Assembly: GCA_003278805.1 (NCBI GenBank) | Contig: QCDC01000004.1 | Location: 1 to 64,000, forward strand | Direction: 5' to 3' | Origin: Pelagibacteraceae bacterium AG-349-L17 | GTDB taxonomy: Bacteria; Pseudomonadota; Alphaproteobacteria; Pelagibacterales; Pelagibacteraceae | DNA: 64,000 nucleotides | Position numbers and translations under genes: made by a program | Part shown: in pieces, positions 1 through 64,000 of the stretch | How positions within the stretch are numbered: position 1 is the first letter of the stretch | Layout: each line of letters starts with the position of its first letter | Notes under the pieces: generated by a model | Seen by the model: only the letters and a program-made list of their open reading frames with translations | The model's database searches: none | What the model was told of the DNA's origin: nothing

Positions 1-146
1 AATATCAAATCTGATAAGGAGCATATTAAGCAAACAATAAATATATGTTGTTTTTTTAAACCTTGCTCAATAACAAAAATATTCTGGGCACCTATAGCTA
101 AGATTAAGCTAATCCCAGTAAAGAAGCCTAATACCAGGTATTCCAT
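1..146 (-). CDS. LysE/ArgO family amino acid exporter, N-terminal part
   Basis: The first 48 codons of a gene that runs off the left edge. Read from an ATG at 146, the protein begins MEYLVLGFFTGISLILAIGA and continues with QNIFVIEQGLKKQHIF and VCLICSLSDLI. The GAQN motif, the following basic stretch and the C-A/S-L-S-D segment are the usual first helix and loop of LysE/ArgO translocators, inner-membrane proteins that export basic or other amino acids. No stop interrupts the frame to the edge. The assignment to the superfamily is good; the substrate cannot be told from this fragment. Confidence 0.8.
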   Translation of the reverse strand, partial: MEYLVLGFFTGISLILAIGAQNIFVIEQGLKKQHIFIVCLICSLSDLI

Positions 147-158
147 TAGGCTTTAAGG

Positions 159-569
159 TTATTCTGGATTTCCTGTTAATGTTTTAATTTCTAGAATATT
201 TTCGTTTGGGTCTTTAACGAAGAAAGTTTCTTGCTCGTATTTTGTTCCTTTAAATCTCAAATAAGGTTCGTCGTAATACTTAGTTCCACTATCTTTTAAT
301 CTTTGTTTTAGAGCATCAAAGTCTTTTCTTGATAAATGAACTCCAAAATGAGGAACTGAAACATTACCCATGTCTACATCGTGTCTCTCATTATCTAATT
401 TATGTTCACTTTTATGTAAGGTTAGTTCATTGCCCCAAAAATCTACATCTGCCCACTCTTGTGCTGAGTTGTCTAATCTACATCCCAAAGTTTCACTGTA
501 AAACTTTTTTGCAATCTCTAAGTCTCCACAAGGGATGGCTAGATGAAAACAATTGGTGTTTTTATACAT
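159..569 (-). CDS. VOC (glyoxalase-fold) family protein
   Basis: A 136-residue single vicinal-oxygen-chelate protein. The N-terminus (FHLAIPCGD around His9, then AKKFYSETLGCRL) is the standard first beta-alpha-beta module, and the C-terminal FFVKDPNENILEIKT is the standard closing strand with a glutamate that could bind metal. Family members include glyoxalases, extradiol dioxygenases and resistance proteins, so the reaction is not known. It lies just downstream of the exporter start on the same strand, 12 bases apart, and is divergent from cysE. The product is cytosolic, with no signal peptide. Confidence 0.75.
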   Translation of the reverse strand: MYKNTNCFHLAIPCGDLEIAKKFYSETLGCRLDNSAQEWADVDFWGNELTLHKSEHKLDNERHDVDMGNVSVPHFGVHLSRKDFDALKQRLKDSGTKYYDEPYLRFKGTKYEQETFFVKDPNENILEIKTLTGNPE

Positions 570-649
570 TTAAACCTCTTTAAATTAAGCAATTAAGTAC
601 TATATAAGGCATATTATTTTTTAATCAACAGCAACTAAACTTAAGAAAT

Positions 650-1234
650 ATGAGTGATTTTTTACAATCCATAATTGATAGAGATCCTGCTGCAAGGTCT
701 AAGTTAAGTTTAATATTAACTTATCCAGGTGTCAAAGCTGTTTTTTTTCATCGAATAGCAAATTTTTTTAGTACTGCAAAATTTCATTTGATAGCAAGAA
801 TCATTTCTCAATTTTCAAGATTCTTAACTGGGATAGAAATTCATCCTAATGCAAAAATTGGAAAAAATTTATTTATTGATCATGGAATGGGTGTTGTTAT
901 TGGTGAAACTTCAGACATTGGAGATAATGTTACTATCTATCACATGGTTACATTAGGAGGAATTGCTCCAAGTATTAATTCAAATGACCAAAGAAATATA
1001 AAAAGACATCCTACTATAAAAGAAGATGTGGTTATTGGGTCAGGTGCACAAGTATTAGGTCCTATTGTAGTTGGCAGAGGTGCAAGGATTGGAGCAAATG
1101 CAGTTATTACGAAAGATGTTTCAGAAAATGCTGTAATGGTTGGAATTCCTGCAAGAAGTGTTGGAATAGCAGATAGTGAATTTAAACCTTATGGAATTAC
1201 GTCTGATAGTGATAAAAAATCAGATAATGAATAA
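650..1234 (+). CDS. cysE: Serine O-acetyltransferase
   Basis: Transfers acetyl from acetyl-CoA to L-serine, giving O-acetylserine for cysteine synthesis. The 194-residue protein has the DPAARS segment (12-17), the FHR segment near 33-35, and from about residue 60 a left-handed beta-helix of hexapeptide repeats, with the Asp77-His78 pair ([12 protein letters not shown]) where CysE proteins have their catalytic histidine region. It is a short form lacking most of the N-terminal helical domain of the 273-residue E. coli enzyme, as in many bacteria. Its last 8 bases overlap the cysK start, so the two consecutive pathway enzymes are probably translationally coupled. Confidence 0.9.
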
Positions 1235-2228
1235 TACCCAAAACGATTTTATTTCTGGAATAGGAAATACTCCACTAATCAAACTTAGAGCAGCTTCTGA
1301 AATTACTGGGTGTAACATTTATGGAAAAGCAGAATTTTTAAACCCAGGAGGATCTGTAAAAGATAGAGCTGCACTTGCTTTAATTAAAGACGCTCAAGAA
1401 AAAAAATTAATTGCTAAAGGTGGAACAGTTGTTGAAGGAACAGCTGGTAACACTGGGATTGGTTTAGGTTTATTAGGAAATTCTTTAGGGTATAAAACAA
1501 TCATTGTAATGAATGACAATCAAACTCAAGAGAAAAAAGATTTACTCAAAAATCTTGGGGCTGAATTAAGATTGGTACCACCTAAACCATACAAAGATGA
1601 TAATAATTTTGTTAAAGTGGCAGCGAGACTTGCTGACGAACTAAGACCAACAAATAACAATGGTGTAATTTGGGCTAACCAGTTTGATAATACTGCAAAT
1701 GCTAAAGGACATTATGAAGGTACAGGTCAAGAAATCTGGGAACAAACCGATGGTAAAATAGATGGTTTTGTTTGTTCTTCAGGGACTGGAGGCACAATTT
1801 CAGGTGTTAGCAATGCTCTTAAAGAAAAAAATAAAGATATAAAAATTTATTTATCAGATCCAAAAGGATCTGCTCTTTATAATTATATTAAAAATGGTGA
1901 ACTAAAATCTGAAGGTGGATCAATTACTGAAGGTATTGGCTCAAGTAGAGTGACTGCTAACTTTGGTGAAGCCAAAATTGATGACGCATATTCAATTGGT
2001 GACCATGAAGCTCTGCCTATTCTATATGATTTAATTCAAAACGAGGGATTAAGTTTAGGCACAAGCTGTGGGATAAATATTGCAGGAGCAATTAGAATGG
2101 GAAAAGAGTTAGGGCCAGGAAAAACAATTGTAACTATTCTTTGTGATAGAAGTGACAAGTACGCAACTAAAATGTTTAATAAAAAATTTTTAGAAGAAAA
2201 AGGTTTGCCGATACCTAATTGGTTTTAA
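1227..2228 (+). CDS. cysK: Cysteine synthase (O-acetylserine sulfhydrylase)
   Basis: PLP enzyme that makes cysteine from O-acetylserine and sulfide. From the ATG at 1227 the 333-residue protein has the PLP lysine at Lys45 in [10 protein letters not shown], the substrate loop EGTAGNTG and the phosphate-binding GTGGT loop. The C-terminal KGLPIPNWF tail resembles a subgroup of alphaproteobacterial and eukaryotic synthases. A longer frame opens at 1176, but it adds 17 residues with no family match, while the ATG at 1227 starts right before the conserved [12 protein letters not shown]. It overlaps cysE by 8 bases, matching the order of the pathway. Confidence 0.92.
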
Positions 2229-2641
2229 ATATAAATTTTATCAGCTAATCCGTAAGTAAGAATAGCACTTAAAATCGTAAGTACTCCAGCAGCAATTACA
2301 CCTTCACTGTTAGTCTTTTCGGTGTGTCCAAGTTTATTTATGTAAATGGTATAAATACCAAATATTAAGTACATTAAATTTTGAACAAATACTAAATTAA
2401 AGAACGCCCAAGTTCCATTTACTCCACCATCTCTAACGAACATAATATAAAGAGCCATTAAGAAAGACCCAACAAAAGGAGCTCCAAAAAATCTTGTAAT
2501 CACAGCTGCCGAATGATCGATGTTATATTGATCCATGAAACTCTTTGTTCCAACTATAGCTCTAAAAGCATAAACAGCGTAAACAAGGAAATGAACAATA
2601 AAAATTATTAGATAGACAATTCCATTAAATTTTTCGATCAT
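2225..2641 (-). CDS. Four-helix integral membrane protein of unknown function
   Basis: I do not recognise a family. The 138 residues form about four hydrophobic segments (near 8-27, 46-65, 78-98 and 112-133) joined by short polar loops; the first loop holds AIVGTKSFMDQYNIDHSAA and the third helix holds FFNLVFVQNLMYLIFG. There is no signal peptide apart from the first helix. It converges on cysK and overlaps its stop by 4 bases. The length and regular helix spacing support a real small membrane protein, probably in the inner membrane. Confidence 0.7.
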   Translation of the reverse strand: MIEKFNGIVYLIIFIVHFLVYAVYAFRAIVGTKSFMDQYNIDHSAAVITRFFGAPFVGSFLMALYIMFVRDGGVNGTWAFFNLVFVQNLMYLIFGIYTIYINKLGHTEKTNSEGVIAAGVLTILSAILTYGLADKIYI

Positions 2642-2718
2642 AAGTAAATATTATCAAATTTTTAAATTAAATAAAACAGCATAATCACCATTTTTTATAC
2701 TCTGAAATTGCATAACTG

Positions 2719-2772
2719 TCGCGCGCTATAAACGCGAGTGACTCCTTGTCAATTATGTAACAGTGTTATGTT
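2719..2772 (+). promoter_or_regulatory. Putative promoter and GC-rich dyad before the six-gene operon
   Basis: The 158-base gap holds an unusually GC-rich patch for this DNA: TCGCG at 2719-2723 and CGCGA at 2733-2737 around a 9-base centre (CGCTATAAA). Downstream is a -35-like TTGTCA (2746-2751) and a -10-like TATGTT (2767-2772) with a 15-base spacer. A strong ribosome site, AAAGGGGGT, precedes the ATG at 2800. Whether the dyad is an operator or an RNA stem cannot be told from sequence alone. Confidence 0.35.
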
Positions 2773-2799
2773 TAATTAAACAATTTAAAGGGGGTAAAA

Positions 2800-3276
2800 A
2801 TGAAAAAAATTTTATTTTTAATAATATTTTTAACGATCTCAAATTACTCATTAGCAGAGTCAGGAAAATTTAATGCTGCTGGAGCAGGATCGTGGTCATT
2901 GAATGCAATGGATGCTGGAAATGGAAACATGAGTATTACTTACGATGGTAATGCCGGACTAATGGATAAAGAACCTGGAAGTATTTTTGATAAATCTACT
3001 ATGCATTGTATTGGTGGATTAACATTAGTATCTGGAAAATTTGATGATGAAACAGGTATGTGTACCTTTTATTTGATGGATGGAGAAAAAGTTTACATGA
3101 ATTACAAAGGCAAAGGAACTGGTGGCCAAGGTGGAACTGGTACTTTTGTTATTATCGGTGGAACTGGAAAATATGAAAATATTTCTGGAAGTGGTTTCTC
3201 AAGCAGACAAAATATAAGAGGTAAAGCTGGTATGGCACACTCAATGAATCAAATGAGTGGTGAGTATACTTATTAA
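2800..3276 (+). CDS. Secreted glycine-rich beta-barrel-like protein
   Basis: A 158-residue exported protein with a signal peptide, cut probably after LA at 19/20 (MKKILFLIIFLTISNYSLA). The mature part is rich in Gly, Ser and short beta-prone segments (GAGSWSLNAMD, GTGTFVIIGGTGKY, GKAGMAHSMNQMSGEYTY), resembling the allene-oxide-cyclase/dirigent-like barrel seen in bacterial secreted proteins; that similarity is my inference. Two cysteines (HCIGG and GMCTF) could form a disulfide. It leads a tight six-gene operon and its stop overlaps the next start as TAATG. Confidence 0.75.
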   Translation: MKKILFLIIFLTISNYSLAESGKFNAAGAGSWSLNAMDAGNGNMSITYDGNAGLMDKEPGSIFDKSTMHCIGGLTLVSGKFDDETGMCTFYLMDGEKVYMNYKGKGTGGQGGTGTFVIIGGTGKYENISGSGFSSRQNIRGKAGMAHSMNQMSGEYTY

Positions 3277-3662
3277 TGAAAAAAATAATTTTTACGTTTT
3301 TATTAATTTTGCTAACAGCAACTTCACATGCAGAAATAAGTAATAAAGAAATATCCGATTCATTAAAATGTGCAGGAATTTTTACCTCCACTCAATTTAT
3401 TAAACAAGGTGAGCTTCCAAATGGAGATTTGGCTTACAAAGAAAATAGTTTGGCTGCAGCAAAGGTTACTAGAGAATTTCTTACAAATGAAGGTGTTTTA
3501 GAGGATAAAATAAATTCAAGTATAAATTCTACTGTTGATGAAATGTTTGGTAAACCTTATCAAAAAACTTTAATGGATAATTGCTATGCGTTTATTTTCA
3601 AATTAATACCAAATGGTAAAGAAAAAGTAGAGGAAACTTCTAAAACAATTTATGGAGGATAA
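3276..3662 (+). CDS. Small exported protein, unknown function
   Basis: A 128-residue protein with a clear signal peptide (MKKIIFTFLLILLTATSHA, cut near residue 19). The mature part is mostly helical and charged, with one cysteine near the front (LKCAGIF) and one late (MDNCYAFIF), suggesting a periplasmic disulfide. I recognise no family. It starts inside the stop of the upstream exported protein (TAATG), so the two are probably made together and may work together in the periplasm. The next gene follows 3 bases after its stop. Confidence 0.7.
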   Translation: MKKIIFTFLLILLTATSHAEISNKEISDSLKCAGIFTSTQFIKQGELPNGDLAYKENSLAAAKVTREFLTNEGVLEDKINSSINSTVDEMFGKPYQKTLMDNCYAFIFKLIPNGKEKVEETSKTIYGG

Positions 3663-3665
3663 AAT

Positions 3666-3956
3666 ATGATTATAAAAATAGAGGAAAATATAAAATCGTT
3701 TTCAGCATGGAGGGATATGGTTAAAGATAATGCTGAAAAAATTAAAGGATTTGGTGCAACCATTATTTTTGCTGGTGTATCAAAAGAAGATGCTTCAAAA
3801 TTTACAGTAATTGTAAAATATGCAACTTTGGACGGGTTTGAGGCATTTAAAAATGATAAAGAACTTCACGCTGCAAGAGCTGCAGCTGGAGTTGATTTAG
3901 ATTCTGCAAAAATCACTCCCATGGATGGTGACTTTATGGAAAATTTTTCAGGATAA
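3666..3956 (+). CDS. Small alpha/beta protein (dimeric ferredoxin-like fold likely)
   Basis: A 96-residue cytosolic protein. The pattern of a strand, a helix (FSAWRDMVKDNAEKIK), a strand pair (ATIIFAGVSKED, KFTVIVKYATL), then a helix (GFEAFKNDKELHAARAAAG) is typical of small dimeric alpha/beta barrels such as antibiotic-biosynthesis-monooxygenase-like or DUF3764-like proteins. No catalytic residue can be named. It resembles the next gene in size and order of secondary structure, so the two may be old paralogues or form a heteromer. It sits third in the operon. Confidence 0.65.
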   Translation: MIIKIEENIKSFSAWRDMVKDNAEKIKGFGATIIFAGVSKEDASKFTVIVKYATLDGFEAFKNDKELHAARAAAGVDLDSAKITPMDGDFMENFSG

Positions 3957-3973
3957 TAAAATAGGAGGAAAAA

Positions 3974-4258
3974 ATGGAAAAAGAAATGCTAGTGGTAGCA
4001 AAGTTAAAAGAAGGTACTTTTGAGAAATTCATGGGATTTATGCAATCTCCTGAAGGACTTGCTGAAAGGGCTAAAGTTGCTGTGGTTGAAAAAACAATTG
4101 GAACTGTAACTCCAGATAAAAGTACTGTAATGTTTAAAATATTTTGTACTGATGAAGCTGCACTTCATAAGTTTATAGAAGGTACAGAGGTATCAAAACC
4201 AATAATGGATGAAGTGTTAGACAGTTACTCAATATATGATTTAACTAAGGTTAAATAG
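3974..4258 (+). CDS. Small alpha/beta protein, companion of the preceding gene
   Basis: A 94-residue cytosolic protein with an AGGAGG ribosome site just before the ATG. The layout is strand (MLVVAKLKEG), helix (TFEKFMGFMQSPEGLAERAK), strands (VVEKTIGTVTPDKSTVMFKIFC) and helix (EAALHKFIEGTEVSKPIM), again like small dimeric alpha/beta barrels. Sequence identity to its upstream neighbour is weak, but the size and topology match. The function is unknown. The next gene follows after 11 bases. Confidence 0.65.
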   Translation: MEKEMLVVAKLKEGTFEKFMGFMQSPEGLAERAKVAVVEKTIGTVTPDKSTVMFKIFCTDEAALHKFIEGTEVSKPIMDEVLDSYSIYDLTKVK

Positions 4259-4269
4259 AAAGGAATAAT

Positions 4270-4590
4270 ATGTCTATATTAGAAAAATATAGTGCTGCAA
4301 TAAAAAATAAAGATGAAGCAGTGATGAATGATCTTTTGCATGATGATTTTAAATTCACAATGCATAAGTCAGGAAATGTTTTAGGCAAAGATGATGTTAT
4401 CAAATGGGCAATGAGCGGTGATATAAATCAAGATAAAGTAAGAGTTGTTTATGAAAATGACGAAGTTGGTGTTCATCATTCATTTGTTACTTTTGATGAT
4501 GGAAATGTAGAGGCTGTAATGGCAGTTTATAAATATGATAATGGAAAAATTGTTAGTTTGGAAACTGGTGCTACACCTATGCCAAAGTAA
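4270..4590 (+). CDS. SnoaL/NTF2-like small protein
   Basis: A 106-residue protein whose start (ILEKYSAAIKNKDEAVMNDLLHDDFKFTMHKSGNV in part) and later strands (FVTFDDGNVEAVMAVYKYDNGKIVSLETGATPM) fit the cone-shaped NTF2/SnoaL fold, used by small isomerases, hydrolases and lumenal binding proteins. An Asp/His-rich segment (LLHDDFKFTMH) lines the likely pocket. A role in converting a small molecule together with the next gene, an isomerase-like protein, is an inference from operon position. Its TAA is followed directly by the GTG start of the next gene. Confidence 0.7.
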   Translation: MSILEKYSAAIKNKDEAVMNDLLHDDFKFTMHKSGNVLGKDDVIKWAMSGDINQDKVRVVYENDEVGVHHSFVTFDDGNVEAVMAVYKYDNGKIVSLETGATPMPK

Positions 4591-5181
4591 GTGAGTGGTA
4601 TTGATTTTTATTTTTCGATAGGGAGTACTTACACCTATCTGTCTGTAACTAGAATACTTGATGTTGAAAAACAACATCAAGTAAAATTTAATTGGAAACC
4701 TTTTTCTGTTAGAGCAATTATGAAGGAAATGAATAACATCCCATTTCCAAAAGATAAAATTAATAAAGTCAATTACATGTGGAGAGATATTGAAAGACGT
4801 GCAGAGGGATATGGTTTTTTCGCTAAAACACCAGTTCCCTACCCTTTATCTGAATTCGATTTAGCAAATCAAATAGCAATCTTAGGTTTTGACAAAGGTT
4901 GGGGAGAAAAATTTGTGATGCTAACTTATAAAAAATGGTTCCAAGAAGGCAAAGAACCTGCCATTGAACCTAGCATTTCTGAGGTTTGTGCTGAATTAAA
5001 TTTAAATAAAGATGAAATCATATCCCAAGCAAATTCTGAAAATATAGAGACAAAATATAACGAGAACACTAATTCAGCTCGTGAAAATAAAATATTTGGC
5101 AGTCCATCTTTTATTGTAAAAAATGAACTCTTTTGGGGAGATGATAGAATGGAAGATGCTATTAAATGGTCTCTTAAATAA
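4591..5181 (+). CDS. 2-hydroxychromene-2-carboxylate isomerase-like protein (DsbA/kappa-GST fold)
   Basis: A 196-residue protein starting at a GTG directly after the upstream stop. The N-terminal IDFYFSIGSTYTYLSVTRI is the thioredoxin-fold strand and helix of HCCA isomerases and kappa-class GSTs, with a serine where the glutathione-activating residue lies. A helical insertion follows (NYMWRDIERRAEGYGF), and the C-terminal IFGSPSFIVKNELFWGDDRMEDAIKW is the diagnostic cis-proline region. In known pathways this enzyme isomerises an aromatic breakdown intermediate with glutathione. No other aromatic catabolic gene is nearby, so the substrate is open. It is the last gene of the operon. Confidence 0.8.
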   Translation: MSGIDFYFSIGSTYTYLSVTRILDVEKQHQVKFNWKPFSVRAIMKEMNNIPFPKDKINKVNYMWRDIERRAEGYGFFAKTPVPYPLSEFDLANQIAILGFDKGWGEKFVMLTYKKWFQEGKEPAIEPSISEVCAELNLNKDEIISQANSENIETKYNENTNSARENKIFGSPSFIVKNELFWGDDRMEDAIKWSLK

Positions 5182-5220
5182 TCCTATATATTCTCCTAAA
5201 ATTCATTTAAGATAATTTTC

Positions 5221-5553
5221 ATGAGTCTTGTTAGTTCATATTTATTTTTAGGCATTGCAGTTTTTTTAGGTGTAACTTCAAACAGTTTTGCAAAAAGTGC
5301 TGAAGGCTTTACCCTTCTTTTTCCAAGTATAATTACAGCAATCACAATTGTATTATGTATGTACGCACTTTCATTAGTAATGAAAAATATTCCCATGGGA
5401 ATTACTTATGCTTCCTTTGCAGGCTTAACAATTATAGCAACTGTTGTTGTGGGTATAATTAGATTTAATCAAGTACCCAATTTATATTCATTAATTGGTT
5501 TAGCTTTTATTATTGTTGGTGTTTTAATGGTTAACCTATTAGGTAATAATTAA
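5221..5553 (+). CDS. SMR-family membrane protein lacking the EmrE glutamate
   Basis: A 110-residue, four-helix small multidrug resistance-type protein ending VGVLMVNLLGNN. The first helix aligns with EmrE through the AEGF/SEGF segment. By that alignment the essential proton- and substrate-binding Glu14 of EmrE is Gly17 here, and the EmrE tryptophan of helix 3 is replaced in YASFAGLTII. So it is unlikely to be a classical proton-coupled drug exporter. It is followed after 2 bases by a DUF2798-like gene and then a second SMR gene with the same loss, pointing to a hetero-oligomeric complex. Confidence 0.85.
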   Translation: MSLVSSYLFLGIAVFLGVTSNSFAKSAEGFTLLFPSIITAITIVLCMYALSLVMKNIPMGITYASFAGLTIIATVVVGIIRFNQVPNLYSLIGLAFIIVGVLMVNLLGNN

Positions 5554-5555
5554 CT

Positions 5556-5783
5556 ATGATTTCAAAAAAATATGCTCAACCTTTATTCATGATTTTTATG
5601 TCCTTTGGCATGAGTGTAATTATGAGTGGTGTTGTAGTTGCTGTAAACACTGGAGTTACAGATGGCTTTATAAGTAGATGGTTTTATTCTTGGATGTTTG
5701 CATTTCCAATTGCATTAATTGCTGCATTTACAATGGCTCCAATAATAAGACCCTTAGTTAACAAAATTGCATCAAAAGAATAA
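5556..5783 (+). CDS. DUF2798-like two-helix membrane protein
   Basis: A 75-residue protein with two hydrophobic segments (about 10-29 and 44-64). The pattern PLFMIFMSFGMSVIMSG, followed by FISRWFYSWMFAFPIALIAAF and MAPIIRPLVNKI, matches DUF2798 proteins, whose function is unknown. It is sandwiched between two SMR-family genes with gaps of only 2 bases on each side, so co-translation and a shared complex are likely. There is no signal peptide cleavage site. Confidence 0.75.
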   Translation: MISKKYAQPLFMIFMSFGMSVIMSGVVVAVNTGVTDGFISRWFYSWMFAFPIALIAAFTMAPIIRPLVNKIASKE

Positions 5784-5785
5784 TT

Positions 5786-6121
5786 ATGAAACCCTTATTA
5801 GGATATTTATTTTTAGCAATAGGTATTTCTTTTGGTATCGCATCAAATAGTTTGGCTAAAATTTCAGAAGGCTTTACCAAACTAACACCATCGGTTTTAT
5901 GTATCTTGTTTATGTGTATAACGATGTTTTCAATAGCAAAAGCTATGCACGCTCTTCCTGTAGGTTTTGCTTATGCAACATATAGTGGGTTAACAGTAAC
6001 TGGAGTTGTGCTATTTGCTGTATTAAAATTAAATCAAGTTCCTAATGTATATGGAATAATTGGAATTATTTTAATTATTATTGGTGTAATAATGGTTAAT
6101 TATCTTGGAAAACTAAATTAA
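5786..6121 (+). CDS. SMR-family membrane protein, second subunit, also lacking the EmrE glutamate
   Basis: A 111-residue, four-helix SMR protein, clearly a paralogue of the first SMR gene (shared SNS-AK, EGFT, NQVPN-Y, IIGVIMVN segments). Aligned through SEGFTKLTPS, EmrE Glu14 again corresponds to Gly17 (ISFGIASNSLAKIS), and helix 3 reads YATYSGLTVTGV without the EmrE tryptophan. Paired SMR genes usually encode heterodimers with opposite topology. Here both partners have lost the charged residue, which suggests a changed transport mechanism or a non-transport role. It ends the three-gene set. Confidence 0.85.
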   Translation: MKPLLGYLFLAIGISFGIASNSLAKISEGFTKLTPSVLCILFMCITMFSIAKAMHALPVGFAYATYSGLTVTGVVLFAVLKLNQVPNVYGIIGIILIIIGVIMVNYLGKLN

Positions 6122-6127
6122 AAAAAA

Positions 6128-8320
6128 TTAATTTTTTGTAAAATTTAAATTAAATGGTTTATATGAAAATCTTACATTTGAAAAACCAGACTCAATTTCA
6201 ACTGACTTATAAGCTCCAAATAGTTTATTGATCTTTTTTGGTTTATCATTCACTTCTACGATCCAATTATGATCCCAAGTATCTATAAAAGATACCCATC
6301 CTGATTTTTGAGTATTAATATCAAGAATTAACGTATCACCATCATAACTAATTTTTTTATAATCAAAAATTGCATTTTTTTCATATTCGATAGAATTTTG
6401 AACAAATTCATCGATATCATTATAATTTAACTTTTTTGAAAAAAAAATTCTTTTTGATGTTTTATCCATTCCATAAAAATATTTAAGTTGTTTAATTTTA
6501 TTTATTTCTAAATTTTTTTTAAATTGACCATTTGAATTAAAGTATTTTTTAAATAATTTTACATGATTTTTATTTCCCCAATTATTTATATGATTGATAT
6601 TATGTCTCTTATTATTTCTATAATATGTGTTACCTTCATAAGTGTTATTGCCACTTTTTTCTAATGCCACTCGATTGATAGAAAAACTTTTAGTTATATC
6701 CTCTAATGCATTTTCATTATTAGAATTATAATTAGGTTGTAAATTTAACTTTTCAAAGCCTAAATTATAGTAATTAAAAGGTATTGCCCATTGAATATTT
6801 GTTAAAAAAAATAATTCACCAAATGTAATAAAAAGTATCATATATAAAAAAATAACTTTATTTTTTAAATATTTTTGAACAAATGATTTTCTTATAGAAA
6901 AGATAATTAAAATAAAACTCAGTATAAAAAATAATGGATAAACTAGTTTTTTATATAAACCAACAATTAATGAAAAAGGCTGTGGTAAAGTTTGCTCTGC
7001 AAATATTATTCTTTTTAACTGCCAAGTTTCCCAAAAGCTATTTTCATAATTAGAAAAATAAATAAAATTAATTTGTAATAATAAAATAGAAATAAAAGAA
7101 ATAACTATTACATAGCTTATCCCTTTTACTTTATTACCATTCATAATTTTAATGAATTCTGTAATTGAAAAAGCTAAAGTTAGAGATAGAAATGGAATTA
7201 AAACAACATTAAATCTAACAAAATGTCTAAAATTTTGAATAAAGTTTAATCTATTCCATAAAGTTTCAAATATAACTGAATTTTCTGGACTAGAAATTTG
7301 ATAGCAAAAAAACAGTAAAAAAATAAAAAAAAAAGATAGATATTTATAAGTATAATTTTTTAAAAATTCATTTCTATTAAAAGAAATATTATAAATAAAT
7401 ACAACAATAATTATAAAAACCGATATTGAGCCAAAATAGTACCACCCCTCTGCATATGAAAAAGGAGGGTATATCCATGATCCTAATTGATCATAAATAT
7501 TGCTTGAGGTAGTTAAAGAAAAATTTATGTCTGTATCACTTCTTCCATAGGTAATGCTTAAAAGCTGAGAAATTTTGAGTAACCATGGAGAAACAATTGA
7601 TAAAGATAAAATTCCAGGAGTAAAACATTTGAAAAAAAATGAACGGTTAGAGTCTAAATCTTCATGAAAAATTTTTTTTTTGATTGGATTAATAAGTAGA
7701 AAAATAAAATAAATTCCAAATATAATTAATCCATAAAATATGTAATAGGGATATCCAGCAGTTAAAATCATAAGACTAGATAAAAAAATTATTAAAAAAC
7801 TTTTTTTGAAATTTTTATTTAATACAGCGCAGTTCATTCCATAGAGAATCCAGGGAAACCATGAAAAACAATGTATAGCATTTGGAAATCTAAGTAATTC
7901 AGTTATTTTTAAACTAAGACAAGTAATTACAATTGAAACTAAAATTATTTTTATATCTAGTTTAAAAGTTTTTAAGAAAAAAAATAAACCTAAATTAAAT
8001 ATTGAAATTGCAAAAATTGTAAAAATTAAAAAATAATATTTGGTAACTTCACCTATAATTAAACAGATTAAATAAAACAACCAAGCAGGTAGATAAAAAT
8101 ATTGACTTAATGGATTAAATATCAAAGACATTCCAGATGCTTCGACAGGAGACCATAGAGGAAAATGTCCTAACTTTAAAAGTTCAAATATATATTTTTT
8201 ATATACAAAATAATATAACTCAAAATCATTGCCTACCTCTAATATTTGAAATGTGTAAGGAAGTAAGACAATGTATGGAATAAAAATTAATATCAAATAA
8301 AGTAATAATTTTTTTTTCAT
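6128..8320 (-). CDS. YfhO-like / GT-C type polytopic membrane protein
   Basis: A 730-residue integral membrane protein with about a dozen hydrophobic helices and a C-terminal soluble domain (about 560-730). The first loop after helix 1 (GNDFELYYFVYKKYIFELLK, then FPLWSPVEASGMSLIFNP) and the ending SGWVSFIDTWDHNWIVEVNDK, KPKKINKLFGAYKSVEIESG fit YfhO-family proteins, which are thought to transfer sugars from lipid carriers to surface polymers. It is divergent from a GT2 gene, with only 50 nearly pure A/T bases between the starts. Composition is even more AT-rich and Lys/Asn/Ile-rich than its neighbours, consistent with an accessory surface-glycan locus. Confidence 0.7.
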   Translation of the reverse strand: MKKKLLLYLILIFIPYIVLLPYTFQILEVGNDFELYYFVYKKYIFELLKLGHFPLWSPVEASGMSLIFNPLSQYFYLPAWLFYLICLIIGEVTKYYFLIFTIFAISIFNLGLFFFLKTFKLDIKIILVSIVITCLSLKITELLRFPNAIHCFSWFPWILYGMNCAVLNKNFKKSFLIIFLSSLMILTAGYPYYIFYGLIIFGIYFIFLLINPIKKKIFHEDLDSNRSFFFKCFTPGILSLSIVSPWLLKISQLLSITYGRSDTDINFSLTTSSNIYDQLGSWIYPPFSYAEGWYYFGSISVFIIIVVFIYNISFNRNEFLKNYTYKYLSFFFIFLLFFCYQISSPENSVIFETLWNRLNFIQNFRHFVRFNVVLIPFLSLTLAFSITEFIKIMNGNKVKGISYVIVISFISILLLQINFIYFSNYENSFWETWQLKRIIFAEQTLPQPFSLIVGLYKKLVYPLFFILSFILIIFSIRKSFVQKYLKNKVIFLYMILFITFGELFFLTNIQWAIPFNYYNLGFEKLNLQPNYNSNNENALEDITKSFSINRVALEKSGNNTYEGNTYYRNNKRHNINHINNWGNKNHVKLFKKYFNSNGQFKKNLEINKIKQLKYFYGMDKTSKRIFFSKKLNYNDIDEFVQNSIEYEKNAIFDYKKISYDGDTLILDINTQKSGWVSFIDTWDHNWIVEVNDKPKKINKLFGAYKSVEIESGFSNVRFSYKPFNLNFTKN

Positions 8321-8370
8321 TAATATTATTTTATATATTATTTATTTTATTTAATTATATTAAATCTAAT

Positions 8371-9078
8371 ATGAGTATTTCAATAGTCATACCTGTATAT
8401 AATGAAAAAAATAATATTTCATTATTGATATCAAAGATTACATCTAATATTAACAGAATCAAACATGAAATAATTATTGTGGATGACTCCTCGGATGATG
8501 GCTCAAAAGATATTCTTAAAAAATTATCAAAAAAAAAAAATTTAAAAATTATATTTAGAAAAGAAAAAATTAGAGATTTATCTAAATCCTGTAGAGATGG
8601 TTTTGAAAAATCAAAATTTGACAAAATTTTAGTTATGGATGGTGATTTACAACATAATCCTAAATATATTTTAAGAATGATCAAAATAATGAAAAATAAG
8701 AATTGTGACGTGGTAGTAGGTGTAAGAGATCTGATTAATTCAAGAGTAAAAAGTCTCAGTTTTTTTAGACAATCAGCCTCTTTTGTTCTGATAAAATTTC
8801 TTAACTTGGTTTTTGGAAAAAAAACAATTGATCCAATGAGCGGTTTTTTTTTATTTAAAAAAAAAATTTATACACAAAATAGGAAATTACTTTTTTTGAA
8901 GGGATTCAAAATTTTAGCAGATTTAATATATGCAGATAGGAATATTTCAGTTAAAGATTTAAAAATTAATTTTGAGTATAGAGTAAAGGGTAGTAGTAAA
9001 TTAAATTTCAAAATATTAATTTATTTGTTACATTTTATAATGTTTAGAATATTTCAAAAAACCTACAGTTTTTTTTAA
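8371..9078 (+). CDS. GT2 family glycosyltransferase (polyprenyl-phosphate type)
   Basis: A 235-residue glycosyltransferase with ISIVIPVYNEKNNIS at the start, IIVDDSSDDGS (nucleotide-sugar binding), LVMDGDLQHNP as the DxD-like metal site and IDPMSGFFLFKK. These are the marks of the dolichyl/undecaprenyl-phosphate mannosyl- or glucosyltransferase subgroup. Such enzymes load a sugar onto a lipid carrier in the inner membrane, which a multi-helix transferase such as the divergent YfhO-like protein could then use. It lacks the extra C-terminal membrane helices of some members. No ribosome site is visible upstream of the ATG. Confidence 0.85.
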   Translation: MSISIVIPVYNEKNNISLLISKITSNINRIKHEIIIVDDSSDDGSKDILKKLSKKKNLKIIFRKEKIRDLSKSCRDGFEKSKFDKILVMDGDLQHNPKYILRMIKIMKNKNCDVVVGVRDLINSRVKSLSFFRQSASFVLIKFLNLVFGKKTIDPMSGFFLFKKKIYTQNRKLLFLKGFKILADLIYADRNISVKDLKINFEYRVKGSSKLNFKILIYLLHFIMFRIFQKTYSFF

Positions 9079-9084
9079 AATTTT

Positions 9085-9432
9085 TCACTTAAATTGCTTT
9101 GGTAATTTGTGGTTTCCATTTTCATCTAATTTTAACTCAAATTCATTTTCAACATTTTTAATATCTAATGTTGAATATAAATGTGGATACATATCTCCAT
9201 TCGATGCTTGCTCCCAGAGTAAATGTTCTAGTTTAAATGCATTAACTTTTAATAAAATTAAATTTTCTTTATTTGGATAATGCCTATTAAGGGTTTCTTT
9301 TATTTGTTCTTCCTCTGAAAAGTGAATATATCCATCTTTAAGATCTTTCTCTGACCCACCATAAATTCCGGATTGTTTAGCCTTTTGCCACTCATATTTA
9401 TCTATAACTTTGAAAATAAATTCTAAATTCAT
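9085..9432 (-). CDS. DUF952 family protein
   Basis: A 115-residue protein recognised as DUF952 by FKVIDKYEWQKAKQSGIYGGS, KDGYIHFSEEEQIKETLNR, and HLYSTLDIKNV. The fold is related to ADP-ribosyltransferase-like and tRNA 2'-phosphotransferase proteins, but the activity of this family is not established. It lies one base after the DUF924 gene on the same strand, which in turn overlaps the phosphatase gene, so the three form one transcript. It converges on the GT2 gene with a 6-base gap. Confidence 0.85.
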   Translation of the reverse strand: MNLEFIFKVIDKYEWQKAKQSGIYGGSEKDLKDGYIHFSEEEQIKETLNRHYPNKENLILLKVNAFKLEHLLWEQASNGDMYPHLYSTLDIKNVENEFELKLDENGNHKLPKQFK

Positions 9433-9433
9433 T

Positions 9434-9997
9434 TTACCAAGAAGAGTTAAGACTTTTTAAAAATTCTAATTCTTCTTCAGTAGAGTCTCTTCCTAAAATT
9501 TCATTTCTATGAGGATATCTATGAAATTGCCTGATTGCTTTTGTATGATCTTGCCAAAATTTTTTTATTTCATTATATCCTTCATGTTCTCTTAAATATT
9601 TGTTTAATAAGTAATAGGCCATTTCATGATCGCTGATTTCCTCACTATGAATTAAAGGTAGCAACATAAATAATCTTTGATTAACGTTCATTGCTTCTAA
9701 ATAACCTGAATAAACTGCATCATTTACGATCAATCTAGTTTTTTGATCTTGAGCAAAAGCCTTTTTATCATTTCTAAACATATTTCTTGAAAACTGATCA
9801 AATAAAATTACTAACGCCAGACAGCTCATAGGATTATCTTGCCAATCATCATATTCATTTTTACAAGCAAGTTCGTAATCTTTTAAAAAATTATCTTTAA
9901 TTTTTTGATCAAACTTTTCATCTTTTTTAAAACGCATTTTGGAAGGAGTTTCTTTAAACCAAAAATCTAAAATTACTTGTGCTCTTTCTGGAATCAT
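9434..9997 (-). CDS. DUF924 family protein
   Basis: A 187-residue all-helical protein matching DUF924 through ILDFWFKETPSKMRFKKDEKFD, LALVILFDQFSRNMFRND and FMLLPLIHSEEISDHEMA, and HRYPHRNEILGRDSTEEEL. The family forms a TPR-like helical fold and has no proven function. Its start overlaps the phosphatase stop by 4 bases, and the DUF952 gene follows after one base. Confidence 0.9.
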   Translation of the reverse strand: MIPERAQVILDFWFKETPSKMRFKKDEKFDQKIKDNFLKDYELACKNEYDDWQDNPMSCLALVILFDQFSRNMFRNDKKAFAQDQKTRLIVNDAVYSGYLEAMNVNQRLFMLLPLIHSEEISDHEMAYYLLNKYLREHEGYNEIKKFWQDHTKAIRQFHRYPHRNEILGRDSTEEELEFLKSLNSSW

Positions 9998-10800
9998 TTA
10001 GCTACTGGCTTTAATAATTTTAAAACTTTTTGATGATTTTGTTTGTTATTAGAAACAAGTATATTTCCTCCTAACACAGGGTTTTTATTTTCCCATGTAG
10101 TTATTATTGCTCCTGCTGCTCTTAAAATTGGTATCAATGGGTGAATATCCCAAATTTTATTTGCACACTGGGCAACTATTTCAATTCTACCCTCTGCCAA
10201 TTGACAATATGTCAAAGCATCAAAACAAGGAAATTGCATTCTTTTAATAAACTTTTTAATTTTTAATTGCTGCTTTAAGGATAAGTGATGATGAAATGCA
10301 GCTGCTAGTTTTGCATTTGTAAAATTTAGCTTGGTATTAATTTTTAATTTTCTTTTTTTATTATTCTCAAAAACATAGGCAGAATTTTTGTTTATGTTTA
10401 AGTAATATTTCTTCATTTTTGGAAAATTAGCCAGTCCTAAAACTGGCTCTCCATTGTAATTTAATGAAATTAAATTACTCCAACTAGGATTCCCTACAAC
10501 ATATGATCTGGTTCCATCAATTGGGTCGATTACCCACGAAAACTCACTTTTAGTGTTTTTATGACCATACTCCTCACCTATAATTTGGTGATTTGGAAAT
10601 TTTTTTGAAATTTTAGACCTTATAAATTTTTCAAATGCTTTGTCAGACGTCGTTACTGGGTCATAACCCTTCCCTTTGAGCTTGTTAGTTATCTTGAATG
10701 GTTTATCTAGCTTCGCGTAGTAAAATCTGGTTAAGTCTTTAGCAAGTTGATTTAAAAAGCTTGCATATATTGGATATTTTTTTGAATCAATTTTTTTCAC
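9994..10800 (-). CDS. hisN: Inositol-monophosphatase-family phosphatase, likely histidinol-phosphatase
   Basis: A 268-residue Mg-dependent phosphatase. The metal sites are visible as GEEYG (70s region), WVIDPIDGTRSYVVGNPSW (about 90-110) and the later WDIHPLIPILRAAGA. The DGTR-x-(F/Y)-V-x-G-x-P form with an aromatic and arginine after DGT is that of the HisN-type histidinol-phosphate phosphatases rather than inositol monophosphatase (DGTxNF). Histidine biosynthesis is therefore the best guess; hisI lies elsewhere in the window (40.5 kb). It is divergent from the dioxygenase gene across a 67-base promoter gap. Confidence 0.75.
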   Translation of the reverse strand: MKKIDSKKYPIYASFLNQLAKDLTRFYYAKLDKPFKITNKLKGKGYDPVTTSDKAFEKFIRSKISKKFPNHQIIGEEYGHKNTKSEFSWVIDPIDGTRSYVVGNPSWSNLISLNYNGEPVLGLANFPKMKKYYLNINKNSAYVFENNKKRKLKINTKLNFTNAKLAAAFHHHLSLKQQLKIKKFIKRMQFPCFDALTYCQLAEGRIEIVAQCANKIWDIHPLIPILRAAGAIITTWENKNPVLGGNILVSNNKQNHQKVLKLLKPVAK

Positions 10801-10867
10801 AGAGAACTCTTACTATTTAATTTATGTTGATTAAAGTTAAATTTTAAATAATTCTTAACTAACTAAT

Positions 10868-11971
10868 ATGAAAATTGAACTAATTAAAAATAAGGTTTAT
10901 TTTAATAATGGGTCTGAAAAAAAAGAAATTCACCCATTCTGGTTACGTGAAAGGGCAAATGGTGAGGAATATTTAGATAAAGGAACTCAGCAAAGACTTT
11001 TCGATCCTACCTTTTTAAGTAATGATGTTTCAATAAATAGAGCAAATATAAATGAAAAATATTTAGAAGTTGATTTTAATGATGGTGTTAATTCAAAACT
11101 AGAAATAGATAAAATCGCTTCTGAGTTTTCTAAAGAAGATATTGTAATTAATTCAATAGAAAAAACTAAATGGGATGCAACTCTAAAAAATATTAAAAAT
11201 TTTGAATACCATGAAAATTTTTATGAAAGTAAAGAAATGCATGATCTGCTTGTTTCTTTTTACAAATATGGATTTGTTATAGTAAAAAATATTCCAACAT
11301 CTAAAAATTATATCGTGGAATTTGCAAATTCTATAGGTAGTGTTCGTAGAACAAATTTTGGTGAATATTTTGATGTAAAATCTAAACCTGATCCTAACGA
11401 TCTTGCTTATACATCGTTAGCTTTAGCGCCTCATACAGATAATCCTTATAGAAATCCTGTGCCGTGTATTCAGATTTTGCATTGTATTGAAAGTAAAGTT
11501 TCCGGTGGATTATCAACATTGGTAGATGGTTATACAGTCACTGAAGATTTAAAAAATGACTACCCAGAATTTTATAAAATTTTAACTGAGGTAAAAGTAA
11601 GATTTAGATTTATTGATAAAGAAGTTATTTTAGAAACAATCTCCCCTTTAATTGAATTAAATGATAATAAAAGTTTTAAGCAAGTAAGATTTAGTCCAAG
11701 ATTAGATTATGTTCCAATTTTAGAGAAAGAAAAATTAGATCTTTATTATAAAGCAAGGAAAAAAATATCTGAAATGTATAATTCAGATAAATATAGAATT
11801 GAATTTAAGCTTGAACCAAAAGACTTAATAATGATGGATAATCATAGATTGCTCCATGGAAGAACATCTTATGAAACTAAAGAAGGTGAAAGATTTTTAC
11901 AAGGTTGTTATATTGATTTTGATAGTACAGAAGGAAAACTAAGACATTTAAAAAGAAAGTTTAATCTTTAA
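10868..11971 (+). CDS. Gamma-butyrobetaine / trimethyllysine hydroxylase-like Fe(II)/2-oxoglutarate dioxygenase
   Basis: A 367-residue enzyme of the TauD-related BBOX1 family. The N-terminal 90 residues (FNNGSEKKEIHPFWLRERA and TQQRLFDPTFL) form the small N-terminal domain typical of gamma-butyrobetaine hydroxylases. The catalytic domain holds the HxD iron motif in LAPHTDNPYRNPVP and the distal histidine in NHRLLHGRTSY, with a downstream arginine for 2-oxoglutarate. In known cases the enzyme makes L-carnitine from gamma-butyrobetaine, a trimethylammonium compound, which fits the betaine theme of the window. Its 3' end overlaps the convergent reductase gene by 11 bases. Confidence 0.8.
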   Translation: MKIELIKNKVYFNNGSEKKEIHPFWLRERANGEEYLDKGTQQRLFDPTFLSNDVSINRANINEKYLEVDFNDGVNSKLEIDKIASEFSKEDIVINSIEKTKWDATLKNIKNFEYHENFYESKEMHDLLVSFYKYGFVIVKNIPTSKNYIVEFANSIGSVRRTNFGEYFDVKSKPDPNDLAYTSLALAPHTDNPYRNPVPCIQILHCIESKVSGGLSTLVDGYTVTEDLKNDYPEFYKILTEVKVRFRFIDKEVILETISPLIELNDNKSFKQVRFSPRLDYVPILEKEKLDLYYKARKKISEMYNSDKYRIEFKLEPKDLIMMDNHRLLHGRTSYETKEGERFLQGCYIDFDSTEGKLRHLKRKFNL

Positions 11972-12548
11972 ATAATTTTTCAATTTGTGTTTCTGCATTA
12001 CTTATTGATTTTTCATAATCTAATGCCATTTGATCTGCACTAATAATATCTACTTTTTCAATCCCAAAAAAATTAAGAATAAATTTTAACCAAGGAGTTA
12101 GGAAATCCTCAGAGCTATTTAATTTTGTTCCTCCAGAGGTTATTACTAAATAGGCATGTTTATTTTTTAATAACCCTTCCCGTCTCCCATTAGGTTTAAA
12201 TCTAAATGTTTCCCCTATTCTAGCTGCTAAATCTGACCAGGCTTTGAGTGTTGCGGGAGGACCATAATTGTAAATAGGAGCTGAAATTATAATTACATCA
12301 CTTTCTTTTAACTCCTTTACTAATTTATCAGAGAGTTCAAACATTTTTTTGTGATGCTCTGTCTGATCTTTTTCATCAATTTTCATGCCTGACTCTGTAA
12401 GCCCACTGATAAAAAACATCTCATCATCTAAATCACGATAAACCACCTCATCTCCAGGTTTTTTAATTTTCTCTAAAAGTTTTTTTGCAAGTGCGCGCGA
12501 GGTTGATCCTTTTTTTCTAGCACTTGAGTCTATTTGATAAATCTTCAT
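11961..12548 (-). CDS. FMN-dependent NADH-azoreductase / quinone reductase (flavodoxin fold)
   Basis: A 195-residue protein of the AzoR/NQO family. SSARKKGSTSRALAKKL is the FMN phosphate loop, IISAPIYNYGPPATLKAWSDLAARIGETF is the diagnostic middle segment, and YLVITSGGT follows the flavin-contacting strand. Such enzymes reduce quinones or azo compounds with two electrons in the cytosol. It is upstream of no obvious partner; the ccdA-like gene lies 9 bases before its start, on the same strand. Confidence 0.8.
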   Translation of the reverse strand: MKIYQIDSSARKKGSTSRALAKKLLEKIKKPGDEVVYRDLDDEMFFISGLTESGMKIDEKDQTEHHKKMFELSDKLVKELKESDVIIISAPIYNYGPPATLKAWSDLAARIGETFRFKPNGRREGLLKNKHAYLVITSGGTKLNSSEDFLTPWLKFILNFFGIEKVDIISADQMALDYEKSISNAETQIEKLFKD

Positions 12549-12557
12549 TAATACCTT

Positions 12558-13265
12558 TTATCCGAATTTTTGCATAAAAGGAAAGATTTCAATTATATAA
12601 AATCCAATTGCTTGTAATTGATTGGTTAATATTAAAATACCTGTTATTAAAAGAATAATTCCACCAATTTTTGATATTAAATTAATATTATTCCTAAAGT
12701 TCTTTGAAAATAATAAAAATTTTTGAATTAAATATCCCGATAAAACAAAAGGAATTGCAAGACCTAATGAATATAAAATTAATAATATTACTGCTCTTGA
12801 TAAGGTTTCTTCAATAGATGCTAAAGCTAAAATTGAACCTAAAATTGGACCAATGCAGGGTGTCCATCCAAAACCAAAAGCAACACCGATTACATATGGA
12901 AAAAGAATATTTCTTGATTCTTTAGCATCAAATCTTTTTTCAAAATTTAGGTAGGGGATATTAATTATTCCAATTAATTGAAGAGAAAAAATTATAATAA
13001 TTATTCCAGCTGCAATTCTTAAAATTTCTGAATTTTGTAAAAGTGTTTGACCTAAAAATGATGCGGATGCTCCTAAAATAACAAAAACAGTTGAGAACCC
13101 AAGACAAAATAAAATTAATGGAAAAAAGTTTATTTCTTTTTTATTTAATATTTCTTGTAAGGATTGACCAGAGATATAAGAAATGTATCCAGGTATTAAA
13201 GGTAGAACACATGGAGATAAAAAACTTATAAGTCCTGCTCCAAAAGCAATTAAATATTCAAACAT
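12558..13265 (-). CDS. ccdA: CcdA-type thiol-disulfide membrane transporter (cytochrome c biogenesis)
   Basis: A 235-residue inner-membrane protein with six helices. Cys19 in the FLSPCVLPLIPGY motif and the second cysteine in the GWTPCIGPILG motif are the redox pair that carries electrons from cytosolic thioredoxin to the periplasm, used for heme attachment to c-type cytochromes and for periplasmic thiol proteins. The length is normal for CcdA without the thioredoxin domain of DsbD. Its start abuts the stop of the PEP carboxylase gene, with no bases between them. Confidence 0.88.
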   Translation of the reverse strand: MFEYLIAFGAGLISFLSPCVLPLIPGYISYISGQSLQEILNKKEINFFPLILFCLGFSTVFVILGASASFLGQTLLQNSEILRIAAGIIIIIFSLQLIGIINIPYLNFEKRFDAKESRNILFPYVIGVAFGFGWTPCIGPILGSILALASIEETLSRAVILLILYSLGLAIPFVLSGYLIQKFLLFSKNFRNNINLISKIGGIILLITGILILTNQLQAIGFYIIEIFPFMQKFG

Positions 13266-15956
13266 TTATCCAGTATTTTTCATTGCAGCAGATATGCCTG
13301 CGATAGATGTCATTAAAGCGTCATCAAGAAATTTTTTATCTAATTTTTTGTATTTTTTATTTGTTAATTTATTCATTATATTTGCCTGTAAAATATTTAA
13401 CATTTCTGTATAATTGCTTCTAATAAACAGTGCTTTTCTAAATTTTTTTCTTTCTTGTACCACTTCCCTTGGAGTTATTTTATTATGCAATTTGACCAAT
13501 GCATCAAATTGATATCTTAATTTTCTACCTATTCTCCTTAATGAAGCATCAGCCAAATTATTTTCGTATATAACCGAGATTTCTGGATCAACCTTTGAAA
13601 TTACCATATCCAAAATATCCATAGTCGAAATAAAATATGGCCAGTTTTTTTCCATATCCATCATAGTTTTTTTAAACTTTTTAATTGATCCATATCTCAA
13701 AGCCTCGGTTGTTCCTAACCAAGCTGGTAACATTAATCTAATTTGTGTCCAAGCAAATACCCAAGGTATCGCTCTTAGACCTTGAATGTTATCAACATTT
13801 TTTCTTTTTGTTGGTCTAGAACCTATAGCTAGCTTTCCTAGAGACTTGTGAGGTGTAACAGTTTTAAAGTATCTGATAAAGTCTTCGCTTTGATTTAAAT
13901 ATTTCCTATAAGCAGATGTTGAAATTTCAGACATATTCTGAATTAAATCTCTCCAATTAGGTTTTGATTTTGGTGGTGGATTTAAAGAAGCGTCCATAAC
14001 CGCTCCGATATAACTACAAAGATTATATTCAGCTAAAGGTTTATATCCATATTTCTGTTGAATCACTTCACCCTGATCAGTAATTCTGATTTTACCATTT
14101 ACAGTTCCAGCCGGTTGAGATTTTAATGTTGCTTGAATTGGTCCGCCTCCTCTTCCTGGAGATCCTCCTCTTCCATGAAAAAATACTAAGTCAATTTTGT
14201 ATTTTTTTGATATAGCCCTTAACTCCTCTTGAAGTTTGTATTGATGCCAACTTGCTGATAATTTTCCTGCATCTTTACTTGAGTCTGAGTATCCAATCAT
14301 TACTTCCTGTTTAGAATTAATCAATTTTCTATACCAAGAAAGTTTGAATAAATTTTTCATAACATCTTTAGCGTTTATTAAATCATCCAAAGTTTCAAAC
14401 AGTGGAACAACTCTTAATAAATTTTTAATTTTTGCTTGTTTTTGTAAAAAATATACAGACAAAATGTCAGAAGCATTAGATGTCATTGATATTACATATG
14501 CACCTAAACACTCATTTGGTGTAGATGAAATCAGCTTAAAAGTATTCCAAACTTCTCTATTTTCTTTATTTTGTATTTTTATTTTATCTACAAAAAATTT
14601 CCTCTCTTTAATTGATTTATTCAATAATTTAATTTTATCTATCTCACTTAAATTAGAATATGTAATTTTACTTTTCTTTTTGAAAATTTCATTTAAGAGT
14701 TTTTCATGTCTATCAGCTTCTTGTCTAATATCTAATCTTGCAAGATTAATGCCAAAACACCTAACTCTCCTCATTAAATCTAATAGATCTGCATTGGCAA
14801 TATGATCTCCTTTATTTTGTTTTAAGGAGTTTCTTACTTCTCTTAATGGAATAGTAATTTCATGTTTGTTTTGAATTAACTTTTTTTCATTTAGATTTGA
14901 ATTATTATTTAAATGATTTTCAATTAATAGATGGGTTAGTCTTACTTTATCTCTTATCGGCCTTAAATACACTCTATACGGTTCAAAACTATTTCCAGTT
15001 GCTTTTTTAATTTTTGCAGAACATTCTTCCATGGATAAATCTTGAATTAACTTAGTAAGTTCTTTTTCATATAATTTTGCAGCTTGCCACCTAGAAAATA
15101 ATATTACTTTCTTAGTTACTTCAGCTGTCACATTAGGATTTCCATCTCTATCGCCGCCCATCCATGATCCAAACTGAATAGGGTTAAAATCTCTTGGTAA
15201 ATCCTTTTTTAAATTTTTTCTAAATATATCGTTTAGTCTTTTGTAAACTTTAGGAATTGTGTCCCACAAACTATCCTCAATAACGGCTAAACCCCATCTA
15301 GCCTCATCTAATGGAGAGGGTTTGGTTCGTTTTAACTCATCTGTTTTCCATATAATTGCTATTTCTGAATATAATTGTCTATCTAGTTCGATAATCTTTG
15401 ATGGATATTTTTTATATAAATGTCTCTGCTCCATAATATAAATCAAATTTGCATATTTTTGTATTAAAGTTCTTCTTTTTACTTCTGTTGGATGAGCAGT
15501 AAGAACAATCCCAATATCAAGTTTTTTTGCCTGCTCATAAATATTTTTGTCAGAAATTTTTTTGTTTTTAAATAAACCTTCAATTATATCTTCTATAAAT
15601 AAATTTTGATTTTTACTTTTAAAATACGGATTTTCGTACTCATTTAACTTTCTTGATGCATCAAGGGACTCTACTAGATTCAGTAAATTTAGAATGTGTG
15701 AAAATGCTCTACTTAATTTAAATGTGTTCTCTGGAGTTAGTTTTTTAACTTCTTTTGAAATCCTTGATAATACTTTTCTTTTATTTTTATCAGACAGAGT
15801 ATTTTTTGATAGCAATCTAAATTTTTCGACAATCTTAAAAAATGCTAGACCTTCTTGATCTTTAATAACTCTACCTAGGAAAGTACCTAATAATCTAAAA
15901 TCCTCTCTTAAAAGCTTAGTCGGTATTCTCTCATAGTAAAGATCTCTTTTCTTCAT
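13266..15956 (-). CDS. ppc: Phosphoenolpyruvate carboxylase
   Basis: An 896-residue anaplerotic enzyme that forms oxaloacetate from phosphoenolpyruvate and bicarbonate. Conserved sites are visible: LTAHPTE (catalytic histidine, near 155), GSWMGGDRDGNPNVT (near 270), VMIGYSDSSKDAG, and the mobile loop FFHGRGGSPGRGGGP (near 600). The C-terminus is MKNTG, close to the family's terminal NTG. Full length. Its start overlaps the end of the lactonase-like gene by 26 bases, which is unusual for unrelated genes and suggests readthrough from the sugar-acid operon upstream. Confidence 0.96.
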   Translation of the reverse strand: MKKRDLYYERIPTKLLREDFRLLGTFLGRVIKDQEGLAFFKIVEKFRLLSKNTLSDKNKRKVLSRISKEVKKLTPENTFKLSRAFSHILNLLNLVESLDASRKLNEYENPYFKSKNQNLFIEDIIEGLFKNKKISDKNIYEQAKKLDIGIVLTAHPTEVKRRTLIQKYANLIYIMEQRHLYKKYPSKIIELDRQLYSEIAIIWKTDELKRTKPSPLDEARWGLAVIEDSLWDTIPKVYKRLNDIFRKNLKKDLPRDFNPIQFGSWMGGDRDGNPNVTAEVTKKVILFSRWQAAKLYEKELTKLIQDLSMEECSAKIKKATGNSFEPYRVYLRPIRDKVRLTHLLIENHLNNNSNLNEKKLIQNKHEITIPLREVRNSLKQNKGDHIANADLLDLMRRVRCFGINLARLDIRQEADRHEKLLNEIFKKKSKITYSNLSEIDKIKLLNKSIKERKFFVDKIKIQNKENREVWNTFKLISSTPNECLGAYVISMTSNASDILSVYFLQKQAKIKNLLRVVPLFETLDDLINAKDVMKNLFKLSWYRKLINSKQEVMIGYSDSSKDAGKLSASWHQYKLQEELRAISKKYKIDLVFFHGRGGSPGRGGGPIQATLKSQPAGTVNGKIRITDQGEVIQQKYGYKPLAEYNLCSYIGAVMDASLNPPPKSKPNWRDLIQNMSEISTSAYRKYLNQSEDFIRYFKTVTPHKSLGKLAIGSRPTKRKNVDNIQGLRAIPWVFAWTQIRLMLPAWLGTTEALRYGSIKKFKKTMMDMEKNWPYFISTMDILDMVISKVDPEISVIYENNLADASLRRIGRKLRYQFDALVKLHNKITPREVVQERKKFRKALFIRSNYTEMLNILQANIMNKLTNKKYKKLDKKFLDDALMTSIAGISAAMKNTG

Positions 15957-16842
15957 TATTTAAAATAAATTTTTTTTGTAAAATTCCTTTTACATTTGTT
16001 TTTACACTAAAAAGGAACCCAGAATATCTAAATTTTTGCAAATCTGCTTTGTTCATGCCTTTAGTTGCTGTTGAAACATAAAGCTCATTAGTATTTTTGC
16101 CACCAAAAGCACAATTAGTAATATTTTTTGCAGGAAATCGTATTCTATGAATTAATTTTGCTTTGTTGTTAAACACAGAAACACAGGCTCCGTGAAAATG
16201 AGCTACCCATAAATTTTTGTTTTTGTCTAAAGTCATTCCATCAGGAACCCCTTCATTTAAAGAAAATTTTTTGAATATTTTTTTATTTATTATTTTATTA
16301 TTTTTATTAATTTTTATTTTATAAATAATTTTTTTAGCACTGTCGGTGTGATAAAAATTAAATTTATCAATAAATGCTGGTCCATTAGTAATCCTATAAT
16401 TTTTATCTATCTTTGATAATTTCAAATTCTTGTCTAATTTATATAAAGATCCTTTTTCGATTTTTCTCTCTAAATTATCCATTGTTCCAAACCATAGATT
16501 TCCTTCTGAGTCAGTTTTACCATCGTTAATTCTGTTCAGTTTAATTTCTGGTTCTATAAAAATTGATTTTAGAATTTTTTTTGATTTAAGATTTTGAATT
16601 CTTAATTCACCTTGGAGCCCTAATATAAAAACATGCTTTTCTAAATGAGCAATGAAACCAATTTCTTTATTTACCTTAAGTATTTTTTTTTTATTATTAT
16701 TTATATTCAAAGAACAAATTCTCTTTTTTTTTATATCGACAAAGTAAATTGAATTGTGCTCTTTAACCCATAGAGTGCCCTCTCCTAAAGTGCATCTTAA
16801 TTTCCAAATAGGTTTTGGATCTGAAGTTTTTATTTTATTCAT
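15931..16842 (-). CDS. SMP-30/gluconolactonase-family protein (sugar lactonase)
   Basis: A 303-residue six-bladed beta-propeller of the SMP-30/LRE family. LRCTLGEGTLWVKE near the front gives the metal glutamate, NRINDGKTDSEGNLWFGTMD is the conserved substrate/metal loop, and FYHTDSAKKIIYKI and LNEGVPDGMTLDKNKNLWVAHF follow in order. Members hydrolyse sugar lactones to aldonic acids. It is the last gene of the sugar-acid cluster and overlaps the dehydratase/racemase gene by 8 bases. A role opening the lactone of the imported or oxidised sugar is the natural inference. Confidence 0.85.
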   Translation of the reverse strand: MNKIKTSDPKPIWKLRCTLGEGTLWVKEHNSIYFVDIKKKRICSLNINNNKKKILKVNKEIGFIAHLEKHVFILGLQGELRIQNLKSKKILKSIFIEPEIKLNRINDGKTDSEGNLWFGTMDNLERKIEKGSLYKLDKNLKLSKIDKNYRITNGPAFIDKFNFYHTDSAKKIIYKIKINKNNKIINKKIFKKFSLNEGVPDGMTLDKNKNLWVAHFHGACVSVFNNKAKLIHRIRFPAKNITNCAFGGKNTNELYVSTATKGMNKADLQKFRYSGFLFSVKTNVKGILQKKFILNNEEKRSLL

Positions 16843-18007
16843 TTACTTCAAACTCCTTTATAAAATCCTCATCAGGATTAATACCAATACCTATTTTATC
16901 AGTTACTGACGCAAAACCATTGTTGTTTTTAACTTGGTCTAAAATTGAAAATTCTTCCTTAGGTAAATCTGTGATAAATATATTTTTTTCCGTTGTATCA
17001 AACTCGAGCATAGATTTAGATGGAAATAAACTACCGGGCATATCTGGTTGTGCTGTCAACAAATGAAGGTTAACCGCAATACTTATTGCTGAGCCCCATA
17101 CATGATTAATTACAGGTATAAAATTTGCTTGCGCTAATGCTGCAACTTTTAGATACTCTGTAATTCCACCAAGTCCACAAACTTCTGGTTGAGCTATATC
17201 AATACATTTTTTTGATATTAATTTATTCCAGCCATATTTGGTAAATTCAGCTTCTCCTCCTGCAATGCTAGTAGAAATTTTTTGTTTTAATTCTCTGTAA
17301 CCCTCATAATCTTCAGGAGCAACAGGTTCTTCAAACCAGTAAATATCTAATTCATCTAAACCTTTTCCAACATAAAGAGCATCTTTCAAATTATAAGCGT
17401 GGTTGGCATCTACCATTAATTTAAAACCTTTTCCAACAGAGTCTCTTACAGCTTGAGCCAACTTTAAATCTTCTTTTGGACCTAATCCAACTTTCATTTT
17501 CATAGCTTTAAAGTTTTTTGATTTTATTTGCTTAGACTCTTCTTTGAACAAGGCGATCAATTCATCAACTGATTTTTTTTGTAACATCATCCCATATCCA
17601 TAGACTGGAACTTCACTATTGCATTTGCCACCGACAAGTTGGTAGAGAGGAGTATTTGTTTTCTTTCCAAGAATATCCCATAAAGCAATATCCACTCCTG
17701 ATAATGCTTGAATTGGCATACCCTTTTGACCACTATCTCGTAAAAGATTGTATACTTTTTGCCAGATATGTTCTTTGTTTAAAGGATCTTCACCAATTAC
17801 TAAAGGTTGTATAACCTTTTCAACAATAAACTTGTTCGCTAAAGCTATATTTCCAGGACCAAAACATTCACCCCAACCTGTTATTCCTTCATCTGTTTGA
17901 ACTTCAACGAGATGGGCTGTACGATGTTTGTAATATTGCTGTGAGTAACCAAGTTCTTTTTCTAACTCATATCTAAGTACATGACTTTTAATAGAAGTTA
18001 TTTTCAC
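16835..18007 (-). CDS. Enolase-superfamily sugar-acid dehydratase/racemase (mandelate racemase subgroup)
   Basis: A 390-residue enzyme that abstracts a proton next to a carboxylate. Key residues can be placed: Lys170/Lys172 of the KMK motif, metal ligands Asp200, Glu226 and Glu252, and the Asp270/His302 pair (IDIAQPE, INHVWGS). This K-x-K plus His-Asp pattern is that of the mandelate racemase subgroup, which includes acid-sugar dehydratases such as those for fuconate, galactonate and rhamnonate. The neighbouring lactonase, FAH hydrolase and SDR point to a dehydratase rather than a racemase. The substrate is not determined. Confidence 0.88.
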   Translation of the reverse strand: MKITSIKSHVLRYELEKELGYSQQYYKHRTAHLVEVQTDEGITGWGECFGPGNIALANKFIVEKVIQPLVIGEDPLNKEHIWQKVYNLLRDSGQKGMPIQALSGVDIALWDILGKKTNTPLYQLVGGKCNSEVPVYGYGMMLQKKSVDELIALFKEESKQIKSKNFKAMKMKVGLGPKEDLKLAQAVRDSVGKGFKLMVDANHAYNLKDALYVGKGLDELDIYWFEEPVAPEDYEGYRELKQKISTSIAGGEAEFTKYGWNKLISKKCIDIAQPEVCGLGGITEYLKVAALAQANFIPVINHVWGSAISIAVNLHLLTAQPDMPGSLFPSKSMLEFDTTEKNIFITDLPKEEFSILDQVKNNNGFASVTDKIGIGINPDEDFIKEFEVNE

Positions 18008-18013
18008 AATTAA

Positions 18014-18856
18014 TTATAAAGCAACTACCTTAGAGTTTTGCTCTCCTAGGTTTTCTATTGATAATTTCATTGTATCACCTGCTTTTAAAAACTGTTGAGG
18101 TTTCATTCCCATACCAACTCCTGGAGGTGTTCCAGTTGTAATTATATCGCCTGCTTGAAGAGACATATATTTACTTAAATAAGAAACAATAACATCAACG
18201 TTAAATATCATTGTACTTGTATTACCTGTTTGCATTCTTTTTCCATTAACATCTAAACTCATCTTTAAGTTGTTAACGTCTGCAATTTCATCTTTAGTAA
18301 CAAAGTAAGGTCCAATTGGTCCATAAGTATCGTGGGATTTTCCTTTAACCCATTGACCCATTTTTTCAATTTGCCATTCCCTTTCACTCACATCATTAAC
18401 CAAACAATAACCTAATATATGATCTGGAGCTTGGCTTTCAGAAATATGTTTTGTTTCTTTTCCTATAATAATCCCCAGTTCAACTTCCCAGTCTAATTTT
18501 TTAGATCCAGAAACTATTTCAACGTCATCATTAGGTCCAACTATACAGCTAGTAGCTTTCATAAAAACTATCGGTTCAGAAGGAACATCGGCTCCAGTTT
18601 CAGCAGCATGATCAGAATAATTTAATCCGATTGCAACAAACTTTCCTGGCTTAGTAATACAAGATCCAATACGATCACTTGTTGATAATTCTGGCAAAGA
18701 AGTTAAATCAGCACTTTGTAATTTAGAAATAGTTTCAAAATTTAAATGATCAGGATTTAAATCTTTAATATGAGAACTTATATCTCTGATTTTGCCATCT
18801 TTATCTAAAACAGCTGGCTTTTCGCTTCCTTTTTGTCCTACTCTTAATAATTTCAT
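18014..18856 (-). CDS. Fumarylacetoacetate hydrolase family protein (2,4-diketo-acid hydrolase-like)
   Basis: A 280-residue FAH-fold enzyme with a 70-residue N-terminal domain. The metal motif is DWEVELGIIIGKET with E-x-E, preceded by VAIGLNYSDHAAETGADVP and followed by GYCLVNDVSEREWQ and IITTGTPPGVGMGM. These are standard for hydrolases that cleave C-C bonds of acylpyruvates. In the non-phosphorylated L-fucose/L-rhamnose pathway a member of this family splits 2,4-diketo-3-deoxy acids to pyruvate and a hydroxyacid. The adjacent SDR and dehydratase make that type of reaction the best guess. Confidence 0.88.
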   Translation of the reverse strand: MKLLRVGQKGSEKPAVLDKDGKIRDISSHIKDLNPDHLNFETISKLQSADLTSLPELSTSDRIGSCITKPGKFVAIGLNYSDHAAETGADVPSEPIVFMKATSCIVGPNDDVEIVSGSKKLDWEVELGIIIGKETKHISESQAPDHILGYCLVNDVSEREWQIEKMGQWVKGKSHDTYGPIGPYFVTKDEIADVNNLKMSLDVNGKRMQTGNTSTMIFNVDVIVSYLSKYMSLQAGDIITTGTPPGVGMGMKPQQFLKAGDTMKLSIENLGEQNSKVVAL

Positions 18857-18877
18857 ATTTATCCTTTTGTTGTTAAA

Positions 18878-19621
18878 TTATATTGAAATTCCACCATCGA
18901 CATGAATTGTACTTCCTGTTGTAAATGTTGAATCATCGCTAGCTAAATAAACAGCCACAGCTGCTATTTCTTCTGCCGTACCTAATCTTCCCATAGGTTG
19001 TCTTGATATAAAATCTTTTTTTGCTTGTACAGGATCTGGACTTTGATTAACCCTATCTTGCCAAGAGGGTGAAAAAACTGTTCCTGGAGCAATTGAATTA
19101 CATCTAATATTTTTTTTAACAAAATCTGCCGCAATCGCTTTTGTTAAACCAATCACTGCACCTTTTGTTGTTCCGTAAACAAATCTATTTGGAAAACCTT
19201 TAAAGCTAGATGCGCATGAAGATATATTAATAATACTTCCTCCATTTTGTTTGATCATTAAAGGTAAAATAGCTTTGCACATAAAATACATAGACTTGAC
19301 ATTAACGTTAGATGAAAAATCCCAGTCTTTTTCTTCACATTCTAATATTGTACCGTGATGAACAAATCCAACAGCATTAAACAAAACATCAACTTTTTCT
19401 AAAGTTTTAGTAAATTCTATAATTGCATTATTATCTGTTGAGTCTAATTTTTGTACTTTTATCTCAGGATATTCTTTATTTAAATCAGCCAAAGTTTTAT
19501 CATTTAAATCAGTTGCAGTAACATGAGCGCCTTCTTTTTGAAAAGCTATTGCTGTTGCTTTTCCAATACCTTGACCTGCAGCCGTTACAAGAATTTTTTT
19601 ACCTTCTAATCTTCCACTCAT
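18878..19621 (-). CDS. SDR oxidoreductase (2-keto-3-deoxy-sugar-acid dehydrogenase-like)
   Basis: A 247-residue classical short-chain dehydrogenase. The cofactor motif is TAAGQGIGKA, the acidic ATDLN after strand 2 indicates NAD, and the catalytic Ser-Tyr-Lys appear as NISSCASS and FVYGTTKGAV. It resembles the BDH2/2-keto-3-deoxy-L-fuconate dehydrogenase group (QKLDSTDNNAI, FSPSWQDRVNQ, FTTGSTIHVDGGISI ending). Its start overlaps the preceding dehydrogenase gene by 4 bases. Oxidation of a keto-deoxy acid before FAH-type cleavage is the likely step. Confidence 0.85.
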   Translation of the reverse strand: MSGRLEGKKILVTAAGQGIGKATAIAFQKEGAHVTATDLNDKTLADLNKEYPEIKVQKLDSTDNNAIIEFTKTLEKVDVLFNAVGFVHHGTILECEEKDWDFSSNVNVKSMYFMCKAILPLMIKQNGGSIINISSCASSFKGFPNRFVYGTTKGAVIGLTKAIAADFVKKNIRCNSIAPGTVFSPSWQDRVNQSPDPVQAKKDFISRQPMGRLGTAEEIAAVAVYLASDDSTFTTGSTIHVDGGISI

Positions 19622-20487
19622 TTTTTATTTATCCTTTCGATTTCATTATAAAGTGAACTATGATCAGTGTTTCCATGACCATTATCGACTAGGGTTTTAT
19701 ACATTTCTTTCACCAAATTTGAAATAGGTAAATGTGTATTATATGAATTTGCACACTCTAAAATATTATTCATATCTTTTAAATGAGTAAAAGTTTTACC
19801 TTTTGGGCTAAAATCTTTGTCGATCATTCTTTTTCCATGAGTTTGTAAAATTTTACTATCTGCCCAACCTCCTGAAAGAGCTTTAATTAGTTTTACTGGA
19901 TCAGCACCTGCTTTTTCACATAAGGTTATCGCCTCAGCAACTGCTCCTATTGTAACTCCTACTACAATTTGATTTGCTAGCTTTGAAACTTGTCCACTTC
20001 CAATAGGACCTACCAAAGTTGGATTTCCCATTGCTTTTAAAATATTAAAAGAGTTATTAAAAACATTTTGTTCTCCTCCAACCATTATAGCTAAAGAAGC
20101 TTCCTCAGCTCCGATAGTTCCTCCTGATACCGGTGCATCTAAATAATGTACATTTTTTGATTTAAGAATCTTTCCGTATTTTGTTGCTGTCGTTGGTTTA
20201 ACAGAGCTCATATCAATAACAGTAGATCCAGATTTTAAATTTTCTAAAAGATCTGAATTATTCATTATTTCATCTACAGCGCTGTCATCTGTTAACATTG
20301 TTATAATAAAGTCATTATCTTTAACAACTTCACCTAATGTATTTGATATTTCAGCGCCAAACTCTTTCAAAGGTTCTGCTTTACTAATTGAACGATTGAA
20401 TACTTTTAGTTTAAAATTTGATTTTAATAAATTTTTAGCCATTGGAAGGCCCATAAGACCTGTTCCAATAAAGCCTATTTTCATCAT
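19618..20487 (-). CDS. 3-hydroxyisobutyrate / tartronate-semialdehyde reductase-family dehydrogenase
   Basis: A 289-residue beta-hydroxyacid dehydrogenase. The NAD(P) motif is GFIGTGLMGLPMAKNL, the substrate loop is YLDAPVSGGTIGAEEASL, and the catalytic lysine lies in VSKLANQIVVG. The family covers 3-hydroxyisobutyrate dehydrogenase, tartronate-semialdehyde (2-hydroxy-3-oxopropionate) reductase and related enzymes. Its start overlaps the TRAP large permease stop by 4 bases. The context of acid-sugar catabolism favours a tartronate-semialdehyde-like substrate, but this is inference. Confidence 0.85.
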   Translation of the reverse strand: MMKIGFIGTGLMGLPMAKNLLKSNFKLKVFNRSISKAEPLKEFGAEISNTLGEVVKDNDFIITMLTDDSAVDEIMNNSDLLENLKSGSTVIDMSSVKPTTATKYGKILKSKNVHYLDAPVSGGTIGAEEASLAIMVGGEQNVFNNSFNILKAMGNPTLVGPIGSGQVSKLANQIVVGVTIGAVAEAITLCEKAGADPVKLIKALSGGWADSKILQTHGKRMIDKDFSPKGKTFTHLKDMNNILECANSYNTHLPISNLVKEMYKTLVDNGHGNTDHSSLYNEIERINKK

Positions 20488-21800
20488 GGTTTTGGTTTAA
20501 ACTCGTGGAAGTTTTGAGTCATTGCTTCTGGGAAAAACATAACACATGCTAATACAATTAATTGAATTACTATAAATGGAGCAAAACCTCTAAATATATC
20601 TGTTAACGAAATATGTGGAGGAGCAACAGATTTTAAATAAAAAGCGGCGGGCCCAAATGGTGGACTTAAAAATGAAACTTGCATATTTACGCAAAATAAT
20701 ATTCCAAACCAAATTGGATCAAATCCAAGAGCTATAACTATTGGTAAAAATACTGGCATCGCTAACAATACAATTCCAACCCAATCCATAAATGCACCCA
20801 TTATCAAAAACATTATCTGCATCATGAAAATTAAATACATTGGTTTTAAATCATAAGCCAAAATAGTTTCTGCTACATATTTTGGACCTCCTGCAAGAGA
20901 ATAGGCCCCTGCTAAAACTGTAGCGCCAAAAGTTATTGTTAAAATTGTCCCTGATGCTTTAAAAGTTCTAGTTAATGCATCTTTAAATAAAAACCACGTT
21001 AGTTCTCTTCTTGCAAAAATAATAATTAATGTAGCAACAACGCCCATTCCAGCCGCTTCAGTAATACCTGTCATTCCTGAGTAAATTGAACCTAAAACAA
21101 TGATAACAATTCCAATTGGTGGTAAAAGACCTGGTAGGTAAGACATTTTTTCTTTTAAAGTTAAAGCTGGCTCATCACTTAAAGGTGCTAAATGTGGCTG
21201 CAATCTTGTTCGAATTAAAATGTATGTAATAATTAAACCTGAAATCATTAAACCAGGAACAATAGCTTCTTGAAACAACATAGTAATTGAGGTTTCAGTG
21301 GTTAATCCATAAATAATTAAAACAATTGAAGGCGGTATCATTGTTCCCAAAGATCCGGATGCACAAATAATACCAATCGACATATCTTGATCATATTTTA
21401 ATCTCAGCATTTGAGGTAATGCAATTAAACCTAATAAAACTATTTCTCCACCAATAATTCCGCTCATCGCTGCCATGATTGTTGCCATGATAGCAGTAAC
21501 AACACCTACTCCACCTCTAGTTTTTCTTAACCAAGCATTTAATGCATCATATAAATCTCTTGCTATATTTGAACGTTCTAGCAAGGAGGCCATAAAAATA
21601 AATAAAGGAACTGACAAAAAGGAATAAGTGACAACAAGAGAATAGTATCTTGAAAGTAATATCCCTAATGCATGTTCACCTATATATAAAAATACTAGTA
21701 CTGCACCCATAAAACCAGATGCAAAACCCATTGGAACACCTATAGATATAAGTAATAATAATCCTACTATAAGTATTATGGAAAGTGATCCTATATCCAT
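20484..21800 (-). CDS. dctM: TRAP transporter large permease subunit (DctM type)
   Basis: A 438-residue inner-membrane protein with about twelve helices. It is recognised by LFIFMASLLERSNIARDLYDALNAWL, TAIMATIMAAMSGIIGGE, LGTMIPPSIVLIIYG, and the late FGILFCVNMQVSFLSPPFGPAAFYLK. Together with the small subunit it uses a sodium gradient to import carboxylates delivered by the periplasmic binding protein. One base separates it from the small permease gene. The ligand is probably a sugar acid or hydroxyacid, judged by the downstream genes. Confidence 0.93.
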   Translation of the reverse strand: MDIGSLSIILIVGLLLLISIGVPMGFASGFMGAVLVFLYIGEHALGILLSRYYSLVVTYSFLSVPLFIFMASLLERSNIARDLYDALNAWLRKTRGGVGVVTAIMATIMAAMSGIIGGEIVLLGLIALPQMLRLKYDQDMSIGIICASGSLGTMIPPSIVLIIYGLTTETSITMLFQEAIVPGLMISGLIITYILIRTRLQPHLAPLSDEPALTLKEKMSYLPGLLPPIGIVIIVLGSIYSGMTGITEAAGMGVVATLIIIFARRELTWFLFKDALTRTFKASGTILTITFGATVLAGAYSLAGGPKYVAETILAYDLKPMYLIFMMQIMFLIMGAFMDWVGIVLLAMPVFLPIVIALGFDPIWFGILFCVNMQVSFLSPPFGPAAFYLKSVAPPHISLTDIFRGFAPFIVIQLIVLACVMFFPEAMTQNFHEFKPKP

Positions 21801-21801
21801 T

Positions 21802-22371
21802 TTATTTCAATTCTTTAGAAGGGTCGTATTGTTTTTCTTTAGGATTTCTCCAATCAATAATTAAATTATTTACAGATTGAACAGCAATAAGAAAAACGCA
21901 TAAAAGTGTTAGTGGCTTCATAGTAGCAGGAATTGGTGGATCCCAATAAGTTGCAAATCTCTCCCAATTTATAAATGATCTGTATGCATCTTCCATACCC
22001 CCATAAATTACAGCTGCTGCAAATAGAACAATAATTAAAGTACTAATTAGATCAAAAATTCTCTGTGTTGGTCTACTAACCCAATCATACAATAATACTA
22101 TTCTAATATGGCTTCTTAATCTTGTTGCATAAATTCCACCAACTAAATAACAAATACCAGCCAACCATAAGCATAGTTCATTTGCCCATAGTGTTGGTTT
22201 AAACAATACATATCTCATAAAGATTTCATACATCATCACAATTACAATTACAGGAATTAAATATTTAATTGTGTGACTTAAAAATAAGGAAACTCTATCA
22301 ATCCAATTTATTGGAAAATCATCTTTACTCGCAACTTTTTGATTTTGTTCTTGTAATTCTTTATCGATCAT
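21802..22371 (-). CDS. dctQ: TRAP transporter small permease subunit (DctQ type)
   Basis: A 189-residue protein with four hydrophobic helices. The pattern MYEIFMRYVLFKPTLWANELCLWLAGICYLVGG, then RSHIRIVLLYDWV, is the DctQ signature (R-Y-x-F-x-x-P-x-x-W-x-x-E). It pairs with the large permease. No ribosome site is obvious upstream of its ATG; instead a GC-rich stem-loop (22396-22413) lies between it and the binding-protein gene. Confidence 0.9.
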   Translation of the reverse strand: MIDKELQEQNQKVASKDDFPINWIDRVSLFLSHTIKYLIPVIVIVMMYEIFMRYVLFKPTLWANELCLWLAGICYLVGGIYATRLRSHIRIVLLYDWVSRPTQRIFDLISTLIIVLFAAAVIYGGMEDAYRSFINWERFATYWDPPIPATMKPLTLLCVFLIAVQSVNNLIIDWRNPKEKQYDPSKELK

Positions 22372-22395
22372 TGCGTAAAAATTTAAGTAATTCGA

Positions 22396-22413
22396 AGGGC
22401 CTTTTCAGGCCCT
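22396..22413 (-). terminator. Intercistronic stem-loop between dctP and dctQ
   Basis: A perfect 7-bp stem AGGGCCT/AGGCCCT with a 4-base loop, very GC-rich against this AT-rich background. It starts 13 bases after the dctP stop and ends 24 bases before the dctQ ATG. No U-run follows it in the direction of transcription (TTCGAATTAC), so it looks like a partial terminator or an mRNA-stabilising end that would raise binding-protein expression over the permeases. Two other binding-protein genes in the window have the same arrangement. Confidence 0.65.
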
Positions 22414-22426
22414 CCAAAATATTTTA

Positions 22427-23443
22427 TTACATGATACCGTTAGCTTTCATATAAGCTTTGTGTATCTCGATAAGTGCCGCAGCTTCTGGAGACTTAGTCT
22501 TCCATTCTTCCCAAGCAGCTAGAGCAGCTTGTCTGAATTTAAGTCTGTCTTCTCTAGACCAGTCATGAAGAGTAACGCCCATTTCATTTAAAGCTTTAAC
22601 AGCTTCTGCGTTTTTTCTCTCAACTAAGCTAGTGATAGTTCTTCCAGCAATTTCAATACCTGCTTTCATTGCACCTTTTTCATGAGGCTTTAACTTGTTC
22701 CATACTTTTGTGTTACAAGCTAAGTGGTCAGCTGGCATAGAGTGGAAACCTGGGTATGTAGCATATTTATTTTGCTCATAGTGTCCACCTGCATAGTTAG
22801 TAGCTAAAGATGAATAGTCAGCACCATCAATTAGACCAGTTTGTAAAGCAGTTGGAACTTCACCAAAGTCCATTACGATTGGCTTAGCACCTAATGCTGT
22901 AAAGATCATACTTTCCATTCCTGGAGGTGATCTAAATTTAAAGTCTTTCAATGAAGCAACATCTGGAATTGGTCTGCTAGATATTAAAGACTCGTGTCCT
23001 GGTATCCACCAACCAATTAATGTCATTCCATATTTGTTGTAAAGTGCATCAACAGCATCTTGAGCTCCTGGGAAATTCAAGAATTCGTATTGTTGATATG
23101 GGTTATCATATCCACCCATTACATCACCTGCGAATTGGAATGCTGCATTTTTACCTGTTTGGTAACCTGCACCGGTCATATCACAATCAATAATTCCAGT
23201 TTGTGCAGAGTTAAATACCTCAGCAGATTTACCTGTTACTGATGATGAGTAGAACATTTCTACTTTTAAGCTTCCGCCAGAAAACATTTCAACGTTTTTA
23301 GCGAATTGCGCAGCAACTTCACCATTTGGTGAACTAGCTGTAAAGTGTGTTTCAATTTTTAAAGTCTTTGCATTTGCAGAGCCAAATAAAGCAACTGAAA
23401 CAATAGCTACAGCTGCTATAGTTTTAGATATAAGTTTAAACAT
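22427..23443 (-). CDS. dctP: TRAP transporter periplasmic binding protein (DctP type)
   Basis: A 338-residue exported protein that captures the carboxylate ligand for the DctQM permease. The signal peptide is MFKLISKTIAAVAIVSVALF with cleavage near GSANA. TRAP-type features follow: HFTASSPNGEVAAQFAKNVE, and FKFRSPPGMESMIFTALGAKPI with the ligand-binding arginine, then GEVPTALQTGLIDGAD. A frame opens 14 codons further upstream, but the ATG at 23443 has a good ribosome site (GAGAGGAAG) and gives a proper signal peptide. It leads the TRAP and sugar-acid operon. Confidence 0.93.
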   Translation of the reverse strand: MFKLISKTIAAVAIVSVALFGSANAKTLKIETHFTASSPNGEVAAQFAKNVEMFSGGSLKVEMFYSSSVTGKSAEVFNSAQTGIIDCDMTGAGYQTGKNAAFQFAGDVMGGYDNPYQQYEFLNFPGAQDAVDALYNKYGMTLIGWWIPGHESLISSRPIPDVASLKDFKFRSPPGMESMIFTALGAKPIVMDFGEVPTALQTGLIDGADYSSLATNYAGGHYEQNKYATYPGFHSMPADHLACNTKVWNKLKPHEKGAMKAGIEIAGRTITSLVERKNAEAVKALNEMGVTLHDWSREDRLKFRQAALAAWEEWKTKSPEAAALIEIHKAYMKANGIM

Positions 23444-23554
23444 TATCTTCCTCTCTCGTTTATGTTTTTTCCGAAAGTAAATCATAAATGGTTTTTGAGA
23501 TCAATAATTTCGTCTAACTTTTATATATAGAAATTATATATATTTTCTAAACAG

Positions 23555-23569
23555 ACAACTTATAGTTGT
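23555..23569. promoter_or_regulatory. Perfect dyad in the dctP upstream region
   Basis: ACAACT-TAT-AGTTGT forms a perfect 6-bp dyad just after the stop of the upstream 2-hydroxyacid dehydrogenase gene and about 110 bases before the dctP start. It could be an operator for a regulator of the TRAP operon, or a weak terminator stem of the upstream gene; the sequence after it (CTGTTTAG) is a poor U-run. Nearby, a very AT-rich segment TATATAGAAATTATATATA (23524-23542) could hold the -10 region. Confidence 0.35.
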
Positions 23570-23570
23570 T

Positions 23571-24539
23571 CTAAACTACTTCTGAAATAAGTGGTTTTTT
23601 ATTGAAAAAACAGAAGATATTATCTACTGCCATCATGCTCATGGCTAATCTTGTCTCATGTGTTGCGCTACCGATGTGAGGTAGAACAAAACAATTATCT
23701 AATTTTAAATATCTTTTGTCTAAATTTGGCTCATTATTAAAAACATCTAAACCTGCAGCATAAATTTTTTTATTTTCTAATGCATCTATCAATGCATCGT
23801 CATCAATAGTTGATCCTCTTGAAGTATTAATAACCACCGCATGATTTGGCAGCAAACTTATTGTTGATGAATTAAGAATATGTTTGGTCTCAGCTGTTGC
23901 CGGCGTGTGTATACTTAAAAAGTCACACTCAGGTAGCATAGTTTTAATATCAGAAAAATATTTTGCCCCATCCTCTAAATCATCAGACAGTTTATTTCTG
24001 TTGTAATAAATTATTTTCATCCCAAAAGCTTTAGCACTTTTTGCAGCCATTCTTCCGATACGCCCCATACCAATAATACCTAAAGTTTTACCTGTAACAG
24101 AATTTCCAATCATGAATTTAGTTAAATCTGGTTTTTGATTTTTCCAATTGTCTGCTCTGACTAAATTATAGGCTTCACCAATTCTTCTAGATGCAGCTAA
24201 AATCAAAAGTATTGTAGTTTCAGCCACTGCCTCATTCAACACATCTGGAGTATTTGTTACTTTAATTTTTTTTTCTTCAGCAGATTTAATTGAAATATTA
24301 TCATAACCAACGCCAACTTGAGCTATAATTTTTAATTTCCCATTTAAATTATTAAAAAAGTTTTCACTAATTTTATCAAAACCTGTTGAAATCATTCCAT
24401 CATAATCATTAACCAATTTTATTAATTCGCTTTCTGGAATGGGTTCGTCTTTTGGATTAAGGGTTACTTCAAATTCTTTTTGAAGTTTTTCCTCTGCTAA
24501 ATCTGATATTTTTCTAGAAACTAATATTTTTGGCTTCAT
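23571..24539 (-). CDS. D-isomer-specific 2-hydroxyacid dehydrogenase (glyoxylate/hydroxypyruvate reductase-like)
   Basis: A 322-residue NAD(P) enzyme interconverting 2-keto and 2-hydroxy acids. Features in order are QVGVGYDNISIKSAEE, NEAVAETTILLILAASRR, the cofactor motif GIIGMGRIGRMAAKSAKAFG, the substrate arginine in VVINTSRGS, a catalytic Glu in AAGLDVFNNEPN, and the catalytic His in LPHIGSAT. It matches the glyoxylate reductase group. One base separates it from the dehydratase gene upstream. It may reduce glyoxylate or hydroxypyruvate formed during sugar-acid breakdown. Confidence 0.9.
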   Translation of the reverse strand: MKPKILVSRKISDLAEEKLQKEFEVTLNPKDEPIPESELIKLVNDYDGMISTGFDKISENFFNNLNGKLKIIAQVGVGYDNISIKSAEEKKIKVTNTPDVLNEAVAETTILLILAASRRIGEAYNLVRADNWKNQKPDLTKFMIGNSVTGKTLGIIGMGRIGRMAAKSAKAFGMKIIYYNRNKLSDDLEDGAKYFSDIKTMLPECDFLSIHTPATAETKHILNSSTISLLPNHAVVINTSRGSTIDDDALIDALENKKIYAAGLDVFNNEPNLDKRYLKLDNCFVLPHIGSATHETRLAMSMMAVDNIFCFFNKKPLISEVV

Positions 24540-24540
24540 A

Positions 24541-26325
24541 TTAGTGAGAATCTCTTGGAATGCCTTTAGTATGGGAAATGTCTAAATATTTGCCTCGAGA
24601 ATTAATACATGCACCGTCATCAACTTGGGTTACAGTGTTTCTAAATATTTCCTGCCACGGGGTTTGGTTGTTTATTATAAATTTCTTTCTATTTTTTCTT
24701 CGTTTTTTAAACTCTGCTTGAGATATTAATAGGTCTACCCTTCTTTTATTTAAGTCTATTTTTATTCTGTCATAAGTTTTAACAACTCCTAGATCTCCAC
24801 CTGCTGCAGACTCTGGTGAAACATGTAATATTGAAGGACTAGCTGATGTCCCGCTCTGTCTTCCATCTCCAAGTGTTGGCAGTGTATTAATACCTCTTTT
24901 TAATAGTCTATCAGGTGGTTGCATATTTATTACTTCAGCTGACCCAGGATATCCAATAGGTCCACAGCCTCTAACGATTAGTATTGAATTTTCATCTATT
25001 TTTAATTTCTTATCATTAAGTCTTTTATGATAATCCTCAGGACCTTCAAAAACTATAGCTTTACATTCAAAAGCATTTAGATGTTTAGGATTTGATAAAT
25101 ATCTATCCTTAAATTCTTTACTGATTACAGATGTTTTCATAATAGCAGATGAGAAAAAGTTACTTTTCATAACTAAAAATCCAGCTTTTTCAGTTAAAGC
25201 ATTCTTAAATGTTTTGATTACTTTGTTATCTACAACAACTTTCTTTCTTAAGTTTTCTCCTACAGTTTTTCCTGTAACTGTCTTGATGTTAGTATGAATT
25301 TTTTTGTTTTTAATTAGTTCTTTCATTACCGCAGGTATTGCTCCGGCTCTATGAAAACTTTCCATTAAGTATTCTCCTGCAGGTTGGCAATTCACCAATA
25401 AAGGAATGTTGTGCCCAAGTTTTTGCCAATCAGAAATATCAAATTTAATTCCCATATGTTTAGCTATTGCGCTTAAATGAATTGTGCAATTGCTTGATCC
25501 ACCTATAGCACTAGCAACCACAACTGCATTTTCAAATGCTTTACGTGTCATAATTTTTGATGGGGTTAAATCCTCATGAACCATTCCAACGATTCTTTTT
25601 CCTGTTTCATAAGAAATTTGTTCTCTTTCTCTATAAGGAGCTGGAATTACTGCACCTCCTGGTAAAGACATTCCTAATGCCTCTGCTACAGAGTTCATTG
25701 AAGAGGCTGTTCCCATTGTATTGCAATGACCAACGCTTGGTGCTGAAGATGCAACCATATCCATAAATTCTTCATACTTTATATCGCCTTTTGCTAACAT
25801 TTTTCTTGCTTCCCAAACTACCATTCCTGAACCAGCTAATTTTCCTTTATAAACTCCATCTAACATTGGACCGCCTGATAAAACTATTGCAGGAATGTTT
25901 ACTGTAGCAGCTGCCATTAAAGCTGCTGGAGTAGTTTTATCACATCCTGTTGTTAAGATAACTCCATCAATTGGGTATCCATACAAAACTTCAACTAGTG
26001 ACAAGTAAGAAAGATTTCTATCCAACATTGCTGTTGGTCTTTTTCCAGTTTCTTGAATTGGGTGAGTAGGAAATTCCATTGGTATGCCACCTGCTCTTCT
26101 AATTCCATCTTTTATTCTTTTACTCAAAGACATGAAATGCCTGTTACATGGAGAAAGATCACTGCCAGATTGCGCTATTCCTATAATTGGATTACCAGAT
26201 TGTAATTCTTTTCTTGTAAGACCATAATTTAAATACCTTTCTAGATATAAGGCCGTCATGTCAGGGTTTTTTGGATTATTGAACCACTGTTGACTTCGGA
26301 AACTCTTTTTTCTTTTTTTTGGCAT
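24541..26325 (-). CDS. IlvD/EDD-family sugar-acid dehydratase
   Basis: A 594-residue iron-sulfur dehydratase related to dihydroxy-acid and 6-phosphogluconate dehydratases. Cluster and active-site motifs are visible: LTTGCDKTTPAALMAA, GGPMLDGVYKGK, SVGHCNTMGTASSMN, GSSNCTIHLSAI, and the late GPIGYPGSAEV and TLGDGRQSGTSASPSI. The extra N-terminal FRSQQWFNNP and the overall length fit the pentonate/hexonate dehydratases (L-arabonate, D-xylonate, D-galactonate types) rather than IlvD of branched-chain synthesis. It is divergent from the UxaA-like dehydratase. Confidence 0.88.
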   Translation of the reverse strand: MPKKRKKSFRSQQWFNNPKNPDMTALYLERYLNYGLTRKELQSGNPIIGIAQSGSDLSPCNRHFMSLSKRIKDGIRRAGGIPMEFPTHPIQETGKRPTAMLDRNLSYLSLVEVLYGYPIDGVILTTGCDKTTPAALMAAATVNIPAIVLSGGPMLDGVYKGKLAGSGMVVWEARKMLAKGDIKYEEFMDMVASSAPSVGHCNTMGTASSMNSVAEALGMSLPGGAVIPAPYREREQISYETGKRIVGMVHEDLTPSKIMTRKAFENAVVVASAIGGSSNCTIHLSAIAKHMGIKFDISDWQKLGHNIPLLVNCQPAGEYLMESFHRAGAIPAVMKELIKNKKIHTNIKTVTGKTVGENLRKKVVVDNKVIKTFKNALTEKAGFLVMKSNFFSSAIMKTSVISKEFKDRYLSNPKHLNAFECKAIVFEGPEDYHKRLNDKKLKIDENSILIVRGCGPIGYPGSAEVINMQPPDRLLKRGINTLPTLGDGRQSGTSASPSILHVSPESAAGGDLGVVKTYDRIKIDLNKRRVDLLISQAEFKKRRKNRKKFIINNQTPWQEIFRNTVTQVDDGACINSRGKYLDISHTKGIPRDSH

Positions 26326-26359
26326 AATTTAAATAATGGTTTGTTTAAGTTATTGGTTA

Positions 26360-26371
26360 TATAATAAATTT
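26360..26371 (+). promoter_or_regulatory. TATAAT box immediately before the uxaA-like start
   Basis: A consensus TATAAT lies at 26360-26365, only 6 bases before the ATG at 26372, and no Shine-Dalgarno sequence precedes that ATG. If this box is used, transcription would begin at or next to the A of the start codon, giving a leaderless message. A matching -35 box at ideal spacing is not clear; TTGTTT at 26341 gives only a 13-base spacer. Confidence 0.35.
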
Positions 26372-27877
26372 ATGAATAATCTAATAGTTTTAAACAAGAA
26401 TGACAATGTGGGCGTTAGCCAATTTATTATTCCTGAAAAAACTAAAATTGAAGGTCATGAGATCAGCACTATTGATCCAATCCCTTTTGGACACAAAGTT
26501 TGTTTAAAAACTATTAAAAAAGGTGATCCAATCATAAAATATGATCAAATTATTGGATTTGCTTTAGATGATATTAAACCAGGAGAACATGTTCATTCTC
26601 ATAATTTAGAATTTAGAGAATTTAAAAGAGATTTTAAAGTTACAGACAAAAAACATGTTATTGACGAAAAAGCAGATACGTTCTTTAATGGAATTTTAAG
26701 AGATAATGGACAGGTTGCTACTAGAAATTATATTGGAATTGTAAGCACTGTAAATTGCTCAGCTACTGTCACTAAAATGATAGTTGAGAAGATTAAATAT
26801 TCTGACATTTTAAGAGATTACCCAAATATTGATGGCATAGTTCCAATTACTCACTCAACAGGATGTGGAATGAATACTGAAAGTGAAGGAATGCAAATTT
26901 TTCAAAGAACTATTGATGGATTTAAAAATCATCCCAATTTTTCTCATGTTTTTGTTATAGGTTTAGGATGCGAATGTGCTCAAGTCAGTTTGTTTGATGA
27001 ATCATTAAAAAAACATAACCGAATTCATTTTCTAACAATACAAGATGAAGGTGGAACTAAAAAAATTGTCGAAAAAGTGTTATCTCAAATTAAAAATTTG
27101 CTTTCAGAAGCTAACAATGTTCAAAGAACTTCACAACCAGTAAGTCATCTAACGTTAGCTCTTCAATGTGGTGGTTCAGATGGATATTCAGGAATAACTG
27201 CAAATCCTGCACTAGGAGTTGCAGCAGATCTCTTGGTTAAAAAAGGTGGAAGTTCAATTTTATCCGAAACTCCTGAGATTTATGGAGCTGAACATTTATT
27301 AATTAATAGAGCAAGCTCACAACACACTGCTGATAAACTTATTAAAAGAATTGAATGGTGGAAACATTATACTTCAATAAATAATAGTTCTATGGACAAC
27401 AATCCTGCGCCAGGAAACAAAAAAGGTGGTCTAACAACCATATTAGAAAAATCCTTAGGCGCTGTTGCAAAAGGAGGAAACTCGATCCTTCAAGATGTAT
27501 TGCATTATGCTGAGCCTTTAAAAAATAAAGGTTTTAATTTTATGGACTCTCCTGGTTATGATCCTGTATCTGTAACTGGTCAAGTTGCATCAGGTGCTAA
27601 TGTTATTTGTTTTACAACAGGACGTGGATCTTGCTTTGGTTGTAAACCAGTTCCAAGTTTAAAACTTTCAACAAACTCAGCGATGTTTGAAAGAATGTCA
27701 GAAGATATGGATATTAATTGTGGAACAATTGCTGAAGGAAAAGAAAAAGTTGAAGAAGTTGGTCAAAAAATATTCGAATTAGTTGTAAATACTGCTTCAG
27801 GAAATAAATCGAAAAGTGAAATCAACGGCTACGGTGACGAGGAGTTTAATCCTTGGCAAGTTGGCGTTGTAATGTAA
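26372..27877 (+). CDS. UxaA-family altronate/galactarate dehydratase
   Basis: A 501-residue sugar-acid dehydratase. The N-terminal part, through DDIKPGEHVHSHNLEF, is the small SAF domain, and the main domain contains GILRDNGQVATRNYIGI, THSTGCGMNTESEG, LGCECAQVSLFDE, and the iron-binding cysteines in TTGRGSCFGCKPVPSLKL. It thus holds in one protein the two parts that some bacteria split. The start at 26372 is preferred to the upstream frame at 26336, since only the former begins the conserved domain. Dehydration of a hexonate or hexarate to a 2-keto-3-deoxy acid is the expected reaction. Confidence 0.88.
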   Translation: MNNLIVLNKNDNVGVSQFIIPEKTKIEGHEISTIDPIPFGHKVCLKTIKKGDPIIKYDQIIGFALDDIKPGEHVHSHNLEFREFKRDFKVTDKKHVIDEKADTFFNGILRDNGQVATRNYIGIVSTVNCSATVTKMIVEKIKYSDILRDYPNIDGIVPITHSTGCGMNTESEGMQIFQRTIDGFKNHPNFSHVFVIGLGCECAQVSLFDESLKKHNRIHFLTIQDEGGTKKIVEKVLSQIKNLLSEANNVQRTSQPVSHLTLALQCGGSDGYSGITANPALGVAADLLVKKGGSSILSETPEIYGAEHLLINRASSQHTADKLIKRIEWWKHYTSINNSSMDNNPAPGNKKGGLTTILEKSLGAVAKGGNSILQDVLHYAEPLKNKGFNFMDSPGYDPVSVTGQVASGANVICFTTGRGSCFGCKPVPSLKLSTNSAMFERMSEDMDINCGTIAEGKEKVEEVGQKIFELVVNTASGNKSKSEINGYGDEEFNPWQVGVVM

Positions 27878-27889
27878 TTATTTTTCCCT

Positions 27890-28756
27890 GTGCCTCAACA
27901 AACATCTTTAATTAACGTAATTTTATTAGCCGCTGGTGGTTTTTTTATGTTTGTTTGTATGGACTCTACAGCAAAATATCTTGGAACAGTAATGCCAGTT
28001 ACTCAGGCAATTTGGGGAAGATTTTTTTTTCACTTGTTATCTTTAATTATATTTTTTTTAATTTTTAAGCCAAAAGTAAATTTAAAAAAAAATTTTAAAG
28101 TCCAAATAATTAGATCGATATTAATGGTCACTGCCACCTCATTTATGTTTTATTCTTTACAGAAATTTGACTTGGTAGATATCTATGTTGTTTTCTTTAC
28201 AGCTCCTTTAATTGTTTCACTGCTTTCAGCATACTTTTTGAAAGACATATTAACACCCAAAGGTATACTTTTGATGCTGCTTAGTTTTGGATCAATTATT
28301 TACTCATTAGGGCCAAGTATGAGAATATTTAGTTTAGATTTAATATTCCCTATTATTCCTCCAATTTGCTGGGCTCTTTATCAATTTTTTACCAAAGTTG
28401 TATCAGGCGATAATGATCCATTTGCTGCTATATTTTATACTTCAATTTTAGGTGCAATAATTTTTAGTATTTTTATATTTTTTAATTGGGTGCCTTTAGA
28501 AAAAAATATCTTTTGGCTTTATTTAGTAATTCTTGGTGTGGCAGGTTTTGTAAGTCATTCTTTGATTATATACGCAATACAACTTTCTAATTTGTCATTT
28601 GTAACTAATTTTCAATACTCACAATTAGTTTGGTCTACAATTATTAATTTCTTAATTTTTGGTGTACCGTTTGATTATAATAAAATTGTCGGTGTAATAG
28701 GAATTATTGTTTTTGGTATAATGTTCATAAGAACAGAGGGTAAAAAGAAAAGTTAA
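27890..28756 (+). CDS. DMT/EamA-family transporter
   Basis: A 288-residue inner-membrane protein with ten helices in two EamA repeats. It starts at a GTG 12 bases after the dehydratase stop. The first repeat has GGGFF-like AAGGFFMFVCMDSTAKYLG and TQAIWGRFFFH, and the second starts near PPICWALYQFFTKVVSG. Such transporters usually export or import small metabolites. Its place between sugar-acid dehydratase and dehydrogenase genes suggests a metabolite of that pathway, but the substrate is unknown. Confidence 0.85.
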   Translation: MPQQTSLINVILLAAGGFFMFVCMDSTAKYLGTVMPVTQAIWGRFFFHLLSLIIFFLIFKPKVNLKKNFKVQIIRSILMVTATSFMFYSLQKFDLVDIYVVFFTAPLIVSLLSAYFLKDILTPKGILLMLLSFGSIIYSLGPSMRIFSLDLIFPIIPPICWALYQFFTKVVSGDNDPFAAIFYTSILGAIIFSIFIFFNWVPLEKNIFWLYLVILGVAGFVSHSLIIYAIQLSNLSFVTNFQYSQLVWSTIINFLIFGVPFDYNKIVGVIGIIVFGIMFIRTEGKKKS

Positions 28757-28770
28757 ATAGTGAGGTTTAA

Positions 28771-29628
28771 ATGAAAAATATTGGTTTTATTGGTGTTGGG
28801 TATATGGGCTATGGAATAGCTAAAAATATTTTAAAACATAAAAATAAGCTTTTTGTCATTGCTAATAAAAATAGAAAACCAATTGAGAAAATTGTCAGCG
28901 ATGGAGCTGAAGAAGTAAAATCTTTTGAAGACTTTTCTATTAAAAATTTAGATGCAATGTTTATGTGTGTTACCAACACTCCTATAGCGAAATTAATTTC
29001 TGAAAAAATATCTGAAATTTTAGATAGTAAAACTTTAATTATTGATGTCACCACTCACAACAAAACTGGCTCAATCGAAACTGAGGAAATATTCAAAGCA
29101 AAAAATATTAATTATGTTGAATGTCCTGTAATGGGAGGACCTGTTCAAGCAGAGGAAGGTATATTAGGAGGAATTGTTGGAGCGTCAGATGAAAATTTTA
29201 AAATTGCTGAACCATACTTTAATTTTTTCTGTAAAGAATATTTTCATTTTGGACCTGTTGGTATGGGAGCAAAATCTAAGCTTTTAAATAATTTTTTATC
29301 CCTTGGAAATGCTGCATTAGTTAATCATTTGGCTAAAAGTGCTACAGAAATGGGTTTAGATTTAAAAAAAGTATTTGATGTTGCAAAACTTGGTTCTGGA
29401 AATTCTGCAGCACTCAATAGAGTTTTTGACAATCTTTTAAAAGGTGATTTTACTGGATTTAAATTTACAGCAAGTAATTCTGTAAAAGATTTAACTTATA
29501 TTCAAGACTTGTTAAAAGATTTTCCTGAAGCTGAAAAAGTTGCTGAAGTAAATAAAAATTATTTTCAAAAAGCTGTTGATGACGGTTACGGTGAAAATTT
29601 TATTAGTGAATTAATAAATAAAAAATAA
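28771..29628 (+). CDS. NAD(P)-dependent beta-hydroxyacid dehydrogenase, second copy
   Basis: A 285-residue member of the 3-hydroxyisobutyrate/tartronate-semialdehyde reductase family. The cofactor motif is GFIGVGYMGYGIAKNI, the substrate loop is YVECPVMGGPVQAEEG, and the catalytic lysine is in GAKSKLLNNF. It resembles the enzyme at 19.6-20.5 kb in design but differs clearly in sequence, so the two probably have different substrates. It follows the transporter by 14 bases and is the last gene on the plus strand before a possible RNA gene. Confidence 0.85.
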   Translation: MKNIGFIGVGYMGYGIAKNILKHKNKLFVIANKNRKPIEKIVSDGAEEVKSFEDFSIKNLDAMFMCVTNTPIAKLISEKISEILDSKTLIIDVTTHNKTGSIETEEIFKAKNINYVECPVMGGPVQAEEGILGGIVGASDENFKIAEPYFNFFCKEYFHFGPVGMGAKSKLLNNFLSLGNAALVNHLAKSATEMGLDLKKVFDVAKLGSGNSAALNRVFDNLLKGDFTGFKFTASNSVKDLTYIQDLLKDFPEAEKVAEVNKNYFQKAVDDGYGENFISELINKK

Positions 29629-29732
29629 TTTTGGAAGTAACTTAAGTTAGCGGGAATCTACTAAAGTACTAGGTTGTATTCAATAAATATATTTGCTCAA
29701 AATTAAAATAAATTAATTGAAATTGTTTTATT

Positions 29733-29908
29733 TATAATTACCTTTTTTATAGAAGGAGGTTTATGTTAATACTTTCACCACCTGATACTTAGCTGAACAG
29801 CTCATATTTCAAAAATATAACGAAAAATAAATTCCTCTCGGAATTATAATGCCAAAGAGGCGATACAAGGGAGCTCTTTAGGTATACACTTAAAGAGCGA
29901 ACCCTTTA
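29733..29908 (+). ncRNA. Candidate structured small RNA between convergent genes
   Basis: A consensus TATAAT (29733-29738) stands between two genes that both end here, so it cannot be a promoter of either. Downstream come an AGGAGGT site (29754-29760) that can pair with ACCACCT (29777-29783 in the window, one A-A mismatch), a stem ATATTT/AAATAT (29804-29818), a stem CCTCT/AGAGG with inner GG/CC (29834-29860), and a 13-bp stem AAGGG+GCTCTTTA/TAAAGAGC+CCCTT (29867-29906) whose loop holds the palindrome GTATAC. No U-run terminator follows. I do not recognise a known RNA family. Confidence 0.4.
29763..29792 (+). CDS. Nine-codon reading frame with a strong ribosome site
   Basis: ATG to TAG encodes MLILSPPDT, preceded by AAGGAGGT only 2 bases before the ATG, closer than usual. 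Its Ser-Pro-Pro codons contribute CACCACCT, which mimics the anti-Shine-Dalgarno sequence and can pair with the site in front of it. It could be a leader peptide, a tiny protein or an accidental part of a structured RNA. No gene follows on this strand before 30916, so a classic attenuator is unlikely. Confidence 0.25.
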   Translation: MLILSPPDT

Positions 29909-29912
29909 AAAA

Positions 29913-30440
29913 CTAATTTACAGATTTTAATATTTCTAGTGGAAGTAGAGCTTCTGGGTATTTTTTTTGACACAACTTTTCGTAGTTTTCACAAAAACTC
30001 AAAATAGTTTTTTGAACTTCTTTTTTATTTTTATTTGAAAAATTAAGGTCTTTAATTAATTCACTGCAATTTTTTTCTAATTCTTTTATTTGCTCTCCTG
30101 AAAAAAATTCTCCTGTTTCTATTTCCCAATAAGTGTCATCAAGCTCATCATCAGTTAAATCATTTAATTTTTTCTGTAATAATTTAATAGTTTCGTCCTC
30201 TGTTACTTTATCTCTCATGGGAGAATTCTTAAGTTTCCCAAGGCATTTATCTCTTAATCCATCAATAAAATGAAAATAAGGTTTACCCTCTGAAAAATCT
30301 CTAAAATGATTTGTGTTAAAATATTTATCAATAGCTGTTTCTGTTGAAACCTTCTCTTTGCCCTTAATAATAGCTATCTGAACATATACTTCCTGGCTAA
30401 TATATTCTTCAATATGATCTTTAACTTTTTGAGGTATCAT
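29913..30440 (-). CDS. Hypothetical cytosolic protein
   Basis: A 175-residue helical, charged protein with no signal peptide or membrane segment. The front half contains PYFHFIDGLRDKCLGKLKNSPM, the middle is acidic (LNDLTDDELDDTYWEIETGEFFSG), and four cysteines are spread out (DKCLG, KNCSEL, SFCENY, LCQKKY). I recognise no family. It lies 13 bases after the cytochrome c' gene on the same strand, so it probably shares its transcript. Confidence 0.65.
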   Translation of the reverse strand: MIPQKVKDHIEEYISQEVYVQIAIIKGKEKVSTETAIDKYFNTNHFRDFSEGKPYFHFIDGLRDKCLGKLKNSPMRDKVTEDETIKLLQKKLNDLTDDELDDTYWEIETGEFFSGEQIKELEKNCSELIKDLNFSNKNKKEVQKTILSFCENYEKLCQKKYPEALLPLEILKSVN

Positions 30441-30453
30441 TCTTACTTAATAA

Positions 30454-30921
30454 CTAATGTTCTTCTCTGTACCTGCTGTGACAAGCCTTACAATTACTCC
30501 ACATAAATTGTTTCAGAGTGCCTCTTATATCTTCAGCATCTTCAATTACAGATGTAAGTTTTATCATATCATCAGAGGCTTTTTGCATTAATGCATTAAA
30601 ATCATCTTTTTCATCCCAAATTGTCAGTAAAGCTTCAGTATCAAAACCCTCTTGAGTATTTTCAGGAAATAGATCTATTAAAACTTTATAATTTTCACTC
30701 ATTTCTATCATAAGTTTTTTTGCTTTTTCAAAATCTCCTTTTGAAGAGAAAGCCTGAACCCTTTTAGCTGTACTATAGTTTTTACTAAATAATGCTTGTC
30801 TACTTTTAATAATATCTTCAACTGTCAACTCAGCATTGGAAGATGAGACGAAAAATACGCTTAAAATTGAGAATAAAATTATTTTAATATATTTTTTTAT
30901 GTGATTAAATAAATTATGCAT
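30454..30921 (-). CDS. Cytochrome c' (class II c-type cytochrome)
   Basis: A 155-residue periplasmic protein. The signal peptide is about residues 1-30 (IKIILFSILSVFFVSSSNA before ELTVED). The mature part is a helical bundle beginning VEDIIKSRQALFSKN and ending with the heme site NCKACHSRY close to the C-terminus, which is the class II layout. Such proteins bind NO or CO or carry electrons. It is divergent from cytochrome b561, and the two start codons meet in the palindrome ATGCAT, so the two heme proteins are likely partners. Confidence 0.87.
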   Translation of the reverse strand: MHNLFNHIKKYIKIILFSILSVFFVSSSNAELTVEDIIKSRQALFSKNYSTAKRVQAFSSKGDFEKAKKLMIEMSENYKVLIDLFPENTQEGFDTEALLTIWDEKDDFNALMQKASDDMIKLTSVIEDAEDIRGTLKQFMWSNCKACHSRYREEH

Positions 30922-31443
30922 GTAACAAATACCCTAACAGAGTATGGCATTATCTCAAAGGTGTTACATTGGCTCAGCGCAGCTATTCTATTCACACAAA
31001 TACCTTTGGGTTTTTATTTAGTTGATTTAGATTTTGGTGATCAAAGAATAACTATTGAAGATATACATGTTACGTTAGGTTTAACTGTGTTTTATATTAT
31101 AATAATTAGATTAATAAATAATATACTTAATCCAACTCCAAAATTAGATCCAAGTATTTTTAAAGGACAAAGGTTTCTTGCAAAGATGAACCATGTTCTT
31201 TTATATGTTGCTATTTTATCAATAACAATTTCAGGAATATTAAAAAAATTATTTAATGGGGAAACATTAACAATATTGTTTAGAGAAATTCAAATAAATG
31301 AAAATTTTGATTTAGCAGATCAGTTTTATGAAATTCATATTCTTTCAAATTATACCCTTATCGGTTTAATAGTGATTCATATATCTGCTGTTATTGTTCA
31401 CAAACTATTTTTTGGAGACAATTTATTAAAAAGAATTCTTTAA
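30916..31443 (+). CDS. Cytochrome b561-type diheme membrane protein
   Basis: A 175-residue four-helix inner-membrane protein. The heme histidines are visible in LHWLSAAILF (helix 1), IHVTLGLTVFY (helix 2), and the paired HILSNYTLIGLIVIHISAVIVHKLF (helices 3-4). It likely passes electrons between quinol and a periplasmic acceptor; the divergent cytochrome c' is an obvious candidate. The ATG at 30916 overlaps nothing but the c' start codon, leaving no room for a ribosome site outside the other gene. Confidence 0.87.
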   Translation: MHVTNTLTEYGIISKVLHWLSAAILFTQIPLGFYLVDLDFGDQRITIEDIHVTLGLTVFYIIIIRLINNILNPTPKLDPSIFKGQRFLAKMNHVLLYVAILSITISGILKKLFNGETLTILFREIQINENFDLADQFYEIHILSNYTLIGLIVIHISAVIVHKLFFGDNLLKRIL

Positions 31444-31445
31444 TC

Positions 31446-31889
31446 TTAATGACAAGCAATTCCAAATTTTTTTAATCTCCAATAATTATAAGGCCAAGGA
31501 GTTAAAAAACCTACAATCAGCATTATTGGCACCACCCACCATGTTAAAATTGCACCGCCAGTTAAAACATAGTCAGTTAAATTCATCATAATTTCCATGC
31601 TAATCATTGAAATTAAACTCATTCCACAAGCAGTTTTGAATGCGTTAACAAAATTAAAATTTTGTGTTATTAAAATTATTGTTTCTAAAATAATACTTGT
31701 AATCAATCCATTGATAATTGCTAAAATCATTATTCCTAAAATAGGAAAAGGAGTTTGAGTTAATTGAAAAAATAATATTGTTCCAAAGTCTCCAATAGCA
31801 CAACCTAATACACACCAAGCTGTATTTTTTGCGCTTCTTTTCCAAGTATGCTTACAAGACCAATGAAATGTAGCAGTAGAGGTATTCAC
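31446..31889 (-). CDS. DUF4396 family membrane protein
   Basis: A 147-residue protein with four hydrophobic helices. FHWSCKHTWKRSAKNTAWCVLGCAIGDFGT, then METIMMNLTD-like SMEIMMNLTDYVLTGG and the closing WWVVPIMLIVGFLTPWPYNYWRL, match DUF4396, sometimes near copper or heme proteins. Histidines and cysteines at the first helix could bind a metal. The function is unknown. It converges on b561 with a 2-base gap and is divergent from the ETHE1-like gene. Confidence 0.8.
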   Translation of the reverse strand: MNTSTATFHWSCKHTWKRSAKNTAWCVLGCAIGDFGTILFFQLTQTPFPILGIMILAIINGLITSIILETIILITQNFNFVNAFKTACGMSLISMISMEIMMNLTDYVLTGGAILTWWVVPIMLIVGFLTPWPYNYWRLKKFGIACH

Positions 31890-31911
31890 AATAATTTGAT
31901 AATAATAAAAA

Positions 31912-32595
31912 ATGATTTTTAAACAAGTATTTGATCAAAAATCGTCTACTTATACTTATTTAATTGCTTCGGCGAAAGGTCGCGAAGCAGTCATAATTGA
32001 TCCAGTAATTGATAATGTTGAAAACTACATTAAGTTACTTCATGAATTAGATTTAAAACTAGTTAAAGTAATAGATACTCATATTCATGCTGACCATGTA
32101 ACTGGTGCAAGTAAACTCAAGCAAGCAACAAATTGTTCTACACTTATGGGAGAGCACACACCTGCCGATGCTGTAGAAATCAAAATAAAAGATGAAGAAA
32201 TAATTAAAATTGATCAAATTGAAATTAAAGCGATGTATACACCAGGTCATACCTCAGATAGTTATAGTTTCTTGATGGATAAATATTTATTTTCGGGAGA
32301 TACCCTTTTAATTAATGGAACAGGTAGGACAGATTTTCAAAATGGTAGCTCAAAAGATGCTTATAATTCTTTATTTAATAAATTGCTTAAACTACCTGAT
32401 GATACTTTGCTTTATCCAGGGCATGACTATAATGGAAAACTATCTAGTACTATCGGTAAAGAAAAAGAACATAACCCAAGATTACAAGTGGAAAATGTAG
32501 ATCAGTACATTGAAATTATGTCTAATTTAAATTTATCGAAACCACAAATGATAGATCAAAACATATCTAGAAACCTTAAGCTTGGAAAAATATAA
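31912..32595 (+). CDS. Metallo-beta-lactamase-fold hydrolase, ETHE1/persulfide dioxygenase-like
   Basis: A 227-residue enzyme. It has the metal motif DTHIHADHVTGASKL (H-x-H-x-D-H), TPGHTSDSYSFLMD and FSGDTLLINGTGRTDFQNGS, the last being the ETHE1 signature, and YPGHDYNGKLSSTIGKEKEHNP near the end. ETHE1 enzymes use a single iron to oxidise glutathione persulfide to sulfite; here that reaction is inferred. Cytosolic. The start sits 22 bases from the divergent DUF4396 gene. Confidence 0.87.
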   Translation: MIFKQVFDQKSSTYTYLIASAKGREAVIIDPVIDNVENYIKLLHELDLKLVKVIDTHIHADHVTGASKLKQATNCSTLMGEHTPADAVEIKIKDEEIIKIDQIEIKAMYTPGHTSDSYSFLMDKYLFSGDTLLINGTGRTDFQNGSSKDAYNSLFNKLLKLPDDTLLYPGHDYNGKLSSTIGKEKEHNPRLQVENVDQYIEIMSNLNLSKPQMIDQNISRNLKLGKI

Positions 32596-32606
32596 TAAAA
32601 TTTTAA

Positions 32607-32654
32607 GGAGAGGCAAATAACATAAAAATGGGAGAGGTATGTTTTTGCCCCTCT
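32607..32654 (+). terminator. Long stem-loop after the ETHE1-like gene
   Basis: Starting 11 bases after the stop, an inner 6-bp stem AACATA/TATGTT continues, after one bulged T, into AAACGG-type pairing GGAGaGGCAAA/TTTGCCcCTCT with one mismatch, about 16 bp in all. The loop is AAAATGGGAGAGG. Three Ts and then As follow. It is the likely terminator of the upstream gene and, read the other way (CCTTAAAATTTTA), could also serve the convergent azlD transcript. Confidence 0.65.
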
Positions 32655-32659
32655 TTAAA

Positions 32660-32740
32660 AAAGGCATGAGTAATAAACTAAGATAGAGATAATTAATTAA
32701 AGAGATTTATATAAATTAATTAATCTTTTCTTATGCCTTT
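32660..32740. repeat. Second inverted repeat in the same gap
   Basis: AAAGGCAT (32660-32667) pairs with ATGCCTTT (32733-32740), and inside it ATTAATTAA (32692-32700) pairs with TTAATTAAT (32716-32724). It lies next to the first stem-loop between two convergent genes. The 241-base gap holds no reading frame I can support. It may be a back-to-back terminator pair or part of an RNA. Confidence 0.5.
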
Positions 32741-32836
32741 CTCAAAATCTATATAATTAAATTTCATCAAAACAGATATTTTTAAAGTAAGATTTTTGTA
32801 CAGTAAGTTAACACTATTAAGAAAAAATAAGTTAAG

Positions 32837-33148
32837 CTAAAAAACAAATATGATTAACCAATAAGACAAGAGACCAGAGAATATAGTCGCAATAACATTT
32901 TTTGAAAAATAACCCACAATAACTGCAACTAATGCACCAAAAATTTTTGGATCATTGATTTCAATAAAAGTTCCGAAATCATTTATAAATATTCCTGGAA
33001 ATATTATTGCTGGAAATACTGCTGAAGGAACATATTCCAACACTGCTTTAATTTTATCTCCCAACATATCTCTATTTATTAAAGCAATCATAGTCATTCT
33101 AGTAAAGTAAGTTAATATTCCAGCAAAAATTATTGCAGCAAGAGTCAT
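32837..33148 (-). CDS. azlD: AzlD-type branched-chain amino acid exporter small subunit
   Basis: A 103-residue membrane protein with four short helices. ILTYFTRMTMIALINRDMLGD and VLEYVPSAVFPAIIFPGIF are the AzlD signature (the R-x-x-P-type front and the VP-AV-A loop). It works with AzlC to export branched-chain amino acids or their analogues. Its start overlaps azlC by 4 bases. It is the last gene of the iron-transport transcript. Confidence 0.88.
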   Translation of the reverse strand: MTLAAIIFAGILTYFTRMTMIALINRDMLGDKIKAVLEYVPSAVFPAIIFPGIFINDFGTFIEINDPKIFGALVAVIVGYFSKNVIATIFSGLLSYWLIIFVF

Positions 33149-33831
33149 TTTTTTAACCTCAATAATAATGCAGCAACGAACAAAGCAATTATTGGCGAAA
33201 TAATTACGTAAGATTTAAATGGAGCATCAAAAAATAACAGTGAACTTAAACCACAAGTAATCATAACAATTACATGATCTAATTTTTTTAAATCTTGAAC
33301 AACAATTGCTATAAACGTTAGCGGAATTGCAAATTTTAACCCAAGTTCTTCTGGAACAAATGAACCTAAAACAATACCTGATAAGGTTGCAATTTGCCAA
33401 CAGACCCACATTGTGCAACCAGTACCAATTAAATGATAATGTAAAAATTCTTCATTTCTATTTTTTTTGAAAAATTTATTAGACTCAGCAAATCCTTGAT
33501 CTACAACAACATAAGAAATTAATAATTTTTTTAAAAAAGATAATTTTTCTAAATATTCAGATAAAACTGCTCCATATAATAAGTGTCGAGAATTTATAAT
33601 ACCAACAGAAGCAACCGCTACTAAACTAGATGCACCTCCTGATAGCAATTGTAAAAAAACTATTTGTGAAGCTCCTCCAAAAATAATGAAAGACATTGTG
33701 TAGACCAAATATGGATGAAATCCAAGTTCAACCCCGATTGCTCCACAAATTATTCCAAACGGAATTACTGAAAGCATATGTGGAGAAATATCTAACATCC
33801 CTCGAGTAAATAGTTGTTTTTTAGTAAACAT
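33145..33831 (-). CDS. azlC: AzlC-type branched-chain amino acid exporter large subunit
   Basis: A 228-residue protein with about six helices. RGMLDISPHMLSVIPFGIICGAIGVELGF and FGGASQIVFLQLL are the typical first half, and NSRHLLYGAVLSEYL and VVDQGFAES follow. The family (YgaZ in E. coli) exports valine and related amino acids. It starts 12 bases after the iron ABC ATPase gene on the same strand; the pairing with iron genes is unusual and may be only a shared transcript. Confidence 0.9.
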   Translation of the reverse strand: MFTKKQLFTRGMLDISPHMLSVIPFGIICGAIGVELGFHPYLVYTMSFIIFGGASQIVFLQLLSGGASSLVAVASVGIINSRHLLYGAVLSEYLEKLSFLKKLLISYVVVDQGFAESNKFFKKNRNEEFLHYHLIGTGCTMWVCWQIATLSGIVLGSFVPEELGLKFAIPLTFIAIVVQDLKKLDHVIVMITCGLSSLLFFDAPFKSYVIISPIIALFVAALLLRLKK

Positions 33832-33843
33832 TTGCTTGTTTTA

Positions 33844-34905
33844 TTAAAAACAAACTATGTGATCAATATGAATCGGTCTTTTAATTCCAAACTTTTCATC
33901 AGCTTCATGTTGGTGTTCATGATGAGAATGGACAAAAACCGGAATTAATAAATCGCTATTGGTTTTTAAAGTATAGATAAAGTTTGTTCCTCTAAATTTT
34001 CGATCAACTACTTCTAGCTTTAGATTGCTTTTATCGTCATGCTCAAGGTCCTCTGGCTGTAATAATAATTGCACATTTGAACCTTTTGGATAATGCTTAA
34101 TAAAATTACCTTTAATTGTTCCAAGATCGTCATTTTCTAATGAATTTTCTCCTGTTACTTTTGCTGGAATTAAAATTCCACGATTTAAAAAATTTACTAC
34201 CTCGACTGAATTTGGAAAATGATAAACATTATAAGGATCATCAAATTGTTTAATTTGACCATCTAATATAATTGCACATTTGGTACCAAGATAAAAAGCT
34301 TCATAGGAGTCATGAGTAACAATTATTGTTGTAATTTTTAATTTACTTAATAATTTTTTTAATCTTACTTGAATTTCTTCTTTAAAACTTTGGTCTACAT
34401 TAGATAGCGGTTCATCTAAAAGCAAAAGATCAGGTTGAGTTAATAACGATCTTGCAAGTGAAGCTCTTTGCGCCTCCCCTGCGCTAATTTCATGAGGAAA
34501 TTTTGGTAATATTTTTTCTATATCAAGAAAATCTATAATCTCCTTAAAACTAAGCTTTTTCTTTCTTTTTCCTTTATTTCTCTCTGCGCCTAATAAAATA
34601 TTTTTTTCAACTGTATAATGAGGAAATAAACTGTTGTCCTGAAAAGCTAAAGATATGTTTCTATCTTCAGGTTCTACATTTTTATCTTTAGAAGATAATA
34701 ATTTTCCGTTCAATTTTATTGAACCTTTATCAATTTTTTCTAAACCAGCTATAGTTCTAAGTATTGTAGTTTTTCCAATTCCTGAAGGACCAAGAATACA
34801 CAAAGTATCCCCTTCTTTTTCAATCACAAAAGATGCATTCTTGACTTTAATCTTTCCACCTATAGTGAAATCAACATTTTTAATCTCTAAATAACTATCG
34901 CTCAT
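33844..34905 (-). CDS. fbpC: Ferric iron ABC transporter ATP-binding protein
   Basis: A 353-residue ABC ATPase. Walker A is GPSGIGKTT (39-47), the signature is ISAGEAQRASLARSL, Walker B is LLLLDEPLSN, and the switch histidine is in IIVTHD. The C-terminal TOBE-type domain (LLLQPEDLEHDD onward) ends with a His-rich HSHHEHQHEADE segment. It energises the FbpB permease. Its start overlaps fbpB by 11 bases. The Fur-like site upstream of fbpA suggests iron control of the whole transcript. Confidence 0.93.
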   Translation of the reverse strand: MSDSYLEIKNVDFTIGGKIKVKNASFVIEKEGDTLCILGPSGIGKTTILRTIAGLEKIDKGSIKLNGKLLSSKDKNVEPEDRNISLAFQDNSLFPHYTVEKNILLGAERNKGKRKKKLSFKEIIDFLDIEKILPKFPHEISAGEAQRASLARSLLTQPDLLLLDEPLSNVDQSFKEEIQVRLKKLLSKLKITTIIVTHDSYEAFYLGTKCAIILDGQIKQFDDPYNVYHFPNSVEVVNFLNRGILIPAKVTGENSLENDDLGTIKGNFIKHYPKGSNVQLLLQPEDLEHDDKSNLKLEVVDRKFRGTNFIYTLKTNSDLLIPVFVHSHHEHQHEADEKFGIKRPIHIDHIVCF

Positions 34906-36523
34906 TTTCCCTCAGTATATATTTAGATGTAAGCATTATAAATAGAGTTGCAATCAAAATTAAAAATAATGAGGGAACAGCTGCGGCTTCTAATAAGTCT
35001 TCAGAAGCAGATATATAAGCTGTAGTTGCAAATGTTTCAAAATTAAAAGGTCTTAAAATCAAAGTGATTGGCAATTCTCTTATTATTTCTAAAGAAATTA
35101 GTATTCCAACAAATAAAAGAGAATTTCTTAAGAAAGGTAAATGAATATTCATAAAAGTTTTCTTTTTAGAGTAACCAAGTAAATATGAACTTTCATCGAC
35201 AGAAATATTTATTTTTTCATAACCAGATTTTATTCCGTTAAAAGCTAAAGAGTAGAATCTTACAAAATAAACTAGGACAAGTCCTAGAATAGAACCAATA
35301 AAAATTTTTTTAATAGATAAAAAACCAAGTGCTTTTACAACATTATCATCAAACCAAGCAATAAAAGTTATAAATGCCACCGCTAAAATTACTCCTGGAA
35401 TTGCATAACCAGAAATAGATAAAGTAGACAAAGCGTTTAAAGTTTTATTTTTAGAAACTCGATTTCCATAATTAGAAATTAAAGAAAAAATTATTAAAAC
35501 TAAGCTTGATAATAACACCAAGTACAGGGTGTTTAATGTTAAAGTTATTACTGGTATATCAAAAAGATTTTCAGGAAATTTTAAAGTCCAATAAAGCATT
35601 TGACTTAGTGGAAATAAAAAACTTAAGAAAAAAACTAAGAAGCAAATTGAGAACGCAAAAAATGCTTTACTTCCTGATAGTTGGATTTTTTCTTTTTGTT
35701 TAAATCCTCCTTTAGTATTTGCGTGATATCTTGCCTTCTTTCTAGATAAATTTTCTAAAATAAATATTGCAAAAATGAATAAAAGAAGAAAAAAAGATAT
35801 CCTATTTGAGAAAGCTAAGTCATCAAATGTAATCCAAGAATTATAAATGCCCGTTGTCAAAGTATTTATAGAAAAAAAATCAACTGCCCCGAATTCAGCT
35901 AAAGTTTCCATTGCAACTAGAGAAAGGCCTGCAACAATTGCTGGTCTAGCGGCAGGTAAAATTAAAGAATAAAAGGATTTTGCTTTTGAAAATCCTAAAT
36001 TTCTACCTAAATCAATTAAATTTTGGGATTGATACTGGAATGATGCTCTGGAGAGAATATAAACATAAGCAAATAGTGAAAAAGATAGCGAAAGTACAGC
36101 TCCTATTAGACCATCAAACTTTGGAATGCTTTGATTATAATTTGCCTCTCCAAATAGATTTTTCAATATCGAATATAAAGTTCCATAATTTTCAAAGAAA
36201 GCTGTCAATGAATATGCGTAAATATAAGGAGGTACAGCAAAAGATAATATAAGTGCCCATTTAAAAAAATTACTAAACGGAAATTTATAAAAAGAAACTA
36301 AATAAGCCGTACTGGTTCCAATTAAAAAAGTTAAAACTAAAACACTAATCAGCAAAACTAGTGAATTAAAAATGTATTCAAATAAAAAGGTATCTTTTAG
36401 AATTTGATAATAATTTGATGTGTCTTCAAAAAAACTAGTAAATACAGTAACAATTGGTATAGCTACAAAAATTGACACTAATAAAGAGCTTAAAAACCAA
36501 AAATTAATTTTTTTTAAATACAT
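34895..36523 (-). CDS. fbpB: Ferric iron ABC transporter permease
   Basis: A 542-residue inner-membrane protein made of two fused permease halves, each with the EAA loop seen as DLGRNLGFSKAKSFYSLILPAARPAI and ESSYLLGYSKKKTFMNIHLPFL. This double form is standard for FbpB/SfuB iron permeases. A TTG-initiated frame opens 6 codons upstream, but the ATG at 36523 has the ribosome site AAAAGGG and the upstream codons lie in the foot of a large stem-loop, so I prefer 36523. It transports Fe(III) delivered by FbpA. Confidence 0.92.
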   Translation of the reverse strand: MYLKKINFWFLSSLLVSIFVAIPIVTVFTSFFEDTSNYYQILKDTFLFEYIFNSLVLLISVLVLTFLIGTSTAYLVSFYKFPFSNFFKWALILSFAVPPYIYAYSLTAFFENYGTLYSILKNLFGEANYNQSIPKFDGLIGAVLSLSFSLFAYVYILSRASFQYQSQNLIDLGRNLGFSKAKSFYSLILPAARPAIVAGLSLVAMETLAEFGAVDFFSINTLTTGIYNSWITFDDLAFSNRISFFLLLFIFAIFILENLSRKKARYHANTKGGFKQKEKIQLSGSKAFFAFSICFLVFFLSFLFPLSQMLYWTLKFPENLFDIPVITLTLNTLYLVLLSSLVLIIFSLISNYGNRVSKNKTLNALSTLSISGYAIPGVILAVAFITFIAWFDDNVVKALGFLSIKKIFIGSILGLVLVYFVRFYSLAFNGIKSGYEKINISVDESSYLLGYSKKKTFMNIHLPFLRNSLLFVGILISLEIIRELPITLILRPFNFETFATTAYISASEDLLEAAAVPSLFLILIATLFIMLTSKYILRENER

Positions 36524-36539
36524 TTTTACCCTTTTGTTC

Positions 36540-36590
36540 AAGTGAACATAATCAATAGTAGGGTAAATAACTATTGAGTTATGTTCACTT
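36540..36590 (-). terminator. Very strong stem-loop before fbpB
   Basis: Arms AAGTGAACATAA and TTATGTTCACTT pair perfectly over 12 bp, continue through T-A, and then CAATAGT/ACTATTG adds 7 bp, giving a 20-bp stem with one bulged G and a 10-base loop. It starts 8 bases after the stop of the 64-residue gene and ends just before the fbpB ribosome site. On the coding strand no U-run follows, so partial termination or protection of the upstream fbpA message is more likely than full termination. Confidence 0.75.
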
Positions 36591-36598
36591 TTTGAAAA

Positions 36599-36793
36599 TT
36601 AACTTTTTAAATCAAAAACATTAATGACACGATCAATATCATCATTTTCGATCTCAGATAATTTTCTATTATTTATTTTTTTTTTAATTTTTTCACATTG
36701 TGACAAGCATGGCTCACAAGTTATCTGACCCTCTGGAGAACCATTATTGCCTGGAGAAATGTCTAAATTAAAATTAAATAAATTTTTTTTCAC
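36599..36793 (-). CDS. Small cysteine-containing protein in the iron-transport operon
   Basis: A 64-residue protein beginning at a GTG with the ribosome site AAGGAA overlapping the fbpA stop. It has no signal peptide; the middle reads SPGNNGSPEGQITCEPCLSQ, then CEKIKKKI, so three cysteines lie in a CxxCxxxC cluster, followed by a charged helix. I recognise no family. Position between fbpA and fbpB suggests a role in iron handling or sensing (cluster or Zn binding), which is inference. The close spacing and ribosome site support a real gene. Confidence 0.65.
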   Translation of the reverse strand: MKKNLFNFNLDISPGNNGSPEGQITCEPCLSQCEKIKKKINNRKLSEIENDDIDRVINVFDLKS

Positions 36794-36799
36794 TTTTCC

Positions 36800-37828
36800 T
36801 TACTTCCATCCAGCAGCTGTCATTACCTCTAATGCAGCAGCTTGGTTTTTTCCATAGCTTGAAACTTTAGTTGTTAAATCTTGTTTAAAATCTAATCCTA
36901 AATTATTCACTACTAATGGATTTGGAGATACCCCAGCTATCATTGGAAACTCAAAAGTATTATTTGTAAAATGTTCCTGAGCCTCTGGTGATAATAAAAA
37001 GTCAACAAGAGCGATAGCATTTGCCTTATTAGGAGCTCCTTTTACTAAAGCTGCACAACTTATATTCATGTGTGTTCCTCTATCATTTTGATTAGGAAAA
37101 AATGCCTTAACTTTTTTAGCAGCTGCTTGTTGTTCTGCTCCTTTATTACCAGATAGCATAAGTGCTAAGTAATAAGTGTTAGCAACAGCAATATCAGCTT
37201 CTCCAGCTGCAACCGCCATAATTTGAGCTCTATCATTACCTTTTGGAGTTCTTGCCATGTTAGCAACTACACCTTTTGCCCATTCTGCAGCAGCTTTCTT
37301 TCCATTATTTTCAATTAATGAAGCTACAAGTGACTTGTTATAAATGTTACTTGATTTTCTAATTACTAGTCTACCTTTCCATTTTGGATCAGCTAGACCT
37401 TCGTATGTTAATCCTGATAATTCAGCACCACTAACTCTCTCTGGTGAGTAGTAAATTATTCTTGCTCTTTTTGCTACTCCTACCCAGTGTGTAGTTCTAA
37501 AATTTTTTGGAACAAAAGATTTAATTGTTGGAGACACCAAACCACTTTGAGTCATTCCTTTAGCTTTGAAAGCTCCACATCTTCCAGCATCAGCAGTGAT
37601 ATAAAGATCAGCTGAAGAATCAGTTCCTTCTTCAATCATTCTTTTTTCTAATGCACTGGCCTTTCCATTAATCAGGTTTACTTTAATTCCAGTTTTGTTG
37701 GTAAATTTGCTATATAGCTCATTATCTGCCTTGTAATGTCTAGCATTGAAGATGTTTACTTCATTTGCAAAAGCAAATGACGAGACTATTAAAGAAACAA
37801 ATAAACTTATTATTGTTACTTTTTTCAT
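36800..37828 (-). CDS. fbpA: Ferric iron ABC transporter periplasmic binding protein
   Basis: A 342-residue exported protein of the FbpA/IdiA class. The signal peptide is MKKVTIISLFVSLIVSSFAFA. The mature start NEVNIFNARHYKADNELYSKFTNKTGI, the LITADAGR-like LYITADAGRCGAFKAKGM and the late iron-binding NTYYLALMLSGN with a tyrosine pair are typical. A longer frame opens 24 codons upstream, but it begins inside the Fur-like site; the ATG at 37828 has a good AAAGGA site and a clean signal peptide. It is first in the iron operon. Confidence 0.93.
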   Translation of the reverse strand: MKKVTIISLFVSLIVSSFAFANEVNIFNARHYKADNELYSKFTNKTGIKVNLINGKASALEKRMIEEGTDSSADLYITADAGRCGAFKAKGMTQSGLVSPTIKSFVPKNFRTTHWVGVAKRARIIYYSPERVSGAELSGLTYEGLADPKWKGRLVIRKSSNIYNKSLVASLIENNGKKAAAEWAKGVVANMARTPKGNDRAQIMAVAAGEADIAVANTYYLALMLSGNKGAEQQAAAKKVKAFFPNQNDRGTHMNISCAALVKGAPNKANAIALVDFLLSPEAQEHFTNNTFEFPMIAGVSPNPLVVNNLGLDFKQDLTTKVSSYGKNQAAALEVMTAAGWK

Positions 37829-37855
37829 TTTATCCTTTTCTTTACCCTTATTGAT

Positions 37856-37900
37856 TTGCGAATGAGAATTATTCTTAATGCGAATGATTATCAATCGCAT
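37856..37900 (-). promoter_or_regulatory. Fur-like iron operator upstream of fbpA
   Basis: Read toward fbpA, the segment contains TGATAATCATTCGCATT followed by AAGAATAATTCTCATTCGC. The first part is close to the GATAATGATAATCATTATC consensus of ferric uptake regulators, and the second is another imperfect hexamer array with an AGAATAATTCT palindrome. Two overlapping or adjacent sites fit iron-responsive repression of the fbp operon. In alphaproteobacteria Irr or RirA could also act here. Confidence 0.65.
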
Positions 37901-37951
37901 ATTTTGTCGCAGAAAACAAGGACTTTTTAATGCTATTTATAGAGGAAATTG

Positions 37952-38839
37952 TTATTTCCAGTCGCCGATTTTACTGAACAAGAAGTTTCTAAAAGCTTGA
38001 ACTCTTGCTGTGTTTTTCAAGGATTGTGGGTATACAAAGTGTGCTTCTGTTATTGGTCCTTCTACTTTTGGAAGTACTTTAATTACATTACTAGTATTTG
38101 ATACTAAATATTCTGGCAATGCTGCCAACCCTACTCCAGATTCAACACCATATAATAAACCACTTACACTATTAACCTTCATAATAGATTTTCTTTTTTT
38201 CCCATCGTGCATTCCTATTTTTAATGCCCAATCAGGATTATAAACTGGCGAAGGAGCACCTTTTCCAAATGAAATAAATTTATGTTTGTTTAAATCATTA
38301 ATTGTTTTTGGCATCCCATTTTTTTCTAAGTATTTATTTGATCCATAAATATAATATTTGATATCCACCAATTTTTTTTGAATATAATTAAGTTGTTTTG
38401 GTCTTCTCATAAAAATTCCAATATCAGCTTGCCTAGTACTTAAATCTAACTCTTTATCATCAAAAACTAGTTCAATCTCAATTTCTGGATTAAGTGTCAT
38501 AAATTCTTGAATTCTTGGTGTTAACCAGTGTGTTCCAAAACTTCTAACAGTTGTAATAGTTAATTTACCTGAAGGTTTACTTTTTTGATCACCTAGCGAT
38601 GTTTCGACTTCTTTAAGTTTTGTAATGACTTCATGGGCTGTTTTAAAGACATATTCTCCGTTTTCTGTAAGAGTTAATCCTCGTGCATGTCTTTCAAACA
38701 ACTGTACTTTCAGATCTTGTTCTAAAGATTGTATTTGTCTACTGATAGCAGATTGGCTAAGATTCAAATTAATAGTAGCATTTGTAAAGCTACCAGCTTC
38801 TGCAACAGCATGAAAAATTTTTAATTTATCCCAGTCCAT
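37952..38839 (-). CDS. LysR-family transcriptional regulator
   Basis: A 295-residue regulator. The N-terminal winged helix reads FHAVAEAGSFTNATINLNLSQSAISRQIQSLE, followed by LFERHARGLTLTENG, and the remainder is a periplasmic-binding-protein-like effector domain (TTVRSFGTHWLTPRI onward). Its ATG overlaps the acuI stop as TAATG, so it is co-transcribed with acuI and may control it in response to acrylate or a related acid. Control of the downstream iron genes is less likely. Confidence 0.9.
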   Translation of the reverse strand: MDWDKLKIFHAVAEAGSFTNATINLNLSQSAISRQIQSLEQDLKVQLFERHARGLTLTENGEYVFKTAHEVITKLKEVETSLGDQKSKPSGKLTITTVRSFGTHWLTPRIQEFMTLNPEIEIELVFDDKELDLSTRQADIGIFMRRPKQLNYIQKKLVDIKYYIYGSNKYLEKNGMPKTINDLNKHKFISFGKGAPSPVYNPDWALKIGMHDGKKRKSIMKVNSVSGLLYGVESGVGLAALPEYLVSNTSNVIKVLPKVEGPITEAHFVYPQSLKNTARVQAFRNFLFSKIGDWK

Positions 38840-39840
38840 TATTTGTTTAAATCAACTAAAATTCTTCCAGAAATTTCACCTTTTAAAATTTTAGGATAAG
38901 TCTCAATCAATTCCTCCAAGCTTACTGTTAAAACCGATTTTTCCAATAAATCAAAATCAATTAAATTTTTTACTTCTCCCCAAATAAAACCTCTTCTTTT
39001 TATGCTACAATTAGCTGAGTCCATGCCCCAAACTTTAATACCTCTCAACATAAATGGTAATAAATTTGTATTTAGTTCATTACTATTTGCATTTCCACAC
39101 ACAGATATTATCCCATTTGATTTTGTTTGAGCAATTGCATTTGCCAAAATTTTTCCACCAACAGTATCTACGACTCCGTCCCATAGACCTTTATCTATTG
39201 GACGTGGATCTTTGTCAAATTCAGCCCTATTTATAATGTTTTTTGCACCTAATGACTTTAAATAATCTGATTTTGAGTCTTTTCCGGTAACAGCAGAAAC
39301 ATTATATCCCATTTTGGTTAATGCCATAATTGCTACACTACCAACTCCTCCTGTTGCGCCTGTAACTAAAACATCATTAACTTTTTCACCTAATAAAATA
39401 CTTTCCCTTGCTTGAATTGCAAAAGCACTCATTAAGGAGGTAAAACCTGCAGTACCTAAAATCATAGCTTGTTTAGTTGTTAAGCTATCAGGTTTTTTTA
39501 CTAAAAAATCTGCATTTACTTTTGCAATTTGTGAATATCCACCAAAGAATATTTCTCCAACTCTAAATCCAGTTAAAATTACCTCATCTCCTTCTTTAAA
39601 TTTTGAATTTTCACTTTCAATTACTTTTCCTGAAAAATCTATTCCTGGAATATGCGGAAATTCTTTTACTAATCGTCCACCATTTTTTAAAATCATTCCA
39701 TCTTTAAAATTAAGATCAGAATAATCTACTTGGACAGTTACATCACCATGTTTTAAGAAGCTTTGATCTATTGATTTTATTTCTCTTGAAAAGTTATCGC
39801 CTTCTTGATTAAGGACGATTGCTTTAAATTGTTCTGACAC
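38839..39840 (-). CDS. acuI: Acrylyl-CoA reductase-like MDR enzyme
   Basis: A 333-residue medium-chain reductase of the YhdH/AcuI group, reducing acrylyl-CoA to propionyl-CoA with NADPH. Features: VDYSDLNFKDGMILKNGG, FPHIPGIDFSGKVIES, the cofactor loop VTGATGGVGSVAIMAL, AVTGKDSKSDYLKSLGA, and the late GMDSANCSIKRR. AcuI detoxifies acrylate formed from DMSP in marine bacteria, and a DddP-like gene lies 13 kb away in this window. It follows folE by one base and overlaps the LysR gene. Confidence 0.88.
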   Translation of the reverse strand: MSEQFKAIVLNQEGDNFSREIKSIDQSFLKHGDVTVQVDYSDLNFKDGMILKNGGRLVKEFPHIPGIDFSGKVIESENSKFKEGDEVILTGFRVGEIFFGGYSQIAKVNADFLVKKPDSLTTKQAMILGTAGFTSLMSAFAIQARESILLGEKVNDVLVTGATGGVGSVAIMALTKMGYNVSAVTGKDSKSDYLKSLGAKNIINRAEFDKDPRPIDKGLWDGVVDTVGGKILANAIAQTKSNGIISVCGNANSNELNTNLLPFMLRGIKVWGMDSANCSIKRRGFIWGEVKNLIDFDLLEKSVLTVSLEELIETYPKILKGEISGRILVDLNK

Positions 39841-39841
39841 T

Positions 39842-40450
39842 TTATTGACTAATAAGTCTTAAATATCTATTTTGAATTGATAGGTCATCTTTAAATTGAC
39901 CAAGAAAATAGTTTGTGACCGTTGAAGCTTTCTCTTTTTTCACACCTCTTGTAGTCATGCACTGATGAGCTGCATCTATTGTAACTGCTACACCTTTTGC
40001 ATCGATCGCTGTCATTATAGATTTAGCTATTTGCAATGTTAGTCTTTCTTGTGTTTGTAATCGTTTTGAAAAAACATCTACAACTCTTCCAAGTTTACTT
40101 AATCCTACGACTCGATCATTTGGTATATATGCAACATGCGCCATTCCAATGATTGGTACCATATGATGTTCACAGTGACTTTGAACTGAAATATTCTTTT
40201 GAATAACCATATCGTCATAGCCCTCTACATCGCCAAATGTTTTTTCCAAAACTTTATCAGCATCTTCTTTGTAGCCACTAAAAAATTCCTTATATGCTTT
40301 TATAACTCTTTTAGGAGTTTCCAGCAATCCCTCTCTAGCTGGGTTTTCACCCATCCAATAGAGTAGCTTTATAATTGCTTCTTCAGCTTCTTTGTCTGAA
40401 ACTTTTTTATCCTCTAAAATTTTATTGTTATCTTGTTTTACTAATTTCAT
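39842..40450 (-). CDS. folE: GTP cyclohydrolase I
   Basis: A 202-residue enzyme that opens GTP to dihydroneopterin triphosphate, the first step to tetrahydrofolate. Zinc and active-site motifs are visible: SVQSHCEHHMVPIIG, VVGLSKLGRVVDVFSKRLQTQERLT and CMTTRGVKKEKASTVT. Standard length. Folate supply fits the heavy one-carbon metabolism encoded at the right end. It is divergent from hisI. Confidence 0.95.
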   Translation of the reverse strand: MKLVKQDNNKILEDKKVSDKEAEEAIIKLLYWMGENPAREGLLETPKRVIKAYKEFFSGYKEDADKVLEKTFGDVEGYDDMVIQKNISVQSHCEHHMVPIIGMAHVAYIPNDRVVGLSKLGRVVDVFSKRLQTQERLTLQIAKSIMTAIDAKGVAVTIDAAHQCMTTRGVKKEKASTVTNYFLGQFKDDLSIQNRYLRLISQ

Positions 40451-40527
40451 AGTGCCTTTTTATACAGTAAATACCTCAATTTAAAAATATTTAATATATT
40501 TAGATATGTGCTACATAATCACCCCGT

Positions 40528-40995
40528 ATGTTCAAAAAAAGAGAAAATATCTATGAAATTGAAGAAGGAAATCTTCTTTCACCCAAGTTTGATAATGATG
40601 GATTGATTCCTGTGATAACCATGTGCTCAAAAACAAAAGATATTTTAATGCATGGATACATGAATATAGAAGCTCTAAAAAAGACAATCGAAACTAAGGA
40701 GGCACATTATTATAGCAGATCTAGAAAAGCTATTTGGCATAAAGGTAAAACAAGTGGATTTACTCAAAAGGTTACTGAAATTAGAATTGATGATGATCAG
40801 GATTCTATTTGGTTAACAGTTGATATAGGTGATGGGGCTAGCTGTCATGTAGGATATAGATCATGTTTTTATAGATCAATTCCAATGGGACCAATTGATA
40901 ACGGAAGAAAAGTTGAAATGGAATTTCTTGAAAAAGAAAAAAAATTTGATCCAGAAGAAGTTTATAAAGGACAACCAAACCCAACAAAAATTTAA
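40528..40995 (+). CDS. hisI: Phosphoribosyl-AMP cyclohydrolase
   Basis: A 155-residue zinc enzyme opening the purine ring of phosphoribosyl-AMP in histidine synthesis. YMNIEALKKTIETKEAHYYSRSRKAIWHKGKTSG is the substrate region, and DDDQDSIWLTVDIGDGASCHVG, then YRSCFYR, holds the Asp and Cys ligands. It lacks the HisE domain found fused in E. coli. The next gene starts directly after its stop. Confidence 0.95.
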   Translation: MFKKRENIYEIEEGNLLSPKFDNDGLIPVITMCSKTKDILMHGYMNIEALKKTIETKEAHYYSRSRKAIWHKGKTSGFTQKVTEIRIDDDQDSIWLTVDIGDGASCHVGYRSCFYRSIPMGPIDNGRKVEMEFLEKEKKFDPEEVYKGQPNPTKI

Positions 40996-41370
40996 ATGAG
41001 TGAAAAACAAAAAAATGTCTTAGGTGAAGACTTGGAGGAATGTTCAAATGATCCTTTAACAGGATGGTTTCGCGATGGTTGTTGTAATACTGACGAGAAT
41101 GATCATGGACTTCATACAGTTTGTGCTAAAGTTACTACCGAATGCTTAGAGTGGATGAAGGAAGCGGGTAACGATTTAATTACTCCCCATCCTGAATTTG
41201 GGTTTCCAGGTTTAAAAGACGGAGATGGATGGTGTTTATGTGCTAGTTGGTACGCAAGAGCAGTTGAAGCTGGTAAAGGATGTCCAATATTTTTGAAAAG
41301 AACTCACGAAAATACTCTTAAATATGTACCTATTGAAACTTTAAAAAAGTTTGCAATAGATTTGTCCTAA
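40996..41370 (+). CDS. DUF2237 family protein
   Basis: A 124-residue cysteine-rich protein of DUF2237: NVLGEDLEECSNDPLTGWFRDGCCN, HTVCAKVTTECLEWMKEAGND and DGDGWCLCASWYARAVEAG. Several conserved Cys residues suggest metal or cluster binding, but no function is established. Its ATG follows the hisI stop with no gap, so the two are co-translated. It converges on the ETF-QO gene with one base between the stops. Confidence 0.9.
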   Translation: MSEKQKNVLGEDLEECSNDPLTGWFRDGCCNTDENDHGLHTVCAKVTTECLEWMKEAGNDLITPHPEFGFPGLKDGDGWCLCASWYARAVEAGKGCPIFLKRTHENTLKYVPIETLKKFAIDLS

Positions 41371-41371
41371 T

Positions 41372-42991
41372 TTACATATTTCCATATCTTGGACCACCAC
41401 TGCCTTCTGGAGTAACCCAAGTAATATTTTGAGATGGTTCTTTAATATCACAAGTTTTACAATGAATACAATTTTGAGAATTAATGACAAATTTATTTAC
41501 ATCATTTTCTTTTTGGACTTCATACACACCTGCGGGACAATATCTTTGAGCAGGTTCATCAAATTTTTCTAAAGTATAATTTATTGGTAAATCAGGATCT
41601 TTAAGTTTTAAATGAACTGGTTGATTGTCTGCATGATTGGTTCCTGTTAGATAAACTGAACTTGTTTTATCAAAAGTTATTACATTATCGTATTTTGGAT
41701 AATCTATTTTTGGCATTTGATTTGCAGGTTTTAATGTTTCATGATCAGCATGTTTATGTTTAAGTGTAAAAGGAAATTTTCCTTTAAATAAAATTTGATC
41801 AATACCTGTGAAAATTATTCCTAAAATTAATCCCCAGCTAAAACTAGGTTTCACATTCCGAGCTTCATAAAGCTCTTTATGTAACCAGCTATTTTTAAAT
41901 TTATCTTCATAATTAGATAAATCTTTGTTTTCTTTTAAGTGTTCATTAATAGTTTCGGCTGCAATAATCCCACTTTTCATAGCTGTATGAGAGCCTTTAA
42001 TTTTTGGCATATTTAAAGTTCCAGCATCACAACCAACCAACAAAGCTCCGGGCATGAACATTTTTGGCAAACTTTGAAATCCACCTTCAATTAAAGCTCT
42101 TGCGCCGTAAGAAATTCTTTTTCCACCTTCTATAATTTTTTTAATTGCTGGATGTGTTTTAAACCTCTGAAATTCATCATAGGGAGATAAATGTGGATTT
42201 TTATAATCTAAACCAATTACATAGCCCAGAAAAACTTGTTTATTTTCTGCATGATACATAAAACTACCACCATATGTATTGTTATCTAATGGCCATCCAG
42301 CTGTATGCATAACTAAGCCTTCTTCATGATTTTTATCCTCTATTTCCCAAATTTCTTTAAAACCAATTCCATATTGTTGAGGATCTTTACCTTTGTTTAA
42401 TTCAAATTTTTCAATAAGTTGTTTGCCTAGGTGGCCTCTACAACCTTCTGCAAAAACAGTCACTTTACCTAAAAGTTCAATACCAGGTTCAAAACTATCT
42501 TTCTTATTACCATCTTTGTCTATGCCCATATCTTGAGTAGCAACACCTTTAACAGATCCATCTTCGTTATATAAAATTTCACTTGCTGGAAATCCTGGAA
42601 AGATTTCTACACCTAAATTTTCAGCTTGTTCAGCAAGCCATCTACATAAATTCGCAAGACTAATAATATAATTTTTATGATTTTGTTGCACCGCAGGTAG
42701 GAGCCAAGTTGGCCAACTTAAAGATTTGGTTTTTCCTAAAAATAAAAATTTTTCTTTAGTTACTTTTGTTTTGATTGGAGAATTTAATTCTCTCCAATTT
42801 GGCAGTAATTCATCTAGAGCACGCGTTTCAAACACATTACCGCTCAAAATATGAGCTCCAATTTCTGATGCTTTTTCTAATAAACAAACATTTAGATTTG
42901 GATCTAATTGTTTTAACTTTATTGCAGTTGATAATCCTGATGGTCCTCCACCAATGATTACAACATCATATTCCATTGATTCTCTAGACAT
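41372..42991 (-). CDS. Electron transfer flavoprotein-ubiquinone oxidoreductase
   Basis: A 539-residue membrane-associated flavo-iron-sulfur enzyme that passes electrons from ETF to ubiquinone. The FAD site is VVIIGGGPSGLSTAIKL near the start; the 4Fe-4S cysteines are in the C-terminal ferredoxin-like part (YCPAGVYE, NCIHCKTCDIKEP), ending WVTPEGSGGPRYGNM. Full length. It lies downstream of etfA on the same strand (23-base gap), closing the chain from the dimethylglycine dehydrogenase-like enzymes to the respiratory chain. Confidence 0.95.
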   Translation of the reverse strand: MSRESMEYDVVIIGGGPSGLSTAIKLKQLDPNLNVCLLEKASEIGAHILSGNVFETRALDELLPNWRELNSPIKTKVTKEKFLFLGKTKSLSWPTWLLPAVQQNHKNYIISLANLCRWLAEQAENLGVEIFPGFPASEILYNEDGSVKGVATQDMGIDKDGNKKDSFEPGIELLGKVTVFAEGCRGHLGKQLIEKFELNKGKDPQQYGIGFKEIWEIEDKNHEEGLVMHTAGWPLDNNTYGGSFMYHAENKQVFLGYVIGLDYKNPHLSPYDEFQRFKTHPAIKKIIEGGKRISYGARALIEGGFQSLPKMFMPGALLVGCDAGTLNMPKIKGSHTAMKSGIIAAETINEHLKENKDLSNYEDKFKNSWLHKELYEARNVKPSFSWGLILGIIFTGIDQILFKGKFPFTLKHKHADHETLKPANQMPKIDYPKYDNVITFDKTSSVYLTGTNHADNQPVHLKLKDPDLPINYTLEKFDEPAQRYCPAGVYEVQKENDVNKFVINSQNCIHCKTCDIKEPSQNITWVTPEGSGGPRYGNM

Positions 42992-43014
42992 ACTCTAGTT
43001 TTTAACTGTAAGGA

Positions 43015-43968
43015 TTATTTTTGTATAGTGTTTAATTTGTTCAGCTCTTCCATAAACTGAGGTATTGCCTCAAATAAATCTGCTTCAAGACCATAATCTG
43101 CTACACTAAAAATTGGCGCTTCACCGTCTTTATTAATTGCTACAATCACTTTGCTTTCTTTCATTCCAGCTAGATGCTGAATTGCTCCTGAAATTCCAAT
43201 AGCAATATACAAATCTGGAACAACTACTTTTCCTGTTTGACCTACTTGGTGATCATTACTAATATAACCAGCGTCTACTGCTGCTCTCGATGCTCCAATA
43301 GCCGCACCAAGTTTGTCAGCAATTTCTGTAATTAATTTAAAATTATCTCCACTTTGCATTCCTCTTCCACCTGAGACTACAATTCTAGCTGTACCAAGTT
43401 CAGGTCTATCAGATTTTATTTCTTCTCTTTTGACAAATTTTGTATTTGAAAATTCTTCATCAGCATCTATTTTTTCAATTGGAGCTGATCCACCACTAGT
43501 CTCACAAGGATCAAAAGAGGTAGGTCTGATTGTTACACATTTTTTAAGATCATTGCTTTTGATTGTTGCGAATGCGTTTCCAGCATAAATTGGTCTTAAA
43601 AAAGTATTTGGTGATATCACTTTAATAATGTCACTTACTTGTGAAGTATCAAGATGGGCTGCAATTCTTGGCATCAAATTTTTTCCGAATGTGTTTGCTG
43701 AACAAACAATATGAGTATAATTTTCAGCAAGTTTAACAATTACTGGAGTAAAATTTTCTGCTGTGAAGTTTTCATAGTGAGCTGCTTCAACACTTAATAC
43801 TTTTTTAATTAATGGAAGTTCAGATAATTGTTTTGTAGCTTCAGCAGTGTTTTGACCAATAATTACAGCATGAACTTCTGAGTCAATTTGAGAAGCTGCT
43901 GTAACTGCATTAAGAGTAAATGGTCTTAATTCTTTATTATTATGCTCTGCTATTAGTAAAACTGCCAT
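43015..43968 (-). CDS. etfA: Electron transfer flavoprotein alpha subunit
   Basis: A 317-residue subunit carrying FAD. The C-terminal FAD domain shows SRAAVDAGYISNDHQVGQTGKVV and PDLYIAIGISGAIQHLAGM, and the last conserved segment is VIVAINKDGEAPIFSVADYGLEAD. It starts at the etfB stop in a TAATG overlap. Functions with EtfB as electron acceptor for several flavin dehydrogenases. Confidence 0.95.
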   Translation of the reverse strand: MAVLLIAEHNNKELRPFTLNAVTAASQIDSEVHAVIIGQNTAEATKQLSELPLIKKVLSVEAAHYENFTAENFTPVIVKLAENYTHIVCSANTFGKNLMPRIAAHLDTSQVSDIIKVISPNTFLRPIYAGNAFATIKSNDLKKCVTIRPTSFDPCETSGGSAPIEKIDADEEFSNTKFVKREEIKSDRPELGTARIVVSGGRGMQSGDNFKLITEIADKLGAAIGASRAAVDAGYISNDHQVGQTGKVVVPDLYIAIGISGAIQHLAGMKESKVIVAINKDGEAPIFSVADYGLEADLFEAIPQFMEELNKLNTIQK

Positions 43969-44717
43969 TAAATTACCTTCGCTTCATTTTTTAATTTTTG
44001 AACTAATTCGGCAACATTTGCTACTTTTATTCCTGCTTTTCTTTTTGGAGGCTCTTCTACTTTTATTTGTTCTAATCTTGGTGACACATCCACACCTAAA
44101 TCAGAAGCAGCAATCTCCTCGATTGGTTTTTTCTTAGCCTTCATTATATTTGGTAGTGATGCATATCTTGGTTCATTCAACCTAAGATCACATGTCACAA
44201 TAGCTGGAACATTTATTTCAATTGTTTCAAGACCTTCGTCTATTTCTCTTGTTACTTCTAATTTATTATCTTTCACATCAATCTTTGACGCAAATGTTGC
44301 TTGTGGCCAATTTAATAAAGCACTCAGCATTTGGCCTGTTTGATTACAATCATCATCAATAGCTTGTTTGCCCATAAATACTAAATCTGGTTTTTCTTTA
44401 TCGACTATTTTTTGTAAAATTTTTGAAACAGCTAAGGGCTCAAGTATTCCATCTGCTTTTACATGTATACCTCTATCTGCACCAACAGCTAAAGCTTTTC
44501 TAACTGTCTCTTGAGCTTTTTGTTCTCCAACCGTTATTGCTACTACCTCTGTGGCATTGCCTGCCTCTTTAATTTTTACAGCTTCTTCTATTGCATTATC
44601 ATCCGGCGGATTAGTCGACATTTTAACGTTGTCAGTAACTACACCAGTTCCATCTTCTTTTACTCTGATTTGAACGTTGTAATCAATAACCCTTTTTACA
44701 GCTACTAAAATTTTCAT
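43968..44717 (-). CDS. etfB: Electron transfer flavoprotein beta subunit
   Basis: A 249-residue subunit with the AMP-binding fold. [23 protein letters not shown] starts it; [42 protein letters not shown] and the dehydrogenase recognition loop around [13 protein letters not shown] follow. Its start shares one base with the dehydrogenase stop upstream (TAATG), so electron donor and acceptor are translationally coupled. Confidence 0.95.
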
Positions 44718-47149
44718 TAAGCTCTCAATAAATTATTTTCTGAATCGTATGGACTTTCATTTAGGACTGTAGCGTCGTACATTTCACCTAATATATCAAC
44801 TTGTAATTTGTCGCCCACATTTGAGCAATCTGGTTTAACCATTGCAAGAGCTATTGATTTATCTAATCTAAATCCAAATTCACCACCCGTTGCTCTTCCA
44901 ACAACTTTTCCATCTTTAAAAATTGGATTGTTTCCAAGTACATCAGCATCTTTAGTATTATGAACCTCTAAAGTAACTAATTTATTATCAAAACCTTTTT
45001 CTCTCCATTTATTAAGTGCCTCTAAACCAATAAAATTTCCTTTATTTGGATGAACAAATCTATCAAGACCAGACTCGTATGGTGAGTATTCAATTGATAA
45101 TTCTGTACCAACTAGTTTGTAAGATTTTTCAACTCTTAAACTATTCATAGCCCTAATTCCAAAAGGTTTAATTCCTAAATCTTTTCCTGCTTCCATTAAT
45201 TTATCGAAAATATGATTCTGATATTCAATTGGATGATGCAGTTCCCAACCAAGCTCACCCACAAAGTTTACTCTCATCGCATTTACTGGAGCATATCCAA
45301 CATTTACATTTTTAGCAGTTAACCATTTGAAATTCTCATTAGAGAAATCATCTGTTGAAACCTTTTGCATTAATTGTCTAGCTTTAGGTCCTGCTACAAC
45401 TAAAACTCCTGTGCTGTTTGTTAAATCTTCAAATATTACTGAACCATCATCTGGCATCCATTTTTGAATCCAGTCATGATCTAATCTTAAATTTGCTCCA
45501 GCAGAAACTAAATAGTAACTATTCTCTGCTTCTTTCATAATTGTAAATTCTGAATGTACCCCACCTTTAGTATTTAAAGCGTGGCATAAATTAATTCTTC
45601 CAATTTTTTTAGGAAGTTTATTTGCAACTAGATAATCTAAAAATTCTTCAGCTTTCGGACCCCTTATTCTACATTTTGCAAATGCAGTCATATCTAAAAG
45701 GCCTACATTTTCTTTTACATTTTGACATTCTTTCTTAATTGCGTCGAACCATTTTGATCTTCTAAATGACCAGTCATCTTTTTGTTCCATTCCATCTGTT
45801 GCAAAAAAATTTGGTCTTTCCCATCCAAACTTCTGACCAAATACAGCACCTAAATTTTTCATTCTTTCATAACATGGAGCTGTTCTTAATGGTCTTGCTG
45901 CTGGTCTTTCTTCATCTGGATAATGAACTATGAATACATGACTATATGCTTCTTCATTTTTTGCTTTTAAATAAGATTTAGTTGCATAATTTCCGTAACG
46001 TCTTGGTTCAACTCCCAACATATCAATTGTAGGTTCGCCATCAACGATCCATTCTGCTAATTGCCATCCTGCACCACCTGCTGCTGTTATTCCAAAACTA
46101 TGTCCTTCATTAATCCAAAAATTCTTAAGTCCCCAAGCAGGTCCAACAATTGGATTTCCATCAGGAGTATAACATATTGCGCCATTATAAACTTTCTTTA
46201 CTCCAACTTCTCCAAATGCAGGGACTCTATGAATTGCCCCTTCTATATGCGGAGCTAATCTGTCTAAATCTTCTTGAAATAATTCATATTCAGAATTTTT
46301 TGATGGACCTTCTACGTAACAAGCTGGCGCACCATCTTCATATGGACCTAATATTAATCCTCCAGCTTCTTCTCTCATATACCATCTGCTATCACTATCT
46401 CTTAAAACTCCCATTTCTGGTAATCCATCTTTTTTTCTTTTTTGAATTGCAGGGTGAGGTTCTGTAACAATGTATTGATGCTCCACAGGTATTACTGGAA
46501 TATCTAATCCAACCATCTCACCTGTTTGTCTTGCAAAATTTCCTGAACAAGAAATTACATGTTCACATTCAATTGATCCTTTATCAGTTTCTACAACCCA
46601 TCCATCTTTAGTTTGTCTCATTGATAGAACAGTTGTGTTTCTATAAATTTCAGCTCCTCTATTTCTTGCGCCTGTAGCTAAAGCTTGTGTTAAATCTGCT
46701 GGTTGAATATATCCGTCTTCTGGATGTTGTATTGCACCAACTAAATCATCTGTATGACATAACGGCCAAATTTCTTTTACTTGTTCTGGTTTTAAAAACT
46801 TTACATCTACTCCAATAGTTCGAGCAACACCTGCATATTGATGATACTCATCCATTCTATCTTTTGTACTTGCTAAACGAATATTTGAAACTACGCTAAA
46901 GCCTACATTTTTTCCAGTTTCTTCCTCTAATGTTTTATAAAGATTAACTGCATATTTATGTAGTTGCCCTACAGAATAACTCATATTAAACAAAGGCAAT
47001 AAACCAGCGGCGTGCCAAGTTGATCCTGAAGTTAACTCTTTTCTCTCAACAAGAACAACATCAGACCAGCCTTTTTTTGCCAAGTGATAAAGAGCGCTAA
47101 CACCTACAACTCCTCCGCCAACTACTACAACTTTAGTTTTTGTTTTCAT
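44717..47149 (-). CDS. Dimethylglycine/sarcosine dehydrogenase-like flavoprotein with GcvT domain
   Basis: An 810-residue two-part enzyme. Residues 1-430 are the FAD oxidase domain with GGGVVG at 11-16 and [10 protein letters not shown], where His46 is the site of covalent flavin attachment in this family. From about 440 the GcvT-like folate domain begins ([47 protein letters not shown]). Such enzymes demethylate dimethylglycine or sarcosine, hand the formaldehyde-level carbon to tetrahydrofolate and electrons to ETF, whose genes follow directly. The paralogue at 55.1-57.5 kb may act on the other substrate. Confidence 0.9.
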
Positions 47150-47204
47150 TCAAGGATTCCTACTAAATTTTTAATTGTTACGAAACAAAAATGTATGTTT
47201 GAAA

Positions 47205-47681
47205 TCAAATTGAGCTTCCTAAAGGGATCGGGCTAGAGACCATTGTAGTTAACCAACAGTCTTTTAAATTTCCATCCAAAGTATACTTTTCAACTTGCCA
47301 ATTAAACTTGTGATAAATCTTGTTTTTATCAAGAATGATTACCTCAAATTGTGCCCATTTGTCACTACTTCCAAGTTCAGTAATTGTATGACTTAAGTGA
47401 TTAATCATCATCCCATAAGAGTCACTTTTTAACATCATCTTGAAATTGTTTAATGGACCTGTTACTCTTTTATTGTTTGGATGAGCAAATTTCCAGGTTT
47501 GTTCGATACCACTATCCTTGTATTCAAGATCATTTTGTTGAAGTCCACTTAATTGAATTTTTATAACTTCTTTAGGACTTATAGTGCTATTAGGGTTTAA
47601 TAATTCAGCGTATGAAAATGTAATTAATAAAAAAAATAATATAATACTTTTAAAGATTATTAGCAGTTTTTCTAACATCAT
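47205..47681 (-). CDS. Exported DUF4864-like protein
   Basis: A 158-residue protein with a signal peptide (IIFKSIILFFLLITFSYA, cut near residue 25). The mature part, ISPKEVIKIQLSGLQQNDLEYKD, then WKFAHPNNKRVTGPLNNFKMML and a run ending KDCWLTTMVSS, fits DUF4864, a family of unknown role. Its start overlaps the upstream reductase gene by 32 bases, which is long but leaves the only clear signal peptide start here (an alternative ATG lies one codon later). Confidence 0.75.
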   Translation of the reverse strand: MMLEKLLIIFKSIILFFLLITFSYAELLNPNSTISPKEVIKIQLSGLQQNDLEYKDSGIEQTWKFAHPNNKRVTGPLNNFKMMLKSDSYGMMINHLSHTITELGSSDKWAQFEVIILDKNKIYHKFNWQVEKYTLDGNLKDCWLTTMVSSPIPLGSSI

Positions 47682-48219
47682 TTAAAAATTCTTGTCTCTT
47701 TGCATCACTTACAAATGGTACTGCAAAATATCTTCTATAGACAATGTTATATATGCCACACATGTGAAATACTCCTCTTTTTAATCTTCTAATTGGTAAG
47801 TTTAAAAAAAAAGTTGTAATTGCTAATCTTGGTGAACCATATGTACAAAATATTATAGCTTTTTTATCTCCTAGGTTTCCAATTGGATATCCGTAATTTC
47901 CAACCAACTGTTTAAACCTAAACGCCCAAGGTGGGGCTAAAACTTTATCTATCCAACCTTCAACTATTGCTGGCATTCTAAAATTCCAAATTGGAGCAAT
48001 TAATACAATTGTATCACTTTCTTCTATCCTTTTTCTATGATCTAAAACTTCTTGATCAGGTTCTTCACCAGCAAAAACAGGATTAAACTTCTCTTTATAT
48101 AAATCAACAACATCAACCTGATTTCCATTTACTTTTGATTGTTTAATAAATTCATCTCGTATAGCTGCATTAAAAGAATTATTATTATAGTGCCCATACA
48201 CTAAGAAAATTTTTTTCAT
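47650..48219 (-). CDS. NAD(P)H quinone oxidoreductase (flavodoxin-like fold)
   Basis: A 189-residue KefF/MdaB/NQO-type flavoprotein. VYGHYNNNSFNAAIRDEFI is the FMN-binding front, VLIAPIWNFRMPAIVEGWIDKVLAPPWAF is the diagnostic segment, and IIFCTYGSPRLAIT follows. It likely reduces quinones with two electrons in the cytosol. A related but distinct enzyme lies at 12.0-12.5 kb. It follows the transporter gene by 12 bases. Confidence 0.82.
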   Translation of the reverse strand: MKKIFLVYGHYNNNSFNAAIRDEFIKQSKVNGNQVDVVDLYKEKFNPVFAGEEPDQEVLDHRKRIEESDTIVLIAPIWNFRMPAIVEGWIDKVLAPPWAFRFKQLVGNYGYPIGNLGDKKAIIFCTYGSPRLAITTFFLNLPIRRLKRGVFHMCGIYNIVYRRYFAVPFVSDAKRQEFLNDVRKTANNL

Positions 48220-48231
48220 TATTGTAAATTT

Positions 48232-49842
48232 TTATTCAGTGGTTTTGTATTTACTATTATTAATTAAAAATACAAATAAAATTGGAAGAATTAATGTTAA
48301 AAGTGTTACGAAAATTAACAATATTCCAAGTTCAGAATAATCTGCTGTAGTTTGGATTTCACCTGAAACTTTATCTTTTACCTCTCTTGTAACCGTAAAG
48401 ATTTCATTTAAATACTTGGTTCCTAGTGCACTTGCTGATAAAGCAAGATTTGTAAAGGATGCAAAAACTGCAAAAAAAGTTGCTTTTAAATGTGCAGGAG
48501 CATTTTTTGCTATCCATGCTAAAAGAGGAATCATTGAAACTTGTCCCAAAGGGGACTCGAGAGCTGTGTTTATTAATGCAATGAACTTAGCATCTACTAC
48601 TCCACCTGTTAAAGAAGCTGTCCAATTATGAAAACCATAGTACATTCCAACACTTGGTAAAAACAAAATTGCTCCAGCAATACTTAAAACAACAATTATT
48701 TTAGCAATTGAATTATTTGCCATAAACGGTCTTAATAAAACAATACCAGCTAATGTTAAAATTGATGCAAGTAATGATAGGATAGAAAAAAACTGCTCAT
48801 TAAATCCAAGCTCATCAATTTCAAACCATGTCAATCCTGGTCCAGGACCAGGCATAGCTCTAAATATAAAAATAATAACTGCTGTACCTACAATAGTTAA
48901 TCTTAATTCTTGAGGTAATTCCTTAATAAGCTTAAACATTAAAAACAAAATAATTATTACAGAACCTATAAAAACAATTTCTTGTGCAAACGGTACTTTA
49001 AATGAACCAATAGATAGTGTGAAAATAACAAAAACTAAACTCCCTCCTAATATCCACCAATTAATTTTTGTTTTCTCGTTACCTCTTTCTTCTTTAAATT
49101 CTAGACCTTTAGATTTTAAAGTTTGTATTTTTTTATGTCTTAAATAATTGGCTAAAATTACACCTAGTATAGAAACCAAAGGTATTACAAGAGCATAAAT
49201 ATAAATAGTTCCGTATAAATTTATTTTATCAGCCTGCTCAAGGCCTTCCACATCTCTAAACAAAATTACATTAACTAATGCAACAAGTACTGTACCGCCA
49301 ATAATGGCAAACCTTCCAAGTGTCTGCATTGTTGTATGCATTATTTTTATTTGATCTTTAGAATAATCATTTCCTGTTTCATCAACCAAAGGAACTGCCT
49401 CAACTGTCATAGCATCGGCTACAACGTCCTGAACCACATAACCAACTGGAGCTAAAATCACACTTATCACAAACCATGTTTCTACCGAAAATACCTGGGA
49501 CATATCTTCAGTATGTATAATCAATCCATACATAATTAGTAAACTAAGAGCTATCAATGAAGCTCCGAAATAGACCATGTAATTTTTTCTCTCCCAGATT
49601 AGATCTACTAAATGTCCTAATGGCATTTTTAATGCCCAAGGAATTCCAGCCCAAAAACCTAGGCCTGCTAAAAATGCTGCTGATAAATTTAAATAATCTT
49701 TAACAAAGAATGTGCCAACTATACCCGTTAATCCAGATATACCTGCAGCCATATAAACCATTAATGGTGGTAAGTAAGTCCACTTAAATTGTCGACCCAA
49801 GTCTAAAAAAGTACTATCTAAAAACTTAATTACTTTGTTCAT
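48232..49842 (-). CDS. Major-facilitator-type transporter (folate-biopterin transporter-like)
   Basis: A 536-residue membrane protein with about twelve helices. FKWTYLPPLMVYMAAGISGLTGIVGTFFVKD, then PWALKMPLGHLVDLIWERKNYMVYFG with the charged loop 2-3 motif, and PVGYVVQDVVADAMTVEAVPL resemble the BT1/folate-biopterin group of the MFS. Transport of a folate or pterin would suit this one-carbon operon, but the similarity is loose and the substrate is open. It overlaps the CoA-binding gene by one base. Confidence 0.7.
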   Translation of the reverse strand: MNKVIKFLDSTFLDLGRQFKWTYLPPLMVYMAAGISGLTGIVGTFFVKDYLNLSAAFLAGLGFWAGIPWALKMPLGHLVDLIWERKNYMVYFGASLIALSLLIMYGLIIHTEDMSQVFSVETWFVISVILAPVGYVVQDVVADAMTVEAVPLVDETGNDYSKDQIKIMHTTMQTLGRFAIIGGTVLVALVNVILFRDVEGLEQADKINLYGTIYIYALVIPLVSILGVILANYLRHKKIQTLKSKGLEFKEERGNEKTKINWWILGGSLVFVIFTLSIGSFKVPFAQEIVFIGSVIIILFLMFKLIKELPQELRLTIVGTAVIIFIFRAMPGPGPGLTWFEIDELGFNEQFFSILSLLASILTLAGIVLLRPFMANNSIAKIIVVLSIAGAILFLPSVGMYYGFHNWTASLTGGVVDAKFIALINTALESPLGQVSMIPLLAWIAKNAPAHLKATFFAVFASFTNLALSASALGTKYLNEIFTVTREVKDKVSGEIQTTADYSELGILLIFVTLLTLILPILFVFLINNSKYKTTE

Positions 49843-50276
49843 TAGTCACTCAAAACTGGAAACGCCTGTCTAACTTTCAAAAAATATTTTTGATATTCCA
49901 TTTTTGTACATTTGTTTTCAACATACTTAATATCATTTTTTTCCATCAAATCTTTTGCCTTTTCGTCTCGTATACCAAGCTGTAACCATAAGACTTTAGC
50001 CCCAATTTTAACTGTATCTTCTGCTATAGCATAAACTTCTTTTGATGGCCTAAAAACATCTACAATATCAACTTGATCTTTAATATCTGATATTTTAGCA
50101 AAAACTTCTTGCCCTAAAATTTTTTGACCTTCGGCCCTAGGGTTGACTGGATAAACTTTATATCCATATTCTTGCATATATTTCATTACAATAGTTGATG
50201 CTTTAGTAGGATCATTGCTTACTCCTACCATAGCAATAGTCTTATATTTTGAGAGAATTTCCTTAATATCACTCAT
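49842..50276 (-). CDS. CoA-binding domain protein (YccU type)
   Basis: A 144-residue single Rossmann-fold CoA-binding protein: TIAMVGVSNDPTKASTIVMKYMQEYGYKVYPVNP is the dinucleotide/CoA fold start, DIVDVFRPSKEV and AKVLWLQLGI follow, and KCTKMEYQKYF ends it. The family resembles the succinyl-CoA synthetase alpha N-domain; its function is unproven. One-base overlaps join it to the genes on both sides. Confidence 0.88.
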   Translation of the reverse strand: MSDIKEILSKYKTIAMVGVSNDPTKASTIVMKYMQEYGYKVYPVNPRAEGQKILGQEVFAKISDIKDQVDIVDVFRPSKEVYAIAEDTVKIGAKVLWLQLGIRDEKAKDLMEKNDIKYVENKCTKMEYQKYFLKVRQAFPVLSD

Positions 50277-50458
50277 TAATTATCTTTAATCTGTTTCTCA
50301 CAAAATATTCTAGCTTCAGAGGCAGTCATTGGTTTTTCCAATGTTTTAGTTCCAGCGACACATGCTTCTATCGCTCTTTTTTGATTATGATCTTTAAAAT
50401 TATAAATTACTAATCCACCAATAATAATAAAAACTACTATTAAAATATTTTTTATCAC
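50276..50458 (-). CDS. Small single-helix membrane protein
   Basis: A 60-residue protein with an N-terminal membrane helix (ILIVVFIIIGGLVIYNF) and a short hydrophilic tail holding two cysteines (EACVAG and IFCEKQ) about 24 residues apart, so a tail disulfide in the periplasm is possible. I recognise no family. It shares one base with the genes on each side, which supports translation as part of the operon. Confidence 0.6.
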   Translation of the reverse strand: MIKNILIVVFIIIGGLVIYNFKDHNQKRAIEACVAGTKTLEKPMTASEARIFCEKQIKDN

Positions 50459-51237
50459 TATTTATTTTTCCAATTTGGTTTTCTTTTTTCTAAAAAAGCA
50501 GAAATTCCTTCTTTAGCATCCATTGCCATCATGTTAAGGGTCATCATTTTACTTGTATAAGCGTAAGCTTTATTTAAAGGCATTTCTAATTGTTTGTAAA
50601 AAGCTTGTTTTCCAATTTTAATTGTCAAATTAGATTTTGAGGCAATTTTGTTTGCCACCTTAAGCACTTCTTTATTTAATTCTGACTTTGAAAAATAATC
50701 ATTTATTAATCCTATTTCTTTTGCATAATTAGCTTTGATAGGTTCTCCTGTTAACAACATTTTCATCATTGGTTTTCGATTTATTTTTCTGCTTACAGCA
50801 ACCATTGGTGTACTACAAAATAAACCGATATTTACACCTGGGGTAGCGAATAATGCATCTTTCGTGCTATATGCCAAATCACAACTTGCAACTAATTGAC
50901 AACCTGCTGCAAATGCTGCACCATGAACTTTAGCAACTATTGGTTTTCTACCTTCAACAATTTGGAGCATTACTTTTGAACAAAGATTAAATAATTTTAA
51001 ATATTTATCTCTCTTTTTTAGACCTCTAACTTCTTTTAAATTATGACCTGCACTAAATCCTTTACCAGCACCCTCTAATATTATTACTTTAACTTTTTTA
51101 TCAGCATCTAATTTTTTTAATGCCTTTAATAAATCTGAAAGGTTTTTGAATGATAAAGAGTTATAAGTTTTTGGTTCATCAATAATAATTGACGAAACTT
51201 CGTTGTTATTTTTTTTAATTTTAATGTTACTAGTCAT
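50458..51237 (-). CDS. Enoyl-CoA hydratase/isomerase family protein
   Basis: A 259-residue crotonase-fold enzyme. The oxyanion loop is LEGAGKGFSAGHNLKEVRGL, and HGAAFAAGCQLVASCDLAYSTKDALFATPGVNIGLFCSTP is the second active-site segment. The SAGHNLKE form resembles the ECHDC3 group rather than the classic FadB hydratase, and the usual second catalytic glutamate is not obvious. The CoA substrate is unknown; acrylyl-CoA hydration is one possibility next to the DddP-like gene. Confidence 0.85.
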   Translation of the reverse strand: MTSNIKIKKNNNEVSSIIIDEPKTYNSLSFKNLSDLLKALKKLDADKKVKVIILEGAGKGFSAGHNLKEVRGLKKRDKYLKLFNLCSKVMLQIVEGRKPIVAKVHGAAFAAGCQLVASCDLAYSTKDALFATPGVNIGLFCSTPMVAVSRKINRKPMMKMLLTGEPIKANYAKEIGLINDYFSKSELNKEVLKVANKIASKSNLTIKIGKQAFYKQLEMPLNKAYAYTSKMMTLNMMAMDAKEGISAFLEKRKPNWKNK

Positions 51238-52088
51238 TAATCAGTTAATCCATCGGATCTAGCCTGATTTCTTTCTATATGAATTGGTAAAACTTTGCCA
51301 TAAATAGCTTTAGAATGTTCTGGAGTGTTTACTCTCCATGGATCTAAAACATAAGCTGGAATACACATATATCTTGATTTTTGACCTTCTACTTTTGTTA
51401 CCCTATGCAAAGTAAATCTACCTTTAAATATTTGTAAATCTCCTGGCTCTAACTTCAATTGTCTCACTCTAGTTCTATCTCCTGCTATAACTTTTTGCAC
51501 TTCTTCGAAATTTTCATTTCCTGGTTCTCTAATATTTGGACAGTATTCAAATACTCCTCCCTTCTCAGGTTTTTGTATCATTAAACTAAGAGTAAATTCG
51601 CAACTATCAAAATGCCATGGGAGTACTCCATCTGGTTTCATAACATTATATGCATGACATGCTAAAGGATCTGCCCATCTGTAAATAGGAGAAATACCTA
51701 AACAAGCAGATACAAATTTTAAAAGTTCCTCTGTTTCGTATAGATATTTCATTTCGGAATCTTTTGGAAAACAATCTGAATTTAAATATCCATTGTATCT
51801 ATTCATAAAATTTCTTTTTGGATGATCTTTTGATAATGAAGGATCATCCTTTGCATATAAGTAAGCATTTATGCTTTCTTTAGACATGTAAACTTCGTCT
51901 AATTGTTTTTCTAACTCAGAATTCATTACCTTAAGTGAGTTAGGCAAAATAAAATTTGGAATTGTTGAGCAACTACATTGATCAAGTTCTTCCTTACATT
52001 TTTTAACTAGATTTTTAATTATTGGTGAATTTAAATCGTGTATTGGATATTTTTCTAAATCTACAATAGTTTTGAGTCTATCGTTCAT
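51237..52088 (-). CDS. Fe(II)/2-oxoglutarate dioxygenase-like protein
   Basis: A 283-residue protein with a cupin-like core. The iron motif is WHFDSCEFTLSLMIQKPEKGG (H-x-D), the distal His and 2-oxoglutarate Arg are in GRFTLHRVTKVEGQKSRYMCIPAYV, and GDLQIFKG precedes them. This resembles the ArpA/HalD-like group of amino acid or small-molecule hydroxylases. The N-terminal 100 residues are less conserved. The substrate is unknown; adjacency to the kinase and nucleotidyltransferase suggests a shared pathway. Confidence 0.75.
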   Translation of the reverse strand: MNDRLKTIVDLEKYPIHDLNSPIIKNLVKKCKEELDQCSCSTIPNFILPNSLKVMNSELEKQLDEVYMSKESINAYLYAKDDPSLSKDHPKRNFMNRYNGYLNSDCFPKDSEMKYLYETEELLKFVSACLGISPIYRWADPLACHAYNVMKPDGVLPWHFDSCEFTLSLMIQKPEKGGVFEYCPNIREPGNENFEEVQKVIAGDRTRVRQLKLEPGDLQIFKGRFTLHRVTKVEGQKSRYMCIPAYVLDPWRVNTPEHSKAIYGKVLPIHIERNQARSDGLTD

Positions 52089-52099
52089 TTAATTTTATT

Positions 52100-52474
52100 T
52101 TATTTTAACTTTCCCTCTTCTCTCATTTTTGCTCTTATCTTAGTAGCTGATATTTTTTGAGTTTCTTCGTCTAAAACTATTTCCTCAATTTTATATCCAA
52201 CTCCCCTACCATAACAAATATTAGTAATATTAGGTACTAACATAATTTTAAATTGTCCTTCAAATTCAGGATTTAATTTGTCTTCAATATTTTTTTTTAC
52301 TGTTTCAAAATCAAAAGGATTATCATCAACACCTTGTACATCTCTAATTTGAATACAAACTTGTCCAGTTTTTTTAATAATTTCTTTAAACAAAGTATAA
52401 TGTCCATCGTGAAATGGTTGCCACCTTCCTAGCATTTGTGCTGTCGGTTTTTTGTTATCCCATTGATATATCAT
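52100..52474 (-). CDS. HxGH nucleotidyltransferase (cytidylyltransferase-like)
   Basis: A 124-residue nucleotidyltransferase. AQMLGRWQPFHDGHYTLF holds the HxGH motif at His22-His25, and the C-terminal ISATKIRAKM is the ISSTxIR-type signature; both bind the nucleotide triphosphate. Substrates in the family include phosphoethanolamine, phosphocholine, glycerol-3-phosphate and pantetheine phosphate. The start at 52474 overlaps the kinase stop in ATGA and has the ribosome site GAGGAGAT; a longer frame from 52507 lies inside the kinase gene. It likely uses the product of that kinase. Confidence 0.8.
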   Translation of the reverse strand: MIYQWDNKKPTAQMLGRWQPFHDGHYTLFKEIIKKTGQVCIQIRDVQGVDDNPFDFETVKKNIEDKLNPEFEGQFKIMLVPNITNICYGRGVGYKIEEIVLDEETQKISATKIRAKMREEGKLK

Positions 52475-52881
52475 TTTTTTATCTCCTCTATTATTTTTGG
52501 TGCCCAATATTTTGCATCCTGAGTTGTCACATGAAAATCAAAATTTTTAGGATTAACAAACATTTGATTAGTGTCTTCAAATCTTCCTTCTTTGATTGTA
52601 TCGACCCACACTCTAAAATCTGACGGAAACAAACTTCTTGCTTTAGGTGTTGGTGCAATGAAATCAGCAATAACATAATGACCTTCTGCTTTTATCTTTA
52701 AAGCTGCTTCAGCCATTCTTTTTGCCTGTCTTACCCTTCCTTCCTCTGAAAAATCCCAATCATTTGCAGCTTTTCTTACTTCGTCTGCATTTAATCTTTT
52801 TGCATTTAAGAGTGGTGACATTTCATTTGCTAGAGTTGTTTTACCAGCTCCAGGCAAACCCATTACTAAAATAATTTTCAT
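52471..52881 (-). CDS. P-loop kinase, APS-kinase-like
   Basis: A 136-residue small kinase. The P-loop is GLPGAGKTT (8-16). LNADEVRKAANDWDFSEEGRVRQAKRMAEAA and VIADFIAPTPKARSLF are the APS-kinase-like substrate region, but it is shorter than the usual 180-200 residues of CysC, and no sulfate adenylyltransferase gene is adjacent. The one-base and 4-base overlaps with the genes on each side, one an HxGH nucleotidyltransferase, suggest a two-step activation of a small alcohol or acid. Confidence 0.78.
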   Translation of the reverse strand: MKIILVMGLPGAGKTTLANEMSPLLNAKRLNADEVRKAANDWDFSEEGRVRQAKRMAEAALKIKAEGHYVIADFIAPTPKARSLFPSDFRVWVDTIKEGRFEDTNQMFVNPKNFDFHVTTQDAKYWAPKIIEEIKK

Positions 52882-54116
52882 TAAATATCTTCTAACGGAT
52901 GATGGGACATTAATTCAAGTCCATTTTCACCAACAAGGTACTGTTGTTCAAGTTTTACACCTTCTTTGCCACCAACTTTTCCAATATAACTCTCAAGTGT
53001 AATTGTCATGTTCTTCTCAAAAGTTCCACCTTCTTCTCCACCATCAGATGGATATCTTATTTGAGGCCACTCATCACACAACCCAATTCCATGAACCATA
53101 CATGAATACCTATTTCCATAATACTCATCAGGCAAAACCCAAGATTTTTTAACAAATTCTTTAAAACTCATTCCTGGTTTTATTAATCTAAAATTATGAT
53201 CAATTTGATTTCTAGCCATTGAATATAGTTTTTTTTGCTCATCATTAAATTTGTGTCCAACTACAAAGGCTCTTGATATATCTGCACAGTATCCATACGG
53301 ACCAACCATATCCGTATCAAAAGCAACAATTTCTCCTTGTTGCATAACTTTATTACTACTCTCTTGCATCCATGGATTTGTTCTTTCACCAGATGATAAG
53401 ATCCTACACTCAATCCACTCACCTCCATTTTCAATATTTGTTTTATGTAAAATTGACCATAATTCATCTTCAGTCATTCCTGGCTTAAGATCTGATCTCA
53501 TTTTTGATACACCTTTTTCTGCAACCTCTATTGCTGCTTTCATACAAGTCAATTCATCAGGTGATTTTATTACTCTTGCTTGTTCTAAAATCAATTTTGC
53601 ATCTACAACTTCAATTCCTTCTTTATTTAAAGCTGTAACCGCAGGACCATTTAAAACATCGATTGCAATTTTTTTTGTTTTAAAATAATTTTTTGATAAA
53701 TCCTTAATTTCATTTATCCATTTTGATAATTGTAAATTTGCTTGATCTCCATTGCTAAAATAATCCCATGTGATTGCAGGTCTTATTTCGTCAATTAGAT
53801 TTAAATGCTTTGATAATATTTCACAATTAAAATATTCATAAAGAATAATTGGTCCATTAACTGGAACAAAACAATATCTTGTTAAATTATGCATATTATA
53901 GACACTCATGTTCACAGTATCTAAAGCATAACGAACATTCACTGGATCAAATAAAATACAAGCCTCTAAATTGTTTTTTACTAATTCTTTTCTAACCCTA
54001 TCTAAACGATATGATCTTAATTTATCAAAATCAATCTCGTCTTCTCTTAATCTTTTTTTAGTAATAAAATTTTTCCTTGATTTAATTTCTGGAGCTATTT
54101 TTCTTTTAAATTTCAT
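52881..54116 (-). CDS. dddP: DddP-like M24-fold protein (putative DMSP lyase)
   Basis: A 411-residue creatinase/aminopeptidase-P-fold protein. Its motifs match the DMSP lyase DddP as I recall it: FDPVNVRYALDTVNM, GGEWIECRILSSG, RTNPWMQES, FDTDMVGPYGYCADISRAF, HGIGLCDEWPQ and GVKLEQQYL. Likely ligands are Asp267, Asp269, Asp279, His342, Glu375 and Glu390, whose spacing fits DddP better than the 11-residue D-D gap of peptidases; Asp348 is the proposed catalytic residue. DddP cleaves DMSP to DMS and acrylate. A peptidase or related lyase activity remains possible. Confidence 0.7.
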   Translation of the reverse strand: MKFKRKIAPEIKSRKNFITKKRLREDEIDFDKLRSYRLDRVRKELVKNNLEACILFDPVNVRYALDTVNMSVYNMHNLTRYCFVPVNGPIILYEYFNCEILSKHLNLIDEIRPAITWDYFSNGDQANLQLSKWINEIKDLSKNYFKTKKIAIDVLNGPAVTALNKEGIEVVDAKLILEQARVIKSPDELTCMKAAIEVAEKGVSKMRSDLKPGMTEDELWSILHKTNIENGGEWIECRILSSGERTNPWMQESSNKVMQQGEIVAFDTDMVGPYGYCADISRAFVVGHKFNDEQKKLYSMARNQIDHNFRLIKPGMSFKEFVKKSWVLPDEYYGNRYSCMVHGIGLCDEWPQIRYPSDGGEEGGTFEKNMTITLESYIGKVGGKEGVKLEQQYLVGENGLELMSHHPLEDI

Positions 54117-54134
54117 GATTTTATAAATATTATA

Positions 54135-54506
54135 TTAAAATTCATAAAAAGTATATTTCGCTAAAATTTCTTCACCTGGTTCAATATTTTTTAATGAAAC
54201 TAAATAAAAATACTTTAAATTATTATTATTTTTATCTTCCAGTTTCTTTTTGATTTTCTCTTCAATATTCTGACCAAAGCTATATTTAGGGAATGTGTTT
54301 GATGATAATTTAGCTACATTTGGGTTTTTTGAGTGATTATAGAAACCACCAAGAGGAGTTCTAATATACATGTCCTCAAAATCATCGTGTTTTACATGTG
54401 ATATCCCTATAAAAGAATTTTTCTTAATTTTGGTTTTAGAAAATAAGCCCAAACCATCAATTTTTGAGTCTTTTATGGTAAGATTTTTTGGCAACGGTCT
54501 ATACAT
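54135..54506 (-). CDS. SET-domain protein (putative lysine methyltransferase)
   Basis: A protein of about 123 residues with a compact SET domain: KIDGLGLFSKTKIKKNSFIG at the front, GGFYNHSKNPNV with the NHS catalytic segment, and NIEPGEEILAKYTFYEF at the end (GEEI-x-x-x-Y). This is the minimal core found in bacterial SET proteins that may methylate protein lysines. A frame reaching 54539 overlaps the methyltransferase gene more deeply; the ATG at 54506 gives a normal 8-base overlap and a start just before the domain. The target protein is unknown. Confidence 0.72.
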   Translation of the reverse strand: MYRPLPKNLTIKDSKIDGLGLFSKTKIKKNSFIGISHVKHDDFEDMYIRTPLGGFYNHSKNPNVAKLSSNTFPKYSFGQNIEEKIKKKLEDKNNNNLKYFYLVSLKNIEPGEEILAKYTFYEF

Positions 54507-55134
54507 CTTTGGTAACCCTGTACAAACCCAACCAAGCATTTACATCTTTGCTAGCAATATAGTCTGATTTAAAAAACTCTATTTCTTCCCATTTATTATT
54601 TTGGTTTAAACTTATGATTTTTTTATCAAATCCATATTCTTCATAAATACCTTCGTTAATAGTAAAACAAATTAACCCACCTGGTTTTGTTATTCTTATA
54701 AACTCATCTAATGCACTTGGTTTTACATGACCAAAAGTAAATGTTCCAACACACATAACTCCACCATAAAAGTTGTCCTCAACTTCAATTGGTTTATTTA
54801 AATCTACCTTCACTAATTTTTGATATAGATCTTTTGGTACAGTATCTAATAAAGTTTGAGATAAATCGGCTCCATGAAAATTTTTAAAACTATATTTTTT
54901 AAGCTCCATTCCAACTAAACCTGTTCCACATCCAGCATCAAAAATTAAAGTATCTTTATTTTTCTCAAACTTGTTAAATGTTTCTGCAGTTTCTTTAGGT
55001 CCTGTATAGTTCCAATCAACCATGTCTTTATTGTATTTATCTTTGTCTCCCCACTCATCGTAGTACTTCATAACTTCATCGGTAGTTTTAAGTTTATAAA
55101 TTGGAATTTTGTTTCCTACGTCTTTTTGAGCCAT
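54499..55134 (-). CDS. SAM-dependent methyltransferase (class I)
   Basis: A 211-residue Rossmann-fold methyltransferase. DTLIFDAGCGTGLVGMELKKY is motif I, FHGADLSQTLL motif II, and DNFYGGVMCVGTFTFGHVKPSALDEFIRITKPGGLICFTI motifs III to post-III. The WDEWGDKDKYNKDM-like front resembles the WBSCR27/METTL27 group of small-molecule methyltransferases. It shares a base with the dehydrogenase stop. A methylated osmolyte or small acid is a likely substrate, but this is inference. Confidence 0.82.
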   Translation of the reverse strand: MAQKDVGNKIPIYKLKTTDEVMKYYDEWGDKDKYNKDMVDWNYTGPKETAETFNKFEKNKDTLIFDAGCGTGLVGMELKKYSFKNFHGADLSQTLLDTVPKDLYQKLVKVDLNKPIEVEDNFYGGVMCVGTFTFGHVKPSALDEFIRITKPGGLICFTINEGIYEEYGFDKKIISLNQNNKWEEIEFFKSDYIASKDVNAWLGLYRVTKDV

Positions 55135-57539
55135 TAGCTTCTCATTTTTTGACCACTTGGATCATAAAGTGGTTCTTTAATTATTGAACAATTAAATAAA
55201 TCTCCATTTATCTCTACTTGAATTTTATTTTCAGAATTAATGTTTTTTTGATCAACAAAAGTAAATGCTACACTTTTATTTACAAAATGAGCAAAACCAC
55301 CTGAAGTCACATAACCAATACTTTGATCTCCATTCATAACAGCTTCATTATTTGTTACATCAATATCATTTGTTTCAACAATTAATGGTATGAGTTTATT
55401 TGAAGAATTTTCTTTTTGTGCAATTTCTTTACCAATAAACTCTTTGTCCCAATTAATAAAAGCATCTAAACCTGTCTCCTTTGCTGTAAAATCTGGTCTA
55501 TAATCTAAAGTCCAAGCTCCCCAATTTTTCTCTAATCTCATTGACATTAATGCTCTTCCGCCAAAAGATTTAATATTAAATTCTTTACCAGCTTCCATTA
55601 ATTCTTCATAAAGTTTTAATTGATAATGGGGGGCTACATAAATTTCATATCCGAGTTCACCAGTAAATGAAATTCTGTTTATTATTGCTGGAACACCCCC
55701 AACAAACATTCTTCTAGAATCTCTAAATTTAAATTTTTCATTTGAAACATCGTCTCTTACAATTTTTTCTAAAACTTTCCTTGAGTTAGGTCCTGCAATG
55801 GACAATCCATGATACTCATCAGATCTATTAGAATAACTTAAATTAAATTTATCTAAATGACTATCAAACCAACGTCTATGCATTTCTTGAGCAGCACCAG
55901 AACCAAAAACCATAAATTCATTTTCATCTAAACAAGCAACTGTTAAATCACCACATAACTTTCCTCTATATGACAACATTGGGGATAAAGATATTCTTCC
56001 TGGCTTTGGAAGTCTTCCAGCCATTATGTGATCTAAAAATTTTCTAGCATCAGGACCTTTGAATTCATGTTTTGAAAAGTTGGCAACTTCGATTAAACCG
56101 ACATTTTCTCTTACATTAATAACTTCTTTTGAAACATAGTCATGTGATCTTGATCTTTTAATAGTAGGCTCTTCATGAGCATCTTCTTTATTATTTGCAA
56201 ACCACAAAACATTTTCTAATCCAAAGCTATCTCCCATAACAGCACCTTGATTTACAAAACGATCATACAGCGCAGTAGTTTTTTGTTTTCTTCCCTTTGG
56301 TAAAGTTTCATTTGGAAAAGTCATAATAAATCTTCGCTCATAATTTTCTGAGGATTTTATTGTTCCATATTGAGGTGATGCATAATCTCCAAATCTTGCA
56401 ACATCCATTGCCCAAACATCTATTGATGGTTCTCCGTCAATAATCCACTCTGCTATACACTTTCCAACGCCACCACCTTGACAGAAACCAGCCATAACCC
56501 CAACAGCAACCCAATAATTTTTCATTCCTGGTACTGGACCAATAAGAGGACTTCCATCTGGACCAAAAGTAAAAGGTCCATTAACTATATTTTTTATTCC
56601 TGCCCGCTCTAAAGCTGGCATTCTCTCAAAACCAATTGCCAGTCTATCTTCAATATTATCTAACTTTGGCTCAAGCAACTCGTGACCAAAATTCATTGGT
56701 GTTCCCTCTACTTTCCAGGGAGTTGACTTTGGTTCATAGGTTCCAAGCAACATTCCTTTTCCTTCTTGTCTAAAGTAAATATTTCCTTCAAAATCTGTTC
56801 CAATTGGCAATCTTTGGTCACCCATTGCCTCAATTTCTGGAATAGGTTCAGTGATTAAATAATGGTGCTCCATTGGTTGTACAGGAAGATTTAATCCAGC
56901 TAATTGTCCAACTTCTCTTGCCCAAAGTCCTCCTGCATTAATAACAATTTCTGCATTAATGTTTCCTTTGTCAGTAAACACTTCCCATGATCCATCTTTT
57001 TTTTGTTTCGTATCTTTAACAACTGTGTGAGTGTAATATTTTCCACCATGAACTTTTGCCGCTTTTGCAAAAGCGTATGTAACTCCTGATGGATCAACTT
57101 CACCATCAATAGGGTCCCATAAAGCTAACAAGTATCGAGATGGATCAATTAAAGGATTTTTCTTTTTTACTTCCTCTAGAGAAACAAATTCTTGATCAAG
57201 TCCCATATATCGTGCTTTTGATCTTTCTCTTTTTAAATAATCAGCCCACACCTCATTTGATGCTAAATAAAATCCTCCACTGGGTTTAAAGCCAACAGAA
57301 TGACCAGACTCTTTTTCTATCTCTTTATAGAGACCAATCGTGTAAGCCATCATCCTAGAAATATTTGGATCAGATGAAATTACATGAACATTTCCTGCTG
57401 CATGCCAAGATGAACCGGAAGTAAGCTCATTTCTTTCAAGCAAGATACAATCCTTTAATCCAAATTTAGATAAATGATAAAGAATAGAGCACCCTACTAC
57501 ACCACCTCCTATGATTACTACCTTCGCATGCTTTTCCAT
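55134..57539 (-). CDS. Dimethylglycine dehydrogenase-like flavoprotein, second copy
   Basis: An 801-residue enzyme with the same two-part plan as the gene at 44.7-47.1 kb: FAD domain (GGGVVG at 11-16, TSGSSWHAAG with His46 as the flavin-linkage site) and a folate-binding GcvT-type domain from about 440. It follows the BHMT gene in a one-base overlap, so betaine demethylation yields dimethylglycine, which this enzyme could demethylate to sarcosine with electrons going to ETF. Substrate preference (dimethylglycine or sarcosine) cannot be read from sequence. Confidence 0.9.
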   Translation of the reverse strand: MEKHAKVVIIGGGVVGCSILYHLSKFGLKDCILLERNELTSGSSWHAAGNVHVISSDPNISRMMAYTIGLYKEIEKESGHSVGFKPSGGFYLASNEVWADYLKRERSKARYMGLDQEFVSLEEVKKKNPLIDPSRYLLALWDPIDGEVDPSGVTYAFAKAAKVHGGKYYTHTVVKDTKQKKDGSWEVFTDKGNINAEIVINAGGLWAREVGQLAGLNLPVQPMEHHYLITEPIPEIEAMGDQRLPIGTDFEGNIYFRQEGKGMLLGTYEPKSTPWKVEGTPMNFGHELLEPKLDNIEDRLAIGFERMPALERAGIKNIVNGPFTFGPDGSPLIGPVPGMKNYWVAVGVMAGFCQGGGVGKCIAEWIIDGEPSIDVWAMDVARFGDYASPQYGTIKSSENYERRFIMTFPNETLPKGRKQKTTALYDRFVNQGAVMGDSFGLENVLWFANNKEDAHEEPTIKRSRSHDYVSKEVINVRENVGLIEVANFSKHEFKGPDARKFLDHIMAGRLPKPGRISLSPMLSYRGKLCGDLTVACLDENEFMVFGSGAAQEMHRRWFDSHLDKFNLSYSNRSDEYHGLSIAGPNSRKVLEKIVRDDVSNEKFKFRDSRRMFVGGVPAIINRISFTGELGYEIYVAPHYQLKLYEELMEAGKEFNIKSFGGRALMSMRLEKNWGAWTLDYRPDFTAKETGLDAFINWDKEFIGKEIAQKENSSNKLIPLIVETNDIDVTNNEAVMNGDQSIGYVTSGGFAHFVNKSVAFTFVDQKNINSENKIQVEINGDLFNCSIIKEPLYDPSGQKMRS

Positions 57540-58579
57540 TAGTATTTAATTTCCTTATTCACTTTTTTTAGAGATTTATCTGTGCCGTGATGGAAATGTT
57601 TGCTCATGTCTGGCATATATTTCATTGAAATTGGTTTCTTTCCGATTGCAACTGACATTTCTCTGACATGATGAGCTTCGGCACCACAACATATACCAAT
57701 AAAATTTATTTTATTTTCTACACATTCTTTTGCGAACTCTGCCATTTCAAATCTGTTACAAAACAAATTATCTAAAGCTACTGGGAATGCATTTCCACCT
57801 GGAATACAGTCGCAACCATGATCAGTGATATTTAAGAAACCAGGCTCTTCCTCTGTCGTTCTGTAAGGTACTGGAAGTCCAGCAACATGACATGAAACTT
57901 TTTCTCTAACCTTTTTTAATAATTTCATTGTCATTTCAGGTCCTCGATAACAATTTAAACCAACTACATCTGCACCTAAATCTTCCATCATTTTGCACGC
58001 ATCATCAGCAGTATGACCTTCTCTAGTTTTATCCCCTCTAGGAATTGCAAAATTACAAACAGCAATAAGTCCTGCATCCTTAATTGCTTTTAATGCTATT
58101 TTCATTTCTTCTGTCCAATTTATTGTTTCTGCTATTACAAAATCAACACCAGCCTCTTTTGCCCAAGCTACTTGTTCTTCATACATTTGTTGACATTGTT
58201 TGTGAGTATTAGGATCCCCTGGATCAAATACATTTGTATTAGCCACGTCTCCGCAAACCATAAGATCTAAATCTTTAAACTCAGCAGCAGCATCTTTTGC
58301 AATTTTAAGAGCACCTTTTTGCATTGGTTCTAACAAATGTTCTTTACCAATTATTCTAAGCTTTTCTCTATGACCGTAATAAGTAAATGCTTGAACAACA
58401 TCAGATCCCGCTCTAATAAATTCTCTATGTAACTGAGTTACTACTTCCGGATGTTCTAAAACTACTTCTGGAACAAATGGACCTGCTGATAAATATCCTC
58501 TTCTTTCCATTGCAAAAAGATATCCTTCAGCACACATTATTGGGCCCTCATTTAATCTAGTAATAAGATCTTTTTTCAT
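57539..58579 (-). CDS. Betaine-homocysteine methyltransferase-like protein
   Basis: A 346-residue zinc enzyme of the homocysteine S-methyltransferase family. Zinc cysteines are in VVGLNCYRGPE and GICCGAEAHHVREM (Cys297-Cys298). YLFAMERRGYLSAGPFVPEVVLEHPEVV and VVQAFTYYGHREKLRIIG match BHMT-type members. It would transfer a methyl from glycine betaine to homocysteine, leaving dimethylglycine for the next gene and methionine for growth. A ribosome site AAAGGAT precedes the ATG. The Rieske gene lies 11 bases upstream, leaving no room for a riboswitch in front of it. Confidence 0.87.
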   Translation of the reverse strand: MKKDLITRLNEGPIMCAEGYLFAMERRGYLSAGPFVPEVVLEHPEVVTQLHREFIRAGSDVVQAFTYYGHREKLRIIGKEHLLEPMQKGALKIAKDAAAEFKDLDLMVCGDVANTNVFDPGDPNTHKQCQQMYEEQVAWAKEAGVDFVIAETINWTEEMKIALKAIKDAGLIAVCNFAIPRGDKTREGHTADDACKMMEDLGADVVGLNCYRGPEMTMKLLKKVREKVSCHVAGLPVPYRTTEEEPGFLNITDHGCDCIPGGNAFPVALDNLFCNRFEMAEFAKECVENKINFIGICCGAEAHHVREMSVAIGKKPISMKYMPDMSKHFHHGTDKSLKKVNKEIKY

Positions 58580-58590
58580 AATTTATCCTT

Positions 58591-59769
58591 TCATTTCACT
58601 ATGTTGTTTGCAACCCATTTATGGAAATGATGGGTGGGATTATCCATCACAGGTGAAAAATTTCCCCCATTATAAGATGGTGACTTTCTGCCATCCTGCA
58701 TTCCCTCAATTATATTTAAATCTTCACTTTGAACTCCTTTCCAAAGTTCAAAGTTTTGTTTTCTAAGCGATTTAAATTTTTTCGAATTTGCCGCTTCGTT
58801 ACCAGCATAAAAAATTTCCATATGTTCTTTTGTATATTCATTATTTACTGGTTCTAGCCAGTAGGCGTAAAAATGATCTTTATGAATCCCAAGCATTACA
58901 TTTGGGAAAAGAGCAACGTATTCTGCAATATGTTCTTGATCTTTTGGCCAGTTTGGGAAAGTTGGAAATTTTAAACTACTTTTAAATCTTGGGTTATAAA
59001 CCATAGTTCCTTGACCAGCAAAACGATTTGGTAATCCTTGAATATGATAATGATCATCAATTTTTGAGTAAGAGTTTAATCCAGGATGAACCCAGGGTAG
59101 ATGATAACTTTCACAATAATTTTCTATTGCAAATTTCCAATTACATTTAGCATTTAAATTAAAATAACCATAATCTTTTGAATAAACAATTAAGTCCCTA
59201 TCTTTTACCGGCCAGAATTTGTTCCATCTATCACTTAAAGGTTTAATATATTTTTCAAAATCAATTTCATTATTATTTACATTAACAAAAATTAAATCTA
59301 ACCAAACATGAGATCTTACTTCCTTAAGTCCACTTTTTGATTTGATAAATTTATTACAATTATGTTTATTCATTCCACCAATATGAGGTGTGGCTATTAA
59401 CTTTCCGCTCAAATCATAGGACCAAGAGTGATAAGGACATCTAATTACATTTTTAATTTTACATTTTTCTTGAAGAATTTTGTATCCTCTATGACTACAA
59501 ACATTATGAAAAACTTTTATTTTTTTACTTTTATCTCTTAAAATAATTAATGGAATTCCTAAAAGATCAAATGGTTTTGCGTCTCCAACATTAGGAATTG
59601 AACTCCCAACACCAATTACAACCCATTTATTTTCAAATATTTTTTTTCTTTCAACCGATAAATAATCATTATTTGTATAGCACTCATTAGGTAGACCATG
59701 AGCTTTATCAATATTTTTATTTACAATTTTTATTTTTTTTAAATCGAGTATTTGAGATAACTTTTTCAT
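58591..59769 (-). CDS. Rieske-type ring-hydroxylating oxygenase (GbcA-like alpha subunit)
   Basis: A 392-residue oxygenase. The Rieske cluster ligands are CSHRGY and CPYHSWSYD, and the mononuclear iron site is ENYCESYHLPWVHPG. In length and spacing it resembles GbcA (glycine betaine demethylase) and carnitine oxygenases. Oxidative demethylation of betaine is the likely reaction, in parallel with the adjacent BHMT. No reductase partner (GbcB) gene is nearby. It is the first gene of the long minus-strand operon and starts behind an unusual leader (59772-59802). Confidence 0.82.
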   Translation of the reverse strand: MKKLSQILDLKKIKIVNKNIDKAHGLPNECYTNNDYLSVERKKIFENKWVVIGVGSSIPNVGDAKPFDLLGIPLIILRDKSKKIKVFHNVCSHRGYKILQEKCKIKNVIRCPYHSWSYDLSGKLIATPHIGGMNKHNCNKFIKSKSGLKEVRSHVWLDLIFVNVNNNEIDFEKYIKPLSDRWNKFWPVKDRDLIVYSKDYGYFNLNAKCNWKFAIENYCESYHLPWVHPGLNSYSKIDDHYHIQGLPNRFAGQGTMVYNPRFKSSLKFPTFPNWPKDQEHIAEYVALFPNVMLGIHKDHFYAYWLEPVNNEYTKEHMEIFYAGNEAANSKKFKSLRKQNFELWKGVQSEDLNIIEGMQDGRKSPSYNGGNFSPVMDNPTHHFHKWVANNIVK

Positions 59770-59771
59770 TT

Positions 59772-59802
59772 CAACTTTTATTAAACCTCCTTGTTTAAGT
59801 TG
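59772..59802 (-). promoter_or_regulatory. Stem-loop carrying the ribosome site of the Rieske gene
   Basis: In the leader, CAACTT and AAGTTG form a 6-bp stem whose loop contains the GGAGGT ribosome site. The site is about 15 bases from the ATG, further than normal; folding of the stem would bring the two closer or occlude initiation. The segment AAAGTTGAAA of this stem recurs in the promoter region of the divergent binding-protein gene, hinting at a shared element. Confidence 0.35.
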
Positions 59803-59962
59803 GAATTAATTAAAGCTAAATTTTTACGATTCTCTGATTATGATTTGTTGAAATACAGTTTTACAATTTAAAATGTAAACAAATTCTTTGAAAAAAAAAT
59901 TTGCAGAAAATTTCATGATTAAACCTTATCTCTTAATAAATGGTATTTAAAGACAATTTGAC

Positions 59963-59979
59963 TTCAACTAAAAGTTGAA
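59963..59979. promoter_or_regulatory. Dyad in the betaine transporter promoter region
   Basis: TTCAACT-AAA-AGTTGAA is a perfect 7-bp dyad 67 bases upstream of the binding-protein ATG, in the 276-base divergent gap. It is sized like a regulator half-site pair or an RNA stem. No other protein frame is supported in this gap. Confidence 0.35.
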
Positions 59980-60045
59980 AAATATTTGCAATCTTTTCAT
60001 CGATATGTTGTAGTGTTAAATCGAAAATTAACTAACGGAGATATA

Positions 60046-61056
60046 ATGAAAAAATTAAAAACAATTCTATTTTCTGCGCTTTTAGCATTCGGCGTGACTT
60101 CTTTCGCAAATGCTTGTGGAAAATTAGTTATAGCCGAACAAAACTGGGCATCTGCCGAGTTAATGGCAAACGTTGATAAAATCATTCTCGAAGAAGGATA
60201 TGGATGTGACGTAGAATTAGTACCTGGTGCTACTATGCCTACATTTACTTCAATGAATGATAAAGGAACACCTGACATGAACCCTGAGCAATGGGCGAAT
60301 GCGGTTTATACTCCTTTAAAAAAAGCGGTAAGTGAAAAAAGATTAATTATTGCAAATAAAGCCCCAATTACAGGTCTTGGAGAAGGTTGGTGGTTAAATC
60401 CAGCAGCTTTAGAAAAACATCCAGAACTTAAAGGAATGACAGCTGTTCAAATTTTAGAACGTCCAGATTTGTTTCCAGATAAAGAGGACCCATCAAAAGG
60501 TGCTTTCATGGGATGTCCAGCAGGTTGGGGATGTCAATTAGCTAATGCAAATTTGTACAGAGCATTTGAAATGGAAAAAAAAGGTTGGAAGCTTATTGAT
60601 CCAGGTTCAGCTGCAGGTTTAGATGGTTCAATTGCTAAAGCGTCAGATTCTGGTGAGCCGTGGTTTGGATATTATTGGAACCCTACATCAATGGTTGGAA
60701 AATATAATTTACAGCCAGTTGATTTTGGTGTTCCTTTTGCAGGCAGAGATAATTGGGACAATTGTATCACTCTTGCAGAACAAGATTGTGCAAATCCAAA
60801 GCCAACAGCTTGGACAAAATCTGAAGTTAACTCAATTGTAAGTGCTAACTTTGCTAAAACTGGTGGAAAAGATGTGCTAAAATATGTTGAAAGCAGAACT
60901 TTTCCAGGCACAGTAATGAATGGAATGTTAGTTTACATGGCTGACAACCAAGCAAAAGGTTCTGATGCTGCTGTTGAGTTTTTAATAAAGCATGAAGATA
61001 TTTGGACTAAGTGGGTATCTTCAGATGCTGCAAAAAAAATCAAAAAAAGTTTATAA
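60046..61056 (+). CDS. Glycine betaine/proline-type ABC transporter substrate-binding protein (ProX/OpuAC family)
   Basis: A 336-residue exported protein. From the ATG at 60046 the signal peptide is LKTILFSALLAFGVTSFANA; an in-frame start 20 codons earlier has no ribosome site and spoils the signal, while ACGGAGAT precedes 60046. ProX-class traits: KLVIAEQNWASAELMANVDK, LVPGATMPTFTSMND, EGWWLNPAAL, and a tryptophan-rich cage (GWGCQLANANL, PWFGYYWNPTSM) suited to trimethylammonium binding. Likely ligand glycine betaine or a related osmolyte. Confidence 0.88.
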   Translation: MKKLKTILFSALLAFGVTSFANACGKLVIAEQNWASAELMANVDKIILEEGYGCDVELVPGATMPTFTSMNDKGTPDMNPEQWANAVYTPLKKAVSEKRLIIANKAPITGLGEGWWLNPAALEKHPELKGMTAVQILERPDLFPDKEDPSKGAFMGCPAGWGCQLANANLYRAFEMEKKGWKLIDPGSAAGLDGSIAKASDSGEPWFGYYWNPTSMVGKYNLQPVDFGVPFAGRDNWDNCITLAEQDCANPKPTAWTKSEVNSIVSANFAKTGGKDVLKYVESRTFPGTVMNGMLVYMADNQAKGSDAAVEFLIKHEDIWTKWVSSDAAKKIKKSL

Positions 61057-61067
61057 TTAACTTTTAA

Positions 61068-61096
61068 TTACGAGCCTATATTAAATAGGCTCGTAA
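61068..61096 (+). terminator. Intercistronic stem-loop between binding protein and permease
   Basis: A perfect 12-bp stem TTACGAGCCTAT/ATAGGCTCGTAA with a 5-base loop begins 11 bases after the binding-protein stop and ends 12 bases before the permease ATG. A short AATTTAAT tail follows rather than a true U-run. It resembles the stem-loops before fbpB and dctQ and should favour excess binding-protein message over permease message. Confidence 0.7.
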
Positions 61097-61108
61097 AATT
61101 TAATATTT

Positions 61109-61993
61109 ATGGAATTTTTTACTGAATTTCCAGAAATGGGAAGAAGATCCCAAATGGAGCTAAGAAAAGGTATCGACTTAGCTTTTAGAAATTTTTCAAA
61201 AGAATATGGAGACAGCATAGAGGCATTTTTTGATCCATTATTATTTTTTTTAGTATCATTAGAAAAATTATTATTATCCACTCCATGGATAATTATTATT
61301 GGAATAATTTGTGGATTAGCCTGGTTAGGTTCAAAAAGTTGGAAATTAGTTACAGGAAGTGCAATTGCTTTTTTATTAATTGGTTATTTTGGAATGTGGG
61401 AAGATTGTATGGCAACAGTGGCTATTATTACTGTATGCACAATCATTTGTATTGTTATTGGCATCCCAATAGGAATTGTAATGGCTAGATCTTATAGAGC
61501 TGAAAAAGCAATACTTCCTGTATTGGATATGATGCAAACAATTCCTAGTTTTGTTTATTTGATCCCAATCTTGATGTTGTTAGGAATTGGAAAAGTCCCA
61601 GGATTAATTGCTGTTTGTGTTTATGCAGTTCCTCCAATTATTAGATTAACTAATTTAGGTATTAGAGAAGTAGATAAAGAGACTTTAGAGGCTAGTGAAG
61701 CTTTTGGAGCAACTACAACTCAAAAATTAAGATCTGTTCAAATTCCGCTAGCTTTACCCACTGTTTTTGCTGGTGTAAACCAAACCATAATGATGGCTTT
61801 AGCTATGGTGGTTATTGCTTCTATGATAGGCGTAAAAGGTCTAGGCGTGCCAATATTAAGAGCTGTTTCTAACCAATATTTGGCTCTTGGTATGATGAAT
61901 GGATTAGCAATAGTTGCTCTCGCAATTGTCTTTGATAGAGTCACTCAAGAATATGGAAGAAGGATCCAAAAGCATAGAGGCCAGATAAAATAA
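61109..61993 (+). CDS. Glycine betaine/proline-type ABC permease (ProW family)
   Basis: A 294-residue inner-membrane permease. After a soluble N-terminal segment there are about six helices, with PIGIVMARSYRAEKAILPVLDMMQTIPSFVYLIPI and the EAA loop EVDKETLEASEAFGATTTQKLRSVQIPLA, both typical of ProW/OpuAB. No ribosome site is obvious before its ATG. A ProV-type ATPase gene is not present beside it within the window, unusual for this system. Confidence 0.88.
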   Translation: MEFFTEFPEMGRRSQMELRKGIDLAFRNFSKEYGDSIEAFFDPLLFFLVSLEKLLLSTPWIIIIGIICGLAWLGSKSWKLVTGSAIAFLLIGYFGMWEDCMATVAIITVCTIICIVIGIPIGIVMARSYRAEKAILPVLDMMQTIPSFVYLIPILMLLGIGKVPGLIAVCVYAVPPIIRLTNLGIREVDKETLEASEAFGATTTQKLRSVQIPLALPTVFAGVNQTIMMALAMVVIASMIGVKGLGVPILRAVSNQYLALGMMNGLAIVALAIVFDRVTQEYGRRIQKHRGQIK

Positions 61994-62055
61994 TTGATTA
62001 TTTGTTGCATCGAATTTTCTAGACTCATATTTCAAAATAAATAAAGATCTCCCCT

Positions 62056-62784
62056 ATGAATTTTTCATTGGAAATAGGACCTAAAACAGAGGTTGATACA
62101 GTTCCAGCATTGTCTGATGTTTATATTACAATGCTACCTGGAGGTGATTACAGAGAAACTGCTGATAAAGCAGTAGAGCTTGTAAAAAAAGGATTTAATC
62201 CTGTACCTCATTTTCCTGCTAGATCAATGCATGATGAAAAAGAACTTAAAGATTATGTTTCTAGATGCAAAGATGGAGGAGTAAAGCAAGCCTTAATTAT
62301 TGGAGGTGGAAGAGAACCGGCAGGTAAGTTTGATAGTTCCTTTCAACTTTTAGAGACAGGTTATTTTGAAAAAATGAAAATAGGAATTGCTGGACATCCC
62401 GAGGGGAGTCCTGATATATCCGACTCAGATTTAGAAAAAGCTATGATAGATAAAAAGCCTTACGCTGATTATATTGTAACACAGTGGTTACTTGATCCTC
62501 AGCCTATTATAGATTTTATTTCTAAGCAAAGCGTACCAGTGCATGTGGGAATTACTGGGCCATTAAAAATATCTAGCCTAATTAAATTTGCTAATATTGT
62601 TGGGGCAAAAAATTCCTTAAACTTTCTTAAATCTAATTTTAGTAAGGCATTGGATTTATTGAAACCTAAAGACCCTAATGATTTAATTGGGAAAGTTAAA
62701 TCGCACACTGATAACTTCCACATTTATACATTCGGCGGCTTGAAGGAAACTAACAAGTGGTTGAAGGAGAATAGTTATGTCTAA
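62056..62784 (+). CDS. metF: Methylenetetrahydrofolate reductase-like protein
   Basis: A 242-residue TIM-barrel flavoprotein, somewhat shorter than the usual 280-300. The front FSLEIGPKTE, the middle KQALIIGGGREPAGKFDSSFQLL and IGIAGHPEGSPDI, and VPVHVGITGPLKISSLIKFANIVG are recognisable MTHFR segments, near the FAD and folate sites. It interconverts methylene- and methyl-tetrahydrofolate; here it would oxidise methyl-folate from demethylation. Its stop overlaps the GcvT-like start by 8 bases, so the two enzymes probably act in sequence. Confidence 0.82.
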   Translation: MNFSLEIGPKTEVDTVPALSDVYITMLPGGDYRETADKAVELVKKGFNPVPHFPARSMHDEKELKDYVSRCKDGGVKQALIIGGGREPAGKFDSSFQLLETGYFEKMKIGIAGHPEGSPDISDSDLEKAMIDKKPYADYIVTQWLLDPQPIIDFISKQSVPVHVGITGPLKISSLIKFANIVGAKNSLNFLKSNFSKALDLLKPKDPNDLIGKVKSHTDNFHIYTFGGLKETNKWLKENSYV

Positions 62785-64000
62785 AGAATTTGACTATACT
62801 AAAGTACAACATGTTACTTCTGTTGATCAATCTGATAGAGAAGTACCATACAATTTAAGACAAAGTGGGCCAACTAAAGTTGAATTATTAATTTCAACAA
62901 GGGTAAGAAAGTCACCTTATTGGCATTTATCAATGCAGGCAGGTTGTTGGAGAGCAACTGTATACAATCGAATTTATCACCCAAGAGGCTATGTAAAACC
63001 TGAAGATGGTGGAGCAATGGTTGAATACGATGCTATCGTAAACCATGTAACAATGTGGAACGTTGCTGTTGAAAGACAAATAAGAGTTAAAGGTCCTGAT
63101 GCAGAAAAGTTTACTGACTACGTTATAACTAGAGATGCAACAAAAATTTCTCCTATGAGAGCAAGATACGTAATCTTATGTAATGCTTATGGAGGTGTTT
63201 TAAATGATCCTATTCTTTTAAGAATTTCAAAAGATGAATTTTGGTTTTCATTATCAGACTCTGATATAGGAATGTATTTACAAGGTGTAAATGCAGATGG
63301 AAGATTTAACTGTACAATTGAGGAAATTGATGCATGTCCAGTACAAATTCAAGGTCCTAAATCAAAAGCTTTAATGAAAGATCTTTGTGGAGATCAAGTT
63401 GATTTTGATAATATGCCTTTCTATGGATTAGCAGAAGCAAAAATTGGTGGAAGAAGTTGTGTAATTTCTCAATCTGGTTTTTCAGGAGAAGCTGGTTATG
63501 AAATATATTTAAGAAATGCAACTTTATATGCTGAAGATATGTGGAATGCAGTATTGGATGCAGGAAAAAAACATAACTTAATGGTTATTGCGCCTGCACA
63601 CCACAGAAGAATACAAGCCGGTATTCTTTCTTGGGGGCAAGACATGGATCAACAACATAATCCGTTTCAATGCAATTTAGGTTATCAAGTTTCATTATCT
63701 GGTAAAGGTGAATGGAATAAAAAAGCTGACTATGTTGGTAAAGCTGCTTTAGAAAAAATGAAAGCAGACATAAAAGCTGGTCAAAAACCTTACAAACTTC
63801 AATTAGTTGGGATGGAATTAGGTGGTAAGCCTATTGACGATTATGCGCCAGACTTTTGGTTAGTATCACCAGAAAGTGGCGGAGATCCAGTCGGATTTAT
63901 TACTTCTCCATGGTGGCATCCGGAAAAGAAAACTAATATTGCTATGGGTTACGTTCCATTTGATGGAACTTTAAACCCTAATGGATTTCCAAAAGGTAAA
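62777..64000 (+). CDS. GcvT/DmdA-like aminomethyltransferase-family protein (3' end outside window)
   Basis: At least 408 residues, open at the right edge. Ribosome site GAAGGAGA precedes the ATG at 62777. The GcvT fold is clear from STRVRKSPYWHLSMQAGCWRATVYNRIY, VERQIRVKGPDAEKFTDYVITRD, YVILCNAYGGVLNDPILLRIS, GFSGEAGYEIYLRNA and GKAALEKM. It resembles the DmdA/LigM group of tetrahydrofolate-dependent demethylases more than true glycine cleavage T protein. The overlapping metF gene fits a methyl-folate product. Substrate unknown. Confidence 0.8.
   Translation, partial: MSKEFDYTKVQHVTSVDQSDREVPYNLRQSGPTKVELLISTRVRKSPYWHLSMQAGCWRATVYNRIYHPRGYVKPEDGGAMVEYDAIVNHVTMWNVAVERQIRVKGPDAEKFTDYVITRDATKISPMRARYVILCNAYGGVLNDPILLRISKDEFWFSLSDSDIGMYLQGVNADGRFNCTIEEIDACPVQIQGPKSKALMKDLCGDQVDFDNMPFYGLAEAKIGGRSCVISQSGFSGEAGYEIYLRNATLYAEDMWNAVLDAGKKHNLMVIAPAHHRRIQAGILSWGQDMDQQHNPFQCNLGYQVSLSGKGEWNKKADYVGKAALEKMKADIKAGQKPYKLQLVGMELGGKPIDDYAPDFWLVSPESGGDPVGFITSPWWHPEKKTNIAMGYVPFDGTLNPNGFPKGK

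Follow-up and report, generated by a model that had tools for sequence, protein, structure and literature searches.

Hairpins behind the binding-protein genes of a SAR11 genome probably allow far more binding protein than membrane pump to be made from one operon

Three transporter junctions in the window

The window analysed here, the first 64,000 nucleotides of contig QCDC01000004.1 of Pelagibacteraceae bacterium AG-349-L17, contains three junctions between a solute-binding protein (SBP) gene and permease genes, the only ones seen within it, and each carries an RNA-type hairpin:

20484–21800, − strand: dctM, large permease (PF06808)
21802–22371, − strand: dctQ, small permease (PF04290)
22391–22418, − strand: stem 1, hairpin 8 nt 3′ of the dctP stop, without U-run; 7-bp core at 22396–22413
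22427–23485, − strand: dctP, TRAP solute-binding protein (Pfam PF03480, E 1.9e-43; NCBIfam TRAP_S1 above cut-off)
34895–36523, − strand: two-domain ABC permease, FbpB-like (PF00528 at two places)
36525–36532, − strand: AGGGUAAA, directly 5′ of the fbpB ATG (36523–36521), complementary to the stem 2 loop
36541–36589, − strand: stem 2, long bulged hairpin 3′ of orf64 with a 10-nt loop, without U-run
36560–36567, − strand: UUUACCCU in the stem 2 loop, complementary to 36525–36532
36599–36793, − strand: orf64, small 64-aa ORF separating the SBP gene from the hairpin (no family in Pfam or NCBIfam)
36800–37900, − strand: SBP_bac_6 (FbpA/AfuA-like) binding protein (PF13343)
59986–61056, + strand: OpuAC-type binding protein (PF04069, E 2.5e-43)
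61068–61096, + strand: stem 3, perfect 12-bp hairpin without U-run, 11 nt downstream of the SBP stop codon, 12 nt upstream of the permease ATG
61109–61993, + strand: ABC permease, ProW/ChoW type (PF00528, E 1.5e-26)

Folding recovered all three stems reported by the first-pass annotation (22396–22413, 36540–36590 and 61068–61096), and their sequences are indeed unrelated. Its remark that none has a good U-run also holds, the 8 nt behind stems 1, 2 and 3 containing 3, 2 and 4 T, respectively; the value for stem 2 was read by eye from the 8 nt past the last G–C pair (TTGAACAA), the scripted count of 5 having fallen within the bulged stem. The flanking genes are DctP/DctQ/DctM, SBP_bac_6/64-aa ORF/two-domain permease and OpuAC/permease as proposed, except that the label "iron" for the second set is not confirmed, the NCBIfam matches of its SBP (to 2-aminoethylphosphonate and other SBP models) all lying under cut-off.

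The core of stem 1 (AGGGCCT-GAAA-AGGCCCT, 22396–22413, − strand) extends to 12 pairs including 2 G·U over 22391–22418, and at −20.1 kcal/mol is the best fold of 46 nt. Stem 2 pairs 36541–36559 with 36570–36589 (− strand) around one bulge at −22.6 kcal/mol, while stem 3 has 12 perfect pairs and a 5-nt loop (−17.6 kcal/mol) and, with a score of 29, outranks every other ungapped hairpin in the window. A gene-internal stem at 4655–4683 scores 28 in the same scan, and none of five first-order Markov copies of the window reaches 28; stems 1 and 2 fall under this level because of their G·U pairs and bulge. Rfam returned no match over the gathering threshold in the whole window. A promoter/terminator scan of positions 21001–41000 flagged neither junction there, since it demands a U-run; it listed 9 terminator-like sites, where shuffled sequence gives 7.7. 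Stem 3 is separated from the next ATG by only 12 nt (61097–61108). No promoter fits into that space, and expression of the permease must rely on read-through or on a promoter situated farther upstream.

Hairpins at SBP gene ends across the genome

Recognising SBP genes by neighbouring permeases, signal peptides and Pfam, we found 24 in 383 kb, and every one has behind it a strong hairpin, at −13 kcal/mol or lower (a cut-off picked after the values were seen; fbpA is credited with the hairpin that follows its small ORF). Queried with the 24 SBPs, phmmer gave no further SBP among 398 proteins; one had surfaced by chance, so others may be missed, and a cut SBP (L170) is uncounted. In the stretches read, all 16 junctions classed as SBP>permease have a hairpin at this level, and the other recognised SBP genes bring the tally to 24/24, as compared to 2/34 of the other co-directional gaps of at least 40 nt, 0/14 of those of 15–40 nt, 4/144 of shorter ones and 6/68 gene ends that meet a gene on the opposite strand (one of these six turned out to be an SBP gene); these controls come mainly from transporter-rich stretches, with genes taken as mechanical ORFs. 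In five stretches selected without regard to transporter content, 6 of 105 ends reach −13 or better, two overlapping rRNA or tRNA and two lying within coding sequence. Of the 22 strong GC hairpins that a strict scan of 383,356 bases yielded, 18 lie at the 3′ end of an SBP gene; one Markov copy gave 2. The enrichment recurs in the permease neighbourhoods of three related genomes, where a hairpin follows 8/9, 5/6 and 5/5 SBP ends (18/20) and 1/30, 2/26 and 1/23 other ends (4/79). One weakly called SBP, at locus L230 of one of these genomes (G012), has none.

The hairpin lies 8–26 nt downstream of the SBP stop in 22 of the 24 cases and is also present where the SBP gene precedes an opposite-strand gene, an ABC ATPase gene (by sequence) or a MORN-protein gene. 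Among the best 30 fbp loci, four have a different gene directly 5′ of fbpB and no such hairpin there. As it occurs behind SBPs with no permease next and is absent where another gene precedes fbpB, the hairpin goes with the 3′ end of the SBP gene and not with the start of the permease gene. The earlier suggestion of a common device at a shared position in unrelated transporters stands, with the site moved from the permease start to the end of the SBP gene, or of the SBP gene plus small ORF.

The missing U-run of the three window stems is not typical: 17 of the 24 hairpins have at least 6 T among the 8 nt that follow the GC core and 7 have at most 5. Both SBP genes preceding an opposite-strand gene (L139 17640 and L141 7738) have full U-runs, and some tails are A-rich. 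Stem length across the 24 is 9–16 pairs, with the bulged fbp stem counted only in part. Only 10 of 290 pairs are G·U, so the stems are nearly all Watson–Crick. Compared side by side, the 24 stems are all unrelated and share no repeat sequence.

Conservation in relatives

The betaine-type hairpin is present in all 30 of the best 30 loci (own genome included) and is retained in 80/80 named Pelagibacteraceae loci (the best 80 of 250), a set overlapping the former; throughout, relatives' loci are the best 30 per search. The first-pass annotation had named compensatory base changes beforehand as its test, and at this junction they are found, with changes on both sides at 10 of the 12 pairs in 20 sequences spanning two families. 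In this alignment 93.9% of cells are paired versus 69.5% when shuffled, and the covariation score is 0.681 versus 0.233 shuffled and at most 0.141 slid. Two of the five measures are weak: pairs with both-sided changes (10 vs 7.3, equalled in 20/500 shuffles) and further pair types (18 vs 18.4). The 20 sequences come from the 30 loci minus L014, L016, L018, L020, L021, L023, L025, L028, L033 and L034, some being duplicates, though not L014, L018 and L028. At most 5 T are present in the 8 nt behind the core in 22 of 28 betaine-type junctions (a count that omitted L014, L018, L079 and L091), the hairpin being kept while the U-run varies at the same junction. The hairpin is present in L014, L018 and L091; L079 has no comparable one 3′ of its SBP (best fold −12.3). 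Other lineages have different stems at this position.

The dctP hairpin occurs in 7/7 orthologous junctions (L065–L071, own genome counted), and covariation among these seven very similar sequences gave nothing significant. In other Alphaproteobacteria only 6 of 21 junctions upstream of DctQ reach z ≤ −3; this set comprises 25 of the best 30 loci, less three without an upstream ORF and our own genome, with the upstream ORFs taken as presumptive DctP genes, and the gene borders of L192 and L205 doubtful.

Among the best 30 fbp loci, 23 have a hairpin of −15 or lower within 110 nt 5′ of fbpB, three (L041, L054 and L055) have a large one farther upstream, and four (L038, L046, L052 and L053) have none ahead of fbpB. 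Small ORFs resembling orf64 were seen by eye in relatives. A 7–8-nt match between the hairpin loop and the region just before or at the fbpB start, noticed by eye ahead of the test on RNAfold stems, is found in 6 of the 23 hairpins where shuffling predicts 0.37, and it occurs in two covarying versions. A version with ungapped stems, which missed bulged ones, gave a mean loop-to-downstream complementarity of 3.5 versus 3.47 shuffled. FbpA genes of the f2 family at one stage appeared to have no hairpin, a reading we rejected when longer windows revealed a stem too long for the 46-nt window: −21.3 to −22.7 at L164, L172 and L173, a weaker −17.0 at L163, −21.8 to −23.5 in further folds of six loci, and −32.4 at L185 in a 90-nt window (L169 was left out of the longer-window folding).

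Parallels and possible function

Hairpins at SBP ends are known from other bacteria, and look near-universal in this SAR11 genome. A close parallel is the internal terminators of ABC-importer operons in cellulolytic Clostridia, which, according to PMC9045158 (2022), are likewise single stem-loops without antiterminator between the SBP gene and the translocator genes. There, partial termination of 20.7–96.1% was measured in reporter transcripts of one species, and transcript ratios were also measured, whereas the SAR11 hairpins are known from sequence alone. The same study describes these terminators as poorer in U than canonical ones and as having longer GC stems. The SAR11 hairpins differ from the Clostridial type as there described in also following TRAP and tripartite tricarboxylate SBPs, as well as SBPs with no transport gene behind them, and in that 7/24 have no U-run. 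Conserved intergenic hairpins are likewise among the candidate structured RNAs of 'Ca. Pelagibacter ubique', one of which lies near rhtB/liv genes and has a possible terminator (PMC2704228); that study, as excerpted, chose long, relatively GC-rich intergenic regions and describes no SBP-gene rule. The excerpted text of a Sinorhizobium sRNA survey (PMC2873474) holds nothing relevant to SBP-end hairpins. Searches of the open literature, judged by titles and abstract openings and with most subscription journals outside their scope, turned up no paper describing such hairpins for SAR11.

The REP element between malE and malF of E. coli has been proposed to stabilise the upstream mRNA. It too is a hairpin between binding-protein and permease genes, but REP is one repeated sequence, and the SAR11 stems differ from junction to junction. 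The GC-rich hairpin and, in 17/24 cases, the U-run are features in common with canonical intrinsic (Rho-independent) terminators; the difference is that most SAR11 hairpins lie inside operons and that the three window stems are U-less. Very abundant binding proteins are a known trait of SAR11 cells, whose streamlined genomes have little room for regulation.

We posit, with a probability of roughly 0.7, that the hairpins are partial terminators and 3′-end barriers that raise the SBP:permease ratio, so that one operon probably yields binding protein in large excess over membrane pump. Once the SBP stop codon is transcribed, a GC-rich RNA hairpin would fold downstream and become the 3′ end of a short, abundant binding-protein mRNA. 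Part of the polymerases may halt at it, the 17/24 with a U-run looking like ordinary intrinsic terminators; or a longer mRNA may be cleaved and then shortened as far as the hairpin, which would then block 3′–5′ exonucleases. The latter is probably the main route for the U-less hairpins, including those of the window, where intrinsic termination is doubtful because there is no U-run. A minority of transcripts would continue into the permease genes, giving much more SBP than permease from a single promoter. We infer both the termination or protection and the expression ratio from analysis of the sequence. At roughly 30 nt, such a hairpin would set the ratio of binding protein to pump in a compact, heritable manner in some of the ocean's most numerous cells, and the rule predicts gene-by-gene drops of RNA depth in metatranscriptomes, which is testable without culturing.

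That the hairpins act purely as partial intrinsic terminators, releasing RNA polymerase and merely weaker where U-less, falls a little short of an even chance. It would explain the U-runs, including those of both SBP genes facing an opposite-strand gene, and the Clostridial terminators are U-poorer and longer-stemmed than canonical ones (PMC9045158); against it stand the U-poor 7/24 and 22/28 betaine-type junctions, the A-rich tails, and a U-run that comes and goes at one junction while the hairpin stays. This last feature, the near-complete Watson–Crick pairing that favours stability, and stems starting near the stop codon are what pure 3′-end protection would predict, the mRNA being processed or Rho-terminated downstream and the hairpin stopping exonucleases as at malE–malF; yet this plausible, if somewhat less probable, alternative leaves the 17/24 U-runs unexplained, and no processing site is known here. 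Translation control of the downstream gene, the stem hiding or freeing its ribosome-binding site, agrees with the loop matches at fbpB, but is improbable as a general account, with hairpins also behind SBP genes preceding an opposite-strand gene and no loop match in 17 of the 23 fbp hairpins. Least likely are DNA-level palindromes (operators, bidirectional terminators or mobile REP-like repeats): the inverted repeats are near-perfect with very few G·U pairs, and the loop of L005 is the reverse complement of that in its close relatives L006 and L007, but the 24 junctions have no common sequence, lie on the 3′ side of SBP genes, and bear different stems in other lineages.

Beyond partial termination and 3′-end protection, a broader and tentative extension is that hairpins at gene ends mark abundance throughout the SAR11 genome, most gene ends being bare and strong hairpins lying almost only behind SBPs and a small number of other genes whose products are probably abundant. 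Hairpins lacking a U-run might then form a class of 3′ end that works without one, and in certain lineages the fbp hairpin may have gained a loop pairing with the fbpB ribosome-binding region, joining ratio setting to translational control.

Hairpins at the ends of binding-protein genes

The three stem-loops that the first-pass annotation placed between solute-binding protein (SBP) and permease genes, as a means of setting the ratio of the two products, are borne out in existence and position by the sequence read at each site, and Pfam supports the SBP/permease nature of all three operons. The TRAP stem starts 8 nt downstream of the dctP stop, the fbp stem is placed 3′ of orf64, and the betaine-type stem runs from 11 nt past the SBP stop to 12 nt ahead of the permease ATG. 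Substrates are not fixed by NCBIfam, whose matches to the fbp SBP, earlier labelled "iron", are all sub-threshold.

36599-36793 (-): orf64, a 64-aa ORF with a CxxC motif, between the SBP gene and the hairpin

SBP genes near permeases, identified by Pfam, were then sampled in 15 stretches beyond the window (assembly of 1,216,121 bases in 25 contigs), each gene end being scored by its most stable 46-nt fold between 5 nt before and 85 nt after the stop, with −13 kcal/mol or better as a pass. All 16 junctions classed as leading from an SBP to a permease pass, as do seven of the eight rows of the other SBP class, in which the next genes code for TctB- and DctQ-type subunits, an ATPase-like protein, a MORN protein or unrelated products. 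One of these seven is orf64, and the sole failing row is fbpA itself, whose hairpin stands after orf64; counting fbpA via orf64 and one further SBP gene that turned up among the controls, 24/24 SBP genes recognised in these stretches of the SAR11 genome possess a hairpin. Among its control ends, passes amount to 2/34 for co-directional genes with gaps of 40 nt or more, 0/14 for gaps of 15–40 nt, 4/144 for shorter gaps and 6/68 for ends facing an opposite-strand gene, one of these six, with a −20.5 hairpin, being an SBP gene missed at first. Five stretches picked without regard to transporters yield 6/105 ends, two overlapping rRNA or tRNA and two within coding sequence. A strict scan of 383,356 bases recovers 22 strong GC hairpins (18 at SBP 3′ ends, three elsewhere intergenic and one in a gene), as compared to two in a single Markov copy of the same bases; 18/22 is not a genome-wide fraction, transport genes being over-represented in the sample, and the scan misses 6/24 SBP hairpins that are too short, bulged or G·U-bearing.

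Other gene-end hairpins (in the stretches read, L139:11663-11686, L222:6912-6937 and L223 after 3416) lie after the genes for an outer-membrane barrel protein, a sodium:solute symporter and rubrerythrin, which may likewise be abundant.

Conservation and covariation across relatives

The betaine-type SBP shows up to 99% identity with its nearest database records, which are Pelagibacteraceae single-cell genomes and MAGs. Its hairpin is present in 30/30 best loci from a search of 81 genomes, own locus included, and in 80/80 loci of Pelagibacteraceae database records (best 80 of 250, overlapping the former set), which comprise 41 distinct hairpin sequences. Across these 80 the core GAGCCTA is nearly constant and the loop variable; in more distant relatives the whole stem is replaced. 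The compensatory changes across SAR11 that the first-pass annotation had put forward as a check are seen here: in a 20-sequence alignment, 93.9% of cells are paired and both sides have changed in 10/12 pairs, with a covariation score of 0.681 versus 0.233 shuffled and at most 0.141 slid. Weaker measures are unremarkable alone, the number of pairs with both-sided change being reached in 20/500 shuffles and that of further pair types in 351/500. RNAalifold predicts the same stem with 10 pairs. G·U pairs are nearly absent from the stems, with one UG cell in the alignment, 10/290 in the genome's own pairs and 10/531 in the 41 distinct hairpins.

The betaine-type stem ranks top in the window in an ungapped Watson–Crick scan; second is a perfect 12-bp inverted repeat with a 5-nt loop at 4655-4683 (+), in the ORF 4591-5181. 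The loop at 61080-61084, ATTAA, appears as its reverse complement TTAAT in two loci (L006 and L007) with unchanged arms, a possible loop inversion. Further on, the betaine-type operon contains a short, MTHFR-like gene and one of the GcvT family. The top NCBIfam match of the GcvT-family gene, on partial sequence and below cut-off, is DMSP demethylase; hence, DMSP as well as betaine is a possible substrate. A separate 9-bp GC hairpin comes after this gene (62777-64000 and L134:146-169).

In PF00528 permease neighbourhoods of three related genomes, hairpins occur at 8/9, 5/6 and 5/5 SBP ends and at 1/30, 2/26 and 1/23 other ends; the two SBP misses are an FbpA (L185), whose stem needs a window longer than 46 nt, and a weak SBP call (L230). 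TRAP junctions have a hairpin in 29/30 loci (best 30 of the search), a count that takes in paralogous systems whose stems are quite dissimilar, the sole exception being L079; seven close orthologs, very much alike, show no significant covariation. Six of 21 DctQ-upstream junctions sampled from other Alphaproteobacteria fold with unusual stability (z −3 or less; gene borders doubtful in two); the device may exist outside SAR11, and is not the rule among these junctions.

Of the best 30 fbp loci, 23 have a hairpin within 110 nt of fbpB, three have a larger one farther upstream, and in the remaining four a different gene immediately precedes fbpB, with no hairpin at that place. One of these four genomes, G003, instead has a strong hairpin (−25.9) 181 nt past the SBP gene. 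Thus, the hairpin goes with the SBP: the shared placement first proposed stands, but its tie to the permease start does not.

The hairpin as a probable transcript boundary

Also where the next gene has no role in transport, the hairpin lies 3′ of the SBP stop, and therefore it would serve the SBP mRNA. At most junctions the permease is close behind; the spacing of only 12 nt at the betaine-type junction means that some polymerases must pass, unless the SBP gene contains a promoter. The U-runs vary, with 6–8 T in 8 nt following 17/24 SBP hairpins of this genome and five or fewer following 7/24; at betaine-type junctions 6/28 have six or more T and 22/28 do not, the hairpin being always kept. 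Together, the placement, the need for read-through and the retention of hairpins with uneven U-runs point to a conserved role as the 3′ boundary of the SBP transcript. With a U-run, this boundary would be made by partial intrinsic termination; at U-less hairpins it would probably arise by trimming back to the hairpin.

The REP element between malE and malF offers a parallel to these hairpins. In Clostridia, one study describes internal terminators formed by stem-loops 3′ of SBP genes, with efficiencies of 20.7–96.1%, links transcript stability to folding energy, and proposes that such terminators also occur in E. coli and beyond (PMC9045158). Both effects, termination and stability, are reported for the Clostridial stems; the mechanism in SAR11 is inferred. 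Beyond the published cases, SAR11 displays near-complete use of SBP-end hairpins, their occurrence in ABC, TRAP and tripartite tricarboxylate systems alike, and a U-less share.

The fbp hairpin, its loop and orf64

By eye, small ORFs resembling orf64 were noted in many relatives; orf64 has no family in Pfam or NCBIfam. G007 (L158) and G012 (L162) showed no such ORF, and there the hairpin is directly 3′ of the SBP gene.

Longer hairpins, often with larger loops, characterise the fbp junctions. In 6/23 loci, own included, 7–8 nt at the fbpB start, or immediately ahead of it, match the loop, versus 0.37 expected per shuffle. The matches come in two versions that covary, UUUACCC/GGGUAAA and UAUUACCC/GGGUAAUA. 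As the six loci represent about four lineages with shared ancestry and the match was noticed before the test, pairing of the loop with the fbpB start region is a lead only. In the own hairpin, loop 36560-36567 (-) is complementary to 36525-36532 (-), directly ahead of the fbpB start. At two loci 3′ of FbpA (L172 and L173), the hairpin 3′ arm ACCTCAA could alternatively pair with TTGAGGT ahead of the next gene, which would make two competing hairpins.
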